From positions 496,001-560,000 of the forward strand of contig NZ_AP014548.1 of NCBI RefSeq assembly GCF_000831385.1: a DNA stretch of 64,000 nucleotides. The letters run 5' to 3'. Source of the DNA: Nonlabens marinus S1-08 (GTDB lineage: Bacteria; Bacteroidota; Bacteroidia; Flavobacteriales; Flavobacteriaceae). A program made the translations under genes and the position numbers. Below, piece after piece: positions 1-64,000 of the stretch (position 1 is its first letter; each line of letters starts with the position of its first letter). The notes under the pieces were generated by a model, which was not told the origin of the DNA, searched no databases, and saw only the letters and a list, made by a program, of their open reading frames with translations.

Positions 1-963
1 AAATATGTAACTGGCGGTTACATCGGCTCCATCGAGGAATATTTCATCAGTAAATTATCTCGTGGTGATGTATTTGTTTTTGCGGGAAGAACCTTGGAAT
101 TTATCAGATTGAAAGGAATGGTCGCACAGGTACGCAACTCTGCTAAAAAAAGAGCTCAGGTTTCCAACTGGCAAGGAAGTAAGTTGCCGTTGAGTGCACA
201 GTTGGGCGAATTGCTGCGCGAGGAAATGATCAATTTTCAAACTGGTAAAAAACGAACTCCGGAAGTCAAGGCTCTTCGAGATATCATCATCCGTCAACAA
301 CGTGAGAGCATTATCCCGCAGCGCGATCAGTTCTTGATTGAAACTTTTAAAACCCGAGAAGGTTATCACGCGGTATTTTATCCGTTTGAAGGTCGCTTTG
401 TTCACGAGGCGATGGCTGGTATGATTGCCTATCGCATTAGTTTATTGAAACCCATCACGTTCTCGCTGGCTTTTAATGATTATGGCTTTGAAATTTTGAG
501 CGACCAAGAATTTGATATGCAGGAAGTGCTGGACAATAATTTATTGACTCCAGAAATGCTATCCCAAGACCTGCAATCCAGCATGAACGCAACCGAAATG
601 GCTCGAAGAAAATTCCGCGATATTGCGGTGATTTCTGGATTGGTATTTACGGGTTACCCTAACAAATTAATCAAGACGAAACACCTTCAAAACAGCAGCC
701 AGCTGTTGTTTGAAGTTTTCCGGGATAATGAGCCAGAGAATTTACTTTTTCGTCAAGCCTATACTGAGACTTTTGAGCAGGCCATTGAAGAGTACCGATT
801 ATTTGATGCCTTAGAGCGTATTCAAAATCAAGAAATCATCTGGAAAGCTTGTGAAAAACCAACGCCCTTTTCTTTCCCAATCATTACAGACCGCTTACGC
901 GAAAAATTAAGTAGCGAAAAGCTTGCAGATCGAATTAAGCGTATGCAGTTGCAGTGGGAGTAG
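1..963 (+). CDS. Ligase-associated DEXH-box (Lhr-like) helicase, C-terminal part
   Basis: The frame is open from base 1 to a TAG stop at 961-963, so about 320 codons of a larger gene are visible and the start lies upstream. The visible part lacks the helicase motor motifs. It matches the C-terminal region of Lhr-type DEXH helicases of the kind linked to an ATP-dependent DNA ligase: a GYIGSIEEYF segment near residue 7, then RGDVFVFAGRTLEF, then a WQGSKLPLS motif. In many bacteria this helicase sits with a ligase, an exonuclease and a metallophosphoesterase in a DNA-repair cluster. Here the downstream neighbour is a convergent Crp-like gene only 10 bp away, so any partners must lie upstream. 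Family call is firm; the repair role is from family knowledge. Confidence 0.85.
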   Translation, partial: KYVTGGYIGSIEEYFISKLSRGDVFVFAGRTLEFIRLKGMVAQVRNSAKKRAQVSNWQGSKLPLSAQLGELLREEMINFQTGKKRTPEVKALRDIIIRQQRESIIPQRDQFLIETFKTREGYHAVFYPFEGRFVHEAMAGMIAYRISLLKPITFSLAFNDYGFEILSDQEFDMQEVLDNNLLTPEMLSQDLQSSMNATEMARRKFRDIAVISGLVFTGYPNKLIKTKHLQNSSQLLFEVFRDNEPENLLFRQAYTETFEQAIEEYRLFDALERIQNQEIIWKACEKPTPFSFPIITDRLREKLSSEKLADRIKRMQLQWE

Positions 964-973
964 GGTCTAATGG

Positions 974-1678
974 TTACAGGCCTTCGACTAACCTGTATAA
1001 AGCTTGCGGATCAATAACTTTTATTTGCTTCCCACTAGTTTCAATCCAACCTTTCTTTTTGAAAGCGGCCATTTTACGAATGCAGACTTCCTTTACAGTT
1101 CCTACAATTCCGGCAATATCCTCTCTGGTCAAAATAAGCGATAGGTAACCTTCATCATCGACGCCAAATTGATCTTTTAAGTACAGTAATGCAGATGCCA
1201 GTCGCTGCTCCACGCTTTTTTGCACCATATCTGCAATAACATTATCCGCTATTTTTAATTCTGCAGCCATAAACTTTAGAGCCGCTTTCATAAACTTTGC
1301 GTTATTGTCAATGGAAGATTCCATGGTAGACTTAGGAATAAAGCACAGCTCCATGTCATGAAGTGCGACAGCACCTAGATTGGAGTGCTCATCTACTACC
1401 ATAGACCGCTGACCTAAAAGCTCTCCTTTTGTAGCCAGCTTAAGGATTTGATCCCTACCGCTGGTTCCTGCTTTAGTAACTTTAGAAACACCGCTGCGTA
1501 CGCAATAAACGCCGTCCAGCCTATCGCCTTCATTAAAAATAGACTCACCTTTTTTGACAGATCTGGTTTTCTTACTATTAGAAATATTTGACAACTCTTC
1601 TCTACCTAAAACCTTAAGAGAATTGAGATGCCTGACAATACAGTTCTCACAACGACTTTCGTTTTTAGCTTGACCCAT
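974..1678 (-). CDS. Crp/Fnr family transcriptional regulator
   Basis: A 234-residue cytoplasmic regulator. Residues about 30-145 form a cyclic-nucleotide-binding-type beta-roll (GESIFNEGDRLDGVYCVRSG, then GELLGQRSMV). Residues about 160-225 form a Crp-type winged helix (LTREDIAGIVGTVKEVCIRKM is its recognition region). A CxxC pair sits at residues 10 and 13, as in many Fnr-like proteins, but the full four-cysteine Fnr pattern is not clear, so an iron-sulfur cluster cannot be assumed. The gene is 17 bp downstream of a small membrane-protein gene on the same strand and probably co-transcribed with it. Its targets cannot be read from this window. Confidence 0.88.
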   Translation of the reverse strand: MGQAKNESRCENCIVRHLNSLKVLGREELSNISNSKKTRSVKKGESIFNEGDRLDGVYCVRSGVSKVTKAGTSGRDQILKLATKGELLGQRSMVVDEHSNLGAVALHDMELCFIPKSTMESSIDNNAKFMKAALKFMAAELKIADNVIADMVQKSVEQRLASALLYLKDQFGVDDEGYLSLILTREDIAGIVGTVKEVCIRKMAAFKKKGWIETSGKQIKVIDPQALYRLVEGL

Positions 1679-1695
1679 AAAACAGATATTCCTAG

Positions 1696-1986
1696 CTACA
1701 AGATAAATAAATTTAAAACGATAACGAAAGTACTAATCATGATGCTAGCGATAAATAAATGCAATACCGTTGTGGGTTTTTGAACAGTAAGAATGGAAGC
1801 ATTATGTATCCCGCAAGCCGCAACTACTAAAAATACAGTAAGCAATTGAAAGAATCCAGCTGCTCCCATCATACTTGTCATGACGCCAAATCCACCCAAA
1901 CACGTTGACACAATTATTGCGATTGCCGAATAACCCGTAAAATTCTCGTTCCAGTCTTCGTTTACCCTTGAATATAAAGTGTTCAT
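1696..1986 (-). CDS. Small hydrophobic membrane protein of unknown function
   Basis: A 96-residue protein with about three hydrophobic segments: residues about 20-40, 44-62 and 72-96. A short polar N-terminus (MNTLYSRVNEDWNENF) precedes the first. I recognise no family. It is translated from ATG at 1984-1986 and precedes the Crp/Fnr-like gene by 17 bp, so the two may share a transcript. The hydrophobic pattern and tight spacing support a real gene. It could be a membrane partner of the regulator, but that is only context. Confidence 0.65.
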   Translation of the reverse strand: MNTLYSRVNEDWNENFTGYSAIAIIVSTCLGGFGVMTSMMGAAGFFQLLTVFLVVAACGIHNASILTVQKPTTVLHLFIASIMISTFVIVLNLFIL

Positions 1987-2125
1987 ACCATTTGATTTAA
2001 AAAGTTGAACAAATTTACCCTAGCAATAAGGCTGTAAACGATGACAAAAGTCACCGTATTCAAAATATGTAGAGTTCTTCTAAAAGGCACCAGGTAGTCA
2101 AAGCAAACATTTAGCTACAATTACG

Positions 2126-2133
2126 TACTTTTG
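2126..2133 (+). promoter_or_regulatory. Bacteroidota -7 promoter element for ileS
   Basis: TACTTTTG matches the Bacteroidota primary-sigma -7 consensus TAnnTTTG exactly and lies 22 bp before the ileS ATG. No clear TTG is seen at the usual -33 distance. The assignment rests on the -7 match and position. Confidence 0.6.
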
Positions 2134-2155
2134 CCAGCCGTAAAACAGTGGTGAA

Positions 2156-5100
2156 ATGAGTACTAAATTCAAGGAATACAAAGGGTTGAACCTACCAGAA
2201 GTAGATGAGCGCATCAAAGCATTCTGGAAGGAAAACGATATTTTCAATAAGTCGATGACGACTCGCGAGGGAAATGAGCCTTTTATCTTCTTTGAAGGAC
2301 CACCATCTGCTAACGGTCTTCCTGGGATCCACCACGTGATGGGACGTACCATCAAGGATCTTTTTTGCCGATTCAAAACACAGCAAGGCTATCAGGTCAA
2401 CCGCAAGGCTGGTTGGGATACGCACGGACTTCCTGTGGAATTAGGCGTCGAGAAAGCACTGGGAATTACTAAGGAAGATATCGGCACTAAAATATCAGTG
2501 GAAGAATACAACGAGGAATGTAAAAAAGCAGTCCTCAAATACACCGATATCTGGAGCAAACTGACTGATGATATGGGTTACTGGGTAGATATGGAAGATC
2601 CATACATTACCTACAAGTCCAAATATATGGAGTCCGTTTGGTGGTTGTTGAAGGAAATTTACTCCAAAGATCTGATTTATAAAGGCTACACCATCCAACC
2701 GTATTCTCCTGCCGCGGGAACAGGTTTGAGTTCGCACGAGTTGAACCAGCCAGGTACGTATCAGGATGTTACGGATACTACGGTTACGGCTCAATTTAAG
2801 GTAAGTGAACCATCAAAATTGCCGTTTGAAACCAGTGGCGATGTATTCTTTCTGGCATGGACGACCACGCCTTGGACATTGCCATCGAATACTGCATTGA
2901 CTGTAGGTCCTAAGATCGATTATGTTTTGGTCGAGACTTTCAATCAGTACACCGGCGAGCCCATGCAAGTGATCATTGCAGAAAAACTGGTCACGAGTCA
3001 GTTTGGAAAAAAATATCAGGATATTGAGGACAATGACGCTTTCGCGAAAGCGAAACAAGCCTACCGACTTTCTGACAAAAAAATACCATATCGCATCCTA
3101 AACAGCTGCAAGGGAAGTGAGCTAATTAACATTAAATACGAGCAGTTGCTGGATTATGCAACGCCCTATGAAAATGCGCAGGACGCATTTAGAGTGATCG
3201 CGGGAGATTTTGTGACCACAGAAGATGGTACGGGAATCGTGCATACGGCACCAACTTTTGGAGCAGATGATGCGCTGGTTTCCAGACAGGCAAATCCACC
3301 AATACCGCCAATGTTGGTATTGGATGAAAACCAAAATCCGGTTCCGTTGGTGAACCTTCAAGGAAAATTCCGTGAGGAGTTGCCTGAGATTGGTGGCAAG
3401 TATGTGAAAAACGAATATTTCGCAGAAGGTGAAGCGCCAGAGCGATCTGTGGACGTGGACATTGCCATTAAATTAAAAGAAGATAATCGCGCCTTCAAGG
3501 TCGAGAAATACGTGCACAGTTATCCGCATTGTTGGAGAACGGACAAACCTGTATTATACTATCCGCTAGACAGTTGGTTCATTAAAGTGACCGAGTTTAA
3601 GGATCGCATGCACGAGCTGAATAAGTCCATCAACTGGAAACCTAAATCTACTGGAGAAGGACGTTTTGGCAACTGGCTGGCAAATGCCAATGACTGGAAT
3701 TTATCTCGATCCAGATTCTGGGGAATCCCATTGCCTATATGGAGAAATGAAACTGGAACAGAGGCAAAAATCATAGGTTCCATTGAAGAGCTGATGAACG
3801 AGATCGAGAAGTCCATCGAGGCTGGTTTCATGAAAGAAAATCCTTTTGCCGGATTTAAATCTGGCGATATGAGCGAGGCCAATTATGATCTGGTAGACCT
3901 CCATAAAAATGTAGTGGACCAAATTTTCCTAGTAGGAAAAAATGGTGAAAAGCTAACGCGCGAGGCAGACCTTATCGACGTTTGGTTTGATTCTGGCTCC
4001 ATGCCGTACTCGCAATGGCATTATCCATTTGAGAACAAAGAAAAAGTAGAAAACGAACTGCGCAAAGCAGATTTCATTGCCGAAGGTGTGGATCAAACAC
4101 GTGGTTGGTTCTACACACTGCACGCTATTGCAACGATGATAAGCGATGATGTGGCATATAAAAATGTTGTTTCCAACGGCCTTGTCCTTGATAAAAATGG
4201 GCAGAAAATGTCCAAGCGTCTAGGAAATGCGGCGGATCCTTTTGAGACGCTAGGCAAATTTGGTGCTGACGCGACGCGCTGGTACATGGTAAGCAATGCC
4301 AATCCTTGGGATAATCTTAAGTTTGATCTGGATGGTATTACTGAGGTTCAGCGCAAGTTTTTTGGCACGCTTTATAATACCTACAGTTTCTTTGCTTTGT
4401 ACGCTAATGTTGACGGATTTAGCTTTCGCGAAAGCGAAATTCCTTTAAACGAACGACCAGAAATCGATCGCTGGGTACTTTCTGAATTAAATACATTGAT
4501 CAAAGACACAACGGCATTCTACGAAGATTACGAACCAACTAAGGCTGCGAGAGCCATCACAACTTTTGTGACGGAAAACCTGAGCAACTGGTATGTGCGT
4601 TTGTGTAGAAGACGTTTCTGGAAAGGCGATTACCAGCAGGATAAGATTGCGGCTTATCAAACATTATATACGTGTTTGAAGACAGTGGCACAACTGGGCG
4701 CGCCTATTGCTCCGTTTTTTATGGATCAGTTGTATCGTGATCTAACCAGTGTTTGTGAAGAAAAAGCAAGTGAGAGCGTTCACTTATCCAGTTTCCCAAC
4801 TTGTGACGAGTCTGTTATTAATCCAGAATTGGAAGAAAAGATGCACAAGGCGCAGACGATTTCTAGTTTGACGCTTTCCTTACGCAAAAAAGAGTCGATC
4901 AAGGTGCGCCAGCCGTTGCAGCGTATTATGATTCCTGTTCTAGGGAAAGCCGATAAAGAGCAGATTGAAGCCATTGCAGATCTTGTAAAAAGCGAGGTGA
5001 ACGTGAAAGAAATCGAACTCATTGACGACGCTAGCGGAATCCTAGTTAAGGAGATCAAGCCTAATTTCAAGGCTTTGGGGCCACGTTTTGGGAAAGACAT

Positions 5101-5566
5101 GAAATTGGTCGCTGGAATCATAAATAGTTTTCAACAAGAGGACATCGCTTTGTTAGAAAAAACTGGTGAGAAATCTGTTGATGTTGATGGAAAAGAAATT
5201 ACTTTGGGCCTCGATGATGTTGAGATAACTTCTAAGGATATAGAAGGTTGGCTGGTTGCTAATCAATCTGGAATCACGGTGGCACTAGACGTTACTATAA
5301 CCCCAGAGCTTAAAAAAGAAGGGATTTCAAGAGAACTGGTCAACAGGATACAGAATATCAGAAAGGATTCTGGTCTTGAGGTGACTGATCGCATCACGAT
5401 TGAGATACAATCGCAGGAAGAGATCGACGCAGCTGTTTATAGCAACGATCAATATATTAAAGACGAGACGCTTGCGAACAGTATCGAAATTATAAACCAA
5501 CTGGATAACGGTACGGAAATTGATTTTGACGAACTAAGCACGGTTATCCGTATTAAAAAGATATAA
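2156..5566 (+). CDS. ileS: Isoleucyl-tRNA synthetase
   Basis: A 1136-residue class I aminoacyl-tRNA synthetase that charges tRNA-Ile. The HIGH-type signature lies in PPSANGLPGIHH near residues 49-60. GWDTHGLPVE follows, and KMSKR is at residues 684-688. The length and the GLPGIHH form of the signature fit the longer, eukaryote-like IleS type common in Bacteroidota. The insertion between the two halves of the catalytic domain carries the editing domain, and the C-terminal third binds the anticodon. Two copies of the genome-wide palindrome are read in frame: D-AFAKAK at residues 294-300 and SFRESE at 756-761. The gene heads a run with a DksA-like gene 2 bp downstream, a secreted-protein gene and lspA. 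Confidence 0.98.
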   Translation: MSTKFKEYKGLNLPEVDERIKAFWKENDIFNKSMTTREGNEPFIFFEGPPSANGLPGIHHVMGRTIKDLFCRFKTQQGYQVNRKAGWDTHGLPVELGVEKALGITKEDIGTKISVEEYNEECKKAVLKYTDIWSKLTDDMGYWVDMEDPYITYKSKYMESVWWLLKEIYSKDLIYKGYTIQPYSPAAGTGLSSHELNQPGTYQDVTDTTVTAQFKVSEPSKLPFETSGDVFFLAWTTTPWTLPSNTALTVGPKIDYVLVETFNQYTGEPMQVIIAEKLVTSQFGKKYQDIEDNDAFAKAKQAYRLSDKKIPYRILNSCKGSELINIKYEQLLDYATPYENAQDAFRVIAGDFVTTEDGTGIVHTAPTFGADDALVSRQANPPIPPMLVLDENQNPVPLVNLQGKFREELPEIGGKYVKNEYFAEGEAPERSVDVDIAIKLKEDNRAFKVEKYVHSYPHCWRTDKPVLYYPLDSWFIKVTEFKDRMHELNKSINWKPKSTGEGRFGNWLANANDWNLSRSRFWGIPLPIWRNETGTEAKIIGSIEELMNEIEKSIEAGFMKENPFAGFKSGDMSEANYDLVDLHKNVVDQIFLVGKNGEKLTREADLIDVWFDSGSMPYSQWHYPFENKEKVENELRKADFIAEGVDQTRGWFYTLHAIATMISDDVAYKNVVSNGLVLDKNGQKMSKRLGNAADPFETLGKFGADATRWYMVSNANPWDNLKFDLDGITEVQRKFFGTLYNTYSFFALYANVDGFSFRESEIPLNERPEIDRWVLSELNTLIKDTTAFYEDYEPTKAARAITTFVTENLSNWYVRLCRRRFWKGDYQQDKIAAYQTLYTCLKTVAQLGAPIAPFFMDQLYRDLTSVCEEKASESVHLSSFPTCDESVINPELEEKMHKAQTISSLTLSLRKKESIKVRQPLQRIMIPVLGKADKEQIEAIADLVKSEVNVKEIELIDDASGILVKEIKPNFKALGPRFGKDMKLVAGIINSFQQEDIALLEKTGEKSVDVDGKEITLGLDDVEITSKDIEGWLVANQSGITVALDVTITPELKKEGISRELVNRIQNIRKDSGLEVTDRITIEIQSQEEIDAAVYSNDQYIKDETLANSIEIINQLDNGTEIDFDELSTVIRIKKI
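3035..3054. repeat. Palindromic repeat copy 1, inside ileS
   Basis: Core CGCTTTCGCGAAAGCG at 3037-3052; the two left-most bases differ from the consensus. It is translated in frame within ileS as AFAKAK (residues 295-300), in the region of the editing-domain insertion. Confidence 0.9.
4419..4438. repeat. Palindromic repeat copy 2, inside ileS
   Basis: Nineteen of 20 bases match TTCGCTTTCGCGAAAGCGAA. It is translated in ileS in a different frame from copy 1, as FSFRESE (around residues 755-761), near the start of the anticodon-binding part. Confidence 0.9.
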
Positions 5567-5568
5567 CT

Positions 5569-5958
5569 ATGAGTACTTCCACCGACGAAAAAGTAAGATA
5601 CAGCGACAAAGATCTTGCTCACTTCAAAGAGATCGTAAAAGGTAAGATTGCCGAGGCAACTGAGCAGTATGAGTTGATTAAAAGCGCTTATATGAACGAT
5701 GCTGACAATGGCACTGATGATACAGCACCGCAATTTAAGGCATTTGATGAAGGTAGTGCCGTAATGAGTAAAGAGGCGAATGCAGCCCTTGCCATACGCC
5801 AAGAGAAATTCATCCGTGATCTTAAAAATGCTTTGATACGTATTGAAAATAAATCATATGGGGTTTGCCGTGTCACTGGTAAATTGATTGCAAAAGAGCG
5901 TCTTGAATTAGTCCCTCATGCCACCTTAAGTATCGAGGCAAAAAACATGCAGGATTAA
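5569..5958 (+). CDS. DksA/TraR-like zinc-finger-family protein with degenerate finger
   Basis: A 129-residue protein of the DksA/TraR family, whose members bind the RNA polymerase secondary channel and modulate initiation. A helical N-terminal part (residues about 10-90) is followed by the family signature YGVCRVTGKLIAKERLELVPHATL. In canonical members four cysteines hold zinc. Here only C100 is left, with T103, H117 and S121 in or near the other positions, so zinc binding is doubtful. It starts 2 bp after the ileS stop and is almost surely co-transcribed with it. The ileS, dksA-like, lspA order points to a housekeeping role. Function beyond family is inferred. Confidence 0.88.
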   Translation: MSTSTDEKVRYSDKDLAHFKEIVKGKIAEATEQYELIKSAYMNDADNGTDDTAPQFKAFDEGSAVMSKEANAALAIRQEKFIRDLKNALIRIENKSYGVCRVTGKLIAKERLELVPHATLSIEAKNMQD

Positions 5959-5965
5959 ACAACTG

Positions 5966-6616
5966 GTGATTTTCTCTAGGGGTTTTCCCAATATCATTTT
6001 ATTACTATGTATTTCAGCTTCTTTTTGTTGTCAAGCACAACAAAAAGAAGCTGTTTATACGTATACGGAATCTCAAAACGAAAATTTTGGTGTCGTATTA
6101 ATTGATCTTGAACACTATATAGAGCTCACAATTACCACGAGTGAACAACCCCATTCATTTACCACAGATGATGTTCAGTCTGGCGAATATAGCAATGCGT
6201 TAGTCCTACAAACTAGAGTAGCAAACGACACCCTTTTCATCACGGATCCTGTTAGTCCCCTATTTCACTTTCCTCAAGATAAGCTTAGCGCACACAAAGT
6301 TACAGACTCAAAGGCCAAAATCGTTTTACCAGAAAGCCATCACCTTTTCCTAAATCTTTCTAATGCAAATGTTAACCTGCAAGGGTTATTTAGGAGCGTC
6401 ATCGTAAATATCAACACTGGCAAAGTGAATCTAGAAAAATTGAAAGGAGACACTCAAATTACTAGCGTAAGCGCAGACATCACTGCAAAAGATTTAGAAA
6501 ACTATTCCTTTGAAGCTAATTCCAGAAATGGAATTGTGACATTCAAAAATGAGAATCGCAGAAAAAAGTATCATTTGAAAGTTGAAAGCATCTATGGCGA
6601 CATTGATCTGGATTAA
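5966..6616 (+). CDS. Secreted protein of unknown function, possibly a DUF4097-like adhesin fold
   Basis: A 216-residue protein starting at a GTG 7 bp after the previous stop. Residues about 8-24 form a hydrophobic signal region ending CCQAQ, so export is likely; the two cysteines just before QAQ leave the cleavage type open. The rest is rich in short beta-strand-like repeats (LNLSNANVNLQG, VIVNINTGKVNLEKL, TSVSADITAKDL, NSRNGIVTFKN). This resembles the repetitive beta-helix pattern of DUF4097-type proteins, but I am not certain of the family. It lies between the DksA-like gene and lspA and is probably part of the ileS-lspA transcript. Confidence 0.75.
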   Translation: MIFSRGFPNIILLLCISASFCCQAQQKEAVYTYTESQNENFGVVLIDLEHYIELTITTSEQPHSFTTDDVQSGEYSNALVLQTRVANDTLFITDPVSPLFHFPQDKLSAHKVTDSKAKIVLPESHHLFLNLSNANVNLQGLFRSVIVNINTGKVNLEKLKGDTQITSVSADITAKDLENYSFEANSRNGIVTFKNENRRKKYHLKVESIYGDIDLD

Positions 6617-6654
6617 CATTTTTAAGTATATTGTAAATAGGTAGTACCAAACAA

Positions 6655-7266
6655 ATGAAATTATACAAAGCCATTCTAATCATTGCCTTAGTGCTTATTG
6701 TTGATCAAGCCAGCAAGATTTATATTAAACTTAATTACATGCTGAGAGACTCCAGAAACCCGATAGTGGACTGGGATAAGTTTCAATTACTTTTTTATGA
6801 AAATCCAGGTGCAGCCTGGGGCTTTGAACTACCAGGTGATTATGGAAAAATAGTATTAACTGTTTTTAGATTATTTGCCATTTGTGGAATCGGCTATTGG
6901 CTGTGGAAGAGCGTCAAAAATAATGGCCACAAAATATTAATTATTTGTATCTCACTGATTTTTGCAGGAGCATTAGGTAACATCATCGACAGCGTTTTCT
7001 ATGGAGAGTTATTTTCCAGCAGCGCTAATAGTGTGGCTACATTTTTACCTGCAGATGGTGGTTATGGGAGCTGGTTTCATGGTGAAGTGGTAGACATGTT
7101 GTATTTCCCTTTATTTGATGGTATATGGCCGCAATGGATTCCTATAATAGGAGGTCAGACCTTTTCCTTCTTTAACGCGGTATTCAATGTGGCTGACAGC
7201 TCCATCACTGTAGGGGTAATCTTGCTGATTCTATTTAGCAAAAAAGCATTTCCTGAAAAGAAGTGA
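6655..7266 (+). CDS. lspA: Lipoprotein signal peptidase (signal peptidase II)
   Basis: A 203-residue inner-membrane aspartyl protease that cleaves prolipoprotein signal peptides after lipid modification. Four hydrophobic segments are visible. The two catalytic aspartates are in the family motifs GNIIDSVFYG (D112) and FNVADSSITVG (D181), and DQASK is near residue 17. It is about 40 residues longer than the E. coli enzyme because of an extra loop at about 120-170. The ileS...lspA linkage is widespread in bacteria, though here two genes lie between them. Several window genes encode predicted lipoproteins that would be substrates. Confidence 0.97.
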   Translation: MKLYKAILIIALVLIVDQASKIYIKLNYMLRDSRNPIVDWDKFQLLFYENPGAAWGFELPGDYGKIVLTVFRLFAICGIGYWLWKSVKNNGHKILIICISLIFAGALGNIIDSVFYGELFSSSANSVATFLPADGGYGSWFHGEVVDMLYFPLFDGIWPQWIPIIGGQTFSFFNAVFNVADSSITVGVILLILFSKKAFPEKK

Positions 7267-7300
7267 TGCTAAATTACTCACTTAAAAAGTATACCCGACT

Positions 7301-7711
7301 TTACTTTTGAAACGCTCTAGCGATCGCGTCCTTGGATATCGGCTTATTGATAAAGTGGTGCACGATGCCATGAGTTTCTGCGCGATTTACTTCAGCAGGA
7401 TTGATGGTAGAACTCACTACATTTAATTTTACATTACGCTCTAATAAGCGGTCAGAATAAGGTTTGATTTCTTCCAAAAATTCCCATCCATTCATGATAG
7501 GCATGTTCAAGTCTAACAAAATTACTTCTGGAAGCTTTTCACTTTTATCATCTATGTGCTGATCAAAATACTGTAGAGCCTCTTGACCATTATTGAAGAC
7601 GAGTATTTCCTCTGCAAAATGATTTTTTTTGATAAGCATGGTGACCAAACTAACATAAAGTTTGTCATCATCAATGATGCAAACCTTGGAAATAAGTGGA
7701 GCTACCTTCAT
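7301..7711 (-). CDS. Single-domain response regulator
   Basis: A 136-residue stand-alone receiver domain. The acidic pocket is IIDDD (residues 12-16), the phospho-acceptor is D67 in LLDLNMP, the switch residues are in VVSST near 98-102, and the conserved lysine is K123 in INKPI. There is no DNA-binding or output domain, so it must act through protein contacts. It begins 3 bp after the stop of the upstream histidine kinase gene and is surely its operon partner. It is convergent with lspA across a 34-bp gap. Confidence 0.93.
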   Translation of the reverse strand: MKVAPLISKVCIIDDDKLYVSLVTMLIKKNHFAEEILVFNNGQEALQYFDQHIDDKSEKLPEVILLDLNMPIMNGWEFLEEIKPYSDRLLERNVKLNVVSSTINPAEVNRAETHGIVHHFINKPISKDAIARAFQK

Positions 7712-7714
7712 AAG

Positions 7715-8806
7715 TTAGAATTTGACTGTAAAACTACTTCCAATGCTAGGGGCCCCTTTTACTACTAAGTCTCCGCCTAGGGCTTCAATTTGATTTTTAG
7801 CTAGGTAAAGACCTAAACCCTTAAATTCTTTGAGCTCCTCCTCGGTTTTATAACTTTTGAACATTCCCAAATCTTTACTTTTCAAATCAATGCCTCGTCC
7901 ATTATCCTTAACTATGAGCAATCGCTTTTGACCTTTCACTTTAGTCCTTATTTGAATCACTAAGGGTCTAGACGGATCTCTAAAGTTAATCGCGTTAGAA
8001 ATAAGAGTTTCAATTATATTTTCTAAAAAATTTGGTACGTATTCTATGTATTCTAAACGGATGAAATCAGTTTTCACTTGAATTCCAGCTTTATCAATTT
8101 CACTCTTGTATTTTGAAAGAATTGATTTAACCACCTTTTCTATCTGAATGACTTCTGTAGCTTTTTGAGAGTTGATAGTAACTACTTGATTTAAATGCTG
8201 TAGTGTGTCGCTTAAATTATGAGATATTTCTCTCAAGTATGAATAAAATACATTCGTTTTCTCATCTTCCAAAACCTCGTTGAACAATTCTAAAGTCAAC
8301 TCAAGATTGCTACTGTGCGATCTTAAGTTGTGAGAGACTATATGGGCAAAGTGTAATAAACGCTCATTTTGAGCCTCTATTACCTCACTGTGCTGTTCTA
8401 CAGCTTGACGCTCTCTTACATATTTATCAATGCTGGTAAATACACCACGCACTCCCATTAAATCACCATCAATATCAAATCTTGGTTTGCCAGTAAATCG
8501 CATCCAGATTTGCTGGTCGTCATAAGAGCACATTAAAATGTCGCGCTCAAATCGCTCTCCTCTTTGGCAGACATAAATTAGGTCCCGAGAGTCTTTATTG
8601 TTGCAAAAGAGAGAAGTTGCTTCATTTATAGATGGCGTATATTCTTCAGGCATATTAAGAATAGACCTTCCAATGCTATCGATATAGAATTTGTTTTGCT
8701 TGAAATTTGCACTATAAACTCCAGTTTTAGTAGCTTCAGCTACTTCAGTTAGAAAATAGGCTTTATCCTCAAGCGAGGATTTAAAATAATCATTGTGCTC
8801 TAACAT
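7715..8806 (-). CDS. PAS-domain sensor histidine kinase
   Basis: A 363-residue soluble kinase with no membrane segment. Residues about 20-130 form a PAS sensor region. The dimerisation/phospho-acceptor helix holds SHNLRSH, with H159 the likely phosphorylated residue. The ATP-binding domain carries an N box (TLISNAINFRDP), DNGRGIDL and GLGLYLAKNQ. The variant SHNLRSH motif is common in flavobacterial kinases that pair with single-domain receivers, and a receiver gene follows directly. The signal is unknown. A cytoplasmic stimulus is likely, since no periplasmic sensor is present. Confidence 0.93.
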   Translation of the reverse strand: MLEHNDYFKSSLEDKAYFLTEVAEATKTGVYSANFKQNKFYIDSIGRSILNMPEEYTPSINEATSLFCNNKDSRDLIYVCQRGERFERDILMCSYDDQQIWMRFTGKPRFDIDGDLMGVRGVFTSIDKYVRERQAVEQHSEVIEAQNERLLHFAHIVSHNLRSHSSNLELTLELFNEVLEDEKTNVFYSYLREISHNLSDTLQHLNQVVTINSQKATEVIQIEKVVKSILSKYKSEIDKAGIQVKTDFIRLEYIEYVPNFLENIIETLISNAINFRDPSRPLVIQIRTKVKGQKRLLIVKDNGRGIDLKSKDLGMFKSYKTEEELKEFKGLGLYLAKNQIEALGGDLVVKGAPSIGSSFTVKF

Positions 8807-8907
8807 CTTAGGGGACTATGTCAGTAATTTATTTTATCAGATGCTAAAAATAACAAAACTTTATCGACCAAAAGCTAGCTATGAGCTTTTAATCTATTAA
8901 AATAACG

Positions 8908-9486
8908 TTAGGGCGATCGGAATTTTACTACACCTTTTGGAGTAACTAACTGGTCCAAAGGCATATCAGTATCATTTGTCGTAATCGTAAAGTTAAGAGG
9001 CTCAAAGAAGGAAATTCCTACCTTAATGGTATTTGGTCGACATTTGGCTAAAAAACGGTCGTAAAAGCCTTTGCCATAACCTATTCGGTTGCCGTATTTA
9101 TCTACCGCCAACAATGGAATGAACACCACATCTAAATCTTCATCCTTGATTTCAAAATCATCACCTTTTGGTTCTGGAATTCCATATTCATTGACTTTAA
9201 TCGTAGTCTGATCAGTCAATAAGAAGTGACGAAGTTCAAAAGTCTCAAAATCACTCCTTGACAAGGCTACATTTTTATCTCTTCCTTGAATGACCTGAAG
9301 GATATACTCCGTACGTACTTCGTTTTTAGTTTGGATGGGTAGAAAGAGATGAAATAGGCTTTGATCCCATATATCTAGTTTCAAAACATTATTCGCAATT
9401 TGAAGGCTCAAACCATGAACCTCCTCATTAGACATTACTTGGCGTTTAGCCTCAAACTCTTTCCTTAAGCTCTTCTTGTCTTTCAT
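8908..9486 (-). CDS. fau: 5-formyltetrahydrofolate cyclo-ligase
   Basis: A 192-residue cytoplasmic enzyme converting 5-formyl-THF to 5,10-methenyl-THF with ATP. Signatures are the N-terminal LRKEFEAKR, a substrate-binding FLPIQTKNEV region near 48-57, and the C-terminal GYGKGFYDRF at 136-145. The start overlaps the end of the AstE-like gene by 35 bp, so translation is probably coupled. It is the last gene of the four-gene run beginning at 11740. A folate enzyme here has no obvious link to the RimK genes upstream; the join may simply be operon packing. Confidence 0.95.
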   Translation of the reverse strand: MKDKKSLRKEFEAKRQVMSNEEVHGLSLQIANNVLKLDIWDQSLFHLFLPIQTKNEVRTEYILQVIQGRDKNVALSRSDFETFELRHFLLTDQTTIKVNEYGIPEPKGDDFEIKDEDLDVVFIPLLAVDKYGNRIGYGKGFYDRFLAKCRPNTIKVGISFFEPLNFTITTNDTDMPLDQLVTPKGVVKFRSP

Positions 9487-10435
9487 CTTTGCTTATATGA
9501 AATATCGCATCTCCTTGATACACTAGTGGACTATGATTTACATTGATTACAAATCCATCCTGTGGGGACTTTACTTTGTGCCTCATTGTTCCATAGGGAT
9601 CAGTAATGGAGGCAATCATCTCTCCTTTTTCAACTCGTTTTCCGTTAGCAACTCTAGGATGTAATAAACCACTGTATTTTGCTCTAACCCATTTGGATTT
9701 TTTAATTACATGAATGGGCTTCTCGTCAGGGTGAACTAATGATTTATCTTGTAACATACCCATATGATCCAGCACTCTTATTACACCATTTACCGCGGTA
9801 AGGATTACATTTTTATCACTTTGTTGAGATTTCCCTCCTTCAAACAAAAGGTAGTTTTTACCCATCTTGCTACACGTTTCACGGAAGGTTTTAGGTATGT
9901 TCTTTGACAATACTAAGAAGGGCGGGTGGAATATTTTAGCTAATTCCATGCTGTCTATCTCTAAGGGATCTACCCTTAACTGCGGCGCATTAAAACGTTG
10001 AGCTCCACCGGTATGAAAATCCATGACTAAATCTACATGAGGTAAAATGCCTTTAGTTACCTGATAGGCAAAACGACTTGCTAAAGAACCATTTTTAGCT
10101 CCTGGAAAAACTCGGTTCAGATCCCTACCATCTGGAAATTCTCTCTGCATATTCAAAAATCCAAACACGTTCACTACGGGAATAGCGATTACCATACCTT
10201 TTTTAGGGCGTACCACCTTTTTTGAAATAAGCTGACGAACTACTTCTACACCATTGAACTCATCTCCATGTACTCCGCCCGTGAGCAGAACCACAGGGCC
10301 TGCTTTTTTAGCTCGGTGAATAATTACCGGGATGTCTACCACAGTGCTGGTATATAACCGCGCCATATTAAAATTAAGCGTATGACTGGTACCTGGCTTT
10401 ATTAAGGTGTCGAGAATAACAATGTCTGCTGCCAT
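9452..10435 (-). CDS. Succinylglutamate desuccinylase/aspartoacylase family zinc hydrolase
   Basis: A 327-residue zinc-dependent amidohydrolase-like protein of the M14-related AstE/AspA family. Zinc ligands are visible as H56 and E59 in GGVHGDE and H141 in MDFHTGG. E199 in LLFEGGKS is in the right place for the catalytic glutamate. The C-terminal 80 residues (RAKYSGLLHPRVANGKRVEKG onward) form a barrel-sandwich/lipoyl-like beta domain. It follows rimK by 2 bp and overlaps fau by 35 bp. This family near RimK suggests it acts on a glutamate-containing product, but the exact substrate cannot be told. Confidence 0.9.
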   Translation of the reverse strand: MAADIVILDTLIKPGTSHTLNFNMARLYTSTVVDIPVIIHRAKKAGPVVLLTGGVHGDEFNGVEVVRQLISKKVVRPKKGMVIAIPVVNVFGFLNMQREFPDGRDLNRVFPGAKNGSLASRFAYQVTKGILPHVDLVMDFHTGGAQRFNAPQLRVDPLEIDSMELAKIFHPPFLVLSKNIPKTFRETCSKMGKNYLLFEGGKSQQSDKNVILTAVNGVIRVLDHMGMLQDKSLVHPDEKPIHVIKKSKWVRAKYSGLLHPRVANGKRVEKGEMIASITDPYGTMRHKVKSPQDGFVINVNHSPLVYQGDAIFHISKDERQEELKERV

Positions 10436-10437
10436 TC

Positions 10438-11310
10438 TTAAATATTAGTTTCTATATACTTTACTATTGCTCTTGCAATATTTTGTTGAGTAGCCGCTTC
10501 AATCCCCTCAAGTCCAGGAGAACTATTCACTTCTAGCACTAAAGGCCCTCGGCTGCTCTGCAATAAATCTACACCACAAACTCCTAATCCTAAAGATTTT
10601 GCAGCTGCAATTGCCGTATTTTCCTCTTCTTTGCTCAATTTTATTTTAGTGGCAGATCCACCACGGTGCAAATTAGAACGGAATTCTCCTTTTTGAGCCT
10701 GACGCTTCATAGCTCCAACTACTTTATCACCTACCACAAATGCCCTAAGATCTGCACCACCGGCTTCTTTAATAAATTCTTGCACGATGACTCTAGATTC
10801 CAGATTATTGTAGGCTTCTAGAATAGTCTCTGCACTTTCAAAATTTTCAGCAAGGTTGACACCTATTCCTTGAGTCCCCTCTAAAACCTTAATTATGCAT
10901 GGAGGCCCATCTACCATTTCTAATATAGCACTGGTATGTTTACCGAAGTTTGTAAACACTGTCTTAGGCATTCCTACTCCAGAGCTACTCAAGCGCTGCA
11001 AACTTTGCAATTTATCTCTACTGCGTACTAAAGCTTGTGAGCTCACCGTGGTAAAACATTTCATCGCTTCAAATTGACGAACGATAGCGGTACCATAGAA
11101 AGTAATACTTGATCCTATGCGCGGTATAATGGCATCTGGCTTTTCTAAGCGAACGCCTTTGTAAAAAACAGTAGGTTTTTGCTTTTCAAGTTTTATATCA
11201 CACTTGAGTGGATCAATGACTTTTACCTCATGACCAGCAGCCTTAATTTCTTCTACCATTCGAGCAGTACTATAGATACTACTGCTTCTTGATAGGATGT
11301 TAATCTTCAT
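10438..11310 (-). CDS. rimK: RimK-family alpha-L-glutamate ligase
   Basis: A 290-residue ATP-grasp ligase. In E. coli RimK adds glutamates to the C-terminus of ribosomal protein S6 and can also make poly-alpha-glutamate. Visible features are the N-terminal PRIGSSITFYG, SRDKLQSLQRL at 97-107, ATP-binding K141 in CIIKVLEGTQGIGV, the metal-binding D248 in GVDLL, and E260/N262 in LEVNSSPGLEGIE. Length matches E. coli RimK closely. It overlaps the retropepsin-like gene by 11 bp and precedes the AstE-like gene by 2 bp, so this is a coherent, translationally coupled module. Whether S6 is the substrate here is not shown. Confidence 0.96.
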   Translation of the reverse strand: MKINILSRSSSIYSTARMVEEIKAAGHEVKVIDPLKCDIKLEKQKPTVFYKGVRLEKPDAIIPRIGSSITFYGTAIVRQFEAMKCFTTVSSQALVRSRDKLQSLQRLSSSGVGMPKTVFTNFGKHTSAILEMVDGPPCIIKVLEGTQGIGVNLAENFESAETILEAYNNLESRVIVQEFIKEAGGADLRAFVVGDKVVGAMKRQAQKGEFRSNLHRGGSATKIKLSKEEENTAIAAAKSLGLGVCGVDLLQSSRGPLVLEVNSSPGLEGIEAATQQNIARAIVKYIETNI

Positions 11311-11740
11311 ATTGGGATTGTAAATAGGAAATGTCCTGCAATTCAGGATCTACAATAAATTTTTTGGAGAGAAATTTTCTTCCTAAAAGAACGGGAAAAC
11401 GCATCTCTGACCTATCGTTTAGGGTCAGAGATATTTTGTATAATTTATTGAACAAGCGTATGTTTGATTTTACCTCAAATCGTTGCTCTTTTAAGCCGTT
11501 GCTACTGCGTACGGTAGTCTCTTCATAGTCTGTAAATTCAATGTGTTGACCGTGAAATTGTGGGTGGCTTTTATCTAAAAAAACAGCATGAAGTACACCA
11601 TCTTTCTCTACGATATCTTGACAATGAATACTTGAGGTATAGGCACCTGTATCGATTTTAATATCGATCTCATCCAGGTTAAGCTTTGGGAAATCTGCTT
11701 TATCCGTGCGGCCAATAATGGTTTTCTTACTCTTAATCAC
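11300..11740 (-). CDS. RimB-type retropepsin-like protease (RimK-associated)
   Basis: A 146-residue protein of the bacterial retropepsin-like family, often annotated as an ATP-dependent zinc protease. The catalytic aspartate is D30 in IDTGAYTSSIH. The later MRFPVLLGRKFL (113-124) is the second conserved segment. Proteins of this family are encoded next to rimK in many bacteria, where RimB has been linked to trimming the added glutamates. It is the first gene of the operon and overlaps rimK by 11 bp. I leave the symbol blank because orthology with Pseudomonas rimB is not proven here. Confidence 0.88.
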   Translation of the reverse strand: MIKSKKTIIGRTDKADFPKLNLDEIDIKIDTGAYTSSIHCQDIVEKDGVLHAVFLDKSHPQFHGQHIEFTDYEETTVRSSNGLKEQRFEVKSNIRLFNKLYKISLTLNDRSEMRFPVLLGRKFLSKKFIVDPELQDISYLQSQYED

Positions 11741-11822
11741 CCGTTTTCTTTAATTATGGTGCAAGGTAAAAAGATTTCTAATAGGAATTTTCCCTATTTC
11801 GCGCCAAAGGAAGTAGTGTTAT

Positions 11823-11842
11823 TTCGCTTTCGCGAAAGCGAA
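11823..11842. repeat. Palindromic repeat copy 3, intergenic
   Basis: Exact TTCGCTTTCGCGAAAGCGAA between the start of the rimB-like gene and the end of the esterase gene, both on the minus strand. It is 33 bp beyond the esterase stop. Confidence 0.95.
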
Positions 11843-11875
11843 CTTCACCAACTTCTTAGATAACTTAATAGAAAT

Positions 11876-12718
11876 TTATTGTTTATTCATAAACTCTCGC
11901 GTCTCATCAAACCGTGAGCTCCAGGGCCAAAACAATTGTGAAACCATTGCAACATGCCCTTTATCCAACCATTGAATGGAAGCTTGAGGCTGGTATTTTT
12001 TAAGTTCTTCAAGAAACTTTTTATTACTGGTGTCGATAGATTCATAGGTTTCATCGCCTACATAAATTTTGATCTCTGGGGTGTTTTCATCTATAAAATT
12101 GATAGGAGAAGCTTCTACCCACTCCTCTGGATTTTTAGTCCAGGTAGCGACATAATTTTGATCTGTCGATGGCGGATTTTTCCTTAAAAAAGATTCCATA
12201 TCTAAACCAGCGGCATCGTTTAGAATGATTCCCTTAATGCTTTTAGGGTCAACCCCATACTTTGGATTCATTACAGCAAGTGCTGCGAGATGCCCGCCGG
12301 CGGAATGCCCTGTAAGATAAATACGCTCTGGATCGCCTCCATATTCAGTAATATGATCTTTTACCCATTGTATAGATTTGGCAATCTGTTGAGTCATTTC
12401 ATCGTAGCTCGCTTTAGGGCTTTTAGTATAATCAGGCATGACCACCACCATGTCGTGCTTTGCAAAATTTCTACCTGCATAGCCGTATGTTTTCTTATTA
12501 CCGCTATTCCAGTTGCCGCCATAGACGAATATTAACACAGGTAATTTGGCCTCCTTTTTTTGATTTGCAAAAACGTTGAGAGTCGGGTGATCAGCGATTC
12601 CATCGATCCTGCTGCCATAATCGATACCTGTCGTCTTAACAACGGAGCAGGAATTTAAAGTAAATACACCTATGAGTAAACTCAGTAAAATGGCACAGAA
12701 GTATGATTTTTTAAGCAC
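11876..12718 (-). CDS. Lipoprotein alpha/beta-hydrolase (esterase/lipase-like)
   Basis: A 280-residue exported hydrolase. The signal peptide ends in a lipobox, LNSC with lipidated C24, so it should be anchored to a membrane. The fold is that of BD-FAE/hormone-sensitive-lipase-type esterases. An oxyanion-type VYGGNW is at about 65-70, the nucleophile S139 is in GHSAGGH, an acidic residue is expected in the YVGDET stretch, and the histidine is in KGHVAM near the C-terminus. It probably cleaves small carboxylic esters. It stands alone; its upstream region holds no promoter I can assign with confidence. Confidence 0.92.
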   Translation of the reverse strand: MLKKSYFCAILLSLLIGVFTLNSCSVVKTTGIDYGSRIDGIADHPTLNVFANQKKEAKLPVLIFVYGGNWNSGNKKTYGYAGRNFAKHDMVVVMPDYTKSPKASYDEMTQQIAKSIQWVKDHITEYGGDPERIYLTGHSAGGHLAALAVMNPKYGVDPKSIKGIILNDAAGLDMESFLRKNPPSTDQNYVATWTKNPEEWVEASPINFIDENTPEIKIYVGDETYESIDTSNKKFLEELKKYQPQASIQWLDKGHVAMVSQLFWPWSSRFDETREFMNKQ

Positions 12719-12790
12719 TTAAATGTTGTTTGTCGACTATTTACGTCTTTTATCGTGTTTTGGTTTTCGGACATGAAAAAATACCGCTTT

Positions 12791-12798
12791 TACATTTG
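12791..12798 (+). promoter_or_regulatory. Possible -7 element for the DUF2071 gene
   Basis: TACATTTG is an exact TAnnTTTG match 60 bp before the ATG at 12859. The usual -33 TTG is not at the expected spacing, so this is a moderate call. Confidence 0.4.
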
Positions 12799-12858
12799 TA
12801 CAAATTGCTGTGTGAGGTCTTTAACTAAGTATTCAAGTCCAGCCCCTAACTTTGTCAA

Positions 12859-13560
12859 ATGTCGTTTCTTACCTCTACCTGGAGTTACCTCCCATTTGCC
12901 AATTATAAAGTCCCACCTGAACTATTGTATCCACACCTACCTAAAGGAACCGTACTGGATTTAAGAGGAGAGCTGGCAGATATTAGCTTAGTAGGTTTGC
13001 GATTTGAACGTACTCGCATTTTGAACTTACCTATACCTTTTCACATCAATTTTAGCGAGATTAATTTGAGATTCTATGTGTGTCAACCGGATACAGGTAA
13101 AAAAGGCGTTGTTTTTATTAAGGAAATTGTAGACAAACCCATGATCACTTTTGTAGCTAACAATCTCTATCACGAAAGGTATCAAACCATGCCTGTCCGT
13201 TTTGAACTGGAAGAAAAAAAGGGTCAGAAATCGCATTTAAAATACCAGTGGAAACCTAAAACCTGGCAAGAGTTTGCCCTAACCTATGAGCCTGAGGCGT
13301 TATCCATTGTAGATGGCAGTGAGGAACAATTTATTCTAGAGCGTTATTTTGGGTACTCCGAATACGATAAAAAAACGACCTTTGAATATGAGGTGTGCCA
13401 CGCCAGCTGGGAACATTTTAAGGTTACCGACTTTCAAATTGATGTGGATTTTGAGCAAACTTACGGTCCTGAATTTGCTTTGCTAAACTCCTTACGACCA
13501 GACAGCGTGATGATGGCACAAGGGTCTCGAATCTCCATAGAGAAGAAAAGAAAATTGTAG
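12859..13560 (+). CDS. DUF2071 (YqjF-like) family protein
   Basis: A 233-residue cytoplasmic protein of the DUF2071/YqjF group, which are predicted to share an acetoacetate-decarboxylase-like fold. Family traits are an N-terminal WSYLPFANYKVPPELLYPHLP, a central FSEINLRFYV and a long beta-rich remainder. No catalytic function is established for the family, so none is assigned. It stands alone, divergent from the esterase gene and convergent with the outer-membrane barrel gene, from which it is separated by a repeat and a two-way terminator. Confidence 0.82.
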   Translation: MSFLTSTWSYLPFANYKVPPELLYPHLPKGTVLDLRGELADISLVGLRFERTRILNLPIPFHINFSEINLRFYVCQPDTGKKGVVFIKEIVDKPMITFVANNLYHERYQTMPVRFELEEKKGQKSHLKYQWKPKTWQEFALTYEPEALSIVDGSEEQFILERYFGYSEYDKKTTFEYEVCHASWEHFKVTDFQIDVDFEQTYGPEFALLNSLRPDSVMMAQGSRISIEKKRKL

Positions 13561-13562
13561 AG

Positions 13563-13582
13563 TTCGCTTTCGCGAAAGCGAA
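13563..13582. repeat. Palindromic repeat copy 4, intergenic
   Basis: Exact 20-bp palindrome starting 3 bp after the DUF2071 stop codon, between two convergent genes and just before a terminator hairpin. Confidence 0.95.
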
Positions 13583-13587
13583 CTAAA

Positions 13588-13615
13588 AAAGGCAACATCT
13601 TGCGATATTGCCTTT
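13588..13615. terminator. Two-way terminator hairpin between convergent genes
   Basis: AAAGGCAA at 13588-13595 pairs with TTGCCTTT at 13608-13615, with three more inner pairs past one mismatch. An A-run lies on the left flank, giving a T-run for the minus-strand transcript. It can serve the DUF2071 gene and the barrel gene. Confidence 0.7.
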
Positions 13616-13638
13616 AGAAATTTAACTGCAGATTTTTT

Positions 13639-16368
13639 TTATAAGTCGTATCTCACCTGTAGATAAACATATCGAGGTAGAACAAAATCTTGTGAAACGC
13701 TGGTCGCTACTTGACCAAAGTTTGCATTCACAATAGCCTCTGTATTCAATAAGTTTGTCGCTGCAACCTTATATTCCCATTTAGAGTCTGGCTCTCTATA
13801 GAAAGCACTAGCCTCTAGGAAGTCAAAGTTTTGCCCGCCTTGATCTGCATCAAACAAGTTCAAATCATACTCTGCCACCAGCTGTATTGCTTTTCCTATT
13901 TTCCAATTAGCATCGAGTCCTATTGCTTGGGTAGTAAATTGATTTTGGAACGTACCGTTGTCGGTATCTTGGAAAGATATTCTATAACTTACATCAAAGT
14001 TGATTCCCTCTTGCCAATTACTACCCGCACTTATATTGTAGGCATGTGTAAAGTTTGTCGATTCCAGCTGGCGACCATTGAAAATGTTGTTGAAAGAAGA
14101 GTAATTCACATTAGCTCCTATCCTTGTTCTAATCTTCCCAAATTCGCGTCCATACGATCCATTACCTCCAAAACTCTCATTTGCAAAAGCTGAGTTTATG
14201 GGCGCAGAAATTTGATTAATCCCATCTAGGATGGTACTATTTTGAATCGCATCACGATTTTTATTATAAAATACATTTGCAAATATGGTCGTATAATTAA
14301 ACATATTAAAGTTGCGGTAATTAAGTCTTACCTCATCATTTATAGCTCCCTCTAACTGATTATTACCACTGCTTAAACTGTTGTAGTTCCCAAAAACTAA
14401 AGCTTGTGCGTAACGCTCCACATCTTGAAATGCGATGGTTTGATCATAGGTGAAATTCAATGATTCTGAAGATTTGAAGGCATACCTAATGTCTAGATCT
14501 GGAAGTATTTTTGATGTCTTTATCTCATTAGTCTCCCCATTCTGCTCATCTTTTGTCGTGATGTTATGGTAGTGAAATCCTGGTGTGATGGTAAATTTAC
14601 CTGTGATGATTTTATAGTGCAATCCTGCATAAAGATCTGTGTAATTGTATTCTACGTTGTTTATTAGATCTGGATCAGTTAAATCATTTCTAGTGTCACC
14701 TCCTAATATTTGAAAAATATTAGAATTGTAATCTTGTTTATTAAAGATCCCACCTACAGTCAGGTTGATGTTACTTATTTTATTTAAGATGTACCAATAA
14801 TCCACTTTAGCATCTAGCCTTTTAGTATCTACTAAATTTGACTGATTGATGTTATACGGGTCTGCTTGGGTCAAGTTCAATCTACCATTAAAAGGTTCTG
14901 GATCTTGTTGATCGCGTATGTCTCTTATCGCATTATAAAAAGGATCTTCTTCTTGATCTACATAACTTCCCTCAAAGGAAAATATACTACGATCGCCGGC
15001 TGTATAGTACATACTTAGATTTTGATCGATCACAATAGGACGTTGTGAATTAAGCTGATCAATATCTTCAACAATACTTTGAGTGCCGCCACCGTCAACA
15101 GGTTCTACACGTGCTGATAAGAAGTCAGATATTTGCTCTACATCAGTAATGTTAACCTGGCCGTTATAGTCTAGGGTAAAATTGGAGTTCGGTTTGTAAT
15201 CTGCCCCTAATTTGAATATGGCTGTCTCGTTACGTTGGAACGAAAGATCTCTTGTATCTTCAATAATACCATTGTCGATGAATGTTCTATTGTTGTCCCT
15301 GCGATCTTCAGTATCGGTGCTAGAAACAATTGCAAAACCATTGATATCTAATGATTTATTTACTTTATAGGCACCGTTGAAGGCTCCAAACTTACTTTCA
15401 ATATTTACAGCTCGATTGCTTTGAAAGGCTGTGATCCCTTGATTTCCAGTCCCTGTGTTTATACTTGACCCAATGCCACGAGTATTTGAAAAGTTTCTAC
15501 CTGTAAAACGACGGTAATCGCTAAATGTAAATGCAGGCAAGCCTAAATTATTGAAGTCTGTCAAAATATTGATAGAAACATCTGGGCTATAATAAAATGC
15601 CTTAGGCTTTACTTGATACCGAGCTTCTTCATTACCATAACCTCCTGCTGCAGTGACTTCTCCAAACCAGAATTTTTCCTTCCCTTCTTTCAATCTAATA
15701 TTGATAGCAACACGATCCTGATCGTTTCCTATACCTTTTAATTGGCTCACATTGTTGAAATTCTTTAACACCTCTACTTTAGAGATAGCATCTGCTGGGA
15801 TATTTTTAGTGGCAAGTTTTGAATCGCCCTCAAAAAATTCCTTTCCATTTATGAAGACTCGCTCTACCCGGTTTCCTTCAACCGTAACATCGCCTTCCTC
15901 ACTGACCTCCATTCCTGGAAGTTTTTTAAGAACGTCTTCCAGCTTTCGTTCCGTTCCATTAGTAAAACTATCGCTGTTATAAACGATTGTATCTCCTTTA
16001 ATGGTAACGGGCATCTCATAAACAATGTTGATCGCATCCAATTGATCTGCACCATCTAACATCACAAAGTTTTTTACCATATCTCCTTGAATCTTAGTTA
16101 CCTTTTCTTCAATCTGCCTTAATCCTAGAAAAGAGACTTTAAGGATATAAGTACTATCTTGTTTGAGGTTAGCCAATTGGTAGCGTCCTTCCGTATTTGT
16201 AATCCCAAAAGCTCCCATGGAATTGTTAGAACCATAAGCTATAACATTAGCCATTGCTACTGGAACACCTAGACTGTCTACAACAGTTCCTGTTATTTTT
16301 ACGTTTTGTGCTTGGGCTAGCATTCCTGTAAGAAGTAAGCCTGCTAGTAAGAGAATAATTTTGTTCAT
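13639..16368 (-). CDS. Outer-membrane beta-barrel protein with carboxypeptidase-regulatory-like domain (TonB-receptor-like)
   Basis: A 909-residue exported protein. The signal peptide MNKIILLLAGLLLTGMLAQAQ is followed by a carboxypeptidase-regulatory-like beta-sandwich (residues about 24-105), then a plug-like region (KLEDVLKKLPGMEVSEEGDVTVEG...RVFINGKEFFEG), then a long beta-barrel ending in VYLQVRYDL, an aromatic/hydrophobic outer-membrane C-terminus. This architecture is typical of Bacteroidota TonB-dependent-like transporters of the OMP_b-brl type. It lies downstream of two GLPGLI genes, separated from the nearer by a minus-strand terminator-like hairpin, so co-expression may be partial. 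Substrate unknown. Confidence 0.9.
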   Translation of the reverse strand: MNKIILLLAGLLLTGMLAQAQNVKITGTVVDSLGVPVAMANVIAYGSNNSMGAFGITNTEGRYQLANLKQDSTYILKVSFLGLRQIEEKVTKIQGDMVKNFVMLDGADQLDAINIVYEMPVTIKGDTIVYNSDSFTNGTERKLEDVLKKLPGMEVSEEGDVTVEGNRVERVFINGKEFFEGDSKLATKNIPADAISKVEVLKNFNNVSQLKGIGNDQDRVAINIRLKEGKEKFWFGEVTAAGGYGNEEARYQVKPKAFYYSPDVSINILTDFNNLGLPAFTFSDYRRFTGRNFSNTRGIGSSINTGTGNQGITAFQSNRAVNIESKFGAFNGAYKVNKSLDINGFAIVSSTDTEDRRDNNRTFIDNGIIEDTRDLSFQRNETAIFKLGADYKPNSNFTLDYNGQVNITDVEQISDFLSARVEPVDGGGTQSIVEDIDQLNSQRPIVIDQNLSMYYTAGDRSIFSFEGSYVDQEEDPFYNAIRDIRDQQDPEPFNGRLNLTQADPYNINQSNLVDTKRLDAKVDYWYILNKISNINLTVGGIFNKQDYNSNIFQILGGDTRNDLTDPDLINNVEYNYTDLYAGLHYKIITGKFTITPGFHYHNITTKDEQNGETNEIKTSKILPDLDIRYAFKSSESLNFTYDQTIAFQDVERYAQALVFGNYNSLSSGNNQLEGAINDEVRLNYRNFNMFNYTTIFANVFYNKNRDAIQNSTILDGINQISAPINSAFANESFGGNGSYGREFGKIRTRIGANVNYSSFNNIFNGRQLESTNFTHAYNISAGSNWQEGINFDVSYRISFQDTDNGTFQNQFTTQAIGLDANWKIGKAIQLVAEYDLNLFDADQGGQNFDFLEASAFYREPDSKWEYKVAATNLLNTEAIVNANFGQVATSVSQDFVLPRYVYLQVRYDL

Positions 16369-16384
16369 TAGGTTGTTAGCTATT

Positions 16385-16409
16385 AAAAAACGAGGTTGGT
16401 TAGACCTCG
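16385..16409 (-). terminator. Terminator/attenuator between GLPGLI gene and barrel gene
   Basis: On the minus strand, CGAGGT (16409-16404) pairs with ACCTCG (16396-16391) and is followed by a run of six T (16390-16385). It sits between the stop of the GLPGLI gene and the start of the barrel gene, so it could limit read-through within the operon. Confidence 0.6.
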
Positions 16410-16441
16410 CATTGTATTAAAAATGGGTTGTAATTATATAA

Positions 16442-17296
16442 TTAGTTTCTACCACGACCGCCTCTACCACCACGGAAACGTTCTGACATTTCTTCCATCT
16501 TTTTAGTAAACGTGGCATTGTATTCTTCTAATTTGATTTCTTCTCCTTTGGTTTCTGCCTGAATTTTATCTCTCTTTTCAGGGTTCAAAACGATTTTAGT
16601 ACACAACATAGTTGTGCCATTTGTGTTTAATTCTAAAATCAGTCCAGGTAGCCCTCCATATTCCGCTGGACCGTGTTGTACAGGAATTTCTGGAGTAAAC
16701 CAGGCTGTCACGGTTGTAGTGTCATCCTTTTCAAACATGTCAGTCAATTTCATCGTTCCGTCTTCCTCTTTCTTTTTAGTATCCTCATCACGACGTCTTC
16801 TAAATGCACTCATATCTAGATCATCATTTTTCTTTACAGCAGTCGCTTTCACTGCAGTGTAGTTTCCTATTTTTCTAGATTCTCCTGTAATTTGCCAGTC
16901 CAATTGAGGCAGATCATCCTTAATAAGAAAGGTTTTTCCCATCATATCGCGCTGCTCCGTAAACGTGTTAGTGGTAATATTTTTATACTTATCGCCACCC
17001 ATAGACGATCCCATAAAGTTTCCCCAGCCACCACCTTGACCAGGTGCTGCTAGCGCCACTTCTTGTTGCCATATAGATTCGTTTCTATTGAACTTGAGAA
17101 TAAATGTTTTCTCGCTGGCTTTTTTAAGGTTGTCCTCTATACGCTTGCGTTGGTCTGGAGTAATATCTCTGTTCCCTTCTAAGAAGCTCTTATCGATTGA
17201 ACCTTTTGAGAAATAAGTCGCCTCGCCGTACAATTCTTGAGCTGTAGACCAAGATCCCGCAGCTACAAGCGCTACCATTAAAAATATATTTTTCAT
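16442..17296 (-). CDS. GLPGLI family protein (first copy)
   Basis: An exported protein of about 284 residues. I chose the ATG at 17294-17296 because it begins a clean signal peptide (MKNIFLMVALVAAGSWSTAQ); an in-frame start 33 bp upstream would add a poor N-terminus. The family-naming motif GLPGLILEL is present after PVQHGPAEYG. The first half carries conserved LIKDDLPQLDW and a K-IGNYTAVKATA segment. The C-terminus ends in a short RG-rich tail (RGGRGGRGRN). GLPGLI proteins are Bacteroidota-specific, periplasmic or envelope-associated, and of unknown function. It forms an operon-like run with a second GLPGLI gene and a barrel gene. Confidence 0.93.
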   Translation of the reverse strand: MKNIFLMVALVAAGSWSTAQELYGEATYFSKGSIDKSFLEGNRDITPDQRKRIEDNLKKASEKTFILKFNRNESIWQQEVALAAPGQGGGWGNFMGSSMGGDKYKNITTNTFTEQRDMMGKTFLIKDDLPQLDWQITGESRKIGNYTAVKATAVKKNDDLDMSAFRRRRDEDTKKKEEDGTMKLTDMFEKDDTTTVTAWFTPEIPVQHGPAEYGGLPGLILELNTNGTTMLCTKIVLNPEKRDKIQAETKGEEIKLEEYNATFTKKMEEMSERFRGGRGGRGRN

Positions 17297-17379
17297 GCCT
17301 TTTTGTTTTATAAGTGTTCCTAGCAACACAATAGTTACAAGAACTCACTTGAGACTTGAAAAAGTAAATAAGGTTTAAT

Positions 17380-18255
17380 CTAGTTGCTTCTAGTTTCAGA
17401 AATTATGATAAATCCTTTCCCACCTTGCTTTTCCATACGCTCATCATACTTCTTTTTATAAAGCGCATCAAACTCTTTCTGGCTGATTTCCTTACCTGAT
17501 TTAGGTTGTTTTATCTTTAAATTTTCAGCAGGATTGATCTCGATTTTAGTACATAAAAGCACCGTGTTTTTCTCCTTAACCTCCAGAATAAACCCTGGTA
17601 GCCCTTGATATTCTCCAGGCCCATTACTAATAGGGATTTCAGGAGTGTACCATGCAGTTATAGTTCGATCTTCATTTGTCTCTATTTGAGCCAGTAATCC
17701 TCCAGTCTCTTTCTTTTCTTCTCTTTTCTTTTTAGCTTCCTTTTGGATCTCAGTTAATTCAGGAACATAAGTAGCTTTGTAACACAAGTAGTTCCCTATT
17801 TGCTTGGTCTCTTGAGACAACTGCCAGTTGTAAGTAGGGAAACTATCCTTGATCAAAAACTCCTTGCCAAATATTTCTGCCTCCTTGTAATACATTTGTT
17901 GTGATAGGTTCTTATATATAGTCGCTCCTACACCATTATTGTTTGAAAATGAGACACTAAACTCACTACCTACACTGGGCTTTGCCAGCTCCACCACCTT
18001 ATCATAAACAGATTCCGTTCCTGTAAACTCCATTTTGTATTCTTGTTGAGACCCTTTAGAGAGCGCTTCTCTGAACTTGCGCTTCATTTCATCTTGCATC
18101 GGGTCTTTACTTTTAGTAGTATCTTCCTTGATGTCAAACTTAGTTTGCGCTACGTAGTGTGCAATAGCTTGAAATTCTTGTTGGGCTTGTAATGTGTTCG
18201 CTTTCGCGAAAGCGAAAAAAACAACAGCCGCAACCATCCATTTAAAATTCTTCAT
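17380..18255 (-). CDS. GLPGLI family protein (second copy)
   Basis: A 291-residue exported paralogue of its downstream neighbour, with GLPGFILEV after PISNGPGEYQ and matching LIKDSFPTYNW and KQIGNYLCYKATY segments. The signal peptide reads MKNFKWMVAAVVFFAFAKANTLQAQ. Its AFAKA at residues 15-19 is encoded by an exact copy of the genome-wide palindrome (18197-18216). It is the first gene of the run and faces a divergent two-component system across 120 bp holding three GTTAA boxes, so it is probably controlled by that system. Biochemical role unknown. Confidence 0.93.
   Translation of the reverse strand: MKNFKWMVAAVVFFAFAKANTLQAQQEFQAIAHYVAQTKFDIKEDTTKSKDPMQDEMKRKFREALSKGSQQEYKMEFTGTESVYDKVVELAKPSVGSEFSVSFSNNNGVGATIYKNLSQQMYYKEAEIFGKEFLIKDSFPTYNWQLSQETKQIGNYLCYKATYVPELTEIQKEAKKKREEKKETGGLLAQIETNEDRTITAWYTPEIPISNGPGEYQGLPGFILEVKEKNTVLLCTKIEINPAENLKIKQPKSGKEISQKEFDALYKKKYDERMEKQGGKGFIIISETRSN
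18197..18216. repeat. Palindromic repeat copy 5, in a signal-peptide region
   Basis: Exact 20-bp palindrome inside the second GLPGLI gene, encoding AFAKA at residues 15-19 of the signal peptide. Confidence 0.95.
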
Positions 18256-18280
18256 GAGTATCTAGTTTAATAGTTCTGAC

Positions 18281-18288
18281 CAAAGATG
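18281..18288 (-). promoter_or_regulatory. Possible -7 element for the GLPGLI operon
   Basis: Read on the minus strand this is CATCTTTG, seven of eight bases to TAnnTTTG, 26 bp before the GLPGLI start. The GTTAA boxes lie 22-47 bp upstream of it, where an activator would bind. Confidence 0.4.
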
Positions 18289-18310
18289 CTGTTATTTCTA
18301 ACATATCTAA

Positions 18311-18335
18311 GTTAATGAGCGTTAACGTGTGTTAA
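18311..18335. promoter_or_regulatory. Triple GTTAA direct repeat, probable response-regulator operator
   Basis: Three GTTAA boxes begin at 18311, 18321 and 18331, exactly 10 bp apart, so all face the same side of the helix. Tandem boxes at about one helical turn are how OmpR-type regulators dock. The site lies between a GLPGLI operon and a divergent kinase plus OmpR-type regulator. Binding by that regulator is inferred. Confidence 0.6.
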
Positions 18336-18375
18336 CCGATTTTTCAATACAAAAGGAAAACAGCACCTTTACCTT

Positions 18376-19935
18376 ATGAACGGAAAAAGATATGCGTACG
18401 TATTAGTGTTAATCGTTGCGGTGATTTTTGCCACGCTTGCCATTCAAGTGTACTGGAACATCAAAAACTATGAAGATACCGCTGCGCAAGTGCATCGAGA
18501 CCTTCAAACCGCTCTGGATAAAAGTGTGGAAGATTACTACACCATACAAGCTAAACGCAATACCATTAGCTTTTTTAATAATGATAAGGAAGGGTGGTCT
18601 AGTGAAAAAGTGGGGAATATAATGAGTGCAGTAGATTTTACTAAGGCTACAAAAGATGGTATTGTTTTACAGGATAGTTCTCGTTTGACGGGAATAACTG
18701 TGGTTCGAGGTGCTCAAATGGACTCGATAAATCTCATTAAAAACCCAAATTCGATATCGCATATTGATATAAAAAACAATATTCCTGTGTCAAAAAAAAG
18801 CGAGCTCAATAACATTTCTAATACAAAACCTCTCAGATCTGATACCCTTAAACCAAAACGGTCCTTCATTGAAACTTTGAGAATTAGTGATGATGAGATG
18901 AAGGGAGAAATGCAAGAATTTCAAAACCGTATCATTTTCTCCATGACTTCCAATGAAATGAACATGGAACGACTGGACAGCATTTATAAAAAAGAACTCC
19001 TACAAAAAGACATCGCCGTAAAGTATCAATTGCGATACAATGATGGGGATTCTCTGTTTTTTGAGGGTGACTCTCTTAAATCAGATTTCGTCATAAAGAG
19101 TGAAAGTGCTCTATTTTACAAAGACGCATCACTAGAAATGAATTATGCGGGTCAGGCAATGACAATTTTGAAACGCAACCTTACCGGCATGTTGCTTTCT
19201 ACCGTTCTTATCCTTGCCGTGATCTCTTGCCTTTTCTACATGTTATACGTGATCCGCAAACAAAAGCAATTAAGCTTGATTAAAAATGATTTGATTTCTA
19301 ATATCACTCACGAATTCAAAACACCTATTGCCACTGCAAGTGCCGCACTAGAAGGGGTACAAAATTTTACCATTTCAGGAGATACTGAAAAATCAGATCG
19401 CTATTTAAATGTAGGCCGGGAACAGCTCAATAAGTTGAATTTGATGGTGGAAAAGCTCCTAGAGACAGCAACCATCGACAGTGAGAATTTAGCATTGCAA
19501 AAGACAGATCTCAATATCAACCAGTTGATGCAAGAAGCTATTTGTCGTTATGAAAACACTACTAAAAAATCAATTTCATTTAATCGCCCTGAAGTGGATC
19601 CCATCATTTATGCAGATGCCTTTCATTTAGAGAATGCAATCAATAACTTGATAGATAATGCTTTAAAATACGGTGGTGATAAAATTGCTGTCGTGATAGA
19701 TACATTCAACGAGCATCTATTCATAAAGATAAGTGATAACGGGAACGGTTTAAAAACTAGAGATGCCAGACATTTGTTTGAAAAGTTCTACCGTGTACCG
19801 CAGGGCGATCGCCACAATATAAAGGGACACGGTATAGGCCTGTTTTACACGAGAGCGATAATTGAAAAACATGGTGGCACTATTTCCTTAAACTTAAATC
19901 CAACCACCTTCAAAATTGAATTGCCTAATGAATAA
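18376..19935 (+). CDS. Membrane sensor histidine kinase
   Basis: A 519-residue kinase. One membrane helix is near residues 7-27 and a second near 272-295, bounding a periplasmic sensor of about 245 residues with no recognised domain. The H box is NDLISNITHEFKTPIA, the N box is NNLIDNALKYGG, and ISDNGNGL and GHGIGLFYTRAIIEKHGG follow. The gene overlaps the response regulator by 8 bp and is divergent from the GLPGLI operon. Placement points to envelope sensing and control of that operon. The architecture recalls the RprX-type kinases of Bacteroidota, but orthology is unproven. Confidence 0.95.
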   Translation: MNGKRYAYVLVLIVAVIFATLAIQVYWNIKNYEDTAAQVHRDLQTALDKSVEDYYTIQAKRNTISFFNNDKEGWSSEKVGNIMSAVDFTKATKDGIVLQDSSRLTGITVVRGAQMDSINLIKNPNSISHIDIKNNIPVSKKSELNNISNTKPLRSDTLKPKRSFIETLRISDDEMKGEMQEFQNRIIFSMTSNEMNMERLDSIYKKELLQKDIAVKYQLRYNDGDSLFFEGDSLKSDFVIKSESALFYKDASLEMNYAGQAMTILKRNLTGMLLSTVLILAVISCLFYMLYVIRKQKQLSLIKNDLISNITHEFKTPIATASAALEGVQNFTISGDTEKSDRYLNVGREQLNKLNLMVEKLLETATIDSENLALQKTDLNINQLMQEAICRYENTTKKSISFNRPEVDPIIYADAFHLENAINNLIDNALKYGGDKIAVVIDTFNEHLFIKISDNGNGLKTRDARHLFEKFYRVPQGDRHNIKGHGIGLFYTRAIIEKHGGTISLNLNPTTFKIELPNE

Positions 19936-20623
19936 TTCACCTATTCATATATTATTAGCAGAAGATGAGCCATCGCTAGCGATGATAGTGAAAGAAAGTT
20001 TAGAAACTCGAGGGTTGAAAATATCCTTGTTCGCAGATGGTAAGTCGGCATTACAAGGTTTTACAAAAGGAAATTATGATCTTGTTGTTCTTGACGTTAT
20101 GATGCCTGAAATGAATGGATTTGAAGTAGCTCAAGAAATCAGAGCTCAAGATGAAGAAATACCTATTATGTTTTTGACCGCTAAATCACAAACGGACGAT
20201 GTCCTGAAAGGGTTTCACGTAGGTGGGAATGATTATATCAAAAAACCATTCTCAATGGAAGAGTTGATCGTACGAATACACAACTTATTAAATAGGAAAA
20301 AACTGCAACAATCTTCGGAGCAGTTTCGCATTGGGGAATTCATTTTTAATTTCCCCCAGCAACGATTGATTTACAAAAATAACGAGCCTGTCAAACTTAC
20401 CCATAGAGAAGCGCACTTGCTGTATCATTTATGGAACAATAAAAATAAAGTGCTGGACCGCAGCTATATACTTCAAAAACTATGGGGAAGCGATGATTTC
20501 TTTTCAGGAAGGAGCATGGATGTATTTATTACCAAACTCAGGAAAAAACTGAATCAAGATCCTACTATAGAGATCTTAAATGTGAGAGGTTATGGGTATA
20601 AATTAATAATTCCGTCTACTTAA
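19928..20623 (+). CDS. OmpR-family response regulator
   Basis: A 231-residue DNA-binding regulator. I prefer the ATG at 19928, which overlaps the kinase stop in the common coupled form; a start at 19916 would add only four residues. The receiver carries LLAEDEPS, the phospho-acceptor aspartate in VVLDVMMPEMNG, FLTAKS and KKPF. The winged helix spans the C-terminal half (LTHREAHLLYHLWNN ... MDVFITKLRKKL ... NVRGYGYKL). It is the cognate partner of the kinase and the best candidate to bind the GTTAA boxes at 18311-18335. The stop overlaps the end of the convergent DUF427 gene by 4 bp. Confidence 0.95.
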   Translation: MNNSPIHILLAEDEPSLAMIVKESLETRGLKISLFADGKSALQGFTKGNYDLVVLDVMMPEMNGFEVAQEIRAQDEEIPIMFLTAKSQTDDVLKGFHVGGNDYIKKPFSMEELIVRIHNLLNRKKLQQSSEQFRIGEFIFNFPQQRLIYKNNEPVKLTHREAHLLYHLWNNKNKVLDRSYILQKLWGSDDFFSGRSMDVFITKLRKKLNQDPTIEILNVRGYGYKLIIPST

Positions 20624-20898
20624 GACACCTCTACTCCTTTCCAGAAAGCCACGTGACCTTTAATTTCCTTAGCTGCTAATTTTGGATCTGGATAGTACCA
20701 GGCAGCATCTTTATTAATAGCTCCATCTACCTGAATGGAATAGTAGCTTGCGGTCCCTTTCCATGGGCAGGAAGTTGTTTTATCACTCTTATTAAAATAT
20801 TCTTTACGGATAGAAGACGCTGGGAAATAGTGATTGTTTTCCACAACTATCGTCTTTTCACTTTCTGCCAATACTGTATTTTTCCAAATTGCTTTCAT
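20620..20898 (-). CDS. DUF427 domain protein
   Basis: A 92-residue single-domain protein of the DUF427 family. The hallmark core is YFPASSIRKEYF, then SCPWKGTASYYSIQVDG, then DAAWYYPDPK and GHVAFWKGVEV. The family is small, cytoplasmic and without an established activity. Length is typical for a single-domain member. It overlaps the response-regulator stop by 4 bp in convergent orientation and stands alone. Confidence 0.9.
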   Translation of the reverse strand: MKAIWKNTVLAESEKTIVVENNHYFPASSIRKEYFNKSDKTTSCPWKGTASYYSIQVDGAINKDAAWYYPDPKLAAKEIKGHVAFWKGVEVS

Positions 20899-21056
20899 CC
20901 TATACTATTTTTTCCTTAAAATACAGCTTTTGTACATGCAGAACATCTTATCCGTCAAAGGTTTTAACTAAATAGTGTCGTTTATCGAAAAAATTGTGAA
21001 TGCGTTAATTTATCGTTAAGATTAGTATACTTTCCAAGCTCATTAAAACCTAAGAA

Positions 21057-22085
21057 ATGAAAAAAACTTTTTTAACTGTGGCTATTGCCGCACTGTTGTT
21101 TTCTTGTAGTGAGGAACGCTCTATCGCTGAAGATAATGCCATCACAAATGACGGAATTGAGCTAGCAGCTGCTCGTAAATGTTACGCAGCAGAGAACTTT
21201 GAAAAAATGCTTCTCCAGCCAGAATTCGCAAAAAATACAGAATCTATTGAAGCTCAAACACAACGATTTATTGAGCAAAGTGTAGCCCTAGCTAAAGCAA
21301 AGCCAGCCGGTAACGGCAAGCCAGGTGGAGGCGGCGGTGGTGGCACACCAGTCGCAGATAATTTAGGGGTACTAAACATTCCGGTTATTGTACACGTTAT
21401 TTATAACACAAGTTCACAAAATATCAGCGACGCACAGATCAACTCTCAAATTGACGTGTTGAATGCTGACTTTAGAAAAACCAACTCGGACGCTGGTCAA
21501 GCACCTTCAGAATTTGCAGGTCTTGTAGCTGATTCAGAAATTACTTTTACACTTGCTAGTGTAACTCGTACTGCTAGCACTCGCACTTCATGGGGAACTA
21601 ACAATGCAATGAAAAGCTCTGCTAATGGTGGTGTGGACGCAGTAGATCCTGCAAACTTTATGAACATTTGGGTTTGTAACATTGGTGGCGGAATCTTAGG
21701 ATATGCTCAGTTCCCAGGTGGATCTGCTGCTACTGACGGTATAGTTGTTTCCCCACAGTACTTTGGAACTGTTGGTACTGCTACTGCTCCATTTAATGGT
21801 GGTCGTACTGCAACTCATGAAGTAGGTCACTATTTGAACTTAAGACATATCTGGGGTGATGGTAGATGTAGACAAGATGATTTCGTATCTGATACTCCTG
21901 CTTCTGATCGTGCTAACTACGGTTGTCCTTCTTACCCAACTAACAACTGTAAGTCAAATGACATGACTATGAACTACATGGATTATGTTGATGATGCTTG
22001 TATGTATATGTTCAGCACAGGACAAAAAACACGTATGAGAGCTTTATTTGCTCCAGGAGGTGTAAGAGAGTCTCTTGTGAATTAA
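21057..22085 (+). CDS. Secreted/lipoprotein zinc metalloprotease, M43 (pappalysin/cytophagalysin)-like
   Basis: A 342-residue exported metallopeptidase. The N-terminus MKKTFLTVAIAALLFSCSEE has a lipobox-like LFSC with C17, so it may be lipid-anchored. The zinc site is HEVGHYLNLRHIWGD, with the HExxHxxxxxH motif at residues 254-264. The downstream MNYMDYVDDACMYMFS is the Met-turn region of M43 enzymes such as ulilysin. A Gly-rich linker (GKPGGGGGGGTP) at about 87-98 separates a pro-like N-terminal region from the catalytic domain. It probably degrades external protein. It stands alone with its own terminator. Confidence 0.93.
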   Translation: MKKTFLTVAIAALLFSCSEERSIAEDNAITNDGIELAAARKCYAAENFEKMLLQPEFAKNTESIEAQTQRFIEQSVALAKAKPAGNGKPGGGGGGGTPVADNLGVLNIPVIVHVIYNTSSQNISDAQINSQIDVLNADFRKTNSDAGQAPSEFAGLVADSEITFTLASVTRTASTRTSWGTNNAMKSSANGGVDAVDPANFMNIWVCNIGGGILGYAQFPGGSAATDGIVVSPQYFGTVGTATAPFNGGRTATHEVGHYLNLRHIWGDGRCRQDDFVSDTPASDRANYGCPSYPTNNCKSNDMTMNYMDYVDDACMYMFSTGQKTRMRALFAPGGVRESLVN

Positions 22086-22109
22086 GCCAGAGGTTTTAAT
22101 AATTCAGAA

Positions 22110-22139
22110 CCCCCAAGCAGAGAATGCTTGGGGGTTTTT
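22110..22139 (+). terminator. Rho-independent terminator after the metalloprotease gene
   Basis: CCCCCAAGCA (22110-22119) pairs perfectly with TGCTTGGGGG (22125-22134) around a 5-base loop and is followed by five T. Confidence 0.95.
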
Positions 22140-22147
22140 ATTGATAC

Positions 22148-23110
22148 CTACCTGACTTGCATCAAATAGTTTTTGAAATACTTTTTCTCATCTTCATAAA
22201 CGGCTGATATTTCTAATCCGGCTTCAGCGGCGAGCCACTCTACGACTTCGTCATCGTATTTCTGGGATATTTCAGTATGTATTGTTTCCCATTTTTTAAA
22301 ACTTACGTTTAAGTCTAACTTTTGAACTTGCACTTGACATGCTTTTGTTGCTAATAGGTAGCTTTTGGCGGTACCAGTTTCGGGATCATAAGCTTCCCAG
22401 TGTTCAAATTGATCTACTGGAAAATTTGCCTGCATTTCTTTGTTGATACGGTGCAGTAAGTTTCTATTAAATTCTTGAGTTACGCCCTGGGAATCTGCAT
22501 AAGCGTTCTGAATAGTCAATGGATCTTTCTTCTGATCAAATCCCATAAACAAGAAATCTTCTGGTCTCATCACATCTCTTAACTTGCTCAAAAAGTCGAT
22601 AGCTTCACGATGCGCTAAATTTCCAATATTTGAACCAAGGACTAAAATTACCTTGGGCCGCTTATTGTATTGAGCGAGTTGTTCTAAGACCTTGAAGTAA
22701 GTCCCTTGTTCTCCTTGAACATCGATCTCAGGAAAAAGCTGAAGCAAATCTTGACTAAGCTCATCAATTGAATTTTGACTAATGTCAATAGGCTTGTAAG
22801 TAAAATTCACTTTTTGATCGTAAAGTTCCTTCAATAGCAACTTCGTTTTTTTTCCATCACCTGCGCCTAACTCGATCAAATCAAAACCGTTAGGTGAGGT
22901 AAATTGCTTGCGTAAATCGGCCTTATACGTATCGACGATGTTGTATTCAGATTCCGTCAGGTAATACTCTGGCAAACCCATGATTTGCTGGAATAGTTTA
23001 TCACCTTTATCATCGTAAATATATTTAGAACTCAAAAATTTAGGAAAGGCGCTCAGTCCTGCCTTAACGTGTTGTTCAAACTCGTGTTGAAATACTTCTT
23101 TTTTAGTCAT
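22148..23110 (-). CDS. egtD: L-histidine N-alpha-methyltransferase (ergothioneine biosynthesis)
   Basis: A 320-residue SAM-dependent enzyme that trimethylates histidine to hercynine. I chose ATG at 23108-23110 because it forms an ATGA overlap with the egtB stop and gives the usual N-terminus; an in-frame start 36 bp upstream lies within egtB. Family features are QIMGLPEYYLTESEY, the SAM loop LIELGAGDGKKTKLLL, and VLVLGSNIGNL. Coupled to egtB, it supplies hercynine to that enzyme. Cytoplasmic. No egtA, egtC or egtE is nearby. Confidence 0.95.
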   Translation of the reverse strand: MTKKEVFQHEFEQHVKAGLSAFPKFLSSKYIYDDKGDKLFQQIMGLPEYYLTESEYNIVDTYKADLRKQFTSPNGFDLIELGAGDGKKTKLLLKELYDQKVNFTYKPIDISQNSIDELSQDLLQLFPEIDVQGEQGTYFKVLEQLAQYNKRPKVILVLGSNIGNLAHREAIDFLSKLRDVMRPEDFLFMGFDQKKDPLTIQNAYADSQGVTQEFNRNLLHRINKEMQANFPVDQFEHWEAYDPETGTAKSYLLATKACQVQVQKLDLNVSFKKWETIHTEISQKYDDEVVEWLAAEAGLEISAVYEDEKKYFKNYLMQVR

Positions 23111-24261
23111 AAAGATTGGGCAAGTCTCAGTCCGGTAAATTGCCATCTTAAATAAGGATGGAAAAAGTTACGGTAGGTTGATCGGGCGTGGTGGGCAGCT
23201 GTGGCTATGGAAGCACCTCTCAGCACTTTTTGATTGACCATAAATTTACCATTGTACTCGCCTAAAGCGCCGTCTGGTTTTTGATAATTTGGGTAAGGTA
23301 GGTAAGCACTCTCAGTCCACTCCCATCGTTTTCCCCATTGAAATTTATCTTGCGCTACTTCCCATTCAAACTCAGTGGGCAGTCTCATGCCTTTCCACTG
23401 GGCATAGGCAAAAGCCTCATAATAGGAAATATGAGTTACAGCGGCGTCTGGATGGATCTTTTGTGATCCACTCAATAAGTAATTATACCACTGGTCGTCC
23501 TTGTAGTACCAGTACATGGGCGAGTTGATTTGTTGTTTTTGAACCCAATCCCAGCCTTCCGTATGCCAGATTAATACGTTTTCATAACCGCCTGCATCCA
23601 TAAATTCTATCCACTCACGATTTGTCACTAAAGCGCTCGCGATGGAATAGGGTTCAAGAAAAACGCGATGTCTCGGCTGCTCGTTATCGTAACAAAAATC
23701 TTCAGAAGTGTATCCAATCTGATAAACCCCTTCCTCAATTGAAAGCATCTCATGTGATTGAGATTCTATTAAAACCTCATCAGTCTTGTCTCTATAAATA
23801 GGCTGGAGAGGATTGTTACCTAAAATATATTTGATATCAGTAAGTAGCAATTCCTGATGTTGCTTCTCATGATGGATTCCTATTTCTATAATTGGCTTTA
23901 TCTCATCGCTTATTGGTCCACCTAATAATAACCTCATGGCATTAGTCACATGCTTTCGGTAATCATAAACGTCGCTCACGCTAGGTCTTGAAAGGTTTCC
24001 ACGATCCGTTCGAACCACGCGTTTTCCCATGCTTTCATAATAGCTATTGAAGACATAAGCATAACTATCATCAAAACGTTTATAATCGGCTAGATGGGGA
24101 ACTAACAGGAATTCTTCAAAAAACCAAGTGGTATGCCCTAGATGCCATTTAGGTGGTGAAACATCCACAATGGGCTGCACTACATAATCCTCAATTTCAA
24201 GAGGTTTACATAAGGTTTCAGAATCGGATCTGGTCTGGAGAAATAATTCAATAAGCTTCAC
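23107..24261 (-). CDS. egtB: Ergothioneine biosynthesis sulfoxide synthase
   Basis: A 384-residue non-heme iron enzyme joining hercynine with a thiol donor and oxygen. The N-terminal DinB-like domain carries the iron ligands: a histidine in WHLGHTTWFFEEF (H43) and the HxxxH of HHEKQHQE (H131 and H135). The C-terminal FGE-sulfatase-like domain starts near residue 170 (YQIGYTSEDFCYDNEQPRHRV) and ends in LRWQFTGLRLAQ. It is translationally coupled to egtD. With no egtA or egtC in view the donor may be free cysteine rather than gamma-glutamylcysteine; the sequence alone does not settle this. Confidence 0.94.
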   Translation of the reverse strand: MKLIELFLQTRSDSETLCKPLEIEDYVVQPIVDVSPPKWHLGHTTWFFEEFLLVPHLADYKRFDDSYAYVFNSYYESMGKRVVRTDRGNLSRPSVSDVYDYRKHVTNAMRLLLGGPISDEIKPIIEIGIHHEKQHQELLLTDIKYILGNNPLQPIYRDKTDEVLIESQSHEMLSIEEGVYQIGYTSEDFCYDNEQPRHRVFLEPYSIASALVTNREWIEFMDAGGYENVLIWHTEGWDWVQKQQINSPMYWYYKDDQWYNYLLSGSQKIHPDAAVTHISYYEAFAYAQWKGMRLPTEFEWEVAQDKFQWGKRWEWTESAYLPYPNYQKPDGALGEYNGKFMVNQKVLRGASIATAAHHARSTYRNFFHPYLRWQFTGLRLAQSL

Positions 24262-24359
24262 TTATCAAATTTAAGATGTTTTGACGAAAACCTAATTCCT
24301 GCAGTAGTTAAGCTAGAGTTAAACAGAATCTTGTGGATCCCGCAGTAGTTCTTGAGAAG

Positions 24360-24379
24360 TTCGCTTTCGCGAAAGCGAA
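24360..24379. repeat. Palindromic repeat copy 6, intergenic
   Basis: Exact 20-bp palindrome between the egtB start and the thyA stop, 33 bp beyond the thyA stop on its downstream side. Confidence 0.95.
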
Positions 24380-24412
24380 ATAAACCACCAGATCAAAAAC
24401 AGTTATATTAAA

Positions 24413-25237
24413 TTATACGGCCACAGCACCTTTAATGGCTGGGTGCGGATCGTAGTTTTCTAATGAAAAGTCTTCAAATTTGAAGTCAAAAAGATCTTTA
24501 ATTTCAGGATTTAACTTCATTGTTGGCAACGCTCTAGGCGTTCTAGACAACTGTAACTCTATCTGCTCCATATGGTTGCTATAAATATGTACATCACCAA
24601 AAGTGTGCACAAAGTCGCCATATTCATAACCGCAAACCTGGGCCATCATCATAGTCAATAGCGCATAACTAGCGATATTAAAGGGAACTCCTAAAAAAAC
24701 ATCTGCACTACGCTGGTACAATTGACAACTCAATTTATTGTCTGCTACATAAAATTGAAAAAAGGCATGACATGGTGGAAGGGCAGCTTTTCCATTGGCA
24801 ACATTTTCAGCAAAGCTAACACTGGTATCTGGCATGACGCTGGGATTCCAGGCTGTTACCATCATACGACGGCTGTTAGGATTGGTTTTAAGCGTGTGAA
24901 TGACTTCCTTAATCTGATCTATGCCCTCACTATTCCAGTTGCGCCACTGGTGTCCATAGACTGGGCCTAGATCGCCATTCTCATCTGCCCACTCATTCCA
25001 GATGCGCACTCCATTTTCTTGTAAGTATTGAATATTGGTATCGCCTTTTAGAAGCCACAAAAGTTCATAAATAATACTTTTTAAATGGACTTTTTTAGTT
25101 GTGACTAAAGGGAAACCTTCTTGAAGATCAAATCGCATTTGATGACCAAAAACACTGCGAGTTCCCGTACCTGTGCGGTCGCCCTTATCATTACCTTGTT
25201 CTAAAATATGCTGGAGTAGATCGTGATATTGCTTCAT
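24413..25237 (-). CDS. thyA: Thymidylate synthase
   Basis: A 274-residue folate-dependent enzyme methylating dUMP to dTMP. The nucleophile is C156 in [12 protein letters not shown]. The [11 protein letters not shown] loop at 21-31, [11 protein letters not shown] at 91-101 and [19 protein letters not shown] are all intact. Length is close to E. coli ThyA. It stands apart from the neighbouring genes; dihydrofolate reductase is not in the window. Confidence 0.98.
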
Positions 25238-25358
25238 CTGTTACGAAATCTAATTTTTTGAAATAACTACATTTAGACTAGCAAAATAGGAAATTTGAAA
25301 CCTAGATGGTAAGAAAGCCTTACCGAATTGCAATTGAGTTTTTAACGATTTTGAAACT

Positions 25359-25742
25359 CTATTGATCTTGACCCTCCACTAAGGACTCAGCCCAAGAAAT
25401 GGCGCTGTCCATTGTATTGAAAACACCAAAAGAGCCAGAATAAGCGGCTTGCTCCTTCCCAGCAGAAACGATCAACTCTTCCCTGTGGCTGGAAACAATT
25501 GCTATACCTATAACTCGCTTTGCATCCACATATTTATAAACCGACAGATCCACGTTATGCCCAATCTCTCGGTCTGAGATGTAAACGTACTTATTTTTTC
25601 CAAAGTACTTTTTGCTACTGTTTAATAGCACCTTAGCCACATTATCATCCACAACAACGTTAGGATCAATCTTTCCTATTACGAAACACGAGTAATATTC
25701 TAATTGACCGAAATCAAACTGATCTACTTTAACCGGATTCAT
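25359..25742 (-). CDS. Conserved hypothetical protein, possibly STAS/SpoIIAA-like
   Basis: A 127-residue soluble protein with no signal peptide. The alternating strand/helix pattern (YSCFVIGKIDPN, KYVYISDREIGHNVDLSVYKYV, RVIGIAIVSS, FGVFNTMDSAISWAESL) suggests a small alpha/beta fold of the kind seen in SpoIIAA-like/STAS proteins. I do not recognise it with confidence. It stands between thyA and a nucleoside transporter, with 116 and 124 bp of flanking sequence in which I see no clear element. Confidence 0.7.
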   Translation of the reverse strand: MNPVKVDQFDFGQLEYYSCFVIGKIDPNVVVDDNVAKVLLNSSKKYFGKNKYVYISDREIGHNVDLSVYKYVDAKRVIGIAIVSSHREELIVSAGKEQAAYSGSFGVFNTMDSAISWAESLVEGQDQ

Positions 25743-25866
25743 AATGACCTTAGTTGATAAATTTCAGTAAAGGTATTAGAACTTCTTAAATAAACGTTAA
25801 TGAAAATCAAGATGTTTTTGAGCAAACTGTATTTCTCAAATAATAAGGTAGTTAAGAAATAAACAC

Positions 25867-27627
25867 CTAACCGAATAACATTCCTGCTATTGTAGCCGTG
25901 AGAAGAGCCGCACAGGTACCACCTATTAAGGCTTTGATTCCAAACTTAGCTAAAACCGTACGCTGTGAAGGAGCAAGCACTCCTATACCACCTATCTGTA
26001 TCCCAATTGATGCAAAGTTGGCGAATCCACACAGGGCATAGGTAGAGATAACGATAGATCTATAATTCACTAGAACCCCAGTATTCTTGAGCGTACTCAA
26101 GGATCCATAAGCGAAGAACTCATTCAATATGGTCTTCTCACCTAGCAATTGCCCAACCGCTATCACATCCTCAAACGGGACTCCAATAAGCCAAGCGACT
26201 GGGGCAAATAGGTTCCCTAAAATATATTGCATAGAAAAAGAAGTATATCGATCGTCTGTCCAGACAGCAATCTGTTCGTTCAATCCGGTAGGAGCTCCAA
26301 TTAAATCACCTAGCATCCAATTTAAAACTGCCATAATTGCTGTAAAAACAAGCAACATTGCCCCAACATTTACTGCCAATTTTAAACCGTCTGTAGTACC
26401 TCTAGAAATAGCATCTAGAACGTTGGATCCTATTTTCTCCTTAGAGATATCTAATTTTCGATTGATTTTTTCCTTGTCTGTTTCTGGGTAAAGAATCTTA
26501 GCGATGATTATCGCTGCAGGAGCACTCATTATAGATGCCGTAAGCAGGTGTTTTGTAAAAATGATTTTTTCTGCATCGCTATCACCTCCTAGAAAGGCAA
26601 TAAATGCAGCAAGTACACCACCAGCGATGGTGGCCATTCCTCCCACCATTAAGCAAAGCATTTCTGACTTCGTCATTTTATCTAGGTACGGCTTTACTAC
26701 AAGAGGCGCTTCTGTTTGACCTATAAATATGTTAACTGCTGCAGCTAGCGATTCAGATCCACTCAATCGCATTGTTTTGCTCATTACCCATGCAAATCCG
26801 TAAACTACCTTTTGTAAGATGCCCAAATAATACAACAGGGAAGTAAATGCCGAAAAGAATACAATGGTTGGCAGCACCTTGAATGCAAAAATATAACCTA
26901 GACTAGAATTCACATCAATCAAATCGCCAAAGACAAAATCAGCTCCTGCTTCTGAAACATTAAGAAAATCTACAACCTTATCAGAAACCCAGTCAAAGAC
27001 AAATGCCACCGCTGGAATCTTCAACACAGACACGGCAAAAATGATTTGTAAAGCCAGTCCTGTTGCTACTAATTTCCAATCGATCTCTTTTTTATTAGCA
27101 CTTAGAACAAAGCATAGTCCTATAATAAATACGATACCAATAACTCCACGATAGAGACTTGTAAACGTAAAACCGAAACCCTTAGATGGATCTACAGCAA
27201 AATCCTTGGCTGCAGGCTCATCTGCAGCTACATCTAATGGTTCAAATGTTCTTGAAAAGCTAAAACTCTCTGAATCGTTGGAATATACCAACAAATCATT
27301 TGTCAAATTAGATACTTCATACCTCTTAGCATCCGCTGCTGGTTCGACAAAATATAAGGTCAGTTCATTCTGATCAAAAAAGTAGTTTCCAGCAACCTGT
27401 GCCAAAGAATCTGCAGCTAAATAGTAAGTAAAATTGCTCTTTCCAAAAGTTACCGAATCAATGACGGCACCTTGGAATGTTGGATTTTTAAAATTTTGTG
27501 AGTCAGCCACTGTATTCCAAGTACCTTCAATGGTCACTTGATCTGCTTGAGCGGTAACTAAAGATGGACATAGCCATACAAAGGCAACAACTAGAACACT
27601 CGTCAAGATCGTGTAGAAAAATTTCAT
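25867..27627 (-). CDS. Concentrative nucleoside transporter with lipocalin-like N-terminal domain
   Basis: A 586-residue inner-membrane symporter of the CNT/NupC family. An N-terminal signal-like helix (residues about 5-25) is followed by about 110 residues of polar beta-strand sequence (TIEGTWNTVADSQNF ... LTLYFVEPAAD) resembling a lipocalin-like domain, then the membrane core from about residue 155. The core holds GQTEAPLVVKPYLDKM, the CNT signature, and later GFANFASIGIQIGGIG. Ordinary NupC proteins are near 400 residues and lack the N-terminal domain. It should import nucleosides with sodium or protons. The bifunctional nuclease gene ends 10 bp before its start. Confidence 0.9.
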   Translation of the reverse strand: MKFFYTILTSVLVVAFVWLCPSLVTAQADQVTIEGTWNTVADSQNFKNPTFQGAVIDSVTFGKSNFTYYLAADSLAQVAGNYFFDQNELTLYFVEPAADAKRYEVSNLTNDLLVYSNDSESFSFSRTFEPLDVAADEPAAKDFAVDPSKGFGFTFTSLYRGVIGIVFIIGLCFVLSANKKEIDWKLVATGLALQIIFAVSVLKIPAVAFVFDWVSDKVVDFLNVSEAGADFVFGDLIDVNSSLGYIFAFKVLPTIVFFSAFTSLLYYLGILQKVVYGFAWVMSKTMRLSGSESLAAAVNIFIGQTEAPLVVKPYLDKMTKSEMLCLMVGGMATIAGGVLAAFIAFLGGDSDAEKIIFTKHLLTASIMSAPAAIIIAKILYPETDKEKINRKLDISKEKIGSNVLDAISRGTTDGLKLAVNVGAMLLVFTAIMAVLNWMLGDLIGAPTGLNEQIAVWTDDRYTSFSMQYILGNLFAPVAWLIGVPFEDVIAVGQLLGEKTILNEFFAYGSLSTLKNTGVLVNYRSIVISTYALCGFANFASIGIQIGGIGVLAPSQRTVLAKFGIKALIGGTCAALLTATIAGMLFG

Positions 27628-27636
27628 AAAGGGTCT

Positions 27637-28254
27637 TTATCTTCTCGAGATTTCATCTCTTATGCCTGCGGCAAGTTCATAATTTTCACTTGCAACCGCT
27701 TCTTTCAACATCTTATTGAGTTCATCAAGCGACAGGTTGCTGTAATCATTTTTCTCGCCTTCAGCAGTGTTGATCAAGTCTTCTAGGATCTCGTTCTCTT
27801 CATCCTCATCATCCTCCTGGATCAGTTCTTTGTCAGCCTGCATGTGTTGCTGGATACCTGCTTCATCCAGTATGTTTTCATAAGTGAAAACTGGGGCTTT
27901 AAATCGCACGGCTAGGGCTATCGCATCGCTAGTACGAGCGTCAATAATCTCCTCGATTTTATCTTTTTCACAAATCAAGCTGCTATAAAAAACACCATCG
28001 ACCAATTTGTGAATGATCACTTGCTTCACCACTATGCCATAACGCTCTGCAAAACTTTTAAATAAATCATGAGTTAACGGGCGTGGTGGGCTGATCTCTT
28101 TCTCTAATGCTATGGCGATACTTTGAGCTTCAAATGCACCGATAACTATAGGTAGTTGACGGTTTCCTCCAGACTCTTTTAGAATGAGCGCGTAGGCACC
28201 ATTTTGCGTTTGGCTGTAAGAGATTCCTCGTATGTTAAGTCGTTTTAGACTCAT
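27637..28254 (-). CDS. Bifunctional nuclease (DUF151) domain protein with UvrB/C motif
   Basis: A 205-residue cytoplasmic protein. I chose ATG at 28252-28254; an upstream in-frame start would run back through the etfA terminator. Residues about 1-130 form the DUF151/bifunctional-nuclease domain (LPIVIGAFEAQSIAIALE, then ARTSDAIALAVRFKAPVF). A very acidic linker (QEDDEDEENEILED) joins it to a C-terminal UVR motif (DELNKMLKEAVASENYELAAGIRDEI). In plants and some bacteria the domain has nuclease activity; its bacterial role is unclear. It lies 10 bp before the nucleoside transporter gene, likely an operon. Confidence 0.9.
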   Translation of the reverse strand: MSLKRLNIRGISYSQTQNGAYALILKESGGNRQLPIVIGAFEAQSIAIALEKEISPPRPLTHDLFKSFAERYGIVVKQVIIHKLVDGVFYSSLICEKDKIEEIIDARTSDAIALAVRFKAPVFTYENILDEAGIQQHMQADKELIQEDDEDEENEILEDLINTAEGEKNDYSNLSLDELNKMLKEAVASENYELAAGIRDEISRR

Positions 28255-28271
28255 TAGTTTTGAATGGACGT

Positions 28272-28323
28272 GAAAAGAAAAAGCTGTGCAAAAATGAGAG
28301 TTTTTCTCATATGGCACAGCTTT
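28272..28323 (-). terminator. Rho-independent terminator after etfA
   Basis: AAAGCTGTGC (28280-28289) pairs with GCACAGCTTT (28314-28323), and an inner ATGAGA/TCTCAT stem extends the hairpin. On the minus strand the hairpin is followed by a T-rich run, so it ends the etfBA transcript. Confidence 0.85.
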
Positions 28324-28346
28324 AAATTTAATAATTCTATAACTTT

Positions 28347-29315
28347 TTAAGCATTGGCTGCTTTGAAAGCTTTCAACTTCTCGATTAAGACAGGCACTAC
28401 TTCAAATGCGTCACCTACTACTCCATAGTCTGCAGCTTTGAAAAACGGCGCTTCAGCATCTGTATTGATAACCACTTTAACTTTAGAAGAGTTGATTCCT
28501 GCAAGGTGCTGAATCGCTCCAGAGATCCCGATAGCTATATAAAGACTAGAAGCTACTGGTTTACCTGTTTGCCCTACATGTTCTCCATGTGGTCTCCATC
28601 CCATGTCACTTACTGGTTTAGAACAAGCTGTGGCTGCACCTAAAACTCCTGCAAGCTCTTCAATCATGCCCCAGTTTTCTGGACCTTTCATACCACGACC
28701 AGCGCTTACTACAATTTCAGCATCTGCTATCGTTACTTTATCTGTTGCTTTATCAACTGACTTTACTTCTACTTTAAAATCATCATCATTTAAAGAAGGT
28801 GCAAAATCTACAACGCTACAATCTGTAGGATTTTCTTTTAAACCATAAGCGTTTTTAGAAAGTCCGATCAATTTGCGGTCTGTAGAAATTTGTGTGTTGC
28901 TAAATGCTTTGTTTGTAAAAACAGATCTCTTAACGGTAAATGGATCTGCACTGGATGGCAAGGCTACCACGTTAGAAACATAACCTGCATCTAAATGAAC
29001 GCTTAATAAAGATCCTAAATATTTAGAATCTGCGCTTGAGCTGATCACAATTACTTTAGCATCCACTGCTTTAGCAGCTTGTGCAATAGCATCTGCATAA
29101 GCTCCTGCGTTGAATTTATCTAATTTGGCATCTTTGACATTATGTAAGGTTTTCACCCCATAAGTTCCTAAATCACCAGCGTCTGCAGCGTGAAATGAGA
29201 TAGCGGCAACATCAGTTCCCAGCATGTCTGCAATTCCTTTGGCATAACTTGACACTTCGTAGGCCGTTTTCTTAAAGGCTCCGTTTTCTGATTCTGTATA
29301 TACTAATACTGACAT
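28347..29315 (-). CDS. etfA: Electron transfer flavoprotein subunit alpha
   Basis: A 322-residue FAD-binding subunit that, with EtfB, takes electrons from acyl-CoA dehydrogenases and passes them to a quinone oxidoreductase. The C-terminal FAD domain is intact: VVSAGRGMKGPENW, then WRPHGEHVGQTGKPVASSLYIAIGISGAIQHLAG, then NTDAEAPFFKAADYGVVGD. It lies 108 bp downstream of etfB on the same strand, with a copy of the palindrome in the spacer and a strong terminator beyond its stop. Confidence 0.97.
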   Translation of the reverse strand: MSVLVYTESENGAFKKTAYEVSSYAKGIADMLGTDVAAISFHAADAGDLGTYGVKTLHNVKDAKLDKFNAGAYADAIAQAAKAVDAKVIVISSSADSKYLGSLLSVHLDAGYVSNVVALPSSADPFTVKRSVFTNKAFSNTQISTDRKLIGLSKNAYGLKENPTDCSVVDFAPSLNDDDFKVEVKSVDKATDKVTIADAEIVVSAGRGMKGPENWGMIEELAGVLGAATACSKPVSDMGWRPHGEHVGQTGKPVASSLYIAIGISGAIQHLAGINSSKVKVVINTDAEAPFFKAADYGVVGDAFEVVPVLIEKLKAFKAANA

Positions 29316-29373
29316 AGTTTTGAATTTTGATGTGGATCACAAATTCTTGAAAACCCACTGTTTTTGATGTGTT

Positions 29374-29393
29374 TCCGCTTTCGCGAAAGCGTA
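29374..29393. repeat. Palindromic repeat copy 7, in the etfB-etfA spacer
   Basis: Core CGCTTTCGCGAAAGCG at 29376-29391; outer bases differ at both ends. It lies inside an operon, between two genes on the same strand. Confidence 0.9.
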
Positions 29394-29423
29394 CTTCTTA
29401 TAATTGTGTTGCTAGGTTCTGGA

Positions 29424-30170
29424 TCAGATTACTTTTGCCTCATTGTGCAATAGATCTACCAACCTATCCAAATTGTCTGCCTCTACTAGAGTTACCGCAC
29501 CTTTAGGAGCTGGCTTCTCAAAAGAAACCGTGCTAGTTTCACTACTCGCGTCGATCGATGCTTTAACATCTAATGGCTTTTTACGAGCCATCATGATCCC
29601 ACGCATGTTAGGAATTCTTAAGTCGCTTTCTTCTACTAAACCTTTTTGCCCACCTATAACTAGTGGCAAGGAGGTAGTTACTGTTTCTTTACCACCATCA
29701 ATCTCGCGAGTAGCGGTTACTGATGAACCCTCAATTTCTAAAGCAATACAAGTGTTTACAAAACTTGAACCGGTCATCGCTGCTACCATTCCTGGAACCA
29801 TACCACCGTTGTAATCTATAGATTCACGACCTGCAATAACCAGATCATAACCTCCATTTTTCACAACATCTGCTAATTCTTTAGCAACTGCATAACCGTC
29901 TACTGCTGGAGTATCTACACGTATCGCTTGATCAGCTCCTATGGCTAATGCCTTTCTCAAGGTAGGCTCTACCTCAGCACCACCAACGGTGACTACATCT
30001 ACACTCGCACCTTGCTTTTCTTTAAACCACATGGCTCTAGTCAATCCAAACTCATCGTTAGGGTTGATCACAAACTGAACACCGTTTGTATCAAACTGGG
30101 TGTCATTATCCGTGAAATTAATCTTGGAAGTTGTATCGGGCACATGGCTGATGCATACTAATATCTTCAT
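29424..30170 (-). CDS. etfB: Electron transfer flavoprotein subunit beta
   Basis: A 248-residue partner of EtfA that binds AMP structurally and contacts the dehydrogenases. The family pattern is intact: MKILVCISHVPDTTSKINF, INPNDEFGLTRA, a VDVVTVGGAEVEPTLRKALAIGADQAIRV stretch, and DLVIAGRESIDYNGGMVPGMVAAM. It is divergent from pdhB across about 155 bp. It precedes etfA, the normal Bacteroidota order. Confidence 0.97.
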   Translation of the reverse strand: MKILVCISHVPDTTSKINFTDNDTQFDTNGVQFVINPNDEFGLTRAMWFKEKQGASVDVVTVGGAEVEPTLRKALAIGADQAIRVDTPAVDGYAVAKELADVVKNGGYDLVIAGRESIDYNGGMVPGMVAAMTGSSFVNTCIALEIEGSSVTATREIDGGKETVTTSLPLVIGGQKGLVEESDLRIPNMRGIMMARKKPLDVKASIDASSETSTVSFEKPAPKGAVTLVEADNLDRLVDLLHNEAKVI

Positions 30171-30269
30171 GTTATCTATGCTTTTAAGTCAATTTTCAAT
30201 CGTTTGCGAATTTAAAGAAAAACGAACAAAAGAACTATGCGTGCATAATAAAATTTTGTTAGTCTTTTC

Positions 30270-30299
30270 TTGAGCTTCGCGCGTTAAGACCTATTTTTG
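30270..30299 (+). promoter_or_regulatory. Promoter of pdhB
   Basis: TTG at 30270-30272 and TATTTTTG at 30292-30299 (exact TAnnTTTG) are 19 bp apart, a textbook Bacteroidota promoter. Transcription should begin near 30305, downstream of an in-frame alternative start at 30297, which rules that start out. Confidence 0.75.
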
Positions 30300-30326
30300 T
30301 TTCTTGTTCCCTTAAGGAAACTTTTT

Positions 30327-31307
30327 ATGAAGACAATACAATTCCGTGAGGCCATTCAAGAGGCCATGAGTGAAGAAATGAGACGAGACGAGTCTGTTTA
30401 TTTGATGGGTGAAGAAGTGGCAGAATATAATGGAGCTTACAAGGCTTCAAAAGGAATGCTGGATGAATTTGGCCCTAAACGGATAATAGACACTCCTATT
30501 TCTGAATTAGGATTTGCAGGTGTAGCGATAGGTTCAACCATGACAGGCAATCGCCCAATAGTGGAGTACATGACCTTCAACTTCTCACTAGTTGGAATTG
30601 ATCAAATCATAAACAATGCTGCCAAAATACGCCAAATGAGCGGTGGTCAATTGAAGTGCCCTATTGTTTTCCGCGGCCCAACGGGAAGTGCGGGACAGCT
30701 GGCAGCAACACACTCCCAGGCTTTTGAAAACTGGTTTGCAAACACTCCAGGATTGAAAGTCATCGTACCTTCTAACCCATATGACGCAAAAGGCTTATTG
30801 AAAGCCGCCATACGCGACGATGATCCAGTAATTTTTATGGAATCAGAGCAGATGTACGGTGATAAAGGTGAGGTGCCTGAGGATGAATATGTATTACCTA
30901 TAGGTGTTGCTGAATTAAAACGAGAAGGAACTGATGTAACTATTGTTTCCTTCGGTAAAATCATAAAAGAGGCTTACAAAGCAGCTGACGAATTAGAAAA
31001 AGAAGGCATCTCTTGCGAGATCATCGATTTGAGAACGGTTCGTCCTTATGATAAAGAAGCAATCTTAAAATCTGTAAAGAAAACCAACAGATTAGTCATC
31101 CTGGAAGAAGCATGGCCCTTTGGTAATGTATCTACTGAAATCTCTCACATGGTACAGGCGGAAGCTTTTGACTATCTAGATGCTCCTATATATAAGATCA
31201 ACACGGCAGATACTCCTGCCCCTTATTCTCCGGTTTTATTTGCTGAATGGCTGCCTAATTCTGATGATGTTGTGGAAGGTGTGAAAAAGGTAATGTATAG
31301 AAAGTAA
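30327..31307 (+). CDS. pdhB: Pyruvate dehydrogenase E1 component, beta subunit
   Basis: A 326-residue thiamine-diphosphate-dependent subunit of the pyruvate dehydrogenase complex (or a close 2-oxo-acid relative). I start at ATG 30327 because the promoter's -7 box overlaps the upstream in-frame candidate. Family features are YLMGEEVAEYNGAYKASKGM, DTPISELGFAGVAIGSTM, FRGPTGSAGQLAATHSQAFENWF and NTADTPAPYSP. The alpha subunit and the E2/E3 genes are not adjacent, as is common in flavobacteria. A terminator follows the stop closely. Confidence 0.96.
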   Translation: MKTIQFREAIQEAMSEEMRRDESVYLMGEEVAEYNGAYKASKGMLDEFGPKRIIDTPISELGFAGVAIGSTMTGNRPIVEYMTFNFSLVGIDQIINNAAKIRQMSGGQLKCPIVFRGPTGSAGQLAATHSQAFENWFANTPGLKVIVPSNPYDAKGLLKAAIRDDDPVIFMESEQMYGDKGEVPEDEYVLPIGVAELKREGTDVTIVSFGKIIKEAYKAADELEKEGISCEIIDLRTVRPYDKEAILKSVKKTNRLVILEEAWPFGNVSTEISHMVQAEAFDYLDAPIYKINTADTPAPYSPVLFAEWLPNSDDVVEGVKKVMYRK

Positions 31308-31331
31308 TATCCTTTTATTATATAACTTTTC

Positions 31332-31364
31332 AAAGTCCCAACTTTTTCAAGTTGGGACTTTTTT
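31332..31364 (+). terminator. Rho-independent terminator after pdhB
   Basis: AAAGTCCCAAC (31332-31342) pairs perfectly with GTTGGGACTTT (31351-31361) around an 8-base loop and runs into a T tract. Confidence 0.93.
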
Positions 31365-31374
31365 GTGGGCACAT

Positions 31375-31394
31375 TTCGCTTTCGCGAAAGCGAA
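31375..31394. repeat. Palindromic repeat copy 8, intergenic
   Basis: Exact 20-bp palindrome 11 bp beyond the pdhB terminator T tract. Confidence 0.95.
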
Positions 31395-31459
31395 ATACCA
31401 TAATGCCGTCAACTTTTTGCAACAATCCACTAGTTATTTTATGAATGTAAATTTCTGTC

Positions 31460-31628
31460 TTACTGATTATTACAAGGACTCCTAAAGGATCACAGTAAAC
31501 ATTTGGTATAAATAGATGTATTTATTGAAAACCAAGTGATAGGTATTTTCGTACGTAAAGTATGCCTTACTATGTGTAAGGCATTTTATAATCGAGTGGA
31601 CTTGTAGGGAAGTCAGCTCGATTTTTTG
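31460..31628 (+). ncRNA. Candidate structured small RNA or leader, four successive hairpins
   Basis: The 380-bp gap between pdhB and the DUF5686 gene has no ORF of note but holds a chain of hairpins: TTACTG (31460-31465) with CAGTAA (31493-31498); TTGGT plus ATAAATA (31503-31514) with TATTTAT (31519-31525) and ACCAA (31531-31535); ATGCCTTAC (31562-31570) with GTAAGGCAT (31576-31584); and ATCGAG plus GACTT (31591-31603) with AAGTC and CTCGAT (31610-31622), followed by six T. The last is a strong terminator. The DUF5686 gene starts 66 bp later. A TATTTTCG at 31542-31549 with TTG 17 bp upstream could be a promoter for a shorter form. It may be an independent RNA or an attenuating leader. Confidence 0.45.
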
Positions 31629-31687
31629 TTTTAATAACATTAAATTCTGATTAGTCACTCTATCTTCGACCTCAGTTCCCCACCATT

Positions 31688-34192
31688 ATGAACAAGCCAA
31701 CATCCTATTGTATAACAACTAGTTGGACAATGCTATTGCTGCTCTTTTTCGGGAGTATGGCAGCTCAAACTAAAGTAGGTGGCGTGGTATACGATCAGGA
31801 TGGAGCTACTGTGCCTTTTGCAAATGTGGTGTTCCCAGGCTCCTATGAAGGCACTATCACAAATGACGATGGCAGGTTCTATTTGCAATCTGACAAGACC
31901 TATACTCAAATAGAAATCTCTTTTGTTGGGTACAAAACCAAAACGATAGATCTTGAAAGCCGCGTCAAACTGGATTTCAATATTACTATTGAGGATGATG
32001 AGGCACAGCTGGATGCTGTGGTTGTTTATGCAGGTAAAACCTCTAAAAAAAACAACCCAGCAATAGATATCTTACGCAAGATTTGGGAAAATCGGCGTAA
32101 AAATGGTTTAAGTCAATTTGACCAGTATCAGTACGAGAAGTACGAAAAACTGGAGTTTGACCTCAACACCATCGACAGCGCCATGATTAATTCCAGTCTT
32201 TTTGAAGGAATGGAATTCATCTTTGATTATGCAGATACGAGCAGAACCAGTGGTAAAACCTACTTACCTATATTCATCAACGAGTCATTATCCACGGTTT
32301 ATGGTGATAACAACCTAGATAAGGAAAAGGAAAACATCAAGGCCAATAAAAATTCTGGATTCTCAGATAATCAGACCTTGATTGCTCTGGTAAAAGATTT
32401 ATACACCGACATAGATATTTACGACCGCTACCTCAAGTTCTTTGATAAGAGTTTTGTGAGTCCCATAGGTCGTGCCGGAATCGATAGTTATAATTATGTA
32501 TTGCGCGATACGGCTGAGGTTGATGGAGTGCGCTCCTTCAACATCGTATATTATCCGCGCCGGAAAGGTGAACTCACCTTTAAAGGTGATTTCTGGGTAG
32601 CAGACTCAACCTTTGCCATCAAGGAAATTAATATGCAGGCAAATAAGAGTGCCAACGTCAACTGGGTCAAGGACATTTATATTGAGCAGGAGTATCAAGT
32701 GCTAGACGATAGCCTATTCTTGATTACTCGTGACTTTTTCCAGAGTGATTTCGCACTGCGTAAAAAAGAAGAAGCGCGTGGTGTTTACGGCAAGCGCACT
32801 ACCCTATTTGCCGATTACCAATTTGATAAAGAAAAACCAGAAAACTTCTACCGCAGACGTGTCAACGATTATGACCCAGAAACCTACAATCGTTCAGAAG
32901 AGTATTGGGATGAGAATCGATTGGAGAAACTGGATGCAGAAGAAAAGCAGATCTACACCATGCTTGATACGCTCAAGCAGAATAAAAAATTTAAAAGACT
33001 CTATAATATAGGAACCATTCTGGCATCAGGTTATTACGAGGTAGACAACTTTGATATAGGACCCGTATTCTCCGTTTTTGGGTTCAACGATGTAGAAGGA
33101 CTACGTATTCGCGGCGGTGGACGTACGTATTTTTCTGCAAACGACCTTTGGCGTTTAGAAGGTTATCTAGCCTACGGGTTTAGGGACGACCAGTTTAAAT
33201 ACGGCCTTTCAGGAAAATACCTGTTGGATAAACGCAGTCGTCTGACCATCCAAGCTGGGAATCGTCGGGATATTGAACAACTTGCAGCCAGCCTTACTAA
33301 TAGCAATGATGTGCTAGGTCGTAGTCTAGCATCCAGTGCATTAATCACTACAGGAAACAACGGCCGTTTATCTTCCATTAATCTATCCACGGTTAATCTT
33401 AGTTTTGAACCATTGTATAACCTAGAATTTCGTCTAGGCGGCAGCTACCGAACTATAAAAACAGCCAACTCAGACTTCTTCAGTCTGGATTATCTAGACG
33501 ATGACGGCACGATCAACGGTCAGGTCAATCAGAGTGAGTTAGGTTTGACCATGACGTATACGCCAGGTCGTAAAACCTCCAATTATGGTGTGGACAGGAC
33601 CATCATCAACTCTTTCCAGTACCCTATTTTGTATGCCAACTATACCAGAGGTCTAGAAGGTGTTCTCAACAGCGATTTTAATTATGACAAGGTTCAGTTT
33701 TATTACGAACACCCATTGCAGATAGGTGGTTTTGGGAGACTTCGAGCTCGTGTAGAGGCTGGAAAAACCTTTGGCAAGGTACCGCTGGCACTACTCAATG
33801 TCGTCCCTGGTAACCAGACCTTATTCAATATTTCTGGGGCCTTCAACACCATGAACTTCTATGAATTTGTGACTGACGAGTATGTTACTTTACATCTCGA
33901 TCATAATTTCAACGGCCGTATTTTTTCTCGCATTCCAGGATTGCAGCAGTTGGATTTACGCGAGCTCGTAGGCTTCAAGGCGGTTTATGGAACGATTAGC
34001 GACGAGAATATTGCCATTAACCGAAGTAATATTGACTACCTAGCGCCAGAAGATGTCTATTATGAATACAGCGTCGGTATAGGAAATATCTTCCGTATTT
34101 TGAGGATCGACGCTAGTTTTAGAGGTAACTATAATTCCCTGCCAGATGCTCGCAAATTTGCGATTACTGGCAGCTTTGGCTTTAGTTTCTAA
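31688..34192 (+). CDS. DUF5686 outer-membrane protein with carboxypeptidase-regulatory-like domain
   Basis: An 834-residue exported protein. The signal region ends near SMAAQ, residue 27. Residues about 28-115 form a carboxypeptidase-regulatory-like beta-sandwich (VGGVVYDQDGATVPFANVVF ... ISFVGYKTKTIDL). The rest is the DUF5686 family pattern: PAIDILRKIWENRRKNGLSQFDQYQYEKYEKLEF, then a C-terminal barrel-like region (WRLEGYLAYGFRDDQFKYG ... LNSDFNYDKVQFYYEH) ending in GSFGFSF. Family members are Bacteroidota outer-membrane proteins of unknown role. A paralogue without the N-terminal sandwich lies at 47825. Confidence 0.9.
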   Translation: MNKPTSYCITTSWTMLLLLFFGSMAAQTKVGGVVYDQDGATVPFANVVFPGSYEGTITNDDGRFYLQSDKTYTQIEISFVGYKTKTIDLESRVKLDFNITIEDDEAQLDAVVVYAGKTSKKNNPAIDILRKIWENRRKNGLSQFDQYQYEKYEKLEFDLNTIDSAMINSSLFEGMEFIFDYADTSRTSGKTYLPIFINESLSTVYGDNNLDKEKENIKANKNSGFSDNQTLIALVKDLYTDIDIYDRYLKFFDKSFVSPIGRAGIDSYNYVLRDTAEVDGVRSFNIVYYPRRKGELTFKGDFWVADSTFAIKEINMQANKSANVNWVKDIYIEQEYQVLDDSLFLITRDFFQSDFALRKKEEARGVYGKRTTLFADYQFDKEKPENFYRRRVNDYDPETYNRSEEYWDENRLEKLDAEEKQIYTMLDTLKQNKKFKRLYNIGTILASGYYEVDNFDIGPVFSVFGFNDVEGLRIRGGGRTYFSANDLWRLEGYLAYGFRDDQFKYGLSGKYLLDKRSRLTIQAGNRRDIEQLAASLTNSNDVLGRSLASSALITTGNNGRLSSINLSTVNLSFEPLYNLEFRLGGSYRTIKTANSDFFSLDYLDDDGTINGQVNQSELGLTMTYTPGRKTSNYGVDRTIINSFQYPILYANYTRGLEGVLNSDFNYDKVQFYYEHPLQIGGFGRLRARVEAGKTFGKVPLALLNVVPGNQTLFNISGAFNTMNFYEFVTDEYVTLHLDHNFNGRIFSRIPGLQQLDLRELVGFKAVYGTISDENIAINRSNIDYLAPEDVYYEYSVGIGNIFRILRIDASFRGNYNSLPDARKFAITGSFGFSF

Positions 34193-34256
34193 ACCTATTG
34201 CCTCAAATTTTATTGTTAATTCATTGATTTACTGATATTCTACAGATGTTTAGGTT

Positions 34257-34276
34257 TTCGCTTTCGCGAAAGCGAA
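34257..34276. repeat. Palindromic repeat copy 9, intergenic
   Basis: Exact 20-bp palindrome 64 bp after the DUF5686 stop and 159 bp before the pyrophosphatase start. Confidence 0.95.
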
Positions 34277-34435
34277 CTCAACATCAACCCCTAACGCTAT
34301 ATTTCCAACTTCTAGATTATCATGATGCATTATTTTGAGCGTTTTTATTGCGTTTCTGGCAATTGGGAACAGCCTATATTATCGTTAACAGAATTTTATT
34401 ACATTAGCGATTATTAAAAATCAATCAATTAACAC

Positions 34436-36808
34436 ATGGAAGAATTAGTTATTTATCTGCCACTAGTACTGGCAGCTTTAGGATTTGTATTTATGTTGAC
34501 CAAAAAATCTTGGGTCATGAAGCAAGATGCCGGTGACGGTAAAATGAAGGAGATTGCAGATCATATTTATGAAGGCGCTCTTGCCTTTTTGAAAGCTGAA
34601 TATAAGCTACTCTCCATTTTTGTGATTGTAGTTGCCATATTACTGGGAGTTGTTTCTGTAATCGTTCCCACAACAAACTGGATGATATTGATCGCCTTTG
34701 TCTTTGGAGCCTTGTTCTCTGCCTATGCAGGAAACATCGGGATGAAGATTGCTACCCAGACTAATGTAAGAACCACCCAAGCTGCCAAAACCAGTTTGCC
34801 AAAAGCGTTGAAAGTTTCCTTTGGTGGTGGTACCGTGATGGGATTAGGTGTAGCTGTGCTGGCCGTTCTAGGGTTGACTTTATTCTTTATTCTCTTTTTC
34901 CAATTGTTCATGAATGGTGTATGGGCTCCAGCCGAATTTGCAGGAGTAATGAAAACCCCAGGCGAACTTATGACTATAGTCCTTGAGACTCTTGCCGGTT
35001 TCTCACTAGGTGCAGAAAGCATTGCTCTTTTTGCTCGTGTTGGTGGTGGAATCTACACTAAGGCTGCCGATGTAGGCGCTGACCTTGTTGGAAAAGTAGA
35101 AGCTGGGATCCCTGAAGATGATCCTCGCAATCCCGCGACAATCGCAGATAATGTGGGTGACAACGTTGGTGACGTGGCCGGTATGGGCGCCGATTTATTT
35201 GGCTCTTACGTCGCGACCGTTCTCGCAGCGATGGTGCTGGGGAATTACGTGATACGCGATATGGGCGGTGATATTGTCGCTCAAGGTTTCGGTGGGATAG
35301 GTCCTATTTTATTGCCTATGTCTATCGCGGGAGTTGGTATCATTATTTCAGTAATTGGAACCTTATTGGTCAAGATCTCCAGCAACGATGCTAAGGAAGC
35401 TCAAGTTATGGGAGCTCTTAATATTGGAAACTGGACATCAATCATTCTTGTGGCTCTATCCTGTTTTGGACTTTGTTATTGGTTGCTACCAGAAACCATG
35501 ACCATGAATTTTTATGGTGAAGGCGCAATGACTATTTCATGGCTCAATGTATTCTATGCGACATTAGTAGGTCTAGTGGTTGGAGCCGTTATCTCATCTG
35601 TAACCGAATATTATACAGGATTGGGGAAAAAGCCTATTCTTAAAATAGTACAACAATCTTCTACGGGAGCTGGAACCAATATTATTGCTGGTCTTGCGAC
35701 TGGAATGATTTCTACGTTCCCATCCGTCATTTTATTTGCTGGTGCGATTTGGGCATCGTATGCCTTTGCAGGATTCTATGGTGTGGCACTTGCGGCCAGT
35801 GCGATGATGGCAACAACTGCCATGCAGCTGGCTATTGACGCCTTCGGACCGATCTCTGACAATGCTGGTGGTATTGCAGAGATGAGCGAGCAAGAACCTA
35901 TCGTACGCGAGCGAACTGACATTCTGGATTCTGTAGGGAATACCACTGCGGCAACTGGTAAAGGTTTTGCGATTGCGTCTGCAGCATTGACCTCGCTAGC
36001 TCTTTTTGCAGCCTACGTGACTTTTACAGGAATTGACGGTATCAATATTTTTAAAGCGCCAGTACTGGCCATGTTGTTCATTGGCGGTATGGTTCCCGTT
36101 GTATTTAGCGCACTTGCGATGAATGCCGTTGGTAAGGCCGCGATGGAGATGGTAGAAGAAGTGAGAAGACAATTCCGTGAGATTCCAGGAATTATGGAAG
36201 GAACCGGAAAACCACAATATGATAAGTGTGTGGATATTTCTACCAAGGCCTCTTTAAAAGAAATGATGTTGCCAGGTGTGTTGACCATTGGATTCCCATT
36301 AGTGATTGCTTTTGTACCGATGATTTTTGGGATGAATGCACTCGCCATTGCAGAAATGCTTGGTGGTTATATGGCTGGAGTTACTGTTAGTGGTGTGCTA
36401 TGGGCAATATTCCAGAACAATGCCGGTGGCGCCTGGGACAATGCCAAAAAATCTTTTGAGGCTGGCGTTATGATCAACGGCGAGATGACCTACAAAGGTT
36501 CTGATGCCCATAAAGCGGCAGTTACCGGTGATACTGTAGGTGATCCTTTCAAGGACACTTCTGGACCATCGATGAACATTTTGATCAAATTGACCTGTTT
36601 GATTGGACTCGTGATTGCTCCTATTTTGGGAAGCCACAGCGAGGAAACTCCAGAGACTGCAGTTCCAGTAACGATGGAAATCGAATCTCCACAGGAACTT
36701 GAAACAGCACAAAACGAAGATCTTTTAGTGTCCTGTGATGCAGGCTTGTATTATTTCAAACCTATCAATGAAGTAGAGCAAAACACTCGCCCGCTCGCTG
36801 CTCGCTAA
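34436..36808 (+). CDS. hppA: Membrane-bound ion-pumping pyrophosphatase
   Basis: A 790-residue multi-span inner-membrane pump that couples pyrophosphate hydrolysis to Na+ and/or H+ export. The substrate-binding site [44 protein letters not shown] is intact (only part needed for the call), and [18 protein letters not shown] carries alanine where K+-independent enzymes have lysine, so it is likely K+-dependent. About 58 residues (733-790) extend past the last membrane helix, where the family normally ends. They include an acidic stretch and [15 protein letters not shown] terminator follows. Na+ versus H+ specificity is not decided here. Confidence 0.95.
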
Positions 36809-36831
36809 TTAGAAAATTGAATTGATAATTG

Positions 36832-36863
36832 AAAAGCCGTTCTCGATGGAGAACGGCTTTTCT
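36832..36863 (+). terminator. Rho-independent terminator after the pyrophosphatase gene
   Basis: AAAAGCCGTTCTC (36832-36844) pairs perfectly with GAGAACGGCTTTT (36849-36861) around a 4-base loop. Confidence 0.9.
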
Positions 36864-36975
36864 GCATATAAGAAAGAGGTATTAAAAAATCTATTTATAT
36901 TTTTAATTGGAATTTAATTATATTGAATGGGAGACAGATTTAACTCTCCTAAAAAACTTTTAAGTAAAAATAGTA

Positions 36976-38244
36976 TTGGAATATTCTGACTTATACACCT
37001 TAGGTATCGCGCTGGGATTAGGTTTCTTGGTCGGCTTCCAGCGACAGCGAGATGAGAAAAAAATGGCTGGTGTACGCACATACAGCCTTATAACGATATT
37101 GGGAACGGTACTGGCACTCATTGAAAGAGAGTCTGGTAATGTGTGGGTGCTACCCGTGGTTGGTATTGGGCTTACCGCCCTCATGGTTTCAAGCACTTTT
37201 ATAAAATCAAAATCGGGAGATCGCGATCCGGGTCTAAGTACTGAGGTTGCTGCACTACTCATGTATGCTATAGGAGCTTATCTGGTTGTGGGCAATCAAT
37301 GGATAGGTGTCATCGTAGGTGGTGGTGTTGCATTTTTGCTGTACTTAAAAAGTAGGTTACATTCTTGGATCATTGACCTAGAAGATAAAGATGTGCGTGC
37401 CATCATGACATTTTCTGCAATTTCGCTCATTATACTTCCCGTTCTACCAGACCAGACGTATGGTCCATACGATGTCCTTAACCCCCATGACATCTGGCTG
37501 ATTGTCGTATTGATTGTAGGCATCAGTGTTGTGGGTTATTTTCTTTATAAGGTCATAGGTAAGAATGCAGGTGTCATTTCCAATGGGATCCTAGGTGGAC
37601 TTATAAGCAGCACAGCAACCACAGTTAGCTACTCTCGCATGGCTAAGCAATCAAACAAAGTCGGGTCACTAGCAGCATTTGTCATACTCACAGCATCTGC
37701 GGTTTCCTTTGGGCGTATTATAGTTGAGATTGGTATTGTGGCGCCAGAGCAGCTGGGATCCATCGTATTGCCTATTGCAGTCGTTGCAATGGTCATGGTC
37801 ATCCTATCAGTTGTAGTATTTATTTTGATAAAGAGAAATAAATCAGATGAAGAAATTCCCGAGCCCAAAAATCCAGCGCAGTTCAAAAGCGCACTTACTT
37901 TTGGTCTACTTTACGGCCTCATTCTTCTAGCAGTTGCTTTTGCAAAGACTGAATTAGGTAACGACGCCTTATACGTCGTCTCGGTAGTGAGTGGCTTGAC
38001 AGATGTTGATGCCATCACGCTATCACTGTCCCAGCTTATGAAAAAAGGGTCGTTAGAAACATCACTGGGCTGGCAACTAATTATTTTGGCTGGTTTATCC
38101 AATATGCTTTTTAAGGGAATTATGGCAGTTACCATAGGTGGTAAAACCCTTGCTAGATGGATTGTCATTACCTTTGGAATAACCATAGTTGCTGGACTAT
38201 TGATTATTTGGCTTTGGCCGCAATCTTGGCAACTAAGTGGTTAA
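36976..38244 (+). CDS. MgtC/SapB and DUF4010 domain membrane protein
   Basis: A 422-residue inner-membrane protein starting at TTG 36976. The N-terminal 140 residues match the MgtC/SapB pattern (LGIALGLGFLVGFQRQRDEKKMAGVRTYSLI, then ALLMYAIGAYLVVG). The remainder is the DUF4010 multi-span region (ISNGILGGLISSTATTVSYSRMA, then SGLTDVDAITLSLSQLM). About eleven hydrophobic segments are visible. MgtC proteins are tied to magnesium limitation and virulence in pathogens; the role of the fused form is unknown. The next gene starts 17 bp after its stop. Confidence 0.88.
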   Translation: MEYSDLYTLGIALGLGFLVGFQRQRDEKKMAGVRTYSLITILGTVLALIERESGNVWVLPVVGIGLTALMVSSTFIKSKSGDRDPGLSTEVAALLMYAIGAYLVVGNQWIGVIVGGGVAFLLYLKSRLHSWIIDLEDKDVRAIMTFSAISLIILPVLPDQTYGPYDVLNPHDIWLIVVLIVGISVVGYFLYKVIGKNAGVISNGILGGLISSTATTVSYSRMAKQSNKVGSLAAFVILTASAVSFGRIIVEIGIVAPEQLGSIVLPIAVVAMVMVILSVVVFILIKRNKSDEEIPEPKNPAQFKSALTFGLLYGLILLAVAFAKTELGNDALYVVSVVSGLTDVDAITLSLSQLMKKGSLETSLGWQLIILAGLSNMLFKGIMAVTIGGKTLARWIVITFGITIVAGLLIIWLWPQSWQLSG

Positions 38245-38261
38245 GCAAAACCCACCTACAC

Positions 38262-39284
38262 ATGTTCAACCGCGACCCTTGGATCCTAGACGTTTTCAGA
38301 ACCTATAGCGGCGAGAACCGTCTTTATGTGCGCGGTAGAGCGTTAGAGGATCAGCCCTTAAAATTGTACGAGCAACAATCTTTTTACCATACCATCAGGA
38401 ACGCCTGGCGCGCTTTTAAAACAGATGAGATACGAGAAATCCCTGTACGTTTGACCTTGTCAAATGGCAATCACTTCGAGACAATAACAGACCGTGAGGG
38501 TTACTTTCTTTTTGACATAACTACAGAGACTAACTTGCAGGATCTTGCAGACGAGGAAGGTTATGTGCCTATCACTATTTCTTTTGATGAGGAAAATTCC
38601 GCTTTCGCGAAAGCGAAATCCCAACAAAGAATTTCCTTAAATAAGTTCACTGGTGAGACTCTAGTACCTCCTAGCACGGCTGCCTATGGAGTCGTCAGCG
38701 ATATTGACGACACCATCATGAAGACGGGAGTCACTAGTTTCTTAAAATTGCGAGTAGCCTTCAACACCTTCTTCAAGAATTTTGACAAACGTACGCCGTT
38801 CAAAGACGCTGCGAATTTCTACCAATTACTGCATCGTGGAGCCTCTGGCAAGGATCAAAACCCAATGTTCTACTTGAGCAACAGCCCCTGGAACCTCTAC
38901 CATTATCTTGAAAAATTTGTAGATTTTCACGGTTTCCCACGTGGACCGATACTTTTGAGAGATTTCCCGACACCCTGGAATCGCACCCCAAAGAAAGAAA
39001 GACCACATAAGGAACATGAGTTGATCAATATTCTTAAACATTATCCAGACCAACAGTTCATCCTGATAGGTGACGCAGGTGAGCATGATACCACATACTA
39101 TACTAACGGGGCTACTGAATATCCTGAGCGCATAAAAGCCATCTACATTAGGGCTGTCAATCACACCAAAAAAATGGCCGCCATCAAAGAAATGGCAGAT
39201 GCTTTTGAAGTTTGTCCTGTATTATTGGTTAAGGAATCCAGCGAGGCGATCAAGCATGCGCGGGAAATGGGATGGATTGTTTAG
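38262..39284 (+). CDS. App1-like phosphatidate phosphatase domain protein (DUF2183)
   Basis: A 340-residue protein. I start at ATG 38262, the first methionine after the upstream stop; the in-frame extension upstream overlaps the MgtC gene. The catalytic core is a HAD-like motif, VVSDIDDTIMKTGV, with the DxDxT pattern. FYLSNSPWNLYHYLEKF, RGPILLRDF and FILIGDAGEHDTTYY follow, as in yeast App1 and bacterial DUF2183 proteins. Residues 114-119 (AFAKAK) come from the palindrome. Phosphatidate phosphatase activity is inferred from the family. Confidence 0.9.
   Translation: MFNRDPWILDVFRTYSGENRLYVRGRALEDQPLKLYEQQSFYHTIRNAWRAFKTDEIREIPVRLTLSNGNHFETITDREGYFLFDITTETNLQDLADEEGYVPITISFDEENSAFAKAKSQQRISLNKFTGETLVPPSTAAYGVVSDIDDTIMKTGVTSFLKLRVAFNTFFKNFDKRTPFKDAANFYQLLHRGASGKDQNPMFYLSNSPWNLYHYLEKFVDFHGFPRGPILLRDFPTPWNRTPKKERPHKEHELINILKHYPDQQFILIGDAGEHDTTYYTNGATEYPERIKAIYIRAVNHTKKMAAIKEMADAFEVCPVLLVKESSEAIKHAREMGWIV
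38598..38617. repeat. Palindromic repeat copy 10, inside the App1-like gene
   Basis: Nineteen of 20 bases match. It is translated as SAFAKAK in a linker-like, poorly conserved stretch ahead of the catalytic domain. Confidence 0.9.
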
Positions 39285-39413
39285 AAGAATAGGCTGGGAT
39301 ATATGTGGTGTTATGTCAAACAGAAGTGGTTTAGCGCTCTTTAAGACATTCTATAGAAACCATTTTTTTATAAGTTTGACTATTAGATTTAACCAGTCAC
39401 TAAAAAATTCTAA

Positions 39414-39734
39414 ATGCTAACTCACGAAAATAAAAGGTGGGATTTTAACCTGTCCCCAATAATTATATTGGTAGGGATTTACTGTCTCTTGGCTCAATAT
39501 ATAATTTTGAAAGGACGGTTTGAAACCTTCCGGTTTTCTCAAAATAGCTACATTCATGAATACGGCACCTTAATATCTAAGGGACTAACCTACCTGGCTA
39601 TTGCTTTATCATTCATCGTACCTTTAATAATTTGGTCAAACATAAAGTATAGCCTTACGAAAAAAGTACTGTTGACTGCTGTTGGATTTTTACCGGCACT
39701 TTATTTTATTATGCTTTATATGTTGTCAAGCTAA
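39414..39734 (+). CDS. Small membrane protein of unknown function
   Basis: A 106-residue protein with about three hydrophobic segments: residues about 15-33, 55-74 and 85-104. Polar loops separate them. I recognise no family. It stands alone between the App1-like gene and the convergent kinase gene. The hydrophobic pattern suggests a real gene, but nothing else confirms it. It is flanked by two near-identical 16-bp sequences at 39311 and 39753. Confidence 0.5.
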   Translation: MLTHENKRWDFNLSPIIILVGIYCLLAQYIILKGRFETFRFSQNSYIHEYGTLISKGLTYLAIALSFIVPLIIWSNIKYSLTKKVLLTAVGFLPALYFIMLYMLSS

Positions 39735-39844
39735 TATGAAATAGAACTAATCTTATGTCAAACAAAAGAATTGAGTTTCCCTACTAAAATAAAAGAAACA
39801 TTAGCTGGGGACACTATTTAAGACTGTACTTTATATTTCTAACT

Positions 39845-40462
39845 CTAAGCAAACAAACCAGTCATCTCCGCATCAATCTTATTGATGATTTCTCCCATAT
39901 CCTCAGGATTATTTACAAAGTCGATGTTGTCCACATCAATAATAAGAAGATTTCCTTTATCGTACCCGTGAATCCATGCTTCATAGCGCTCGTTCAATCG
40001 GCTCAAATAATCGATAGAAATCGTGTTCTCGTAATCCCTACCTCGTTTGTGAATTTGATTCACAAGATTAGGAATAGAACTGCGTAAATAGATCAACAAA
40101 TCTGGAGCCCCCACCAGTTTTTCCATCAAATCAAAAAGGCTGCTGTAATTATCAAAGTCACGTTGAGATAAGAGTCCCATAGCGTGTAAGTTGGGAGCAA
40201 AAATGCTCGCATCCTCATAAATCGTGCGGTCTTGAATAATCTTTTTACCGCTCTCCCGTATTTCCAATACTTGTCTGAACCTGCTATTCAAGAAATAAAC
40301 CTGCAAATTGAAGGACCAGCGTTCCATATCTGTATAGAAATCTTCCAGGTACGGGTTTTCTAAAACATCCTCATATTGAGGAGTCCATTTATAATGTTTG
40401 GCAAGCATTTGAGTTAATGTAGTTTTTCCTGCTCCTATGTTTCCTGCAACGGCAATATGCAT
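39845..40462 (-). CDS. Deoxynucleoside kinase
   Basis: A 205-residue cytoplasmic kinase of the dNK/dGK/dCK family, which phosphorylates salvaged deoxynucleosides. Features are the P-loop GNIGAGKTT at residues 7-15, ENPYLEDFY for substrate contact, the DRTIYEDASIFA motif in the position of the DRS region, and RGRDYENTISIDYLSRLNERYEAW (lid and substrate region). It lies 1 bp after the stop of the secreted-protein gene upstream. It fits functionally with the nucleoside transporter at 25867 and thyA, though they are not adjacent. Confidence 0.93.
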   Translation of the reverse strand: MHIAVAGNIGAGKTTLTQMLAKHYKWTPQYEDVLENPYLEDFYTDMERWSFNLQVYFLNSRFRQVLEIRESGKKIIQDRTIYEDASIFAPNLHAMGLLSQRDFDNYSSLFDLMEKLVGAPDLLIYLRSSIPNLVNQIHKRGRDYENTISIDYLSRLNERYEAWIHGYDKGNLLIIDVDNIDFVNNPEDMGEIINKIDAEMTGLFA

Positions 40463-40463
40463 G

Positions 40464-41285
40464 TTAGTTCTTGTTCTGGTTAGCTGTAAATACGCTTACG
40501 CGATTGAGGGCGTAAATATAGAGTTTTCCATTCTTTAGGTAAAAAGATTCTGTCGTCACTTGCTCAGGTACATCCCAGGAATTTGAGATGGACTCCAATT
40601 GATATTCACTGGTAAAAGCATATGATTTTAGTTGATCATCTTGCCAGACTACTAATTGTTCAAAGTCATAATCTGCTAACTGGATTCCTGCCCTATCTAA
40701 TTTTGAAGTCCTACTCGCATAAGAGTTGAATACTAGGACGCTTTCATCAGTGATTAAAAAACAATAATTATAGTCTGAAGTGAAATGAGATACTTTATCC
40801 TTTATGATAGGCGAACTCACGATAAGTTTGTTCTGCACATAATCCACCAACTCTAATCGTTGCTGATCTTGATTATATAACCACAAGCGACGTTCTCCTG
40901 CAAGTGAGGAATGCTCAAAATAGCGATAAGGTTGTAATTCACTTAAGGAAATCCTTAAACTTTCATTCAAACGATTATCTAATAAGACGACAGTTTGTGT
41001 GTCCTTATAAAATAACAAAATACGCAACGGGTTAATTAGATCTACACTGGTCAAGTCACCCAATTGAACATCATAAAACTGTTGTGCTCCAGTGTTTGAG
41101 TTGACATGCATTGGACGTTTATAGATCACATTCTTTTTACCGTAATAGAGATTGTTAAAATCATCCACACCGTAGAATTGGTCAACACCTAGCGGTAACT
41201 CAATGTAAGTTGGAATTTGTGGTGATTGCGCTTTCGCGAAAGCGAAAAAAAAACAACATAAAAACAAGGTAAGAAACAACTTCAT
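40464..41285 (-). CDS. Secreted protein of unknown function, propeller-like repeats
   Basis: A 273-residue exported protein. I start at ATG 41283-41285, which gives a clean signal peptide, MKLFLTLFLCCFFFAFAKAQ; the upstream in-frame extension is polar and unlikely. The mature part is rich in short strands (DQFYGVDDFNNLYYGKKNVIYK, RLWLYNQDQQRLELVD, VLVFNSYASR) reminiscent of beta-propeller blades. AFAKA (residues 15-19) is encoded by the palindrome, as in the second GLPGLI protein. It precedes the deoxynucleoside kinase gene by 1 bp. Confidence 0.8.
   Translation of the reverse strand: MKLFLTLFLCCFFFAFAKAQSPQIPTYIELPLGVDQFYGVDDFNNLYYGKKNVIYKRPMHVNSNTGAQQFYDVQLGDLTSVDLINPLRILLFYKDTQTVVLLDNRLNESLRISLSELQPYRYFEHSSLAGERRLWLYNQDQQRLELVDYVQNKLIVSSPIIKDKVSHFTSDYNYCFLITDESVLVFNSYASRTSKLDRAGIQLADYDFEQLVVWQDDQLKSYAFTSEYQLESISNSWDVPEQVTTESFYLKNGKLYIYALNRVSVFTANQNKN
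41227..41246. repeat. Palindromic repeat copy 11, in a signal-peptide region
   Basis: Nineteen of 20 bases match. It encodes AFAKA at residues 15-19 of the secreted protein's signal peptide and supplies an AKA-Q cleavage-like site. Confidence 0.92.
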
Positions 41286-41395
41286 TATATAGCTATATTT
41301 GCAACGGCCACCGCAACGCATTAAAAATACGACTTCTATGAAGTCTGAGCGCACCCGGCATTGTAAATAAACTGTGTAAAATTATTTACTACTGC

Positions 41396-41425
41396 TTGTC
41401 AATCAAATTTTTAATAGTACATTTG
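41396..41425 (+). promoter_or_regulatory. Promoter of rplM-rpsI
   Basis: TTG at 41396-41398 and TACATTTG at 41418-41425 (exact TAnnTTTG) are 19 bp apart. Transcription should begin near 41431, giving a leader of about 45 nt before the GTG of rplM. Confidence 0.78.
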
Positions 41426-41476
41426 CAGCCCGATTTTAGTTAGTAAAGTCGTACAAGAAATTAAAACTATTTCACA

Positions 41477-41932
41477 GTGAATACTTTAAGTTACAAAACC
41501 GTATCAGCGAATAGCGCTACAGTAAACAAAGAATGGGTACTGATAGATGCTGCTGGACAGCCATTAGGCCGTATGGCTTCTATAGCTGCAAAGTTCTTGA
41601 GAGGTAAATACAAGACAAACTACACTCCACACGTGGACTGTGGTGACAATGTCATCATCATTAATGCTGCAGGAGTTGAATTGAGCGGTAACAAATGGGA
41701 CGATAAAAGTTACATACGCCACACGGGTTATCCAGGTGGACAACGTAGTCTTACCGCAAGAGAATTGTACTCTAAAGATCCAGCGCGCGTTGTAGAAAAC
41801 GCTGTAAAAGGAATGCTTCCTAAAAATAAATTAGGAGCTGCTATTTACCGCAATCTTAAAGTATATGCAGGTACTGAGCATGAGCAAGGAGCTCAACAAC
41901 CTAAAACTATTAATCTTAACGAGGTAAAGTAA
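41477..41932 (+). CDS. rplM: 50S ribosomal protein L13
   Basis: A 151-residue ribosomal protein starting at GTG. Family motifs are WVLIDAAGQPLGRMASIAAKFLRGK, DCGDNVIIINA and AVKGMLPKNKLGAAIYRNLKVYAG. It is 3 bp upstream of rpsI, the near-universal bacterial L13-S9 pair, and begins the translation block that continues to frr. Confidence 0.98.
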   Translation: MNTLSYKTVSANSATVNKEWVLIDAAGQPLGRMASIAAKFLRGKYKTNYTPHVDCGDNVIIINAAGVELSGNKWDDKSYIRHTGYPGGQRSLTARELYSKDPARVVENAVKGMLPKNKLGAAIYRNLKVYAGTEHEQGAQQPKTINLNEVK

Positions 41933-41935
41933 CCT

Positions 41936-42322
41936 ATGGAGACATTACACAAAATAGGTAGAAGAAAGACTGCCGTAGCCCGTATCTACATGACTGAAGG
42001 TAAAGGCGATATTACAATCAACAACAAACCTTTAGACCAGTACTTTACAACAGGTACTTTGCAGTATAAAGTGAAGCAAGCTTTTATGCTTACTGAAAAT
42101 GTAGATGCATTTGATGTAAGAGTAAATGTATTTGGTGGTGGTATCACTGGACAGGCGGAAGCTATACGCCTTGCGATCTCTAGAGCGTTAGTTGCTCTTG
42201 ATGAGGAAAACAGAGCAGCACTTAAACCAGAAGGTCTTATGACTCGTGACCCTAGAATGGTGGAGCGTAAGAAATTTGGTCAAAAGAAAGCGAGAAAGAA
42301 ATTCCAATTCTCCAAGCGTTAA
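41936..42322 (+). CDS. rpsI: 30S ribosomal protein S9
   Basis: A 128-residue ribosomal protein. It opens with HKIGRRKTAVARIY and ends with the typical basic tail (KFGQKKARKKFQFSKR) that contacts tRNA in the P site. It follows rplM by 3 bp. A terminator hairpin lies 15 bp beyond its stop, so rpsB is transcribed separately or by read-through. Confidence 0.98.
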   Translation: METLHKIGRRKTAVARIYMTEGKGDITINNKPLDQYFTTGTLQYKVKQAFMLTENVDAFDVRVNVFGGGITGQAEAIRLAISRALVALDEENRAALKPEGLMTRDPRMVERKKFGQKKARKKFQFSKR

Positions 42323-42337
42323 TACAACATACACTTT

Positions 42338-42366
42338 CCCGTTTGAGATTCTCAAGCGGGATTTGT
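42338..42366 (+). terminator. Terminator after rpsI
   Basis: CCCGTTTGAG (42338-42347) pairs with CTCAAGCGGG (42351-42360), including one G-U pair, followed by a moderately T-rich stretch. Confidence 0.75.
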
Positions 42367-42389
42367 TCTTTATTTATTATTTTAATTTG

Positions 42390-42485
42390 CTGTCAACTCG
42401 ATTGCCGTCGAGTGCTAGTTTAGCATCTAAATGGGTGAGGCAACTTCCATCGTGGAACGACCACTTATCCATTGCTATCTGACAG
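42390..42485 (+). ncRNA. Structured leader RNA upstream of rpsB-tsf
   Basis: A 96-nt region closes on itself: CTGTCA (42390-42395) pairs with TGACAG (42480-42485). Inside are ACTCGA/TCGAGT (42396-42413) with a 6-nt loop; TGCTA/TAGCA (42413-42425, sharing one end base with the first hairpin); and a 10-bp helix, AATGGGTGAG (42430-42439) with CTTATCCATT (42464-42473), topped by TTCCA/TGGAA (42445-42457). This is a multi-branch fold ending 18 nt before the rpsB start. Ribosomal-protein leaders of this kind commonly bind their product to repress translation; binding of S2 here is inferred. A weak -7-like TTAATTTG at 42382 would start the RNA just inside the closing stem. Confidence 0.65.
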
Positions 42486-42503
42486 AACGTAAACTATTTA
42501 ACA

Positions 42504-43286
42504 ATGGCAAATACAATCGAAGTCAAGGACTTACTTGACGCAGGTGTACACTTCGGACACCTTACCCGTAAATGGGACCCAAACATGGCGCCGTACATCT
42601 ACATGGAGCGTAACGGCATCCACATTATCAACCTTTACAAGACTACTGCAAAGCTAGACGAGGCTAAAGATGCATTGCGCAAGATCGCAGCATCTGGACG
42701 TAAGATTCTTTTTGTTGCTACTAAAAAGCAAGCAAAAGACATCGTTGCTGACCTAGCTGGTGACGCTGGTATGCCTTACATAACTGAAAGATGGCCAGGT
42801 GGAATGTTGACCAACTTCGTAACTATCCGTAAGGCAGTTAAGAAGATGGCTACAGTTGACCGTATGAAAAAAGATGGTCGCTACGAAACTCTTTCTAAGA
42901 AAGAACGTTTACAAGTAGACCGTATGCGTGCAAAATTAGAGAAGAATTTAGGTTCTATTTCTGAAATGACTCGTATGCCTGCAGCCCTATTTATCGTTGA
43001 TACGGTACGTGAGCACATCGCTGTTGCTGAAGCATTGAAATTGGGTATTCCAATTTTTGCAATGGTAGATACCAACGCTAATCCACGTGATATCGATTAT
43101 GTGATCCCATCTAATGATGATGCATCTAAGTCTATCGAGATCATCGTTAAAGCAGCAACTAATGCTGTGAAAGAAGGTTTAGAAGAGCGCAAGACTGAGG
43201 CTGGCGATGACCAACCAAAGGAAAAGAAAGAGAAGAAAGCTAAAAAAGCCAAGAAGGCTGTAGCTTCATCTGAAGAGGAAGAATAA
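42504..43286 (+). CDS. rpsB: 30S ribosomal protein S2
   Basis: A 260-residue ribosomal protein. The signatures LLDAGVHFGHLTRKWDPNMAPYIY and GIPIFAMVDTNANPRDIDYVIPSNDDA are intact. The last 30 residues are a Lys/Glu-rich tail (KKEKKEKKAKKAKKAV) beyond the usual fold, as in other Bacteroidota. It is followed by tsf after 36 bp, the standard arrangement, and preceded by a structured leader. Confidence 0.98.
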   Translation: MANTIEVKDLLDAGVHFGHLTRKWDPNMAPYIYMERNGIHIINLYKTTAKLDEAKDALRKIAASGRKILFVATKKQAKDIVADLAGDAGMPYITERWPGGMLTNFVTIRKAVKKMATVDRMKKDGRYETLSKKERLQVDRMRAKLEKNLGSISEMTRMPAALFIVDTVREHIAVAEALKLGIPIFAMVDTNANPRDIDYVIPSNDDASKSIEIIVKAATNAVKEGLEERKTEAGDDQPKEKKEKKAKKAKKAVASSEEEE

Positions 43287-43322
43287 CAATAACTCTGATA
43301 AAACAGAATTAAAACGTACAAA

Positions 43323-44285
43323 ATGGCAAAAATAACCGCCGCTGAAGTAGGTAAACTTAGAAATACGACCGGTGCTGGTATGATGGACTGTAAGAAGGCC
43401 CTTGTAGAAGCAGATGGTGATTTTGATAAAGCAATCGACATCCTAAGAAAAAAAGGACAGAAAGTTGCCGCTAAGAGAGCAGACCGCGACTCATCTGAAG
43501 GTGTAGTTGTAGCAAAAATCAATGATGAAAATACCAGAGGTATTCTATTATCATTGAATTGTGAGACTGACTTTGTTGCAAAAAATGATTCTTATGTAGA
43601 ACTAGCTAATAAAGTTGCTGAAGTAGCTTTTAACTACAATACAAAAGAAGAAGTTCTAGAAGCTGACCTTGACGGGATGACCGTAGGCGAAAAGCTAATC
43701 GAACAAACTGGTGTTATAGGTGAAAAATTGGAAATCGGTGGCTTTGAAGTATTTGAAGCTCCTTTCGTAGGTGCCTATGTACACGGTGGAAAAATCGGTG
43801 CTTTAACCGGGTTGAGTTCTGAAAGCGACAATAAAGAAGAAGTAGCAAAATCGGTAAGCATGCAAGTAGCTTCTATGGGAGCCACTACTTTGTCTTATAA
43901 AGATTTTGATCCTGAATTCGTAAAGTCTGAAACTGAAGCTCGAATTGCAGCTATCGAGAAAGACAATATTGAAAGAGGACGTTTAGGCAAGCCGCTTAAG
44001 AACATTCCTTTATTCATCTCTAGATCACAAGTTACTGATGCCGCTCTTGCAGAAGCTAAAGCAAACTATGAAGCAGAACTAAAAGCAGAAGGGAAACCAG
44101 AAGCTATCTGGGATAAAATCATTCCAGGTAAATTAGAGCGTTTCATTTCTGACAACGTTTCTCTTGATAAAGAACAAGCATTGCTTGACCAAGACTTTAT
44201 TATGGACGACAAGAAAACAGTAGCACAATATGTAGATTCTAAAGGTGCTGATGTGGTAGGATTCAAAAGAGTTTCTATCGCTTAA
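43323..44285 (+). CDS. tsf: Translation elongation factor Ts
   Basis: A 320-residue guanine-nucleotide exchange factor for EF-Tu. The N-terminal UBA-like part reads VGKLRNTTGAGMMDCKKALVEADGDFDKAIDILRKKGQ, and the TDFVA core motif is in NCETDFVAKNDSY. Length is slightly above E. coli because of the C-terminal region. It ends with a strong terminator, separating it from the lipoprotein genes that follow. Confidence 0.98.
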   Translation: MAKITAAEVGKLRNTTGAGMMDCKKALVEADGDFDKAIDILRKKGQKVAAKRADRDSSEGVVVAKINDENTRGILLSLNCETDFVAKNDSYVELANKVAEVAFNYNTKEEVLEADLDGMTVGEKLIEQTGVIGEKLEIGGFEVFEAPFVGAYVHGGKIGALTGLSSESDNKEEVAKSVSMQVASMGATTLSYKDFDPEFVKSETEARIAAIEKDNIERGRLGKPLKNIPLFISRSQVTDAALAEAKANYEAELKAEGKPEAIWDKIIPGKLERFISDNVSLDKEQALLDQDFIMDDKKTVAQYVDSKGADVVGFKRVSIA

Positions 44286-44306
44286 GTACAACCGGATACA
44301 AATTAC

Positions 44307-44345
44307 AAAGCCCTTTTCCTTTCCTTGGAAAAGGGCTTTTTTTAT
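44307..44345 (+). terminator. Rho-independent terminator after tsf
   Basis: AAAGCCCTTTTCC (44307-44319) pairs perfectly with GGAAAAGGGCTTT (44327-44339) and runs into a T tract. Confidence 0.95.
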
Positions 44346-44433
44346 GCGGCGTTTAAAAATGAAACAGCAAATCCCTTATCCACCTTTGATCAATAATTAA
44401 CAAGCCTATAAATTCCTTAAATTATCTTGCAGT

Positions 44434-45342
44434 ATGATTTACCGTTTACTACTTGTTTTATTATTGGTTGCCAGTTGTGATTCCAACGGTAATTCCAATG
44501 GTGATAAAGAGCCTGAACCGGTTTTTGAGATCAAAAGTATTGCGCCTTTAGACAGTAGCCTAACGGAATCATCAGGTGTCATTACCATCGATGAAAAGCT
44601 TTATACACATAGTGATATGGCAGGTCTAGCAGATTTGTTAGAGCTCAACACAGACGGAAGCATTGCAAATACTATAACATACTCAAACATTCGTGTCAAA
44701 GACTGGGAAGATACCGCTGTAGACGATAAATTCATTTATATAGCAGATATAGGAAATAATCTAGGAAATAGAACTGACCTACGCATTTTCAAGGTAGCTC
44801 TATCTAATTTGATAAACACTAATGCCACTGCAGAAACCATTTCTTTCTCCTTTAGCAATCAAACTGATTTCGGGAACAGTCAATACAATCAAACCAGTTA
44901 TGATGCAGAGGCAATGGTGGTTATTAATGGCCAGATTTATATTTTCACAAAAGACTGGTTGCAATTAAACACTCAGGTCTACCAGTTTGAAAACGTAGAA
45001 GGTACATATCCTGTAGCACCTATAAATAGCTTGAATATAGGTGGATTAGTCACTGGCGCCACCACTAATCCTAATGGAGAAATTATCCTTTGTGGATATA
45101 GCCCAACGCTGGCTCCATTTGTAGCACGCTTAGTTTTAAAAGATGGAGTTCCAACGGTAGATCGCAAGGTGGATATAAGTGGTATGCTAGGTAGCGGCTC
45201 ACAAATAGAAGGTATTGCATATTTCAAAACAGTTGATGGCGTACCTGTTTATTACTTGACCAGCGAGAAATTTACCAGAACCATTGCAGGCCAGCAAATA
45301 GAGTTTCCCGCAGCCTTATATGAATTGCGATGGAATGATTAA
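44434..45342 (+). CDS. Lipoprotein of unknown function (tandem copy A)
   Basis: A 302-residue predicted lipoprotein. The signal peptide ends LLLVASC, with lipidated C15. The mature sequence resembles a beta-propeller (ESSGVITIDEKLYTHSDMAG, RVKDWEDTAVDDKFIYIADIGNNLGNRTDL, SYDAEAMVVINGQIYIFTKDW). It is clearly paralogous to the next gene: both share the motifs DWED, YIADIGNN.GNRTDL, YD.EA, ...FTKDW/FSKDW and LTSE. The pair lies between tsf and pyrH, where most relatives have no insert. I do not recognise the family function. Confidence 0.85.
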   Translation: MIYRLLLVLLLVASCDSNGNSNGDKEPEPVFEIKSIAPLDSSLTESSGVITIDEKLYTHSDMAGLADLLELNTDGSIANTITYSNIRVKDWEDTAVDDKFIYIADIGNNLGNRTDLRIFKVALSNLINTNATAETISFSFSNQTDFGNSQYNQTSYDAEAMVVINGQIYIFTKDWLQLNTQVYQFENVEGTYPVAPINSLNIGGLVTGATTNPNGEIILCGYSPTLAPFVARLVLKDGVPTVDRKVDISGMLGSGSQIEGIAYFKTVDGVPVYYLTSEKFTRTIAGQQIEFPAALYELRWND

Positions 45343-45345
45343 AAG

Positions 45346-45365
45346 TTCGCTTTCGCGAAAGCGAA
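45346..45365. repeat. Palindromic repeat copy 12, intergenic
   Basis: Exact 20-bp palindrome starting 4 bp after the stop of lipoprotein A and lying between the two tandem paralogues. Confidence 0.95.
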
Positions 45366-45387
45366 CTTCACCAAAATATTCAATGTC

Positions 45388-46311
45388 ATGAATACAAAAT
45401 ATCTGCCCGGCAGAAATATCATTTTAACCTTCCTTACTGTCATTATACTTACAGGCTGTGCGACAAAAAGCACGTCTAAATCACAAAATTCAAGCCTACT
45501 GCAATCATTTGAAATAATAAGTGATTTAGATCTAAAAATAACGGAGACTTCTGGTCTTGAGCGACACAACAATCAACTACTGACGCATAACGATAGCGAC
45601 GACACACCCACAGTTTATTTTTTGAATACCACTGGCATAATTGAAGGTAGCACCACATTTACCAATATGAAAAATGTGGACTGGGAAGATATGGCTATTG
45701 GAAACAGTTCTCTTTTTATCGCAGACATAGGAAATAATTACGGTAACAGAACCGACTTGAAGATCTACAAAATTCCAGTTTCAAAAGTTACCAATCCTAA
45801 GGTTGAACCAGACCTGATTCAATTATCATACACTGCTCAAACAGAATTTAAAAGGAAAAACCAAAACCACTCCTATGATGGAGAAGCCATAGTATATCTC
45901 AATGGAGAGTTACTTTTATTTTCTAAAGACTGGGTCAATTTTACTACAGACGTTTACCGTATTAACGAGAAACTGAAAAACCAAAAACTAGAACGATTCC
46001 AACAATTCGATGTTCAAGGATTAATAACAGGCGCTGCCTTTAATAATAAAGATCGCATCGTATTGTGTGGCTACAATAGTAGCTTAGAGCCTTTTATAGC
46101 AGTAATATCTGTGACTGAAGGGAAATTGAAATTAACCGATCGCATTGCATTACCTATTGTAAACGGAGCTCAAGTGGAGGCTATTACTTACTTTGGAAAC
46201 CGTGGGGATCAAGAAGTGTATTATCTCACCAGCGAGGCAGTGAACATAAAATTAGGGGAAGATGAAGCCACGAGCAAGGGGCAGCTTTACAAGTTGACAT
46301 TGAAAAAATGA
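45388..46311 (+). CDS. Lipoprotein of unknown function (tandem copy B)
   Basis: A 307-residue lipoprotein with signal peptide ending ILTGC (C24). It matches copy A along its length: ETSGLERHNNQLLTHNDSDDTP, NVDWEDMAIGNSSLFIADIGNNYGNRTDLKIYKI, SYDGEAIVYLNGELLLFSKDWVNF and YYLTSEAVN. The two diverge enough to be an old duplication. A ring of repeated aromatic/acidic blades suggests a propeller. Function unknown. It precedes pyrH by 63 bp; pyrH has its own -7 element. Confidence 0.85.
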   Translation: MNTKYLPGRNIILTFLTVIILTGCATKSTSKSQNSSLLQSFEIISDLDLKITETSGLERHNNQLLTHNDSDDTPTVYFLNTTGIIEGSTTFTNMKNVDWEDMAIGNSSLFIADIGNNYGNRTDLKIYKIPVSKVTNPKVEPDLIQLSYTAQTEFKRKNQNHSYDGEAIVYLNGELLLFSKDWVNFTTDVYRINEKLKNQKLERFQQFDVQGLITGAAFNNKDRIVLCGYNSSLEPFIAVISVTEGKLKLTDRIALPIVNGAQVEAITYFGNRGDQEVYYLTSEAVNIKLGEDEATSKGQLYKLTLKK

Positions 46312-46347
46312 CTTAGATTCCTAACAAATGATTCTCTTCTATTAATT

Positions 46348-46355
46348 TATATTTG
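46348..46355 (+). promoter_or_regulatory. -7 promoter element for pyrH-frr
   Basis: TATATTTG is an exact TAnnTTTG match, 19 bp before the pyrH ATG. No clear -33 TTG is at the ideal distance. Confidence 0.6.
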
Positions 46356-46374
46356 CAGGACACACGACATTACT

Positions 46375-47082
46375 ATGAAATACAACCGCATACTTCTTAA
46401 ACTTTCTGGAGAAGCCCTTATGGGTGACCGACAATACGGGATTGATCCTGAAAGACTGGCAGACTATGCTAAGGAGATCAAACAAGTAGTGGATCAGGGA
46501 GTCCAGGTAGCAATAGTTATAGGTGGTGGTAATATTTTCAGAGGTGTTGCGGGAGCTAGCAACGGGATGGATCGCGTTCAAGGTGACCATATGGGAATGT
46601 TAGCAACGGTCATCAACGGTCTTGCCCTACAAAGTGCTTGTGAAGATGCTGGAATCCCTACCAGACTTCAAACAGCCATCCAAATCAATGAAGTAGCAGA
46701 GCCTTTTATACGTAGAAAAGCAATGCGTCATTTGGAAAAAGGTCGTGTAGTTATATTTGGAGGAGGAACTGGGAATCCTTATTTCACTACAGACAGTGCT
46801 GCAGTTTTAAGAGCCATTGAAATTGAAGCAGATGTTATATTAAAAGGAACTCGTGTGGATGGTATCTACACCGCAGACCCTGAAAAAGACAGTAGTGCGA
46901 CTAAGTTTGACTTCATATCTTTTGAAGATGTCTTGCGCAAAGGTCTAAAGGTCATGGACACCACGGCCTTTACATTGAGTCAAGAAAACGAATTACCTAT
47001 TATCGTGTTTGACATGAACACTCCAGGAAACTTATTGAAATTAATAGGTGGAGAGGCAATAGGGACTAAGGTACAAATATAA
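46375..47082 (+). CDS. pyrH: UMP kinase
   Basis: A 235-residue amino-acid-kinase-fold enzyme that converts UMP to UDP. Motifs are [46 protein letters not shown] and [21 protein letters not shown]. Bacterial PyrH is hexameric and regulated by GTP and UTP. It is followed by frr after 46 bp, the classic pyrH-frr pair. Confidence 0.98.
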
Positions 47083-47128
47083 AATTGGCAAGCAAATTGC
47101 CATTTCATACTAAAAGAAAGACCACATC

Positions 47129-47683
47129 ATGAATGAAGAAGTAGATTTTGTTCTAGACAGTGCCCAAGAAGACATGGGCAATGCGATCAAACATTTAGAA
47201 AAATCCTTATTGAACATCCGCGCTGGGAAAGCAAGTCCATCCATGCTGGGTGGCGTTATGGTAGATTACTACGGTAGTCAAACACCATTAACGCGAGTAG
47301 CAAATGTCAACACACCAGACGCACGTACGATTACTGTACAGCCTTGGGAAAAAGGATTGATTCCTGAAATTGAAAAAGGAATTATGATTGCTAATCTAGG
47401 CTTGAACCCTATGAATAATGGGGAGAGTGTGATCATTAACGTTCCTGTGTTGACTGAAGAACGTCGTTTACAATTGGCAAAACAAGCCAAATCTGAAGGA
47501 GAAGATGCTAAAATCGGAATTCGAAATGATCGTAAAAATGCGATGAACGAATTGAAGAAGCTGGATATATCTGAAGACTTACTTAAAAATGCAGAGGCTG
47601 ATGTACAAGCACTCACAGACAAATTTATTGAGAAAGTAGATGGGATGCTTGCAGTAAAAGAAAAGGAAATTATGACCGTTTGA
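47129..47683 (+). CDS. frr: Ribosome recycling factor
   Basis: A 184-residue factor that, with EF-G, splits post-termination ribosomes. Features include SLLNIRAGKASPSMLGGVMVDYYGSQTPL, TVQPWEKGLIPEIEKGI and LTEERRLQLAKQAKSEGEDAKIGIRNDRKNA. It closes the translation block, and a strong terminator follows. Confidence 0.98.
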   Translation: MNEEVDFVLDSAQEDMGNAIKHLEKSLLNIRAGKASPSMLGGVMVDYYGSQTPLTRVANVNTPDARTITVQPWEKGLIPEIEKGIMIANLGLNPMNNGESVIINVPVLTEERRLQLAKQAKSEGEDAKIGIRNDRKNAMNELKKLDISEDLLKNAEADVQALTDKFIEKVDGMLAVKEKEIMTV

Positions 47684-47706
47684 TCTTCAACGCATAAGAA
47701 TCATTT

Positions 47707-47733
47707 AAAAGCCAGCTTTCTGCTGGCTTTTTT
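47707..47733 (+). terminator. Rho-independent terminator after frr
   Basis: AAAAGCCAGC (47707-47716) pairs with GCTGGCTTTT (47722-47731) and continues into T residues. Confidence 0.93.
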
Positions 47734-47824
47734 GATGGAAAACCTCACAATATATTCATAGCAAGCGGCTTGTATCAAATCGCTTTCTTTAATTTTACAA
47801 ACACCTTTAATTGAACCTTCTTTC

Positions 47825-50014
47825 ATGAAGTACTTTCTGATCCTGATTGCTTTTTTCTCTACACTTACCATAGCAGCTCAAGAAAGCACTCCATCTCCAA
47901 CAGACCTATTGTTGATGAAAGAAGTAATTGAAAGATCCACCGGCAACGACCTCGAGCAAGCTCTAAGCGAATTTCAATATAAGAGCTATGAAAACTTAAA
48001 AATTACCGGAGATCCGGAAGCAATTACAGGTCCGGGTTATAAAAAAACAGAACTGCGCAAAACCATTAAGCAAACCCAATTTTTCTTTGCTGAAAAAACT
48101 TCCACTTATCTATATACCGACGAGTACGGCCTAAAAGAGCAAATCACTGGAGCTGACATGCCAGGTTTCAACGAGCCCGTCTACCCTATTTATAACATCA
48201 ATTTTCAATCAGTAAGTGCCTATCGCAAACCCTACATCATTTTTGATAGGGAGTTTATAAATCCTGTTAGCGAGAAGGGATTGCGCAACTACTTTTACGC
48301 AAGTAAACAGGATACTGTTATTGACGGTCGCTCTGTTTATAGACTAGACTTTCAACCTCTCAAGGAAGGTCACCCATCTGCCCTACAAGGTAGTTTATAT
48401 ATAGATCAGGAAACTAAGGCTATTGCGCGTGCAGTCTACTTGAATACAGGTGATTTGAACGTTCAAGCAGTACATAATTTTATCTATAGAGAGGATTTGG
48501 GGCTCTGGTTCAATACAGAGCGATTTTTATCCATCAAAAAGGAGAAAGACAAAAAAGAATTGGAACTTTTCGGCGCCAGGTTGCAAGTAGGAACTGAAAA
48601 TGATAACAAGAGAAAAGAAAATCAAGAAGATCTTTACGTATTTCTCAAGGCGATTAACTTTGACTTGAACAATAAGCTGGAACAGTCCTTCGGCCGTAGG
48701 GGGTTATTTAAAGAGGTGACTGAAGAAGCCATCAATAAACCGGTAAACTATTGGGATTCCTATCGCGATCTAGCTAACAATACAGATGATGAATTTGCGT
48801 CCTATAAAGAGATTGACAGTATTGTAGTTGCCACAAACGTCACAAAAAAATTAGAAACCCTAGACAAATTTAAAGTAGGATATTATCCTGTTGGTTTCTT
48901 CGACATTGATCTCAAGTACTTAATCAAATACAATAACTATGAGGCCTTTCGCCTAGGAATAGGCGGTACAACTAACGGAAAACTATTTGAGGACTGGCGA
49001 TTTGGCGGGTACGTGGCCTATGGAACTAAAGACGATGCCTTTAAATACAATGTCAATGCGGGATATCGATTGAGTAAGGAAAACAATACTTGGTTAAGCA
49101 TCTACAGAACAGACGACATCAATGAGTTTGCTGCAGAAACCTTTTTAACTGATGCTCGCGTTTATTCTCTATTTGAACCTCGTTTGGTAAACATCCCAAC
49201 ATTTTACCTGTATCGAGAATATGGATTGTCATTACAGCAGCGGTTGTTTCCTAGTGTATTGAGTGAAGTTTCGCTTTCGCGAAAGCAAATAGATCAAACC
49301 ACCAGGTACACCTATCAACCGTCGGACACCCCTTTTAATAGTTACACCTTAACGGAGTTAAAAGTAGGAGCACGCTGGAGTCCCTACAGCGATTTCATGA
49401 GAACACCAGCTGGCTATGAAGAAACTGTCAAAGGGTATCCAGTCTTAAGTGGTCAATTCACTAAAGGTTTTAATGATGTTTTAGAAAGTGATTTTAATTA
49501 CATTAAAGTGTCTGCCAAAGCTGCCTATACGATTGCACAGGCAAATAAGTCTACTACTGAACTTTCTATTGAAGGTCATTATGCCAGCGGCGAGGTCCCT
49601 TTAACTCATTTATTTCATGCCTATCCAAACGCCCCAAACAAAGACGGTATCTTTCAACGGTTTTCAGTAGCAGGAAGACGCAGCTTTGAGACTATGTATT
49701 TCAATGAATTCTTTTCTGATAAAATTGCCGTAGGCCAGATCAAGCATGAGTTTGCTCCTTTCAAAATCGCCTCATTCCTGCAGCCAGAACTGGTTTTAAT
49801 ATCAAGGTATGCGATTGGAGATTTAACTGACAAGCAACAGCATATCAACGTGGACTTTCAAACTTTGGAACATGGATATCTAGAAAGTGGTTTTGAGCTC
49901 AATCAACTTTTCTATGGGTTTGGATTAAGCGCTGCCTATCGCTATGGAGCATACCACTTGCCCAATTTAGAGGATAACATCTCCATAAAATTTACTTTTT
50001 ACCTAGAGTTGTAA
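47825..50014 (+). CDS. DUF5686 outer-membrane protein (without N-terminal sandwich domain)
   Basis: A 729-residue exported protein; the signal peptide is MKYFLILIAFFSTLTIAAQ. It is a paralogue of the protein at 31688 but lacks the carboxypeptidase-regulatory-like domain. Shared traits are an early helical stretch, WRFGGYVAYGTKDDAFKYN, FNDVLESDFNYIKVS and a strand-rich end (FTFYLEL) fit for an outer-membrane barrel. It carries in-frame SLSRKQ at residues 483-488 from the palindrome. Function unknown. A -7-like TAATTTTA lies at 47790, with TTG 17 bp upstream. Confidence 0.87.
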   Translation: MKYFLILIAFFSTLTIAAQESTPSPTDLLLMKEVIERSTGNDLEQALSEFQYKSYENLKITGDPEAITGPGYKKTELRKTIKQTQFFFAEKTSTYLYTDEYGLKEQITGADMPGFNEPVYPIYNINFQSVSAYRKPYIIFDREFINPVSEKGLRNYFYASKQDTVIDGRSVYRLDFQPLKEGHPSALQGSLYIDQETKAIARAVYLNTGDLNVQAVHNFIYREDLGLWFNTERFLSIKKEKDKKELELFGARLQVGTENDNKRKENQEDLYVFLKAINFDLNNKLEQSFGRRGLFKEVTEEAINKPVNYWDSYRDLANNTDDEFASYKEIDSIVVATNVTKKLETLDKFKVGYYPVGFFDIDLKYLIKYNNYEAFRLGIGGTTNGKLFEDWRFGGYVAYGTKDDAFKYNVNAGYRLSKENNTWLSIYRTDDINEFAAETFLTDARVYSLFEPRLVNIPTFYLYREYGLSLQQRLFPSVLSEVSLSRKQIDQTTRYTYQPSDTPFNSYTLTELKVGARWSPYSDFMRTPAGYEETVKGYPVLSGQFTKGFNDVLESDFNYIKVSAKAAYTIAQANKSTTELSIEGHYASGEVPLTHLFHAYPNAPNKDGIFQRFSVAGRRSFETMYFNEFFSDKIAVGQIKHEFAPFKIASFLQPELVLISRYAIGDLTDKQQHINVDFQTLEHGYLESGFELNQLFYGFGLSAAYRYGAYHLPNLEDNISIKFTFYLEL
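49270..49289. repeat. Palindromic repeat copy 13, inside the second DUF5686 gene
   Basis: Nineteen of 20 bases match (one right-arm G to A). It is translated as SLSRKQ, in the third possible frame, within the barrel region. Confidence 0.9.
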
Positions 50015-50071
50015 GGCTTTATACCCGGTGAAGTCTTACGGAGCTAATTATAGTCTCATTTCTTTAAGTCT

Positions 50072-50079
50072 TACCTTTG
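50072..50079 (+). promoter_or_regulatory. -7 promoter element for the RND permease gene
   Basis: TACCTTTG is an exact TAnnTTTG match. It overlaps an in-frame TTG at 50077, so translation cannot sensibly start there; the ATG at 50098 fits. Confidence 0.6.
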
Positions 50080-50097
50080 CATACTGCTATCACGCCT

Positions 50098-52488
50098 ATG
50101 CTTAAGTTATTCAGCTTTAATTTTTGGGATAAAGTCGCAAGGCTTATTCTGCGCAACCGCATCACTATTCTCATTGCCGTACTACTGGTAACCATAGGAC
50201 TGTCTACCCAATGGAAAAACCTGCAATTCACCCATACTGAGGCTAATTTACTGCCAGACGATCACCCAGTAAACCTAGAATACAATCAATTCTTACAGCA
50301 ATTTGGAGAGGAAGGAAACCTGATCATTTTAGGAATTGAGGATGTCCAATTGGATACCTATGAAAAGCTAAATGCCTGGAATGAACTCTCTGATAGCATC
50401 GCTACCTTTCCTGAGGTAGACCTAGTTTTATCTACCGCAAATTTACCAGAGCTTGTCAAATCTGAGGATGGGACAAAGTTTGAAATCGAACAGCTCGTCA
50501 AAGGAAGGCTTAGTTCTAACCGCCAGTTGGACTCACTTAAGCAAAAGCTTTACAGTAATCTGCCTTTTTATAAGAATCTCATTTTTTCTGAAAAAGACAG
50601 TGTCCTGCGAACCGCAGTTTACTTGAAGAAAGACATTGTCAACACGGTAGCTCGTAAAGAATTTGTTTTAGAAGATTTGAATCCGTTGATAGAGCGCTAC
50701 GCCCAGCAGGCAGATCTTGACATCAAGATTTCAGGAATGCCGTACATACGTACCCTGAATGCTCAGAATATTGTAGACGAAATTGGCGTTTTTCTGCTTG
50801 CAGCACTCTTAATCACTTCTGGAATCTTCTTTTTCTTTTTTAGGTCATGGCGAGCCACCTTCATTTCGATCGTGACAGTTGTCATAGGTGTGATGTGGGC
50901 TTTTGGTATACTAGGTCTATTGCAATTTGAAATTACCGTACTTACAGCACTAATTCCGCCCTTGATTATTGTCATAGGAATCCCCAACTGTATTTTCCTG
51001 ATTAATAAATACCAGCAAGAAATAAAGAAACATGGGAACCAGGCAAAGTCATTACAACGTGTCATTACTAAAGTAGGTAATGCCACATTGATGACAAATC
51101 TCACCACTGCCAGTGGTTTTGCCACGTTTATTTTTACGGAAAGTACCCTCTTAAAAGAATTCGGAATCGTTGCGTCGATTTGTATTGTTTGTATTTTCCT
51201 CATCAGTTTGATGGTTATTCCAATCATCTACAGCTACTTAGCCATCCCTAAGAAACGTCACCTAGAACATTTAAGAAAGAGATGGATTGGCGCTTTTGTC
51301 GACTGGATGGAAGCGATGGTGCGGAACCACAGGATCTCTATATACATCAGCAGTGTCATCGTTTTGATCATAAGTATGATCGGTATTTATCAAATACGCG
51401 TTTCTGGAAGTTTGATTGAAGACATGCCTAAGGGACAGCAATTCTATAAAGACATCAAGTTCTTTGAAGATAGCTTTGATGGTATTATGCCTGTAGAGAT
51501 TGTAATTGATACCAAGAAAAAAGAAGGTGTCACAAGTTCTAAAAACCTAAAAAAACTAGACAAACTAGAAGAACACATCCTAGAAACCCCAGAGCTTTCT
51601 CGACCCTTGTCTGTTGTCAGTCTTGTCAAATATTCTAAACAAGCTTTTTACGGTGGTGATCCAGAATTTTATGACCTGCCTACCAGCAACGAGCGCATGT
51701 TCATGGCGCCGCTTATGGAAGGAAGCGGCTCTGATATAGGCCTCATGTCCAGCTATGTTGACAGTACCGGTCGTTACGCACGTGTGACTACCTTTATGAA
51801 AGACATGGGTACCGACCGCATGGAACGGGTCGAAGAAAATTTAATTGCAGAAATCAATACCATATTCCCGGCAGAGAAATATGATACGCTTGTGACAGGA
51901 AAAGCTTTGGTATTTCAAAAAGGAACCAACTATTTGATCAATAACTTGATCATCTCTTTATCTCTTGCCATAATTTTGATAGCGCTATTTATGGCCTGGA
52001 TGTTCAAATCCTTCAAAATGATACTGGTATCTCTAGTGCCCAATTTATTACCACTCTTAATAACAGCGGGACTTATGGGTTACATAGGCGTTCCTATCAA
52101 ACCCTCGACCATTTTAGTGTTTTCCATTGCTTTTGGAATTTCCGTGGATGACACCATCCATTTTTTAGCAAAATACCGACAGGAACTTATCGCTAATGAC
52201 TGGAAAATCAAGCGATCTGTTTACGGTGCCCTTAGAGAAACTGGCGTTAGTATGTTCTACACCTCGATCGTGCTTTTCTTTGGTTTCAGTACATTCACTA
52301 TTTCTAGTTTTGGAGGTACCGTAGCGCTGGGTGCCCTGGTAAGTGCCACATTGCTTTTTGCGATGCTTGCTAATCTATTACTACTTCCTAGCATGTTACT
52401 TTCATTGGAGCGCCAGATCGCAAACAAGGAAACCATAAAACAACCCGCTATTCCGATAATTGCAAAAGATCTGTACGAGGAAGAATAA
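50098..52488 (+). CDS. RND/MMPL-family membrane transporter
   Basis: A 796-residue inner-membrane protein of the RND superfamily, MMPL/HAE3-like subgroup. Two similar halves each have a first helix, a large periplasmic loop and five more helices; the membrane bundles are near residues 215-385 and 615-780. ALIPPLIIVIGIPNCIFLINKY in the first half and FGISVDDTIHFLAKYRQEL in the second carry the conserved polar residues. Subgroup members export lipids or hydrophobic compounds. I see no adjacent membrane-fusion protein or outer-membrane channel, which fits HAE3. Substrate unknown. Confidence 0.92.
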   Translation: MLKLFSFNFWDKVARLILRNRITILIAVLLVTIGLSTQWKNLQFTHTEANLLPDDHPVNLEYNQFLQQFGEEGNLIILGIEDVQLDTYEKLNAWNELSDSIATFPEVDLVLSTANLPELVKSEDGTKFEIEQLVKGRLSSNRQLDSLKQKLYSNLPFYKNLIFSEKDSVLRTAVYLKKDIVNTVARKEFVLEDLNPLIERYAQQADLDIKISGMPYIRTLNAQNIVDEIGVFLLAALLITSGIFFFFFRSWRATFISIVTVVIGVMWAFGILGLLQFEITVLTALIPPLIIVIGIPNCIFLINKYQQEIKKHGNQAKSLQRVITKVGNATLMTNLTTASGFATFIFTESTLLKEFGIVASICIVCIFLISLMVIPIIYSYLAIPKKRHLEHLRKRWIGAFVDWMEAMVRNHRISIYISSVIVLIISMIGIYQIRVSGSLIEDMPKGQQFYKDIKFFEDSFDGIMPVEIVIDTKKKEGVTSSKNLKKLDKLEEHILETPELSRPLSVVSLVKYSKQAFYGGDPEFYDLPTSNERMFMAPLMEGSGSDIGLMSSYVDSTGRYARVTTFMKDMGTDRMERVEENLIAEINTIFPAEKYDTLVTGKALVFQKGTNYLINNLIISLSLAIILIALFMAWMFKSFKMILVSLVPNLLPLLITAGLMGYIGVPIKPSTILVFSIAFGISVDDTIHFLAKYRQELIANDWKIKRSVYGALRETGVSMFYTSIVLFFGFSTFTISSFGGTVALGALVSATLLFAMLANLLLLPSMLLSLERQIANKETIKQPAIPIIAKDLYEEE

Positions 52489-52498
52489 TGAGGGAGAG

Positions 52499-52518
52499 CT
52501 CGCTTTCGCGAAAGCGAA
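52499..52518. repeat. Palindromic repeat copy 14, intergenic
   Basis: Nineteen of 20 bases match; it starts 11 bp after the RND permease stop. Confidence 0.92.
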
Positions 52519-52578
52519 ATTCCCACCCTTACCCTGCACCCTAACGTCTATCTTTTACTGCATTTAAAGGTGACAACA

Positions 52579-52609
52579 TTGAATTTAGACTTCATAAAAT
52601 TTATATTTG
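52579..52609 (+). promoter_or_regulatory. Promoter of asnS
   Basis: TTG at 52579-52581 and TATATTTG at 52602-52609 (exact TAnnTTTG) are 20 bp apart, 23 bp before the ATG. Confidence 0.72.
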
Positions 52610-52631
52610 TCGGCTACAGAATGAAAGACAA

Positions 52632-54080
52632 ATGAAAAGAATAGCAGCACTGCTCCAATCGGACCCATCATTACACGAAATTACCGTTAGAGGTTGGGTG
52701 CGCAGTTTTAGAAATGACCGCTTTATTGCCTTGAATGATGGTTCCTGTCTAGGGAATCTGCAATGTGTGATTGAGCCTGAAAATTTTGAACGTGAACTGC
52801 TAGACCAGATTAATATTGCCGCTGCGGTTGCTGTGACTGGAACACTTGTAGAAAGCGAAGGAAGCGGCCAGCGAGTAGAACTCCAGGCTAGCAAAGTGAA
52901 AGTTCTGGCTCCTGCAGATCCTGAAGACGTCAAGAAAACCGTGCTTTCGCCTAAAAGACACAACCTTGAAACCTTGCGTGAGCAAGCGCATTTGAGAGTT
53001 CGCACCAATACTTTCGGTGCAGTTATGCGAGTAAGAGCTGCGTTGTCATTTGCGGTACATCGCTATTTTCAAGAAAAAGGTTTCTACCAAGCGCACACAC
53101 CTATCCTAACTGGTAGTGATGCAGAAGGTGCAGGAGAGATGTTCAGAGTTAGCACGCTAGATCCTAAAAACATGCCATTAAATGAAGATGGTAGCGTAGA
53201 TTATAAGCAAGACTTTTTTGGTAAAGAATCTAACTTGACCGTTTCTGGACAGTTGGAAGCTGAAACCTATGCGATGGGATTAGGTCAGGTATATACCTTT
53301 GGCCCCACCTTTAGAGCGGAAAATTCAAACACCTCTCGACACCTAGCAGAGTTCTGGATGATTGAACCAGAGGTTGCTTTCAATGACTTGCAGGACAACA
53401 TGGATCTTGCAGAAGATTTTATCAAGGATGTCATCGCCTATGCCATGAAAAATTGTGCGGAGGACATCGAGTTCTTAGAAAACCGCCTACAACAAGAAGA
53501 AAAGTCTAAGCCTGAAGCAGATCGCAGTCCCATGCCACTCAAGGAGAAGTTGGAGTTTGTACTTAAGAACCATTTCAAACGTGTTTCTTATACAGAAGCT
53601 ATCGAAATCTTGAAGTCTTCCAAACCTAATAAAAAGAAGAAATTTAATTATATCATTGAAGAATGGGGCGCTGACCTTCAGTCTGAGCATGAGCGTTTTC
53701 TAGTTGAAAAGCATTTTAAATGTCCAGTAATTTTGTTTGATTACCCAGCTAAAATCAAGGCATTTTACATGCGCTTGAATGAAAAAGACAAAGAAGGACG
53801 TGAGACTGTTCGTGCCATGGATATTTTGTTCCCTGGAATAGGCGAGATTGTAGGTGGTTCCCAAAGGGAAGAACGTTACGACGTCTTGAAGCAAAAAATG
53901 GAAACCATGGGAATTCCTGAAGAGGAATTATGGTGGTATCTAGAAATGCGCAAATTTGGTAGCGTCACTCACAGTGGTTTCGGTTTAGGATTTGAGCGAT
54001 TGGTTTTGTTTGTTACCGGTATGACCAATATTAGAGATGTGATTCCGTTCCCTCGCACTCCTGGGAATGCTGCCTTTTAA
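52632..54080 (+). CDS. asnS: Asparaginyl-tRNA synthetase
   Basis: A 482-residue class II synthetase. An N-terminal OB-fold anticodon-binding domain (VRGWVRSFRNDRFIALNDGS) precedes the catalytic domain with FGPTFRAENSNTSRHLAEFWMIEPE (motif 2) and FGLGFERLVLFVTGM (motif 3). It is about 16 residues longer than E. coli AsnS through an inserted charged stretch (EEKSKPEADRSPMPL and later PNKKKKFNY). It stands in its own transcription unit, ahead of a small secreted-protein gene and rpoN. Confidence 0.97.
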   Translation: MKRIAALLQSDPSLHEITVRGWVRSFRNDRFIALNDGSCLGNLQCVIEPENFERELLDQINIAAAVAVTGTLVESEGSGQRVELQASKVKVLAPADPEDVKKTVLSPKRHNLETLREQAHLRVRTNTFGAVMRVRAALSFAVHRYFQEKGFYQAHTPILTGSDAEGAGEMFRVSTLDPKNMPLNEDGSVDYKQDFFGKESNLTVSGQLEAETYAMGLGQVYTFGPTFRAENSNTSRHLAEFWMIEPEVAFNDLQDNMDLAEDFIKDVIAYAMKNCAEDIEFLENRLQQEEKSKPEADRSPMPLKEKLEFVLKNHFKRVSYTEAIEILKSSKPNKKKKFNYIIEEWGADLQSEHERFLVEKHFKCPVILFDYPAKIKAFYMRLNEKDKEGRETVRAMDILFPGIGEIVGGSQREERYDVLKQKMETMGIPEEELWWYLEMRKFGSVTHSGFGLGFERLVLFVTGMTNIRDVIPFPRTPGNAAF

Positions 54081-54105
54081 TAAACGGCATTAAGTTCAAA
54101 TAGAA

Positions 54106-54131
54106 ATAGCCTGTCGATGACAGGCTATCTC
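54106..54131 (+). terminator. Terminator-like hairpin after asnS
   Basis: ATAGCCTGTC (54106-54115) pairs perfectly with GACAGGCTAT (54119-54128) around a 3-base loop. The following bases are only weakly T-rich. Confidence 0.6.
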
Positions 54132-54217
54132 ATTTGAAAGAGATTACAGCAGATATGGGAGAGAACTTTAATTGTAGAAAAAAAGTATGTTTACTTTTAT
54201 TGTTTAAAGCTTAAACC

Positions 54218-54646
54218 ATGAGACAAATTCTGACTATACTCTTTATTGTATCAGTAATATCAACTTCTGCTCAGAAAAGAAATCACTCAAATGATACCCT
54301 GAAAGTTGTAAGCTATAAAGTAACTACAGTTCATGAAGTTTCCCTCATAAACCTTATAGCTACACCTGAAAAGTTCGATGGTAAGTCTTTAAGCGTAAAA
54401 GGATTTCTTCAAATTGAGTATGAAAGCTCTAGAATATATTTGAATAAAGCGGATTACGAAGCCGGTATAACCTCAAACTCTATTTGGGTAAACCCAGATG
54501 AATTAAGCATGAAGAAAATTCTTAAAAATAACTGCAACGGTCACTACGTTGTACTAGACGGAAAATTTAGGGTGAATTCTGATCATTCATCAATTGTTGG
54601 TTCAGGAGAACTTGATGATATAACTAGGGTGTATCGCTTGGACTAA
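54218..54646 (+). CDS. Small secreted protein of unknown function
   Basis: A 142-residue protein with signal peptide MRQILTILFIVSVISTSAQ. The mature part reads VSLINLIATPEKFDGKSLSVKGFLQIEYESSRIYLNKADYE ... HYVVLDGKFRV, a pattern typical of small OB-fold-type secreted proteins in which a strand, a gap and a second strand follow an N-terminal helix. I do not assign a family. It stands alone between asnS and rpoN. Confidence 0.72.
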   Translation: MRQILTILFIVSVISTSAQKRNHSNDTLKVVSYKVTTVHEVSLINLIATPEKFDGKSLSVKGFLQIEYESSRIYLNKADYEAGITSNSIWVNPDELSMKKILKNNCNGHYVVLDGKFRVNSDHSSIVGSGELDDITRVYRLD

Positions 54647-54778
54647 AGTATATCCTAGCTGGATAATAGAAATTTTTCACATTCCAAAATTTAACTTAAA
54701 TAGTGAACGGATTATTTATAATTTCAATGGCAGTATTGCATCTTGCTTTTTCTATTTTTACGAGTAACGTAATCATCC

Positions 54779-56227
54779 ATGCTTAAACAGTCTTTAAATT
54801 TCAAGCTTTCGCAAAAGCTATCACCGCAACAAATTCAGTTAATGAAACTGATACAGTTGCCGACGCAAGCTTTTGAACAACGTGTAAAATCTGAACTTGA
54901 GGAAAATCCAGCTTTAGATGACGGCAAAGAAAAGAGTGACGATGAATATGATGAATTTTCCAACGAGAATGAATATGATGATGCGCCAGAGCCGGACATC
55001 AATGTAGACGATTATTTGAGTGATGATGAAATTCCAGATTACCGCACCAGAGCCAACAATTACAGCAGTGACGATGAAGAAACCAGCATACCCTATGCCT
55101 CCGGTAAGTCTTTCACACAAACCCTTAAAGACCAATTAAACACTCGACGTTTAAGTGAGCAAGACCGCGGTATTGCTGAATTTTTAGTAGGTAGCATCGA
55201 CAACAGCGGATACATACGCCGCAGTATGGAGGATATCACTGACGACCTTGCGTTCACCATGAATATTTATACGGAAGTTTCTGAAGTAGAAAAAGTTCTT
55301 AAAATGGTGCAGGATTTAGATCCAGCCGGTGTGGGAGCTCGAGATTTGCGAGAATGTCTGGTGATTCAGCTTTCGCGAAAGCGGAACAGCCCCACAGCAG
55401 ATCTTGCATTGAAGATTATTAAAGATTCCTTTGATGCTTTCAGCAAGAAGCACTACCAAAAATTGATCGCTAAATACGATATCACGGAGGATCAGCTGCG
55501 GGAAGCTATTGAAGAAATAAGTCATTTGAACCCAAAACCAGGTAGTTCTTATGCAGGAGGAAGCACCCGAATCGTGGAACAAGTGGTTCCTGATTTTACG
55601 ATAAGAATTAAAGAAGGAGAATTAGAATTGACATTAAACGGTAGAAATACTCCAGAGCTTCATGTAAGCCGGGATTATTCAAACATGTTAAAGGGCTATA
55701 AAGAAGCTAAGGAAAAAACTAAATCTCAAAAAGATGCGGTGATGTTCATTAAACAAAAGCTTGATGGTGCAAAATGGTTCATTGAAGCCATTAAACAGCG
55801 TCAGGAAACGCTTTTTATGACTATGTCGTCCATTATGAACTATCAGAAGAAATACTTCCTGACAGGCGACGAGCGCAACTTGCGCCCGATGATATTAAAA
55901 GATATTGCAGATGAAATCCAGATGGATGTGTCTACTGTTTCTAGGGTGGCTAACTCTAAGTATGTGGATACGCCTTACGGCACTAAACTAATTAAAGAAT
56001 TCTTCTCAGAATCCATGACTAACACTGATGGAGAAGAAGTTTCTACTCGAGAAATCAAGAAGATTCTAGAGAACGTTATAGGTGAAGAAAGCAAACGCAA
56101 ACCACTTACAGATCAAAAGCTGGCAGAAATTCTAAAAGATAAAGGATATCCTATTGCAAGACGTACGGTGGCAAAATACCGAGAACAACTCGATATTCCT
56201 GTAGCCCGTTTGCGTAAACAAATCTAA
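54779..56227 (+). CDS. rpoN: RNA polymerase sigma-54 factor
   Basis: A 482-residue alternative sigma factor needing AAA+ activators. The N-terminal glutamine-rich activator-interaction region is LSQKLSPQQIQLMKLIQLPTQAFEQRV. A very acidic linker follows (about 51-105), then the core-binding region, the HTH, and near the end the RpoN box ARRTVAKYRE at 460-469, which reads the -24 element. The in-frame LSRKR at 198-202 comes from the palindrome, just before a helix of the core-binding region. No sigma-54 activator is encoded in the window. A membrane-protein gene follows after 6 bp. Confidence 0.97.
   Translation: MLKQSLNFKLSQKLSPQQIQLMKLIQLPTQAFEQRVKSELEENPALDDGKEKSDDEYDEFSNENEYDDAPEPDINVDDYLSDDEIPDYRTRANNYSSDDEETSIPYASGKSFTQTLKDQLNTRRLSEQDRGIAEFLVGSIDNSGYIRRSMEDITDDLAFTMNIYTEVSEVEKVLKMVQDLDPAGVGARDLRECLVIQLSRKRNSPTADLALKIIKDSFDAFSKKHYQKLIAKYDITEDQLREAIEEISHLNPKPGSSYAGGSTRIVEQVVPDFTIRIKEGELELTLNGRNTPELHVSRDYSNMLKGYKEAKEKTKSQKDAVMFIKQKLDGAKWFIEAIKQRQETLFMTMSSIMNYQKKYFLTGDERNLRPMILKDIADEIQMDVSTVSRVANSKYVDTPYGTKLIKEFFSESMTNTDGEEVSTREIKKILENVIGEESKRKPLTDQKLAEILKDKGYPIARRTVAKYREQLDIPVARLRKQI
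55366..55385. repeat. Palindromic repeat copy 15, inside rpoN
   Basis: The 14-bp core GCTTTCGCGAAAGC (55369-55382) is exact; outer bases differ. It is translated as QLSRKRN. Confidence 0.85.
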
Positions 56228-56233
56228 GGTTTC

Positions 56234-56839
56234 ATGAAATGGTTACTAAGGTCTTGGAGTTTTCTATCCAGCCCATTGTTTTTACCACTACTCGTTTCTA
56301 TTTGGTTTTTCAGTTATGCTGATAGCCTTCAAAACCCTGCTATAGTCTTAAAACTCTATATGATCGCAGTGTTATCTGCTGCTATCCCTTTAGTTGTATA
56401 CACCTTACTTAAGGTGGCTAAAATGGTAAATAGCGTTCACTTGTCCAGCACTAAGGAACGGTTGATACCTCTAGCAATTTATGCCATACTCATCATTATT
56501 CTGCTAAGAGGTGTTTTCCAAGGCGGTATGCATCTACCCTTATACTATTTCTTCATTGGACTTTTGATGTCAACAATTGTAGCGTTAGTCATGGCATTGT
56601 TCAAATTTAAGATAAGCCTGCACATGATGGGAATCGCTGGAATTCTAGGGTTTGTAATTATGATTAGTATACTGGGCAATATACCACTGACCTATTGGAT
56701 CATTGGTCTATGTATTGCCGCTGGACTGACAGCAACCTCAAGATTGCACATGGAAGCTCATTCACCAACGGAACTGGCATTTGGTACAATAGCGGGATTA
56801 TTCATTCAAATCTCTATAGCCTACAGTTACTTAGTTTAA
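56234..56839 (+). CDS. Membrane protein, degenerate PAP2-like
   Basis: A 201-residue membrane protein with about six hydrophobic segments. TKERLIPLA (residues about 74-82) and SRLHMEAHSPTELAFGTIAG near the C-terminus recall the motifs of PAP2 acid phosphatases (K...RP and SR...H...D...G). The final aspartate is replaced by glutamate (PTELAFG), so catalytic activity is doubtful. It begins 6 bp after rpoN and is probably co-transcribed. It overlaps the end of the convergent barrel gene by 4 bp. Confidence 0.8.
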   Translation: MKWLLRSWSFLSSPLFLPLLVSIWFFSYADSLQNPAIVLKLYMIAVLSAAIPLVVYTLLKVAKMVNSVHLSSTKERLIPLAIYAILIIILLRGVFQGGMHLPLYYFFIGLLMSTIVALVMALFKFKISLHMMGIAGILGFVIMISILGNIPLTYWIIGLCIAAGLTATSRLHMEAHSPTELAFGTIAGLFIQISIAYSYLV

Positions 56840-57549
56840 AGGAAGTAAAACTCGACACCAAATTTTATAGGCTGTAGACCTACTTGTTCTCCATCAGTAG
56901 TGATGGCCTTGTCATTGAACAAGGTGTTCAGATTGTAGTGGACAAAGGCATTGAAACTTCCGTTACCTATAGTCAATGTTCCTACATACCTCAATCTGTT
57001 TAACTCAGCAACTTCTGTCTGTTTTAAGGTAATTCCATCTTGTTTGAAGGTAGACTTGAAATGAAATAGGTACCCCAATTTAAAACCTGTGTAAATACGC
57101 CAGAAATTAGTGGTGGTAGCAGTGGAAGTACGCCAACGGAATTGCACAGGCAACTCCACTAGATTGGTATTAAATCTATTGGATTGATATTCGGTTTGAT
57201 TGTCCAATACTTGAAATATGGTTCGCTCCCCTTCCAATTCACCTACGAACAAGTTGGAATTATAAGTGTTCGTTGATAAGCCTAAGCCTACTCCTATAGC
57301 CACGTTGCGCCTATCATTGATTGGCATATCTCTAATGAATCCTGCATTAAGTCCACCAGAAAATCCATTTTGAGAAAAAGCAGACGGGTCATTTGTAACA
57401 AGATTGAAAGCAAGACCTAGATAAAATTGATCCTCTCTGTACAGGCTGTCAACGACATCAGGAATAGCATTTTGATCTCGAGGCACATCAGCCCTTTGTG
57501 CTTGTGAAAAAGCACCACATAATAAAAGCAAAAAGGCAAGATATTTCAT
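56836..57549 (-). CDS. PorT-like outer-membrane beta-barrel protein
   Basis: A 237-residue exported protein: signal peptide MKYLAFLLLLCGAFSQAQ, then a strand-rich sequence (FYLGLAFNLVTNDPSAF, GFSGGLNAGFIRD, VAIGVGLGLSTNTYNS, VELPVQFRWR, FWRIYTGFKLGYLFHF) ending in GVEFYFL. This is the small porin/PorT-type barrel common in Bacteroidota, some members of which take part in type IX secretion. It lies downstream of the exbD pair, with a terminator between. The role is not certain. Confidence 0.85.
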   Translation of the reverse strand: MKYLAFLLLLCGAFSQAQRADVPRDQNAIPDVVDSLYREDQFYLGLAFNLVTNDPSAFSQNGFSGGLNAGFIRDMPINDRRNVAIGVGLGLSTNTYNSNLFVGELEGERTIFQVLDNQTEYQSNRFNTNLVELPVQFRWRTSTATTTNFWRIYTGFKLGYLFHFKSTFKQDGITLKQTEVAELNRLRYVGTLTIGNGSFNAFVHYNLNTLFNDKAITTDGEQVGLQPIKFGVEFYFL

Positions 57550-57585
57550 GTACTAAAGATACGGTATGAAAAATGTGTTCCAACA

Positions 57586-57613
57586 AAAAACCACCTCATG
57601 TGAGGTGGTTTTT
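57586..57613 (-). terminator. Rho-independent terminator after the exbB/exbD cluster
   Basis: CCACCTC and GAGGTGG arms around an ATGT loop (57591-57608) are flanked by A-runs and T-runs, so the hairpin works on both strands. On the minus strand it ends the exbD transcript ahead of the PorT-like gene. Confidence 0.88.
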
Positions 57614-57632
57614 AATATCAATTGGTGAAAGA

Positions 57633-58118
57633 CTATTGCTTTACATTACGCATAGGATCACCCTTTTTCGCAGTGTAGTTAATCTTCAATGCCATAGCAT
57701 CGCGTAACTCTTGTTTTACATCAGTCAATTGACCAACTTTTGAACTGCTATCCACTTTCAAAGAAACCATCATTTCGTCTTGAATATCTTCAGGCATAGC
57801 GTTACGCTTTGTATTGACGTAAGTTTGAACTTCAGACACACTAGAAATCTTATCGCCCAGCTGGATCACATCAGTTGTACCAAAAGTCTTTTGATACTGT
57901 GGACTAGGTTTCCCTATGTAGATATAGATCAATTTGTTTTTGCTCTCCAGTTTTTCAACTTGGTTTGCAGTAGGTAGTCGATTTTCAATCATCAATTCAT
58001 CTTCCCTCATTACGGTCGCAACCATAAAGAAGAAAAGCAGCATGAATACAATATCTGGCAAGGATGCCGTAGATATCGCAGGTAAATCACCACTTTTTTG
58101 TTTCTTAAACTTTGACAT
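57633..58118 (-). CDS. ExbD/TolR-family protein (first copy)
   Basis: A 161-residue inner-membrane protein. One helix carries the conserved aspartate, D22, in SLPDIVFMLLFFFMV, and a periplasmic domain follows. With ExbB it uses proton flow to energise TonB-dependent transport. It starts 2 bp downstream of the second ExbD gene, the usual Bacteroidota arrangement of two exbD genes after exbB. Confidence 0.93.
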   Translation of the reverse strand: MSKFKKQKSGDLPAISTASLPDIVFMLLFFFMVATVMREDELMIENRLPTANQVEKLESKNKLIYIYIGKPSPQYQKTFGTTDVIQLGDKISSVSEVQTYVNTKRNAMPEDIQDEMMVSLKVDSSSKVGQLTDVKQELRDAMALKINYTAKKGDPMRNVKQ

Positions 58119-58120
58119 AA

Positions 58121-58744
58121 TTATCCTTCTTGTGGTTCAGCTTCAGAAAGTTTCAGTGGATACAAATCACGGATTTCATCTACTTGCTTTCCAAGTTTTT
58201 CGTACTCTGGAGTTTCCTTTTCAGTCTCTGGCCATTCTTTATAGCGCATATACATCTTTTCGAAAGTCTCGTTGTAACGAAGTTCTGCCTCACGGTTACG
58301 TAAAATTGTGTAAGCTCTTACAAGTTCATTGTAAACAGTTACATACATATTGTAAGTAGCCTGTCTGTCATTCACTAGTGAGATTACCGCTTTATCAGGG
58401 TTATCAGAACTGGCAGGATCTCTATCTCCTCGGCAATACGCACAAGCAGCAGGACCTTCTCCACCACCATTGTCTAGAAAGGCAACAGCAGCTTCTGTAA
58501 GATCTTTGATCTCCATCAATTCATCTTCTACAAGCAATTGATTGTTCTGGTTCACAAGAACCTGAAAAATATTCTTTTGCTTGATCGGTGGCGGCTCAAC
58601 CTCGTCCGGCACCGGTGGTGGCAATTTACTTTGAATACCACTATCTACTTCAATGGTCGTGGTGACCAAGAAAAATATAAGAAGAAGAAATGCGATATCT
58701 GCCATAGATCCAGCATTTACTTCAGGTGCAGATCTTTTAGCCAT
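58121..58744 (-). CDS. ExbD/TolR-family protein (second copy) with CxxC insertion
   Basis: A 207-residue ExbD-like protein with the membrane aspartate in GSMADIAFLLLIFFLV (D16) and a proline-rich stretch after the helix (LPPPVPDEVEPPP). It is longer than its neighbour owing to an insertion that includes CAYCRGDRDP (cysteines at 101 and 104) and a helical stretch of about 50 residues. Cysteine pairs are not a general ExbD feature; in the oxidising periplasm they could form a disulfide. The gene lies 2 bp after the small membrane protein gene. Confidence 0.92.
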   Translation of the reverse strand: MAKRSAPEVNAGSMADIAFLLLIFFLVTTTIEVDSGIQSKLPPPVPDEVEPPPIKQKNIFQVLVNQNNQLLVEDELMEIKDLTEAAVAFLDNGGGEGPAACAYCRGDRDPASSDNPDKAVISLVNDRQATYNMYVTVYNELVRAYTILRNREAELRYNETFEKMYMRYKEWPETEKETPEYEKLGKQVDEIRDLYPLKLSEAEPQEG

Positions 58745-58746
58745 AA

Positions 58747-59223
58747 TTATTTTTTTACAAGTTTAGTTGCGCCAGCCCATAATATAGAACCTATTGCTAG
58801 GATTCCAATGATGTAGAACGTCCACAATGCAGCACCGATCCATTGAGAATCTGCAGCAGTAAGCTCTTCACCATCATCTAGCATTACTTGTTTACCTGTT
58901 AAAGGATCAAGTACACTATCATCAGCAAACACGAAATATGCTAATAAAATGATAACAAGCATTATGCCAACTGATACGGCTGCGCTTTTTAAAGCACCAG
59001 GCTTCGTAAACAAATTGATAATTACAAAAACAGCGACTAGGGCTAGGATGATAAACATTACTATATAAGCAATGTACATCATAGGCACTACAGTCATCCC
59101 TTGAACACCATCTTCATCCATCTGTATAGGCTCATCACCTACACTTAAAGCGTAGATAAAAAACACGGCAGCGATAAGGCAAAGTGCTAGAGATAAATAT
59201 TTTAATACTTTATGTGCAATCAT
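58747..59223 (-). CDS. Membrane protein of the exbB/exbD cluster
   Basis: A 158-residue protein with four hydrophobic segments (about 6-27, 45-66, 75-100 and 130-152) and a short periplasmic loop (DDSVLDPLTGKQVMLDDGEELTAADSQW) between the last two. I recognise no activity, but a protein like this is regularly found between exbB and exbD in Bacteroidota. It is 24 bp after exbB and 2 bp before exbD, so it belongs to the energising complex or its assembly. Confidence 0.82.
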   Translation of the reverse strand: MIAHKVLKYLSLALCLIAAVFFIYALSVGDEPIQMDEDGVQGMTVVPMMYIAYIVMFIILALVAVFVIINLFTKPGALKSAAVSVGIMLVIILLAYFVFADDSVLDPLTGKQVMLDDGEELTAADSQWIGAALWTFYIIGILAIGSILWAGATKLVKK

Positions 59224-59247
59224 GATTAAGTATTGATTAAAGGTTAA

Positions 59248-60033
59248 TTACAGCTTACCGTTCTTGTAATCTACAAGAATATCGATAAGAGTAATAGATG
59301 CATCTTCCATGTCGTTAACGATACTATCGATTTTAGCTACGATGTAGTTATAAAAGATTTGAAGGATGATCGCTACGATCAAACCGAATACCGTTGTAAG
59401 AAGTGCTACTTTAATACCAGTTGCTACAAGTGCAGGTTCCATAGTACCAGCTTCAGCAATACTATCAAATGACTTGATCATCCCGATTACCGTACCCATA
59501 AACCCAAGCATAGGAGCAAGAGCGATAAATAAGGAAACCCAAGATACGTTCTTTTCTAATTGTCCCATTTGAACACCACCATAAGCGACAACCGCTTTTT
59601 CAGCAGCCTCAACGCTTTCATCTGCTCTATCAAGACCTTGATAATAGATAGAAGCCACAGGGCCTTTTGTATTACGACATACATCTTTTGCAGCCTCTAC
59701 ACCACCACTTTTAAGAGCTTCTTCTACATCAGCAGCAAGTTTCTTAGAGTTAGTAGTTGACAGGTTTAAGTAGATAATTCTTTCTATAGCAATAGCCAAT
59801 CCTAAAATCAAACATACAAGTACAATGGACATAAATAAAGGTCCACCCTCGATAAATCGTTTTTTTAGTTCTTGGTGAAAGCTTACAGTAGTTTCTACTT
59901 CAGGCTCTGCGTCGTCTTGAGCAGTAACGATAGTAGCAACTGCTGCGTTAGTTGTAGTTGTTGCTGTTGCAGTAGATGACATACCTAATATCATTACAAC
60001 TGCCATGAACAAAATTGAAAGTGATCGTTTCAT
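59248..60033 (-). CDS. exbB: ExbB/TolQ/MotA-family proton channel protein
   Basis: A 261-residue inner-membrane protein. A signal-like N-terminal helix (MKRSLSILFMAVVMILG) precedes a periplasmic segment. The ExbB core helices lie at about 70-95, 163-190 and 205-235, with LAPMLGFMGTVIGMIKSFDSIAEAG and PALVATGIKVALLTTVFGLIVAI as the conserved channel parts. It leads the four-gene unit. The N-terminal extra helix is typical of the Bacteroidota type. Confidence 0.94.
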   Translation of the reverse strand: MKRSLSILFMAVVMILGMSSTATATTTTNAAVATIVTAQDDAEPEVETTVSFHQELKKRFIEGGPLFMSIVLVCLILGLAIAIERIIYLNLSTTNSKKLAADVEEALKSGGVEAAKDVCRNTKGPVASIYYQGLDRADESVEAAEKAVVAYGGVQMGQLEKNVSWVSLFIALAPMLGFMGTVIGMIKSFDSIAEAGTMEPALVATGIKVALLTTVFGLIVAIILQIFYNYIVAKIDSIVNDMEDASITLIDILVDYKNGKL

Positions 60034-60366
60034 TTTAAGATTTATTGATTTATTGATTTTTCTAATGAAGGGCTAAATATATAATTTATCCTGTTAATAC
60101 CGAACTTCTCATGTATTTCTATCGGCTTTACTTCAATATTTTTTATTGCCCGTGGTATGAACTATTTATTCAATTGATCTATCTACGTATTTTTTCACCC
60201 TTAGTATAAACTGACAATAGGCTGTAAATGAACTTATACCACTTTTATTTTTGATATTGAGAGCAGGACTTTCTGAGGTTTTCGCTTTCGCGAAAGCGAA
60301 CTTCTCATAAAATTATGCTTCCCTAAAATCTGTGAAATTCTAATTATATGTAATTTCCCTTGTATA
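60034..60366. other. Gene-free divergent region between exbB and VIT-family gene
   Basis: This 333-bp AT-rich stretch separates two divergent genes. It holds the palindrome copy at 60281-60300 and a TATATTTA on the minus strand (60074-60081, seven of eight to the -7 consensus), which may drive exbB. I see nothing else in it: no hairpin of note, no ORF and no RNA-gene pattern. Confidence 0.6.
60281..60300. repeat. Palindromic repeat copy 16, intergenic
   Basis: Exact 20-bp palindrome in the divergent exbB/VIT region, the only copy upstream of both flanking genes. Confidence 0.95.
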
Positions 60367-61056
60367 ATGAATAGAGAACGGCATTACGGGAATAGAAGCA
60401 ACTGGTTGAGAGCGGCAGTTCTAGGTGCAAATGATGGAATCCTTTCTACCGCTAGCATCGTTATAGGGGTTGCAGCTGCAAGTGCCACTAAGGATCCCAT
60501 CCTGCTCTCTGGACTAGCGGGTCTGGTGGCTGGCGCTCTTTCTATGGCTGCAGGAGAATATGTGTCTGTAAGCTCGCAAAGTGATCTTGAAGAAGCTGAT
60601 TTAAAACGGGAAGAAAAAGAGCTCACAGAAACCCCTCAAGCTGAACTGCAAGAACTTGCTCATATCTATGAAAGTCGCGGTTTAGACAATGTTCTCGCTC
60701 TACAAGTGGCTAAGCAACTTACAGCTCACAATGCACTGGAAGCTCATGCACGTGATGAGCTAGGCATTACTGATATGACTAAAGCCAATCCTCTACAAGC
60801 AGCTCTATCTTCTGGAGCGTCCTTTGTTTTTGGAGGGGCCTTACCTGTAATCGTTGCATTTCTAGCTCCTGTGGATCAAATGGAAATCTATCAATACCTC
60901 ACTGCACTGCTGTTTCTCATTCTACTAGGCTTTCTATCTGGAAAAGTAGGTGGCTCTAGCAAGCGTAAGGCGGTATTGCGCATCGTTCTAGGTGGAACAA
61001 TTGCTATGGGCATCACTGCTGGGATAGGTTACTTATTTGGAGTAGGTATGATTTAA
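60367..61056 (+). CDS. VIT1/CCC1-family metal transporter
   Basis: A 229-residue membrane protein of the VIT family, which moves Fe2+ and Mn2+. Signatures are LRAAVLGANDGILSTASIVIGVAAAS, LVAGALSMAAGEYVSVSSQSDLEEADL (with charged metal-site residues) and SFVFGGALPVIVAFLAP. Five membrane segments are visible; the charged loop of about 70 residues between the second and third helices matches the cytoplasmic metal-binding domain. It stands alone. Confidence 0.92.
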   Translation: MNRERHYGNRSNWLRAAVLGANDGILSTASIVIGVAAASATKDPILLSGLAGLVAGALSMAAGEYVSVSSQSDLEEADLKREEKELTETPQAELQELAHIYESRGLDNVLALQVAKQLTAHNALEAHARDELGITDMTKANPLQAALSSGASFVFGGALPVIVAFLAPVDQMEIYQYLTALLFLILLGFLSGKVGGSSKRKAVLRIVLGGTIAMGITAGIGYLFGVGMI

Positions 61057-61096
61057 TCTACTCTTATCGAGCAAATAATTAGAACAACAGATTTGA

Positions 61097-62038
61097 TCAA
61101 TCTCGGTTTCTAAGAAACCAGTCAATTTGTTCTTGAACACCTTCATCTAATCCTACTCTTGGATGATACCTTAACAGTTTTATAGCCTTATCGATAACCG
61201 CTTTAGTTCGCAACTGGTCGCCACTGCGGGCTGGCTTTTTAAGTATTTTGATCTGAGTACGTAGTAACTTTTCTACCGTGCGTATTCCCTCTGCCGTAGT
61301 GTATTCTTGATCTGTTCCTAAGTTGAAGATTTCTCCGTCACAAACAGATTCCTTTCCTAGCACGCTTACAATACCTTCAATGATATCCGTAATATGAGTA
61401 AAACTGCGCTTGTGTAATAAGCTCCCCTCAAATAAAGGAAACTCTTTTTGATGCAACGCACAATCAATTAACTGGCTAAACATCTTATCTGGTCGCTCTC
61501 TTGAACCGTAAACAGAGTATAGTCTTAAGGAACACGCAGGAAAATTTCCTAACCTGGAATGGGAAAGAGCAATCTGCTCAGCAGCAAGTTTTGTAACTCC
61601 GTAATTAGAGACTGGCTTTGCCATAGTTTCTTCACCGCAAAAAACATCTGCTCCATATATAGAAGAGGTTCCTATATTGATGAATAGTTTTAAAGATGTA
61701 CAAGCACCTGCAAACTCGGTGAGTCGCTGGGTGGCAATCACATTGTTTTCCAAATAATCTTCAAACGTACAAGTGGGCGCAATGCCTGGTTGTGCTGCGG
61801 CGTGGAATATGTAATCCACATCTACTGGTAGCAGTTTGTGTAAATCTGCAGTTCTTAGGTCTGCTTCTAGAATAGAAATACCAAGGGTTTTGAGTTCGCT
61901 CGCGTTTTGTCGTTTGAGATTGACATCATAGTAATCAGAATAATTGTCTAGTCCTAGAACTTTGTATCCTAATTGATGAAGGCGTTGCGATAGGTGAGAT
62001 CCTATAAAACCTGCGGCTCCTGTTACTAATACTGTCAT
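61097..62038 (-). CDS. NAD-dependent epimerase/dehydratase (extended SDR)
   Basis: A 313-residue sugar-nucleotide enzyme. I start at ATG 62036-62038, giving MTVLVTGAAGFIGSHL; an ATG 15 bp upstream would add MSYSP. Features are the NAD loop GAAGFIGSHL, DNYSDYYDVNLKRQN, SSIYG and the catalytic YxxxK in YGVTKLAAEQ. The overall pattern is that of UDP-glucuronate 4-epimerase-like enzymes, but the exact sugar is not decided. It is divergent from a glycolipid-linked gene set and probably supplies a precursor to it. Confidence 0.88.
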   Translation of the reverse strand: MTVLVTGAAGFIGSHLSQRLHQLGYKVLGLDNYSDYYDVNLKRQNASELKTLGISILEADLRTADLHKLLPVDVDYIFHAAAQPGIAPTCTFEDYLENNVIATQRLTEFAGACTSLKLFINIGTSSIYGADVFCGEETMAKPVSNYGVTKLAAEQIALSHSRLGNFPACSLRLYSVYGSRERPDKMFSQLIDCALHQKEFPLFEGSLLHKRSFTHITDIIEGIVSVLGKESVCDGEIFNLGTDQEYTTAEGIRTVEKLLRTQIKILKKPARSGDQLRTKAVIDKAIKLLRYHPRVGLDEGVQEQIDWFLRNRD

Positions 62039-62187
62039 GGGCGAATAACTCATTTATCAAAAGAAACCATTATCAAGTGAGGCTCAAAGGATTTATTGAG
62101 ATACTTGTAAAAATGGCAAAACTTCAAATTTACTTTAGAATATGCTCGTATTTTCGCAAATTAATCCAATCCTTTTGATAATTCTAC

Positions 62188-62901
62188 ATGAATCAAGCGC
62201 TTACTATCATCGTACCTGTTTATAATGAAGAAGAGAACCTGGCTCGTGTACGGCAAGAAATGGAGCGCTACATGGCAGTCGCCACGGTAAAAACAGGAGT
62301 ACTATTTGTGAATGATGGCTCCCAAGATCAAAGTATAGATCTCATCAGGGAAATTTGTTCACAGAATCCCGCTTTTCAATACATCAATTTTGATAAGAAT
62401 TATGGACTGAGTGCCGCGATAAAAGCAGGGTTTGACCATGTAGAAACAGAGTTTGTAGGTTACATTGATTCTGATTTGCAAACCACACCCATGGATTTTG
62501 ATTTGCTTCTATCTCATATTGGAACCTACGATCTGGTTACTGGCGTGCGATCTAATCGCAAGGATAGTTTTGTAAAAAACATGTCTTCTACTATTGCTAA
62601 CGGTATACGTCGCAGCTTTACTCATGACGGTATGGACGACACTGGGTGCCCATTAAAAGTCATCAAAACAGAATACGCTAAGCGTATACCAATGTTCAAG
62701 GGATTGCACCGTTTTCTTCCAGCCATGATATTGCTACAAAACGGAAAAATAAAACAAGTACCCATTCAACACTTTGAACGTATTGCAGGAACCGCAAACT
62801 TCGGAGTTTGGAATCGGTTGCTGGGACCCTTAATGGACTGCTTTGCTTATTTATGGATGAAAAAAAAATACATCAATTATAAGGTAGCAGATAAAGGATG
62901 A
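62188..62901 (+). CDS. Family 2 glycosyltransferase (polyprenyl-phosphate sugar transferase-like)
   Basis: A 237-residue GT-A fold enzyme. Family motifs are IIVPVYNEEENL, VNDGSQDQS, the DxD in GYIDSDLQT (D94 and D96) and GLSAAIKAGF. The pattern is that of DPM1/ArnC-type transferases that load a sugar on a polyprenyl phosphate. A C-terminal amphipathic segment but no clear membrane helices. It overlaps the next gene by 4 bp. With an ArnT-like gene downstream, it likely makes the lipid-linked sugar donor. Confidence 0.9.
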   Translation: MNQALTIIVPVYNEEENLARVRQEMERYMAVATVKTGVLFVNDGSQDQSIDLIREICSQNPAFQYINFDKNYGLSAAIKAGFDHVETEFVGYIDSDLQTTPMDFDLLLSHIGTYDLVTGVRSNRKDSFVKNMSSTIANGIRRSFTHDGMDDTGCPLKVIKTEYAKRIPMFKGLHRFLPAMILLQNGKIKQVPIQHFERIAGTANFGVWNRLLGPLMDCFAYLWMKKKYINYKVADKG

Positions 62902-63518
62902 GTGATTGGTTAGTATATGCCATAGGGTTCATCGCACAAATTCTTTTTTCAGCAAGATCCATCATGCAATGGGTAGTGTCTGAAAAAAACAAAAGAGTGT
63001 TGACACCTGTGTTGTTTTGGCAACTCAGCTTGATTGCTTCATTCTTATTGTTCATTTACGGGTACCTGAGGGACGACTTTGCTATCATGCTAGGTCAAGT
63101 TCTCACTTACTTTATTTACATACGCAACATGCAATTGCAGCGCAGCTGGCAACTTTTTCCAGGATGGTTGCGGTTATTTTTGTACGCTTTTCCATTGATC
63201 ATTGTTATCATAGGGTTTAATAATCAAGTATACGATAGTGTCTCCTTGTTCCAAAACTCAAATATTCCGCTTTGGCTTTTAATCTTAGGAATTGTGGCAC
63301 AGGTAGTTTTTACTTTGCGATTTTTATACCAGTGGTTTTATTCTGAAAAAAGGAAAGAATCCTCACTACCTATGGGCTTTTGGGTACTGAGCCTTTTAGG
63401 TTCTTTATTAATTTTGACCTATGCGATTATACGTAAGGATCCTGTATTATTGGTAGGTCATTTGTTGGGTATGTTTTTATACTTGCGCAACATAGTAATC
63501 CTGAAAAAACAGTCATGA
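62898..63518 (+). CDS. LpxB-N-terminal-domain-like (LAB_N) membrane protein, duplicated
   Basis: A 206-residue membrane protein built from two copies of the LAB_N unit: FIAQILFSARSIMQWVVSEK...LASFLLFIYGYLRDDFAIMLGQVLTYFIYIRN in the first half and IVAQVVFTLRFLYQWFYSEK...LLGSLLILTYAIIRKDPVLLVGHLLGMFLYLRN in the second (each given in shortened form). Each has about three membrane helices. The domain is found at the N-terminus of some LpxB proteins and alone in such clusters. It overlaps the GT2 gene by 4 bp and the ArnT-like gene by 4 bp, so it is a coupled member of the set. Function unknown; a flippase-like or anchoring role is a guess. Confidence 0.88.
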   Translation: MSDWLVYAIGFIAQILFSARSIMQWVVSEKNKRVLTPVLFWQLSLIASFLLFIYGYLRDDFAIMLGQVLTYFIYIRNMQLQRSWQLFPGWLRLFLYAFPLIIVIIGFNNQVYDSVSLFQNSNIPLWLLILGIVAQVVFTLRFLYQWFYSEKRKESSLPMGFWVLSLLGSLLILTYAIIRKDPVLLVGHLLGMFLYLRNIVILKKQS

Positions 63519-64000
63519 GAGACCTGATAGAAAAACACCCATACTGGACCATCCTTATTTTATGGGGATGCGTTTTTCTAGCGCATCTAGGCGTTCTTTA
63601 TCCTAATATTATGGAAGCCCGCAATTTCATCACGGCTCGAGAAATGCTGACGGAGGGCAACTGGATATTGACCACCATGGACGGCTTGCCACGTTATGAA
63701 AAACCACCTTTACCTACTTGGCTTACTGCGTTTTCCGGAGCCCTTTTCGGTTTCAAAAGTCTTGCAGGGTTGCGACTTCCTGCAGCGTTCATAACACTTG
63801 TACTGTTGTTTGTGATGTATGCGCTTTCGCGAAAGCTGACTCACAACAAAACCTATGCACTTGTGACGACCTTAGTGCTAGGTACCTCATTTTACATCAT
63901 TTTTGCTGGCCGAAACGGCACATGGGACATATTTGCGCATAGTTTTATGCTGTTAGGAATTTACTTTCTGTTCCAGTTTTTTGAAACATCATGGCAGCTC
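63515..64000 (+). CDS. ArnT-like glycosyltransferase (GT39/GT83 family), N-terminal part
   Basis: Open from ATG 63515 to the window edge, 162 codons visible. The ATG overlaps the upstream stop in the ATGA form. The start resembles ArnT/PMT-family sugar transferases: a first helix (TILILWGCVFLAHLGVLYP), then EARNFITAREMLTEGNW, then GLPRYEKPPLPTWL, the conserved loop of ArnT-type enzymes. More helices follow. Such enzymes transfer a sugar from a polyprenyl phosphate to lipid A or another acceptor. The in-frame ALSRKL at residues 103-108 is palindrome-derived. The gene continues beyond the window. Confidence 0.9.
   Translation, partial: MRDLIEKHPYWTILILWGCVFLAHLGVLYPNIMEARNFITAREMLTEGNWILTTMDGLPRYEKPPLPTWLTAFSGALFGFKSLAGLRLPAAFITLVLLFVMYALSRKLTHNKTYALVTTLVLGTSFYIIFAGRNGTWDIFAHSFMLLGIYFLFQFFETSWQL
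63820..63839. repeat. Palindromic repeat copy 17, inside the ArnT-like gene
   Basis: The 14-bp core GCTTTCGCGAAAGC (63823-63836) is exact; outer bases differ. It is translated as ALSRKL. Confidence 0.85.

Follow-up and report, generated by a model that had tools for sequence, protein, structure and literature searches.

A dispersed, exactly repeated palindrome in three genera of Flavobacteriaceae is a possible chromosome mark

The palindrome is exact and present by the hundreds

What keeps a long palindrome exact at many separate places on a bacterial chromosome? The question is raised by the 64 000 nt stretch of DNA analysed here (the window), in which the original prediction had placed 17 copies of a 20 bp palindrome with an invariant 14 bp core. 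All 17 exact copies of the core, itself a palindrome (GCTTTCGCGAAAGC), are found where they were predicted, and eight of them match all 20 bases. Zero copies appeared across 100 dinucleotide shuffles of the window, and no further look-alikes of the 20-mer (three or fewer mismatches) lie elsewhere in the window. The sites are listed below, with no strand assigned to the palindrome; genes were called by the longest-ORF rule, so assignments and counts of coding and intergenic sites are approximate. Genomes in the comparison carry G numbers, G000 being the genome of the window.

Site 1, 3035..3054: in ileS (2156-5566, + strand); core intact in G010 and G242
Site 2, 4419..4438: in ileS; absent in G010, G242 and G190 through in-place codon changes; in G206 the core is at the same place with one mismatch
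Site 3, 11823..11842: intergenic; core intact in G010
Site 4, 13563..13582: intergenic, flanked by convergent ORFs
Site 5, 18197..18216: 5' end of ORF 17380-18255 (- strand), Porph_ging family; core intact in G242
Site 6, 24360..24379: intergenic, adjoining the thymidylate synthase gene
Site 7, 29374..29393: intergenic
Site 8, 31375..31394: intergenic, past the pyruvate dehydrogenase E1 beta gene
Site 9, 34257..34276: intergenic, ahead of a pyrophosphatase gene
Site 10, 38598..38617: inside ORF 38157-39284 (+ strand), APP1_cat family
Site 11, 41227..41246: inside ORF 40464-41354 (- strand)
Site 12, 45346..45365: intergenic, directly past a stop codon
Site 13, 49270..49289: inside ORF 47825-50014 (+ strand); G010 and G242 keep the core intact, G190 and G206 do not
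Site 14, 52499..52518: intergenic, ahead of asnS; core intact in G010 and G242 despite diverged flanks
Site 15, 55366..55385: in rpoN; all four aligned relatives have a different sequence here, with small alignment gaps
Site 16, 60281..60300: intergenic, flanked by divergent ORFs
Site 17, 63820..63839: in a frame that stays open up to the end of the window (longest-ORF rule); core intact in G010 and G206

The chromosome as a whole holds 728 exact copies of GCTTTCGCGAAAGC and 0 of the reversed word, not the near-random count that the original prediction had named as its counter-case. Codon preference in a few gene families, the other origin it had considered, does not fit either: the sites occupy all three reading frames and are about five times denser between genes. 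Few words of such length are known to be kept exact at hundreds of places. Allowing up to two mismatches adds only 129 words on the chromosome, and one-off words are rare for the palindrome (13 vs 135). The bias of the flanks described below is retained around 27 one-mismatch words, which suggests that these are decaying sites. Outside the element the half-sites GCTTTCG (51 vs 36) and CGCTTTCG (20 vs 12) occur at 1.2 to 1.7 times the Markov expectation overall, while the whole word runs to hundreds: it is the full dyad that matters. Of the inner words outside the element, TTCGCGAA is above expectation (12 vs 4.6) and TCGCGA is not over-represented (55 vs 61 expected). In the accompanying control with shuffled palindromes some shuffles gave back the motif, and the mean of that control is disregarded. 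Our literature search returned no paper with this motif, the repeated-word search in 80 named relatives gave no comparable palindrome, and the best match in a plasmid search had an E-value of 0.8.

The flanks share a composition and the genera differ at one base

The flanks had been described as unrelated. They have no word in common, but they do share a compositional signature over approximately 25-30 bp on each side. In two genera the sites typically lie within a symmetric element of about 70 bp, genic and intergenic alike. At its centre is the exact 14 bp dyad, which in most cases reaches 16 bp and in fewer 20 bp, a genus-specific base included, and the element's 5' flank is C-poor on both strands and can be described as G/T-rich. 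The two flanks agree in sense, whether skewed or neutral, at 88% of 133 sites in G000, compared with 31% of random places, and the bias is the same in all four classes that make up this set (coding, 91 sites; convergent, 6; divergent, 8; tandem, 28). In the third genus, represented by G190, the bias is weak (18 sites).

The single core word occurs in lineage dialects, two genera differing at one base. Position -2 is T in 76% of 68 intergenic sites from three genomes of the window's own genus and A in 80% of 42 intergenic sites from two genomes of the second genus, that of G206. An extended hairpin was considered and rejected, flank complementarity past position 4 being no higher than expected. 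A periodicity of A/T seen by eye in the own-genus flanks was not repeated in the second genus.

Spacing and gene context

The even spacing noted in the window was confirmed by simulation: the coefficient of variation (CV) of the gaps is 0.43, against a simulated mean of 0.95 (p ~0.0003). For the first 100 chromosomal sites (3.9-372 kb; the G000 spacing list spans the first 372 kb) the CV is 0.62 vs 0.99, with none of 20 000 simulations as low, and gaps shorter than 1.5 kb make up 5% where 33% are expected. Spacing is also even for the first 100 sites of the relative G319 (CV 0.74, p 0.0006). For the 94 listed sites of one contig of G299 evenness is not significant (CV 0.92, p 0.25); long site-free gaps are present there, and gaps under 1.5 kb are again scarce (6.5% vs 28%). 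These values take in every gap, as dropping those of 10 kb or longer necessarily pulls the CV down.

Each of 20 sampled chromosome stretches carries between one and eight sites, the low-density, low-GC kind being exemplified by a stretch at 2.84 Mb with one site in 20 kb and 36% GC. Some stretches of G319, G206, G190 and G299 were picked near known sites or orthologues, so their densities are not random samples. Between ORFs there are 1.05 sites per kb in convergent, 0.71 in divergent and 0.92 in tandem gaps (6, 7 and 24 sites, respectively). With a density this similar across arrangements, the site follows neither promoters nor the ends of transcripts; together with the lack of an Rfam match in the window, this speaks against a terminator or promoter site. 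Three close pairs of sites also exist, and one of them, a 270 bp pair, sits in an apparent hisB gene (judged by eye). Close pairs were followed as a clue to an autoregulated binder; this pair gave no lead.

The sites are conserved in related species

The palindrome is present at 288-857 copies in each of the 23 genomes searched from the window's own genus, at 369-905 copies in all 18 genomes of the second genus, Dokdonia sinensis among them, and at 408 copies in the single genome of the third (G190). Other sampled Flavobacteriaceae have 0-19 copies. Between two species with approximately 76% DNA identity, 20 of the 22 alignable sites are intact, compared with 5% (534/9849) of random 14-base windows. 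Where a site is absent in a relative, the orthologue alignments show substitution in place with small alignment gaps and no clean insertion of 14-20 bp.

A dedicated protein may read the palindrome

More than 700 exact copies, mostly unchanged in a related species, suggest that some protein probably reads the palindrome as marking the chromosome as the cell's own. Our leading, still tentative, reading is that the element is bound by a DNA-binding protein dedicated to it, which has two-fold symmetry and serves to organise or mark the chromosome. A homodimeric protein of these genera would bind the palindrome and contact the flanks, and selection would retain about one element per 3.5-4 kb. Retention at that density makes organising or marking the chromosome the likeliest role, which might take the form of a nucleoid protein anchoring or compacting the chromosome or recognising it as self. 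The evenly spaced element of about 70 bp and its putative dimeric reader could represent a kind of chromosome-marking system not described before, present with dialects in three genera of Flavobacteriaceae and possibly allowing some phages and mobile metal-efflux clusters to pass for self DNA.

Several points count against a chromosome organiser. The searches made turned up no protein that binds the element, and the obvious family of binders, ParB/Noc, shows no change linked to the motif; sites so numerous and so exact are not known to us for any nucleoid protein; evenness is not significant in G299 and the flank bias is weak in G190. Additionally, some phage contigs carry the element, which a purely architectural role on the chromosome does not predict.

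Depending on its role, the element would bring to light a new protein that organises chromosomes, a signal for the recognition of self DNA in Bacteroidota, where we know of none, or a new signal for control of recombination. Since the site is a single defined sequence, the question is open to direct test.

Alternative explanations

The main rival to a binding protein is a signal for the uptake of self DNA, as the DUS is in Neisseria and the USS in Haemophilus: competent cells would favour DNA with the element, and uptake and recombination would keep and spread exact copies; we consider this unlikely. DUS and USS are not palindromes and work with type IV pilus machinery. They resemble the palindrome in having about 10^3 exact copies, lineage dialects and an extended context, and the copy number, exactness, dialect base, conserved positions and low density in some low-GC stretches all have parallels in them. 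Their lack of dyad symmetry sets them apart from the palindrome, and the presence of the element on some phages also speaks against uptake. So does the machinery: in a search that covered one component, the PilB/GspE-type ATPase (PF00437), there was no match over the cut-off in seven of nine motif-rich genomes, G000 included, the matches over it being in two motif-rich genomes (G242, G299) and 2 of 11 motif-poor ones. Because of the dyad and the ATPase not found in those seven genomes, a binding site is favoured over an uptake or recombination mark. Both roles were among those first suggested, and both survive; a very short mobile palindrome, also suggested, is argued against by the replacement of sites in place with no clean insertion. 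Competence itself has a precedent in the family: in the text excerpted from one report, Riemerella columbina, placed in the Flavobacteriaceae by its authors, shows competence and a preference for its own DNA, and no signal is established there (PMC7965970).

A Chi-like signal controlling recombination or nuclease action by AddAB, or some other self mark that protects DNA against degradation, is improbable. A palindrome would act from either side, RecA loading would be well served by 5' flanks that on each strand are poor in C and rich in G/T, the element is present on some phages, and its density is similar to that of Chi, which occurs once per ~2.4-4.4 kb in four E. coli stretches. An enzyme of the RecBCD/AddAB type is present: an AddB-like nuclease (PF12705) was matched in all 20 genomes tested, with an AddA-like second match approximately 5 kb away in 15 of them, G000 included, where the names AddA and AddB rest on NCBIfam matches below cut-offs. 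RecC (PF04257) had no match in the 20 genomes. The AddB-like nuclease is, however, equally common in motif-poor genomes and so does not explain the distribution of the motif. In contrast with the element, Chi is an asymmetric octamer, and for 57 Chi sites from 200 kb of E. coli DNA the flanks carry no such bias and the spacing is not even (CV 0.87-1.22). We know of no Chi as long as 14 bp.

Maintenance as a highly iterated palindrome like HIP1, through a DNA methyltransferase or a repair bias, seems distinctly improbable. A methylation target was also among the roles first suggested, but a 14 bp core that shares some 70 bp of context fits a methylase target poorly. The palindrome is hugely over-represented and dispersed, as words of this class are, and the excess of inner TTCGCGAA outside the element agrees with such an origin; the absence of an excess of inner TCGCGA does not, and the core is GCTTTCGCGAAAGC rather than GCGATCGC or a close derivative. 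According to the excerpted text of PMC4390886, HIP1 is a named class of dispersed, over-represented palindromes, kept across related genomes and with lineage variants, the cyanobacterial genomes that have them carry at least one putative matching methyltransferase, and many HIP1 genomes abound in one-off words, which are rare here. HIP1 is also 8 bp long, against 14-20 bp for the palindrome, which in addition is evenly spaced in G000 and has a long asymmetric flank.

That the element is a chromosomal centromere (parS) or a site of the Noc type is very unlikely. Noc-binding sites, matS, SlmA sites and parS are palindromes of ~12-16 bp bound by dimeric organising proteins, as we propose for the element, and parS is similar in length with TTTC/GAAA arms; they number tens of copies in restricted zones, in contrast to approximately 700 sites spread along the whole chromosome here. 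In a PF02195 search all 20 genomes had a single ParB of ~300 aa; six of them had additional ParB-like proteins of 598-616 aa, and of these six only G000 is motif-rich. Between motif-rich and motif-poor species the ParB helix-turn-helix hardly differs, two substitutions in the own genus being absent from other motif-rich genera; the G000 row of this alignment of 20 is its 616 aa ParB-like protein, so 19 chromosomal ParBs were compared. With no paralogue tracking the motif in the 20 genomes and the helix-turn-helix nearly unchanged, parS/ParB was rejected.

A very short mobile palindrome or a terminator, for which the capacity to form a hairpin and the copies directly past stop codons might speak, is extremely unlikely, since the orthologue alignments show neither a clean insertion nor REP/RAYT- or MITE-like insertion into empty sites, divergent ORF pairs carry the element about as often per kb as others (7 sites), and the window has no Rfam match.

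Matches outside the three genera

Several of the low-copy matches in other genera lie in metal-efflux clusters that were probably transferred. The element could also serve to trace gene transfer out of the three genera and to indicate phage hosts. At first the low-copy matches resembled an origin cluster with a fixed 933 bp pair, seen in four genomes of different genera. We scanned 20 proteins encoded near them. The first ten are efflux, metal-transport or regulator proteins. Two of the second ten fit the metal-efflux picture (a P-type ATPase and FUR), the remaining eight being a beta-lactamase-fold protein, two cyclases, AbiEii, DUF4138, DUF3570, DUF2652 and a protein of rhodanese/metallo-beta-lactamase fold.

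Copy number and distribution

All 17 copies of the palindrome that the original prediction placed in the window (G000:C1:496001-560000) were found at their predicted positions. The genome of Nonlabens marinus S1-08 (G000) is a single contig of 2,915,920 bp and contains 728 exact copies of the 14-bp core and none of the reversed word, a genome-wide count that the prediction had called for. When up to two mismatches are allowed there are 857 motif words, compared with 18 for the reversed word. Within a 464-kb sample there are 109 exact sites against 12 words with one mismatch; the 16-mer CGCTTTCGCGAAAGCG is kept at 99 of the 109 sites and the whole 20-mer at 33.

The motif is present in 61 of 299 genomes of the family Flavobacteriaceae. 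Five of them hold 408-857 copies (G000 with two congeners, plus G190 and G206), and the other 56 hold 1-19. High numbers hold throughout the Nonlabens marinus genus (288-857 copies, 23/23 genomes) and the second motif-rich genus, that of G206 (369-905 copies, 18/18 genomes), and in each the minimum comes from a genome that is only 78% complete. In a phylum-wide sample of 395 genomes, G000 has 653 copies of the 16-mer and ten others have one or two each.

A rapid ileS tree with 80 rows places the own genus on a long branch inside a 21-row clade (support 97) that also contains Leeuwenhoekiella, Dokdonia and the third motif-rich genus (G190), with an uncertain internal branching order. When 3-23 kb around ileS were examined in 80 named relatives, only Dokdonia sinensis had the exact 14-mer. 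There is no motif within the 23 kb examined in Leeuwenhoekiella blandensis, so losses or separate gains are likely.

The 20-mer and the 12-mer CTTTCGCGAAAG, as running letters, are in no paper of the searched literature, which excludes subscription papers, and an earlier description is possible. Nor, among the matches listed, did the searched literature on highly iterated palindromes (including the HIP1 paper PMC4390886), parS/ParB or uptake sequences in Bacteroidetes, Nonlabens palindromes, Chi/AddAB or Riemerella transformation (including PMC7965970) yield anything on the motif.

Conservation at orthologous sites

An alignment of G000 (100 kb) with a relative, G299 (116 kb), covered about 69 kb at 76-77% identity. 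Twenty-two of the 30 G000 sites were alignable, 20 of them intact and two with a single-base change; in the same alignment only 534 of 9,849 random 14-base windows were intact (5.4%). In the reverse direction, the 34 G299 sites comprised 20 intact, three changed and 11 not alignable. By manual count, the core of alignable window sites was intact at 5/7 in G010, 4/6 in G242, 1/5 in G206 and 0/5 in G190, for which a separate G190 site nearby makes one of the five alignments doubtful. Sites absent from a relative were substituted in place, with small alignment gaps. At site 2, in ileS, the codons differ in relatives and G206 holds a one-mismatch copy at the same position.

Gene context

Of 135 sites in 544 kb of G000, 91 lie inside ORFs (0.18 per kb) and 44 between them (0.87 per kb). 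The inter-ORF density is 1.05 per kb in convergent (6 sites), 0.71 in divergent (7) and 0.92 in tandem (24) arrangements. Coding copies occur in all three frames (47/20/24), giving the peptides AFAKA, FRES and LSRK. By eye, several frame-0 copies encode AFAKA-Q right after hydrophobic stretches, as if signal-peptide cleavage regions served as harmless places for the element. In one retrieved stretch (L289, 2735-3844) two copies lie 270 bp apart in AFAKA peptide stretches of a single gene, which by eye looks like hisB. G299 also has a pair with this 270-bp spacing (C4:88660 and 88930).

Flank signature

On each strand and in every gene context, C is scarce in the 25 bases 5' of the core and G in the 25 bases 3' of it. 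Both flanks are skewed in this way or neutral at 88% of 133 G000 sites, compared with 31% of random places. At 68 intergenic sites from three own-genus genomes, C content rises from 4% at -5 to -14, through 10-12% as far as -34, to reach 15% in the interval -35 to -44. The pattern is similar at 42 second-genus sites and weak at the 18 sites of G190, almost all of which are coding, and the 27 one-mismatch words retain it. Among the matches listed, it is absent at single copies in viral contigs of at least 45% GC (74 sites), which are probably chance copies and were used as a control. No flank complementarity was found past position 4, so the element is not a longer hairpin. The base at -2 is T in the own genus (76%) and A in the second genus (80%).

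Sites outside the motif-rich genera

We examined 38 sites (36 distinct) from low-copy genera in 20 stretches (L031-L050). Both flanks were skewed in the same sense or neutral at 30 of the 36, and the commonest base at -2 was C (49%), possibly a third dialect. Given this signature and the C at -2, the sites may derive from an unsampled motif-rich genus. Some lie inside metal-efflux gene clusters and others elsewhere. A pair 933 bp apart recurs in four genera, in ORFs of equal length and position, one encoding an outer-membrane efflux protein. Such clusters probably moved between genera.

The viral scan returned at least 120 stretches with the motif. Phage genes lie on some of the contigs that hold three copies.

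Viral contigs with three sites
L216: portal and head proteins; one site within a head-protease-like gene
L054: head and tail tape-measure proteins
L200: head protease; one site within a head-protease-like gene
L267: three sites

Candidate proteins

Among the genomes tested, the occurrence of ParB, a pilus-type ATPase and RecC does not track the motif. All 20 tested have an AddB-like nuclease, with a match to an AddA-like partner in 15. That the complete dyad is needed would imply a reader with two-fold symmetry, the long flanks a large complex, and the even spacing in G000 with indifference to gene arrangement a chromosome-level role. On these grounds we tentatively favour a predicted dimeric protein that marks or organizes the chromosome. 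Next comes an uptake signal, which seems unlikely; the PF00437 secretion/pilus ATPase was over the cut-off in only two of nine motif-rich genomes (G242 and G299). Separately, a 616-aa ParB-like protein at G000:C1:1269093-1269371, present in some other genera too, probably belongs to an integrated mobile element.
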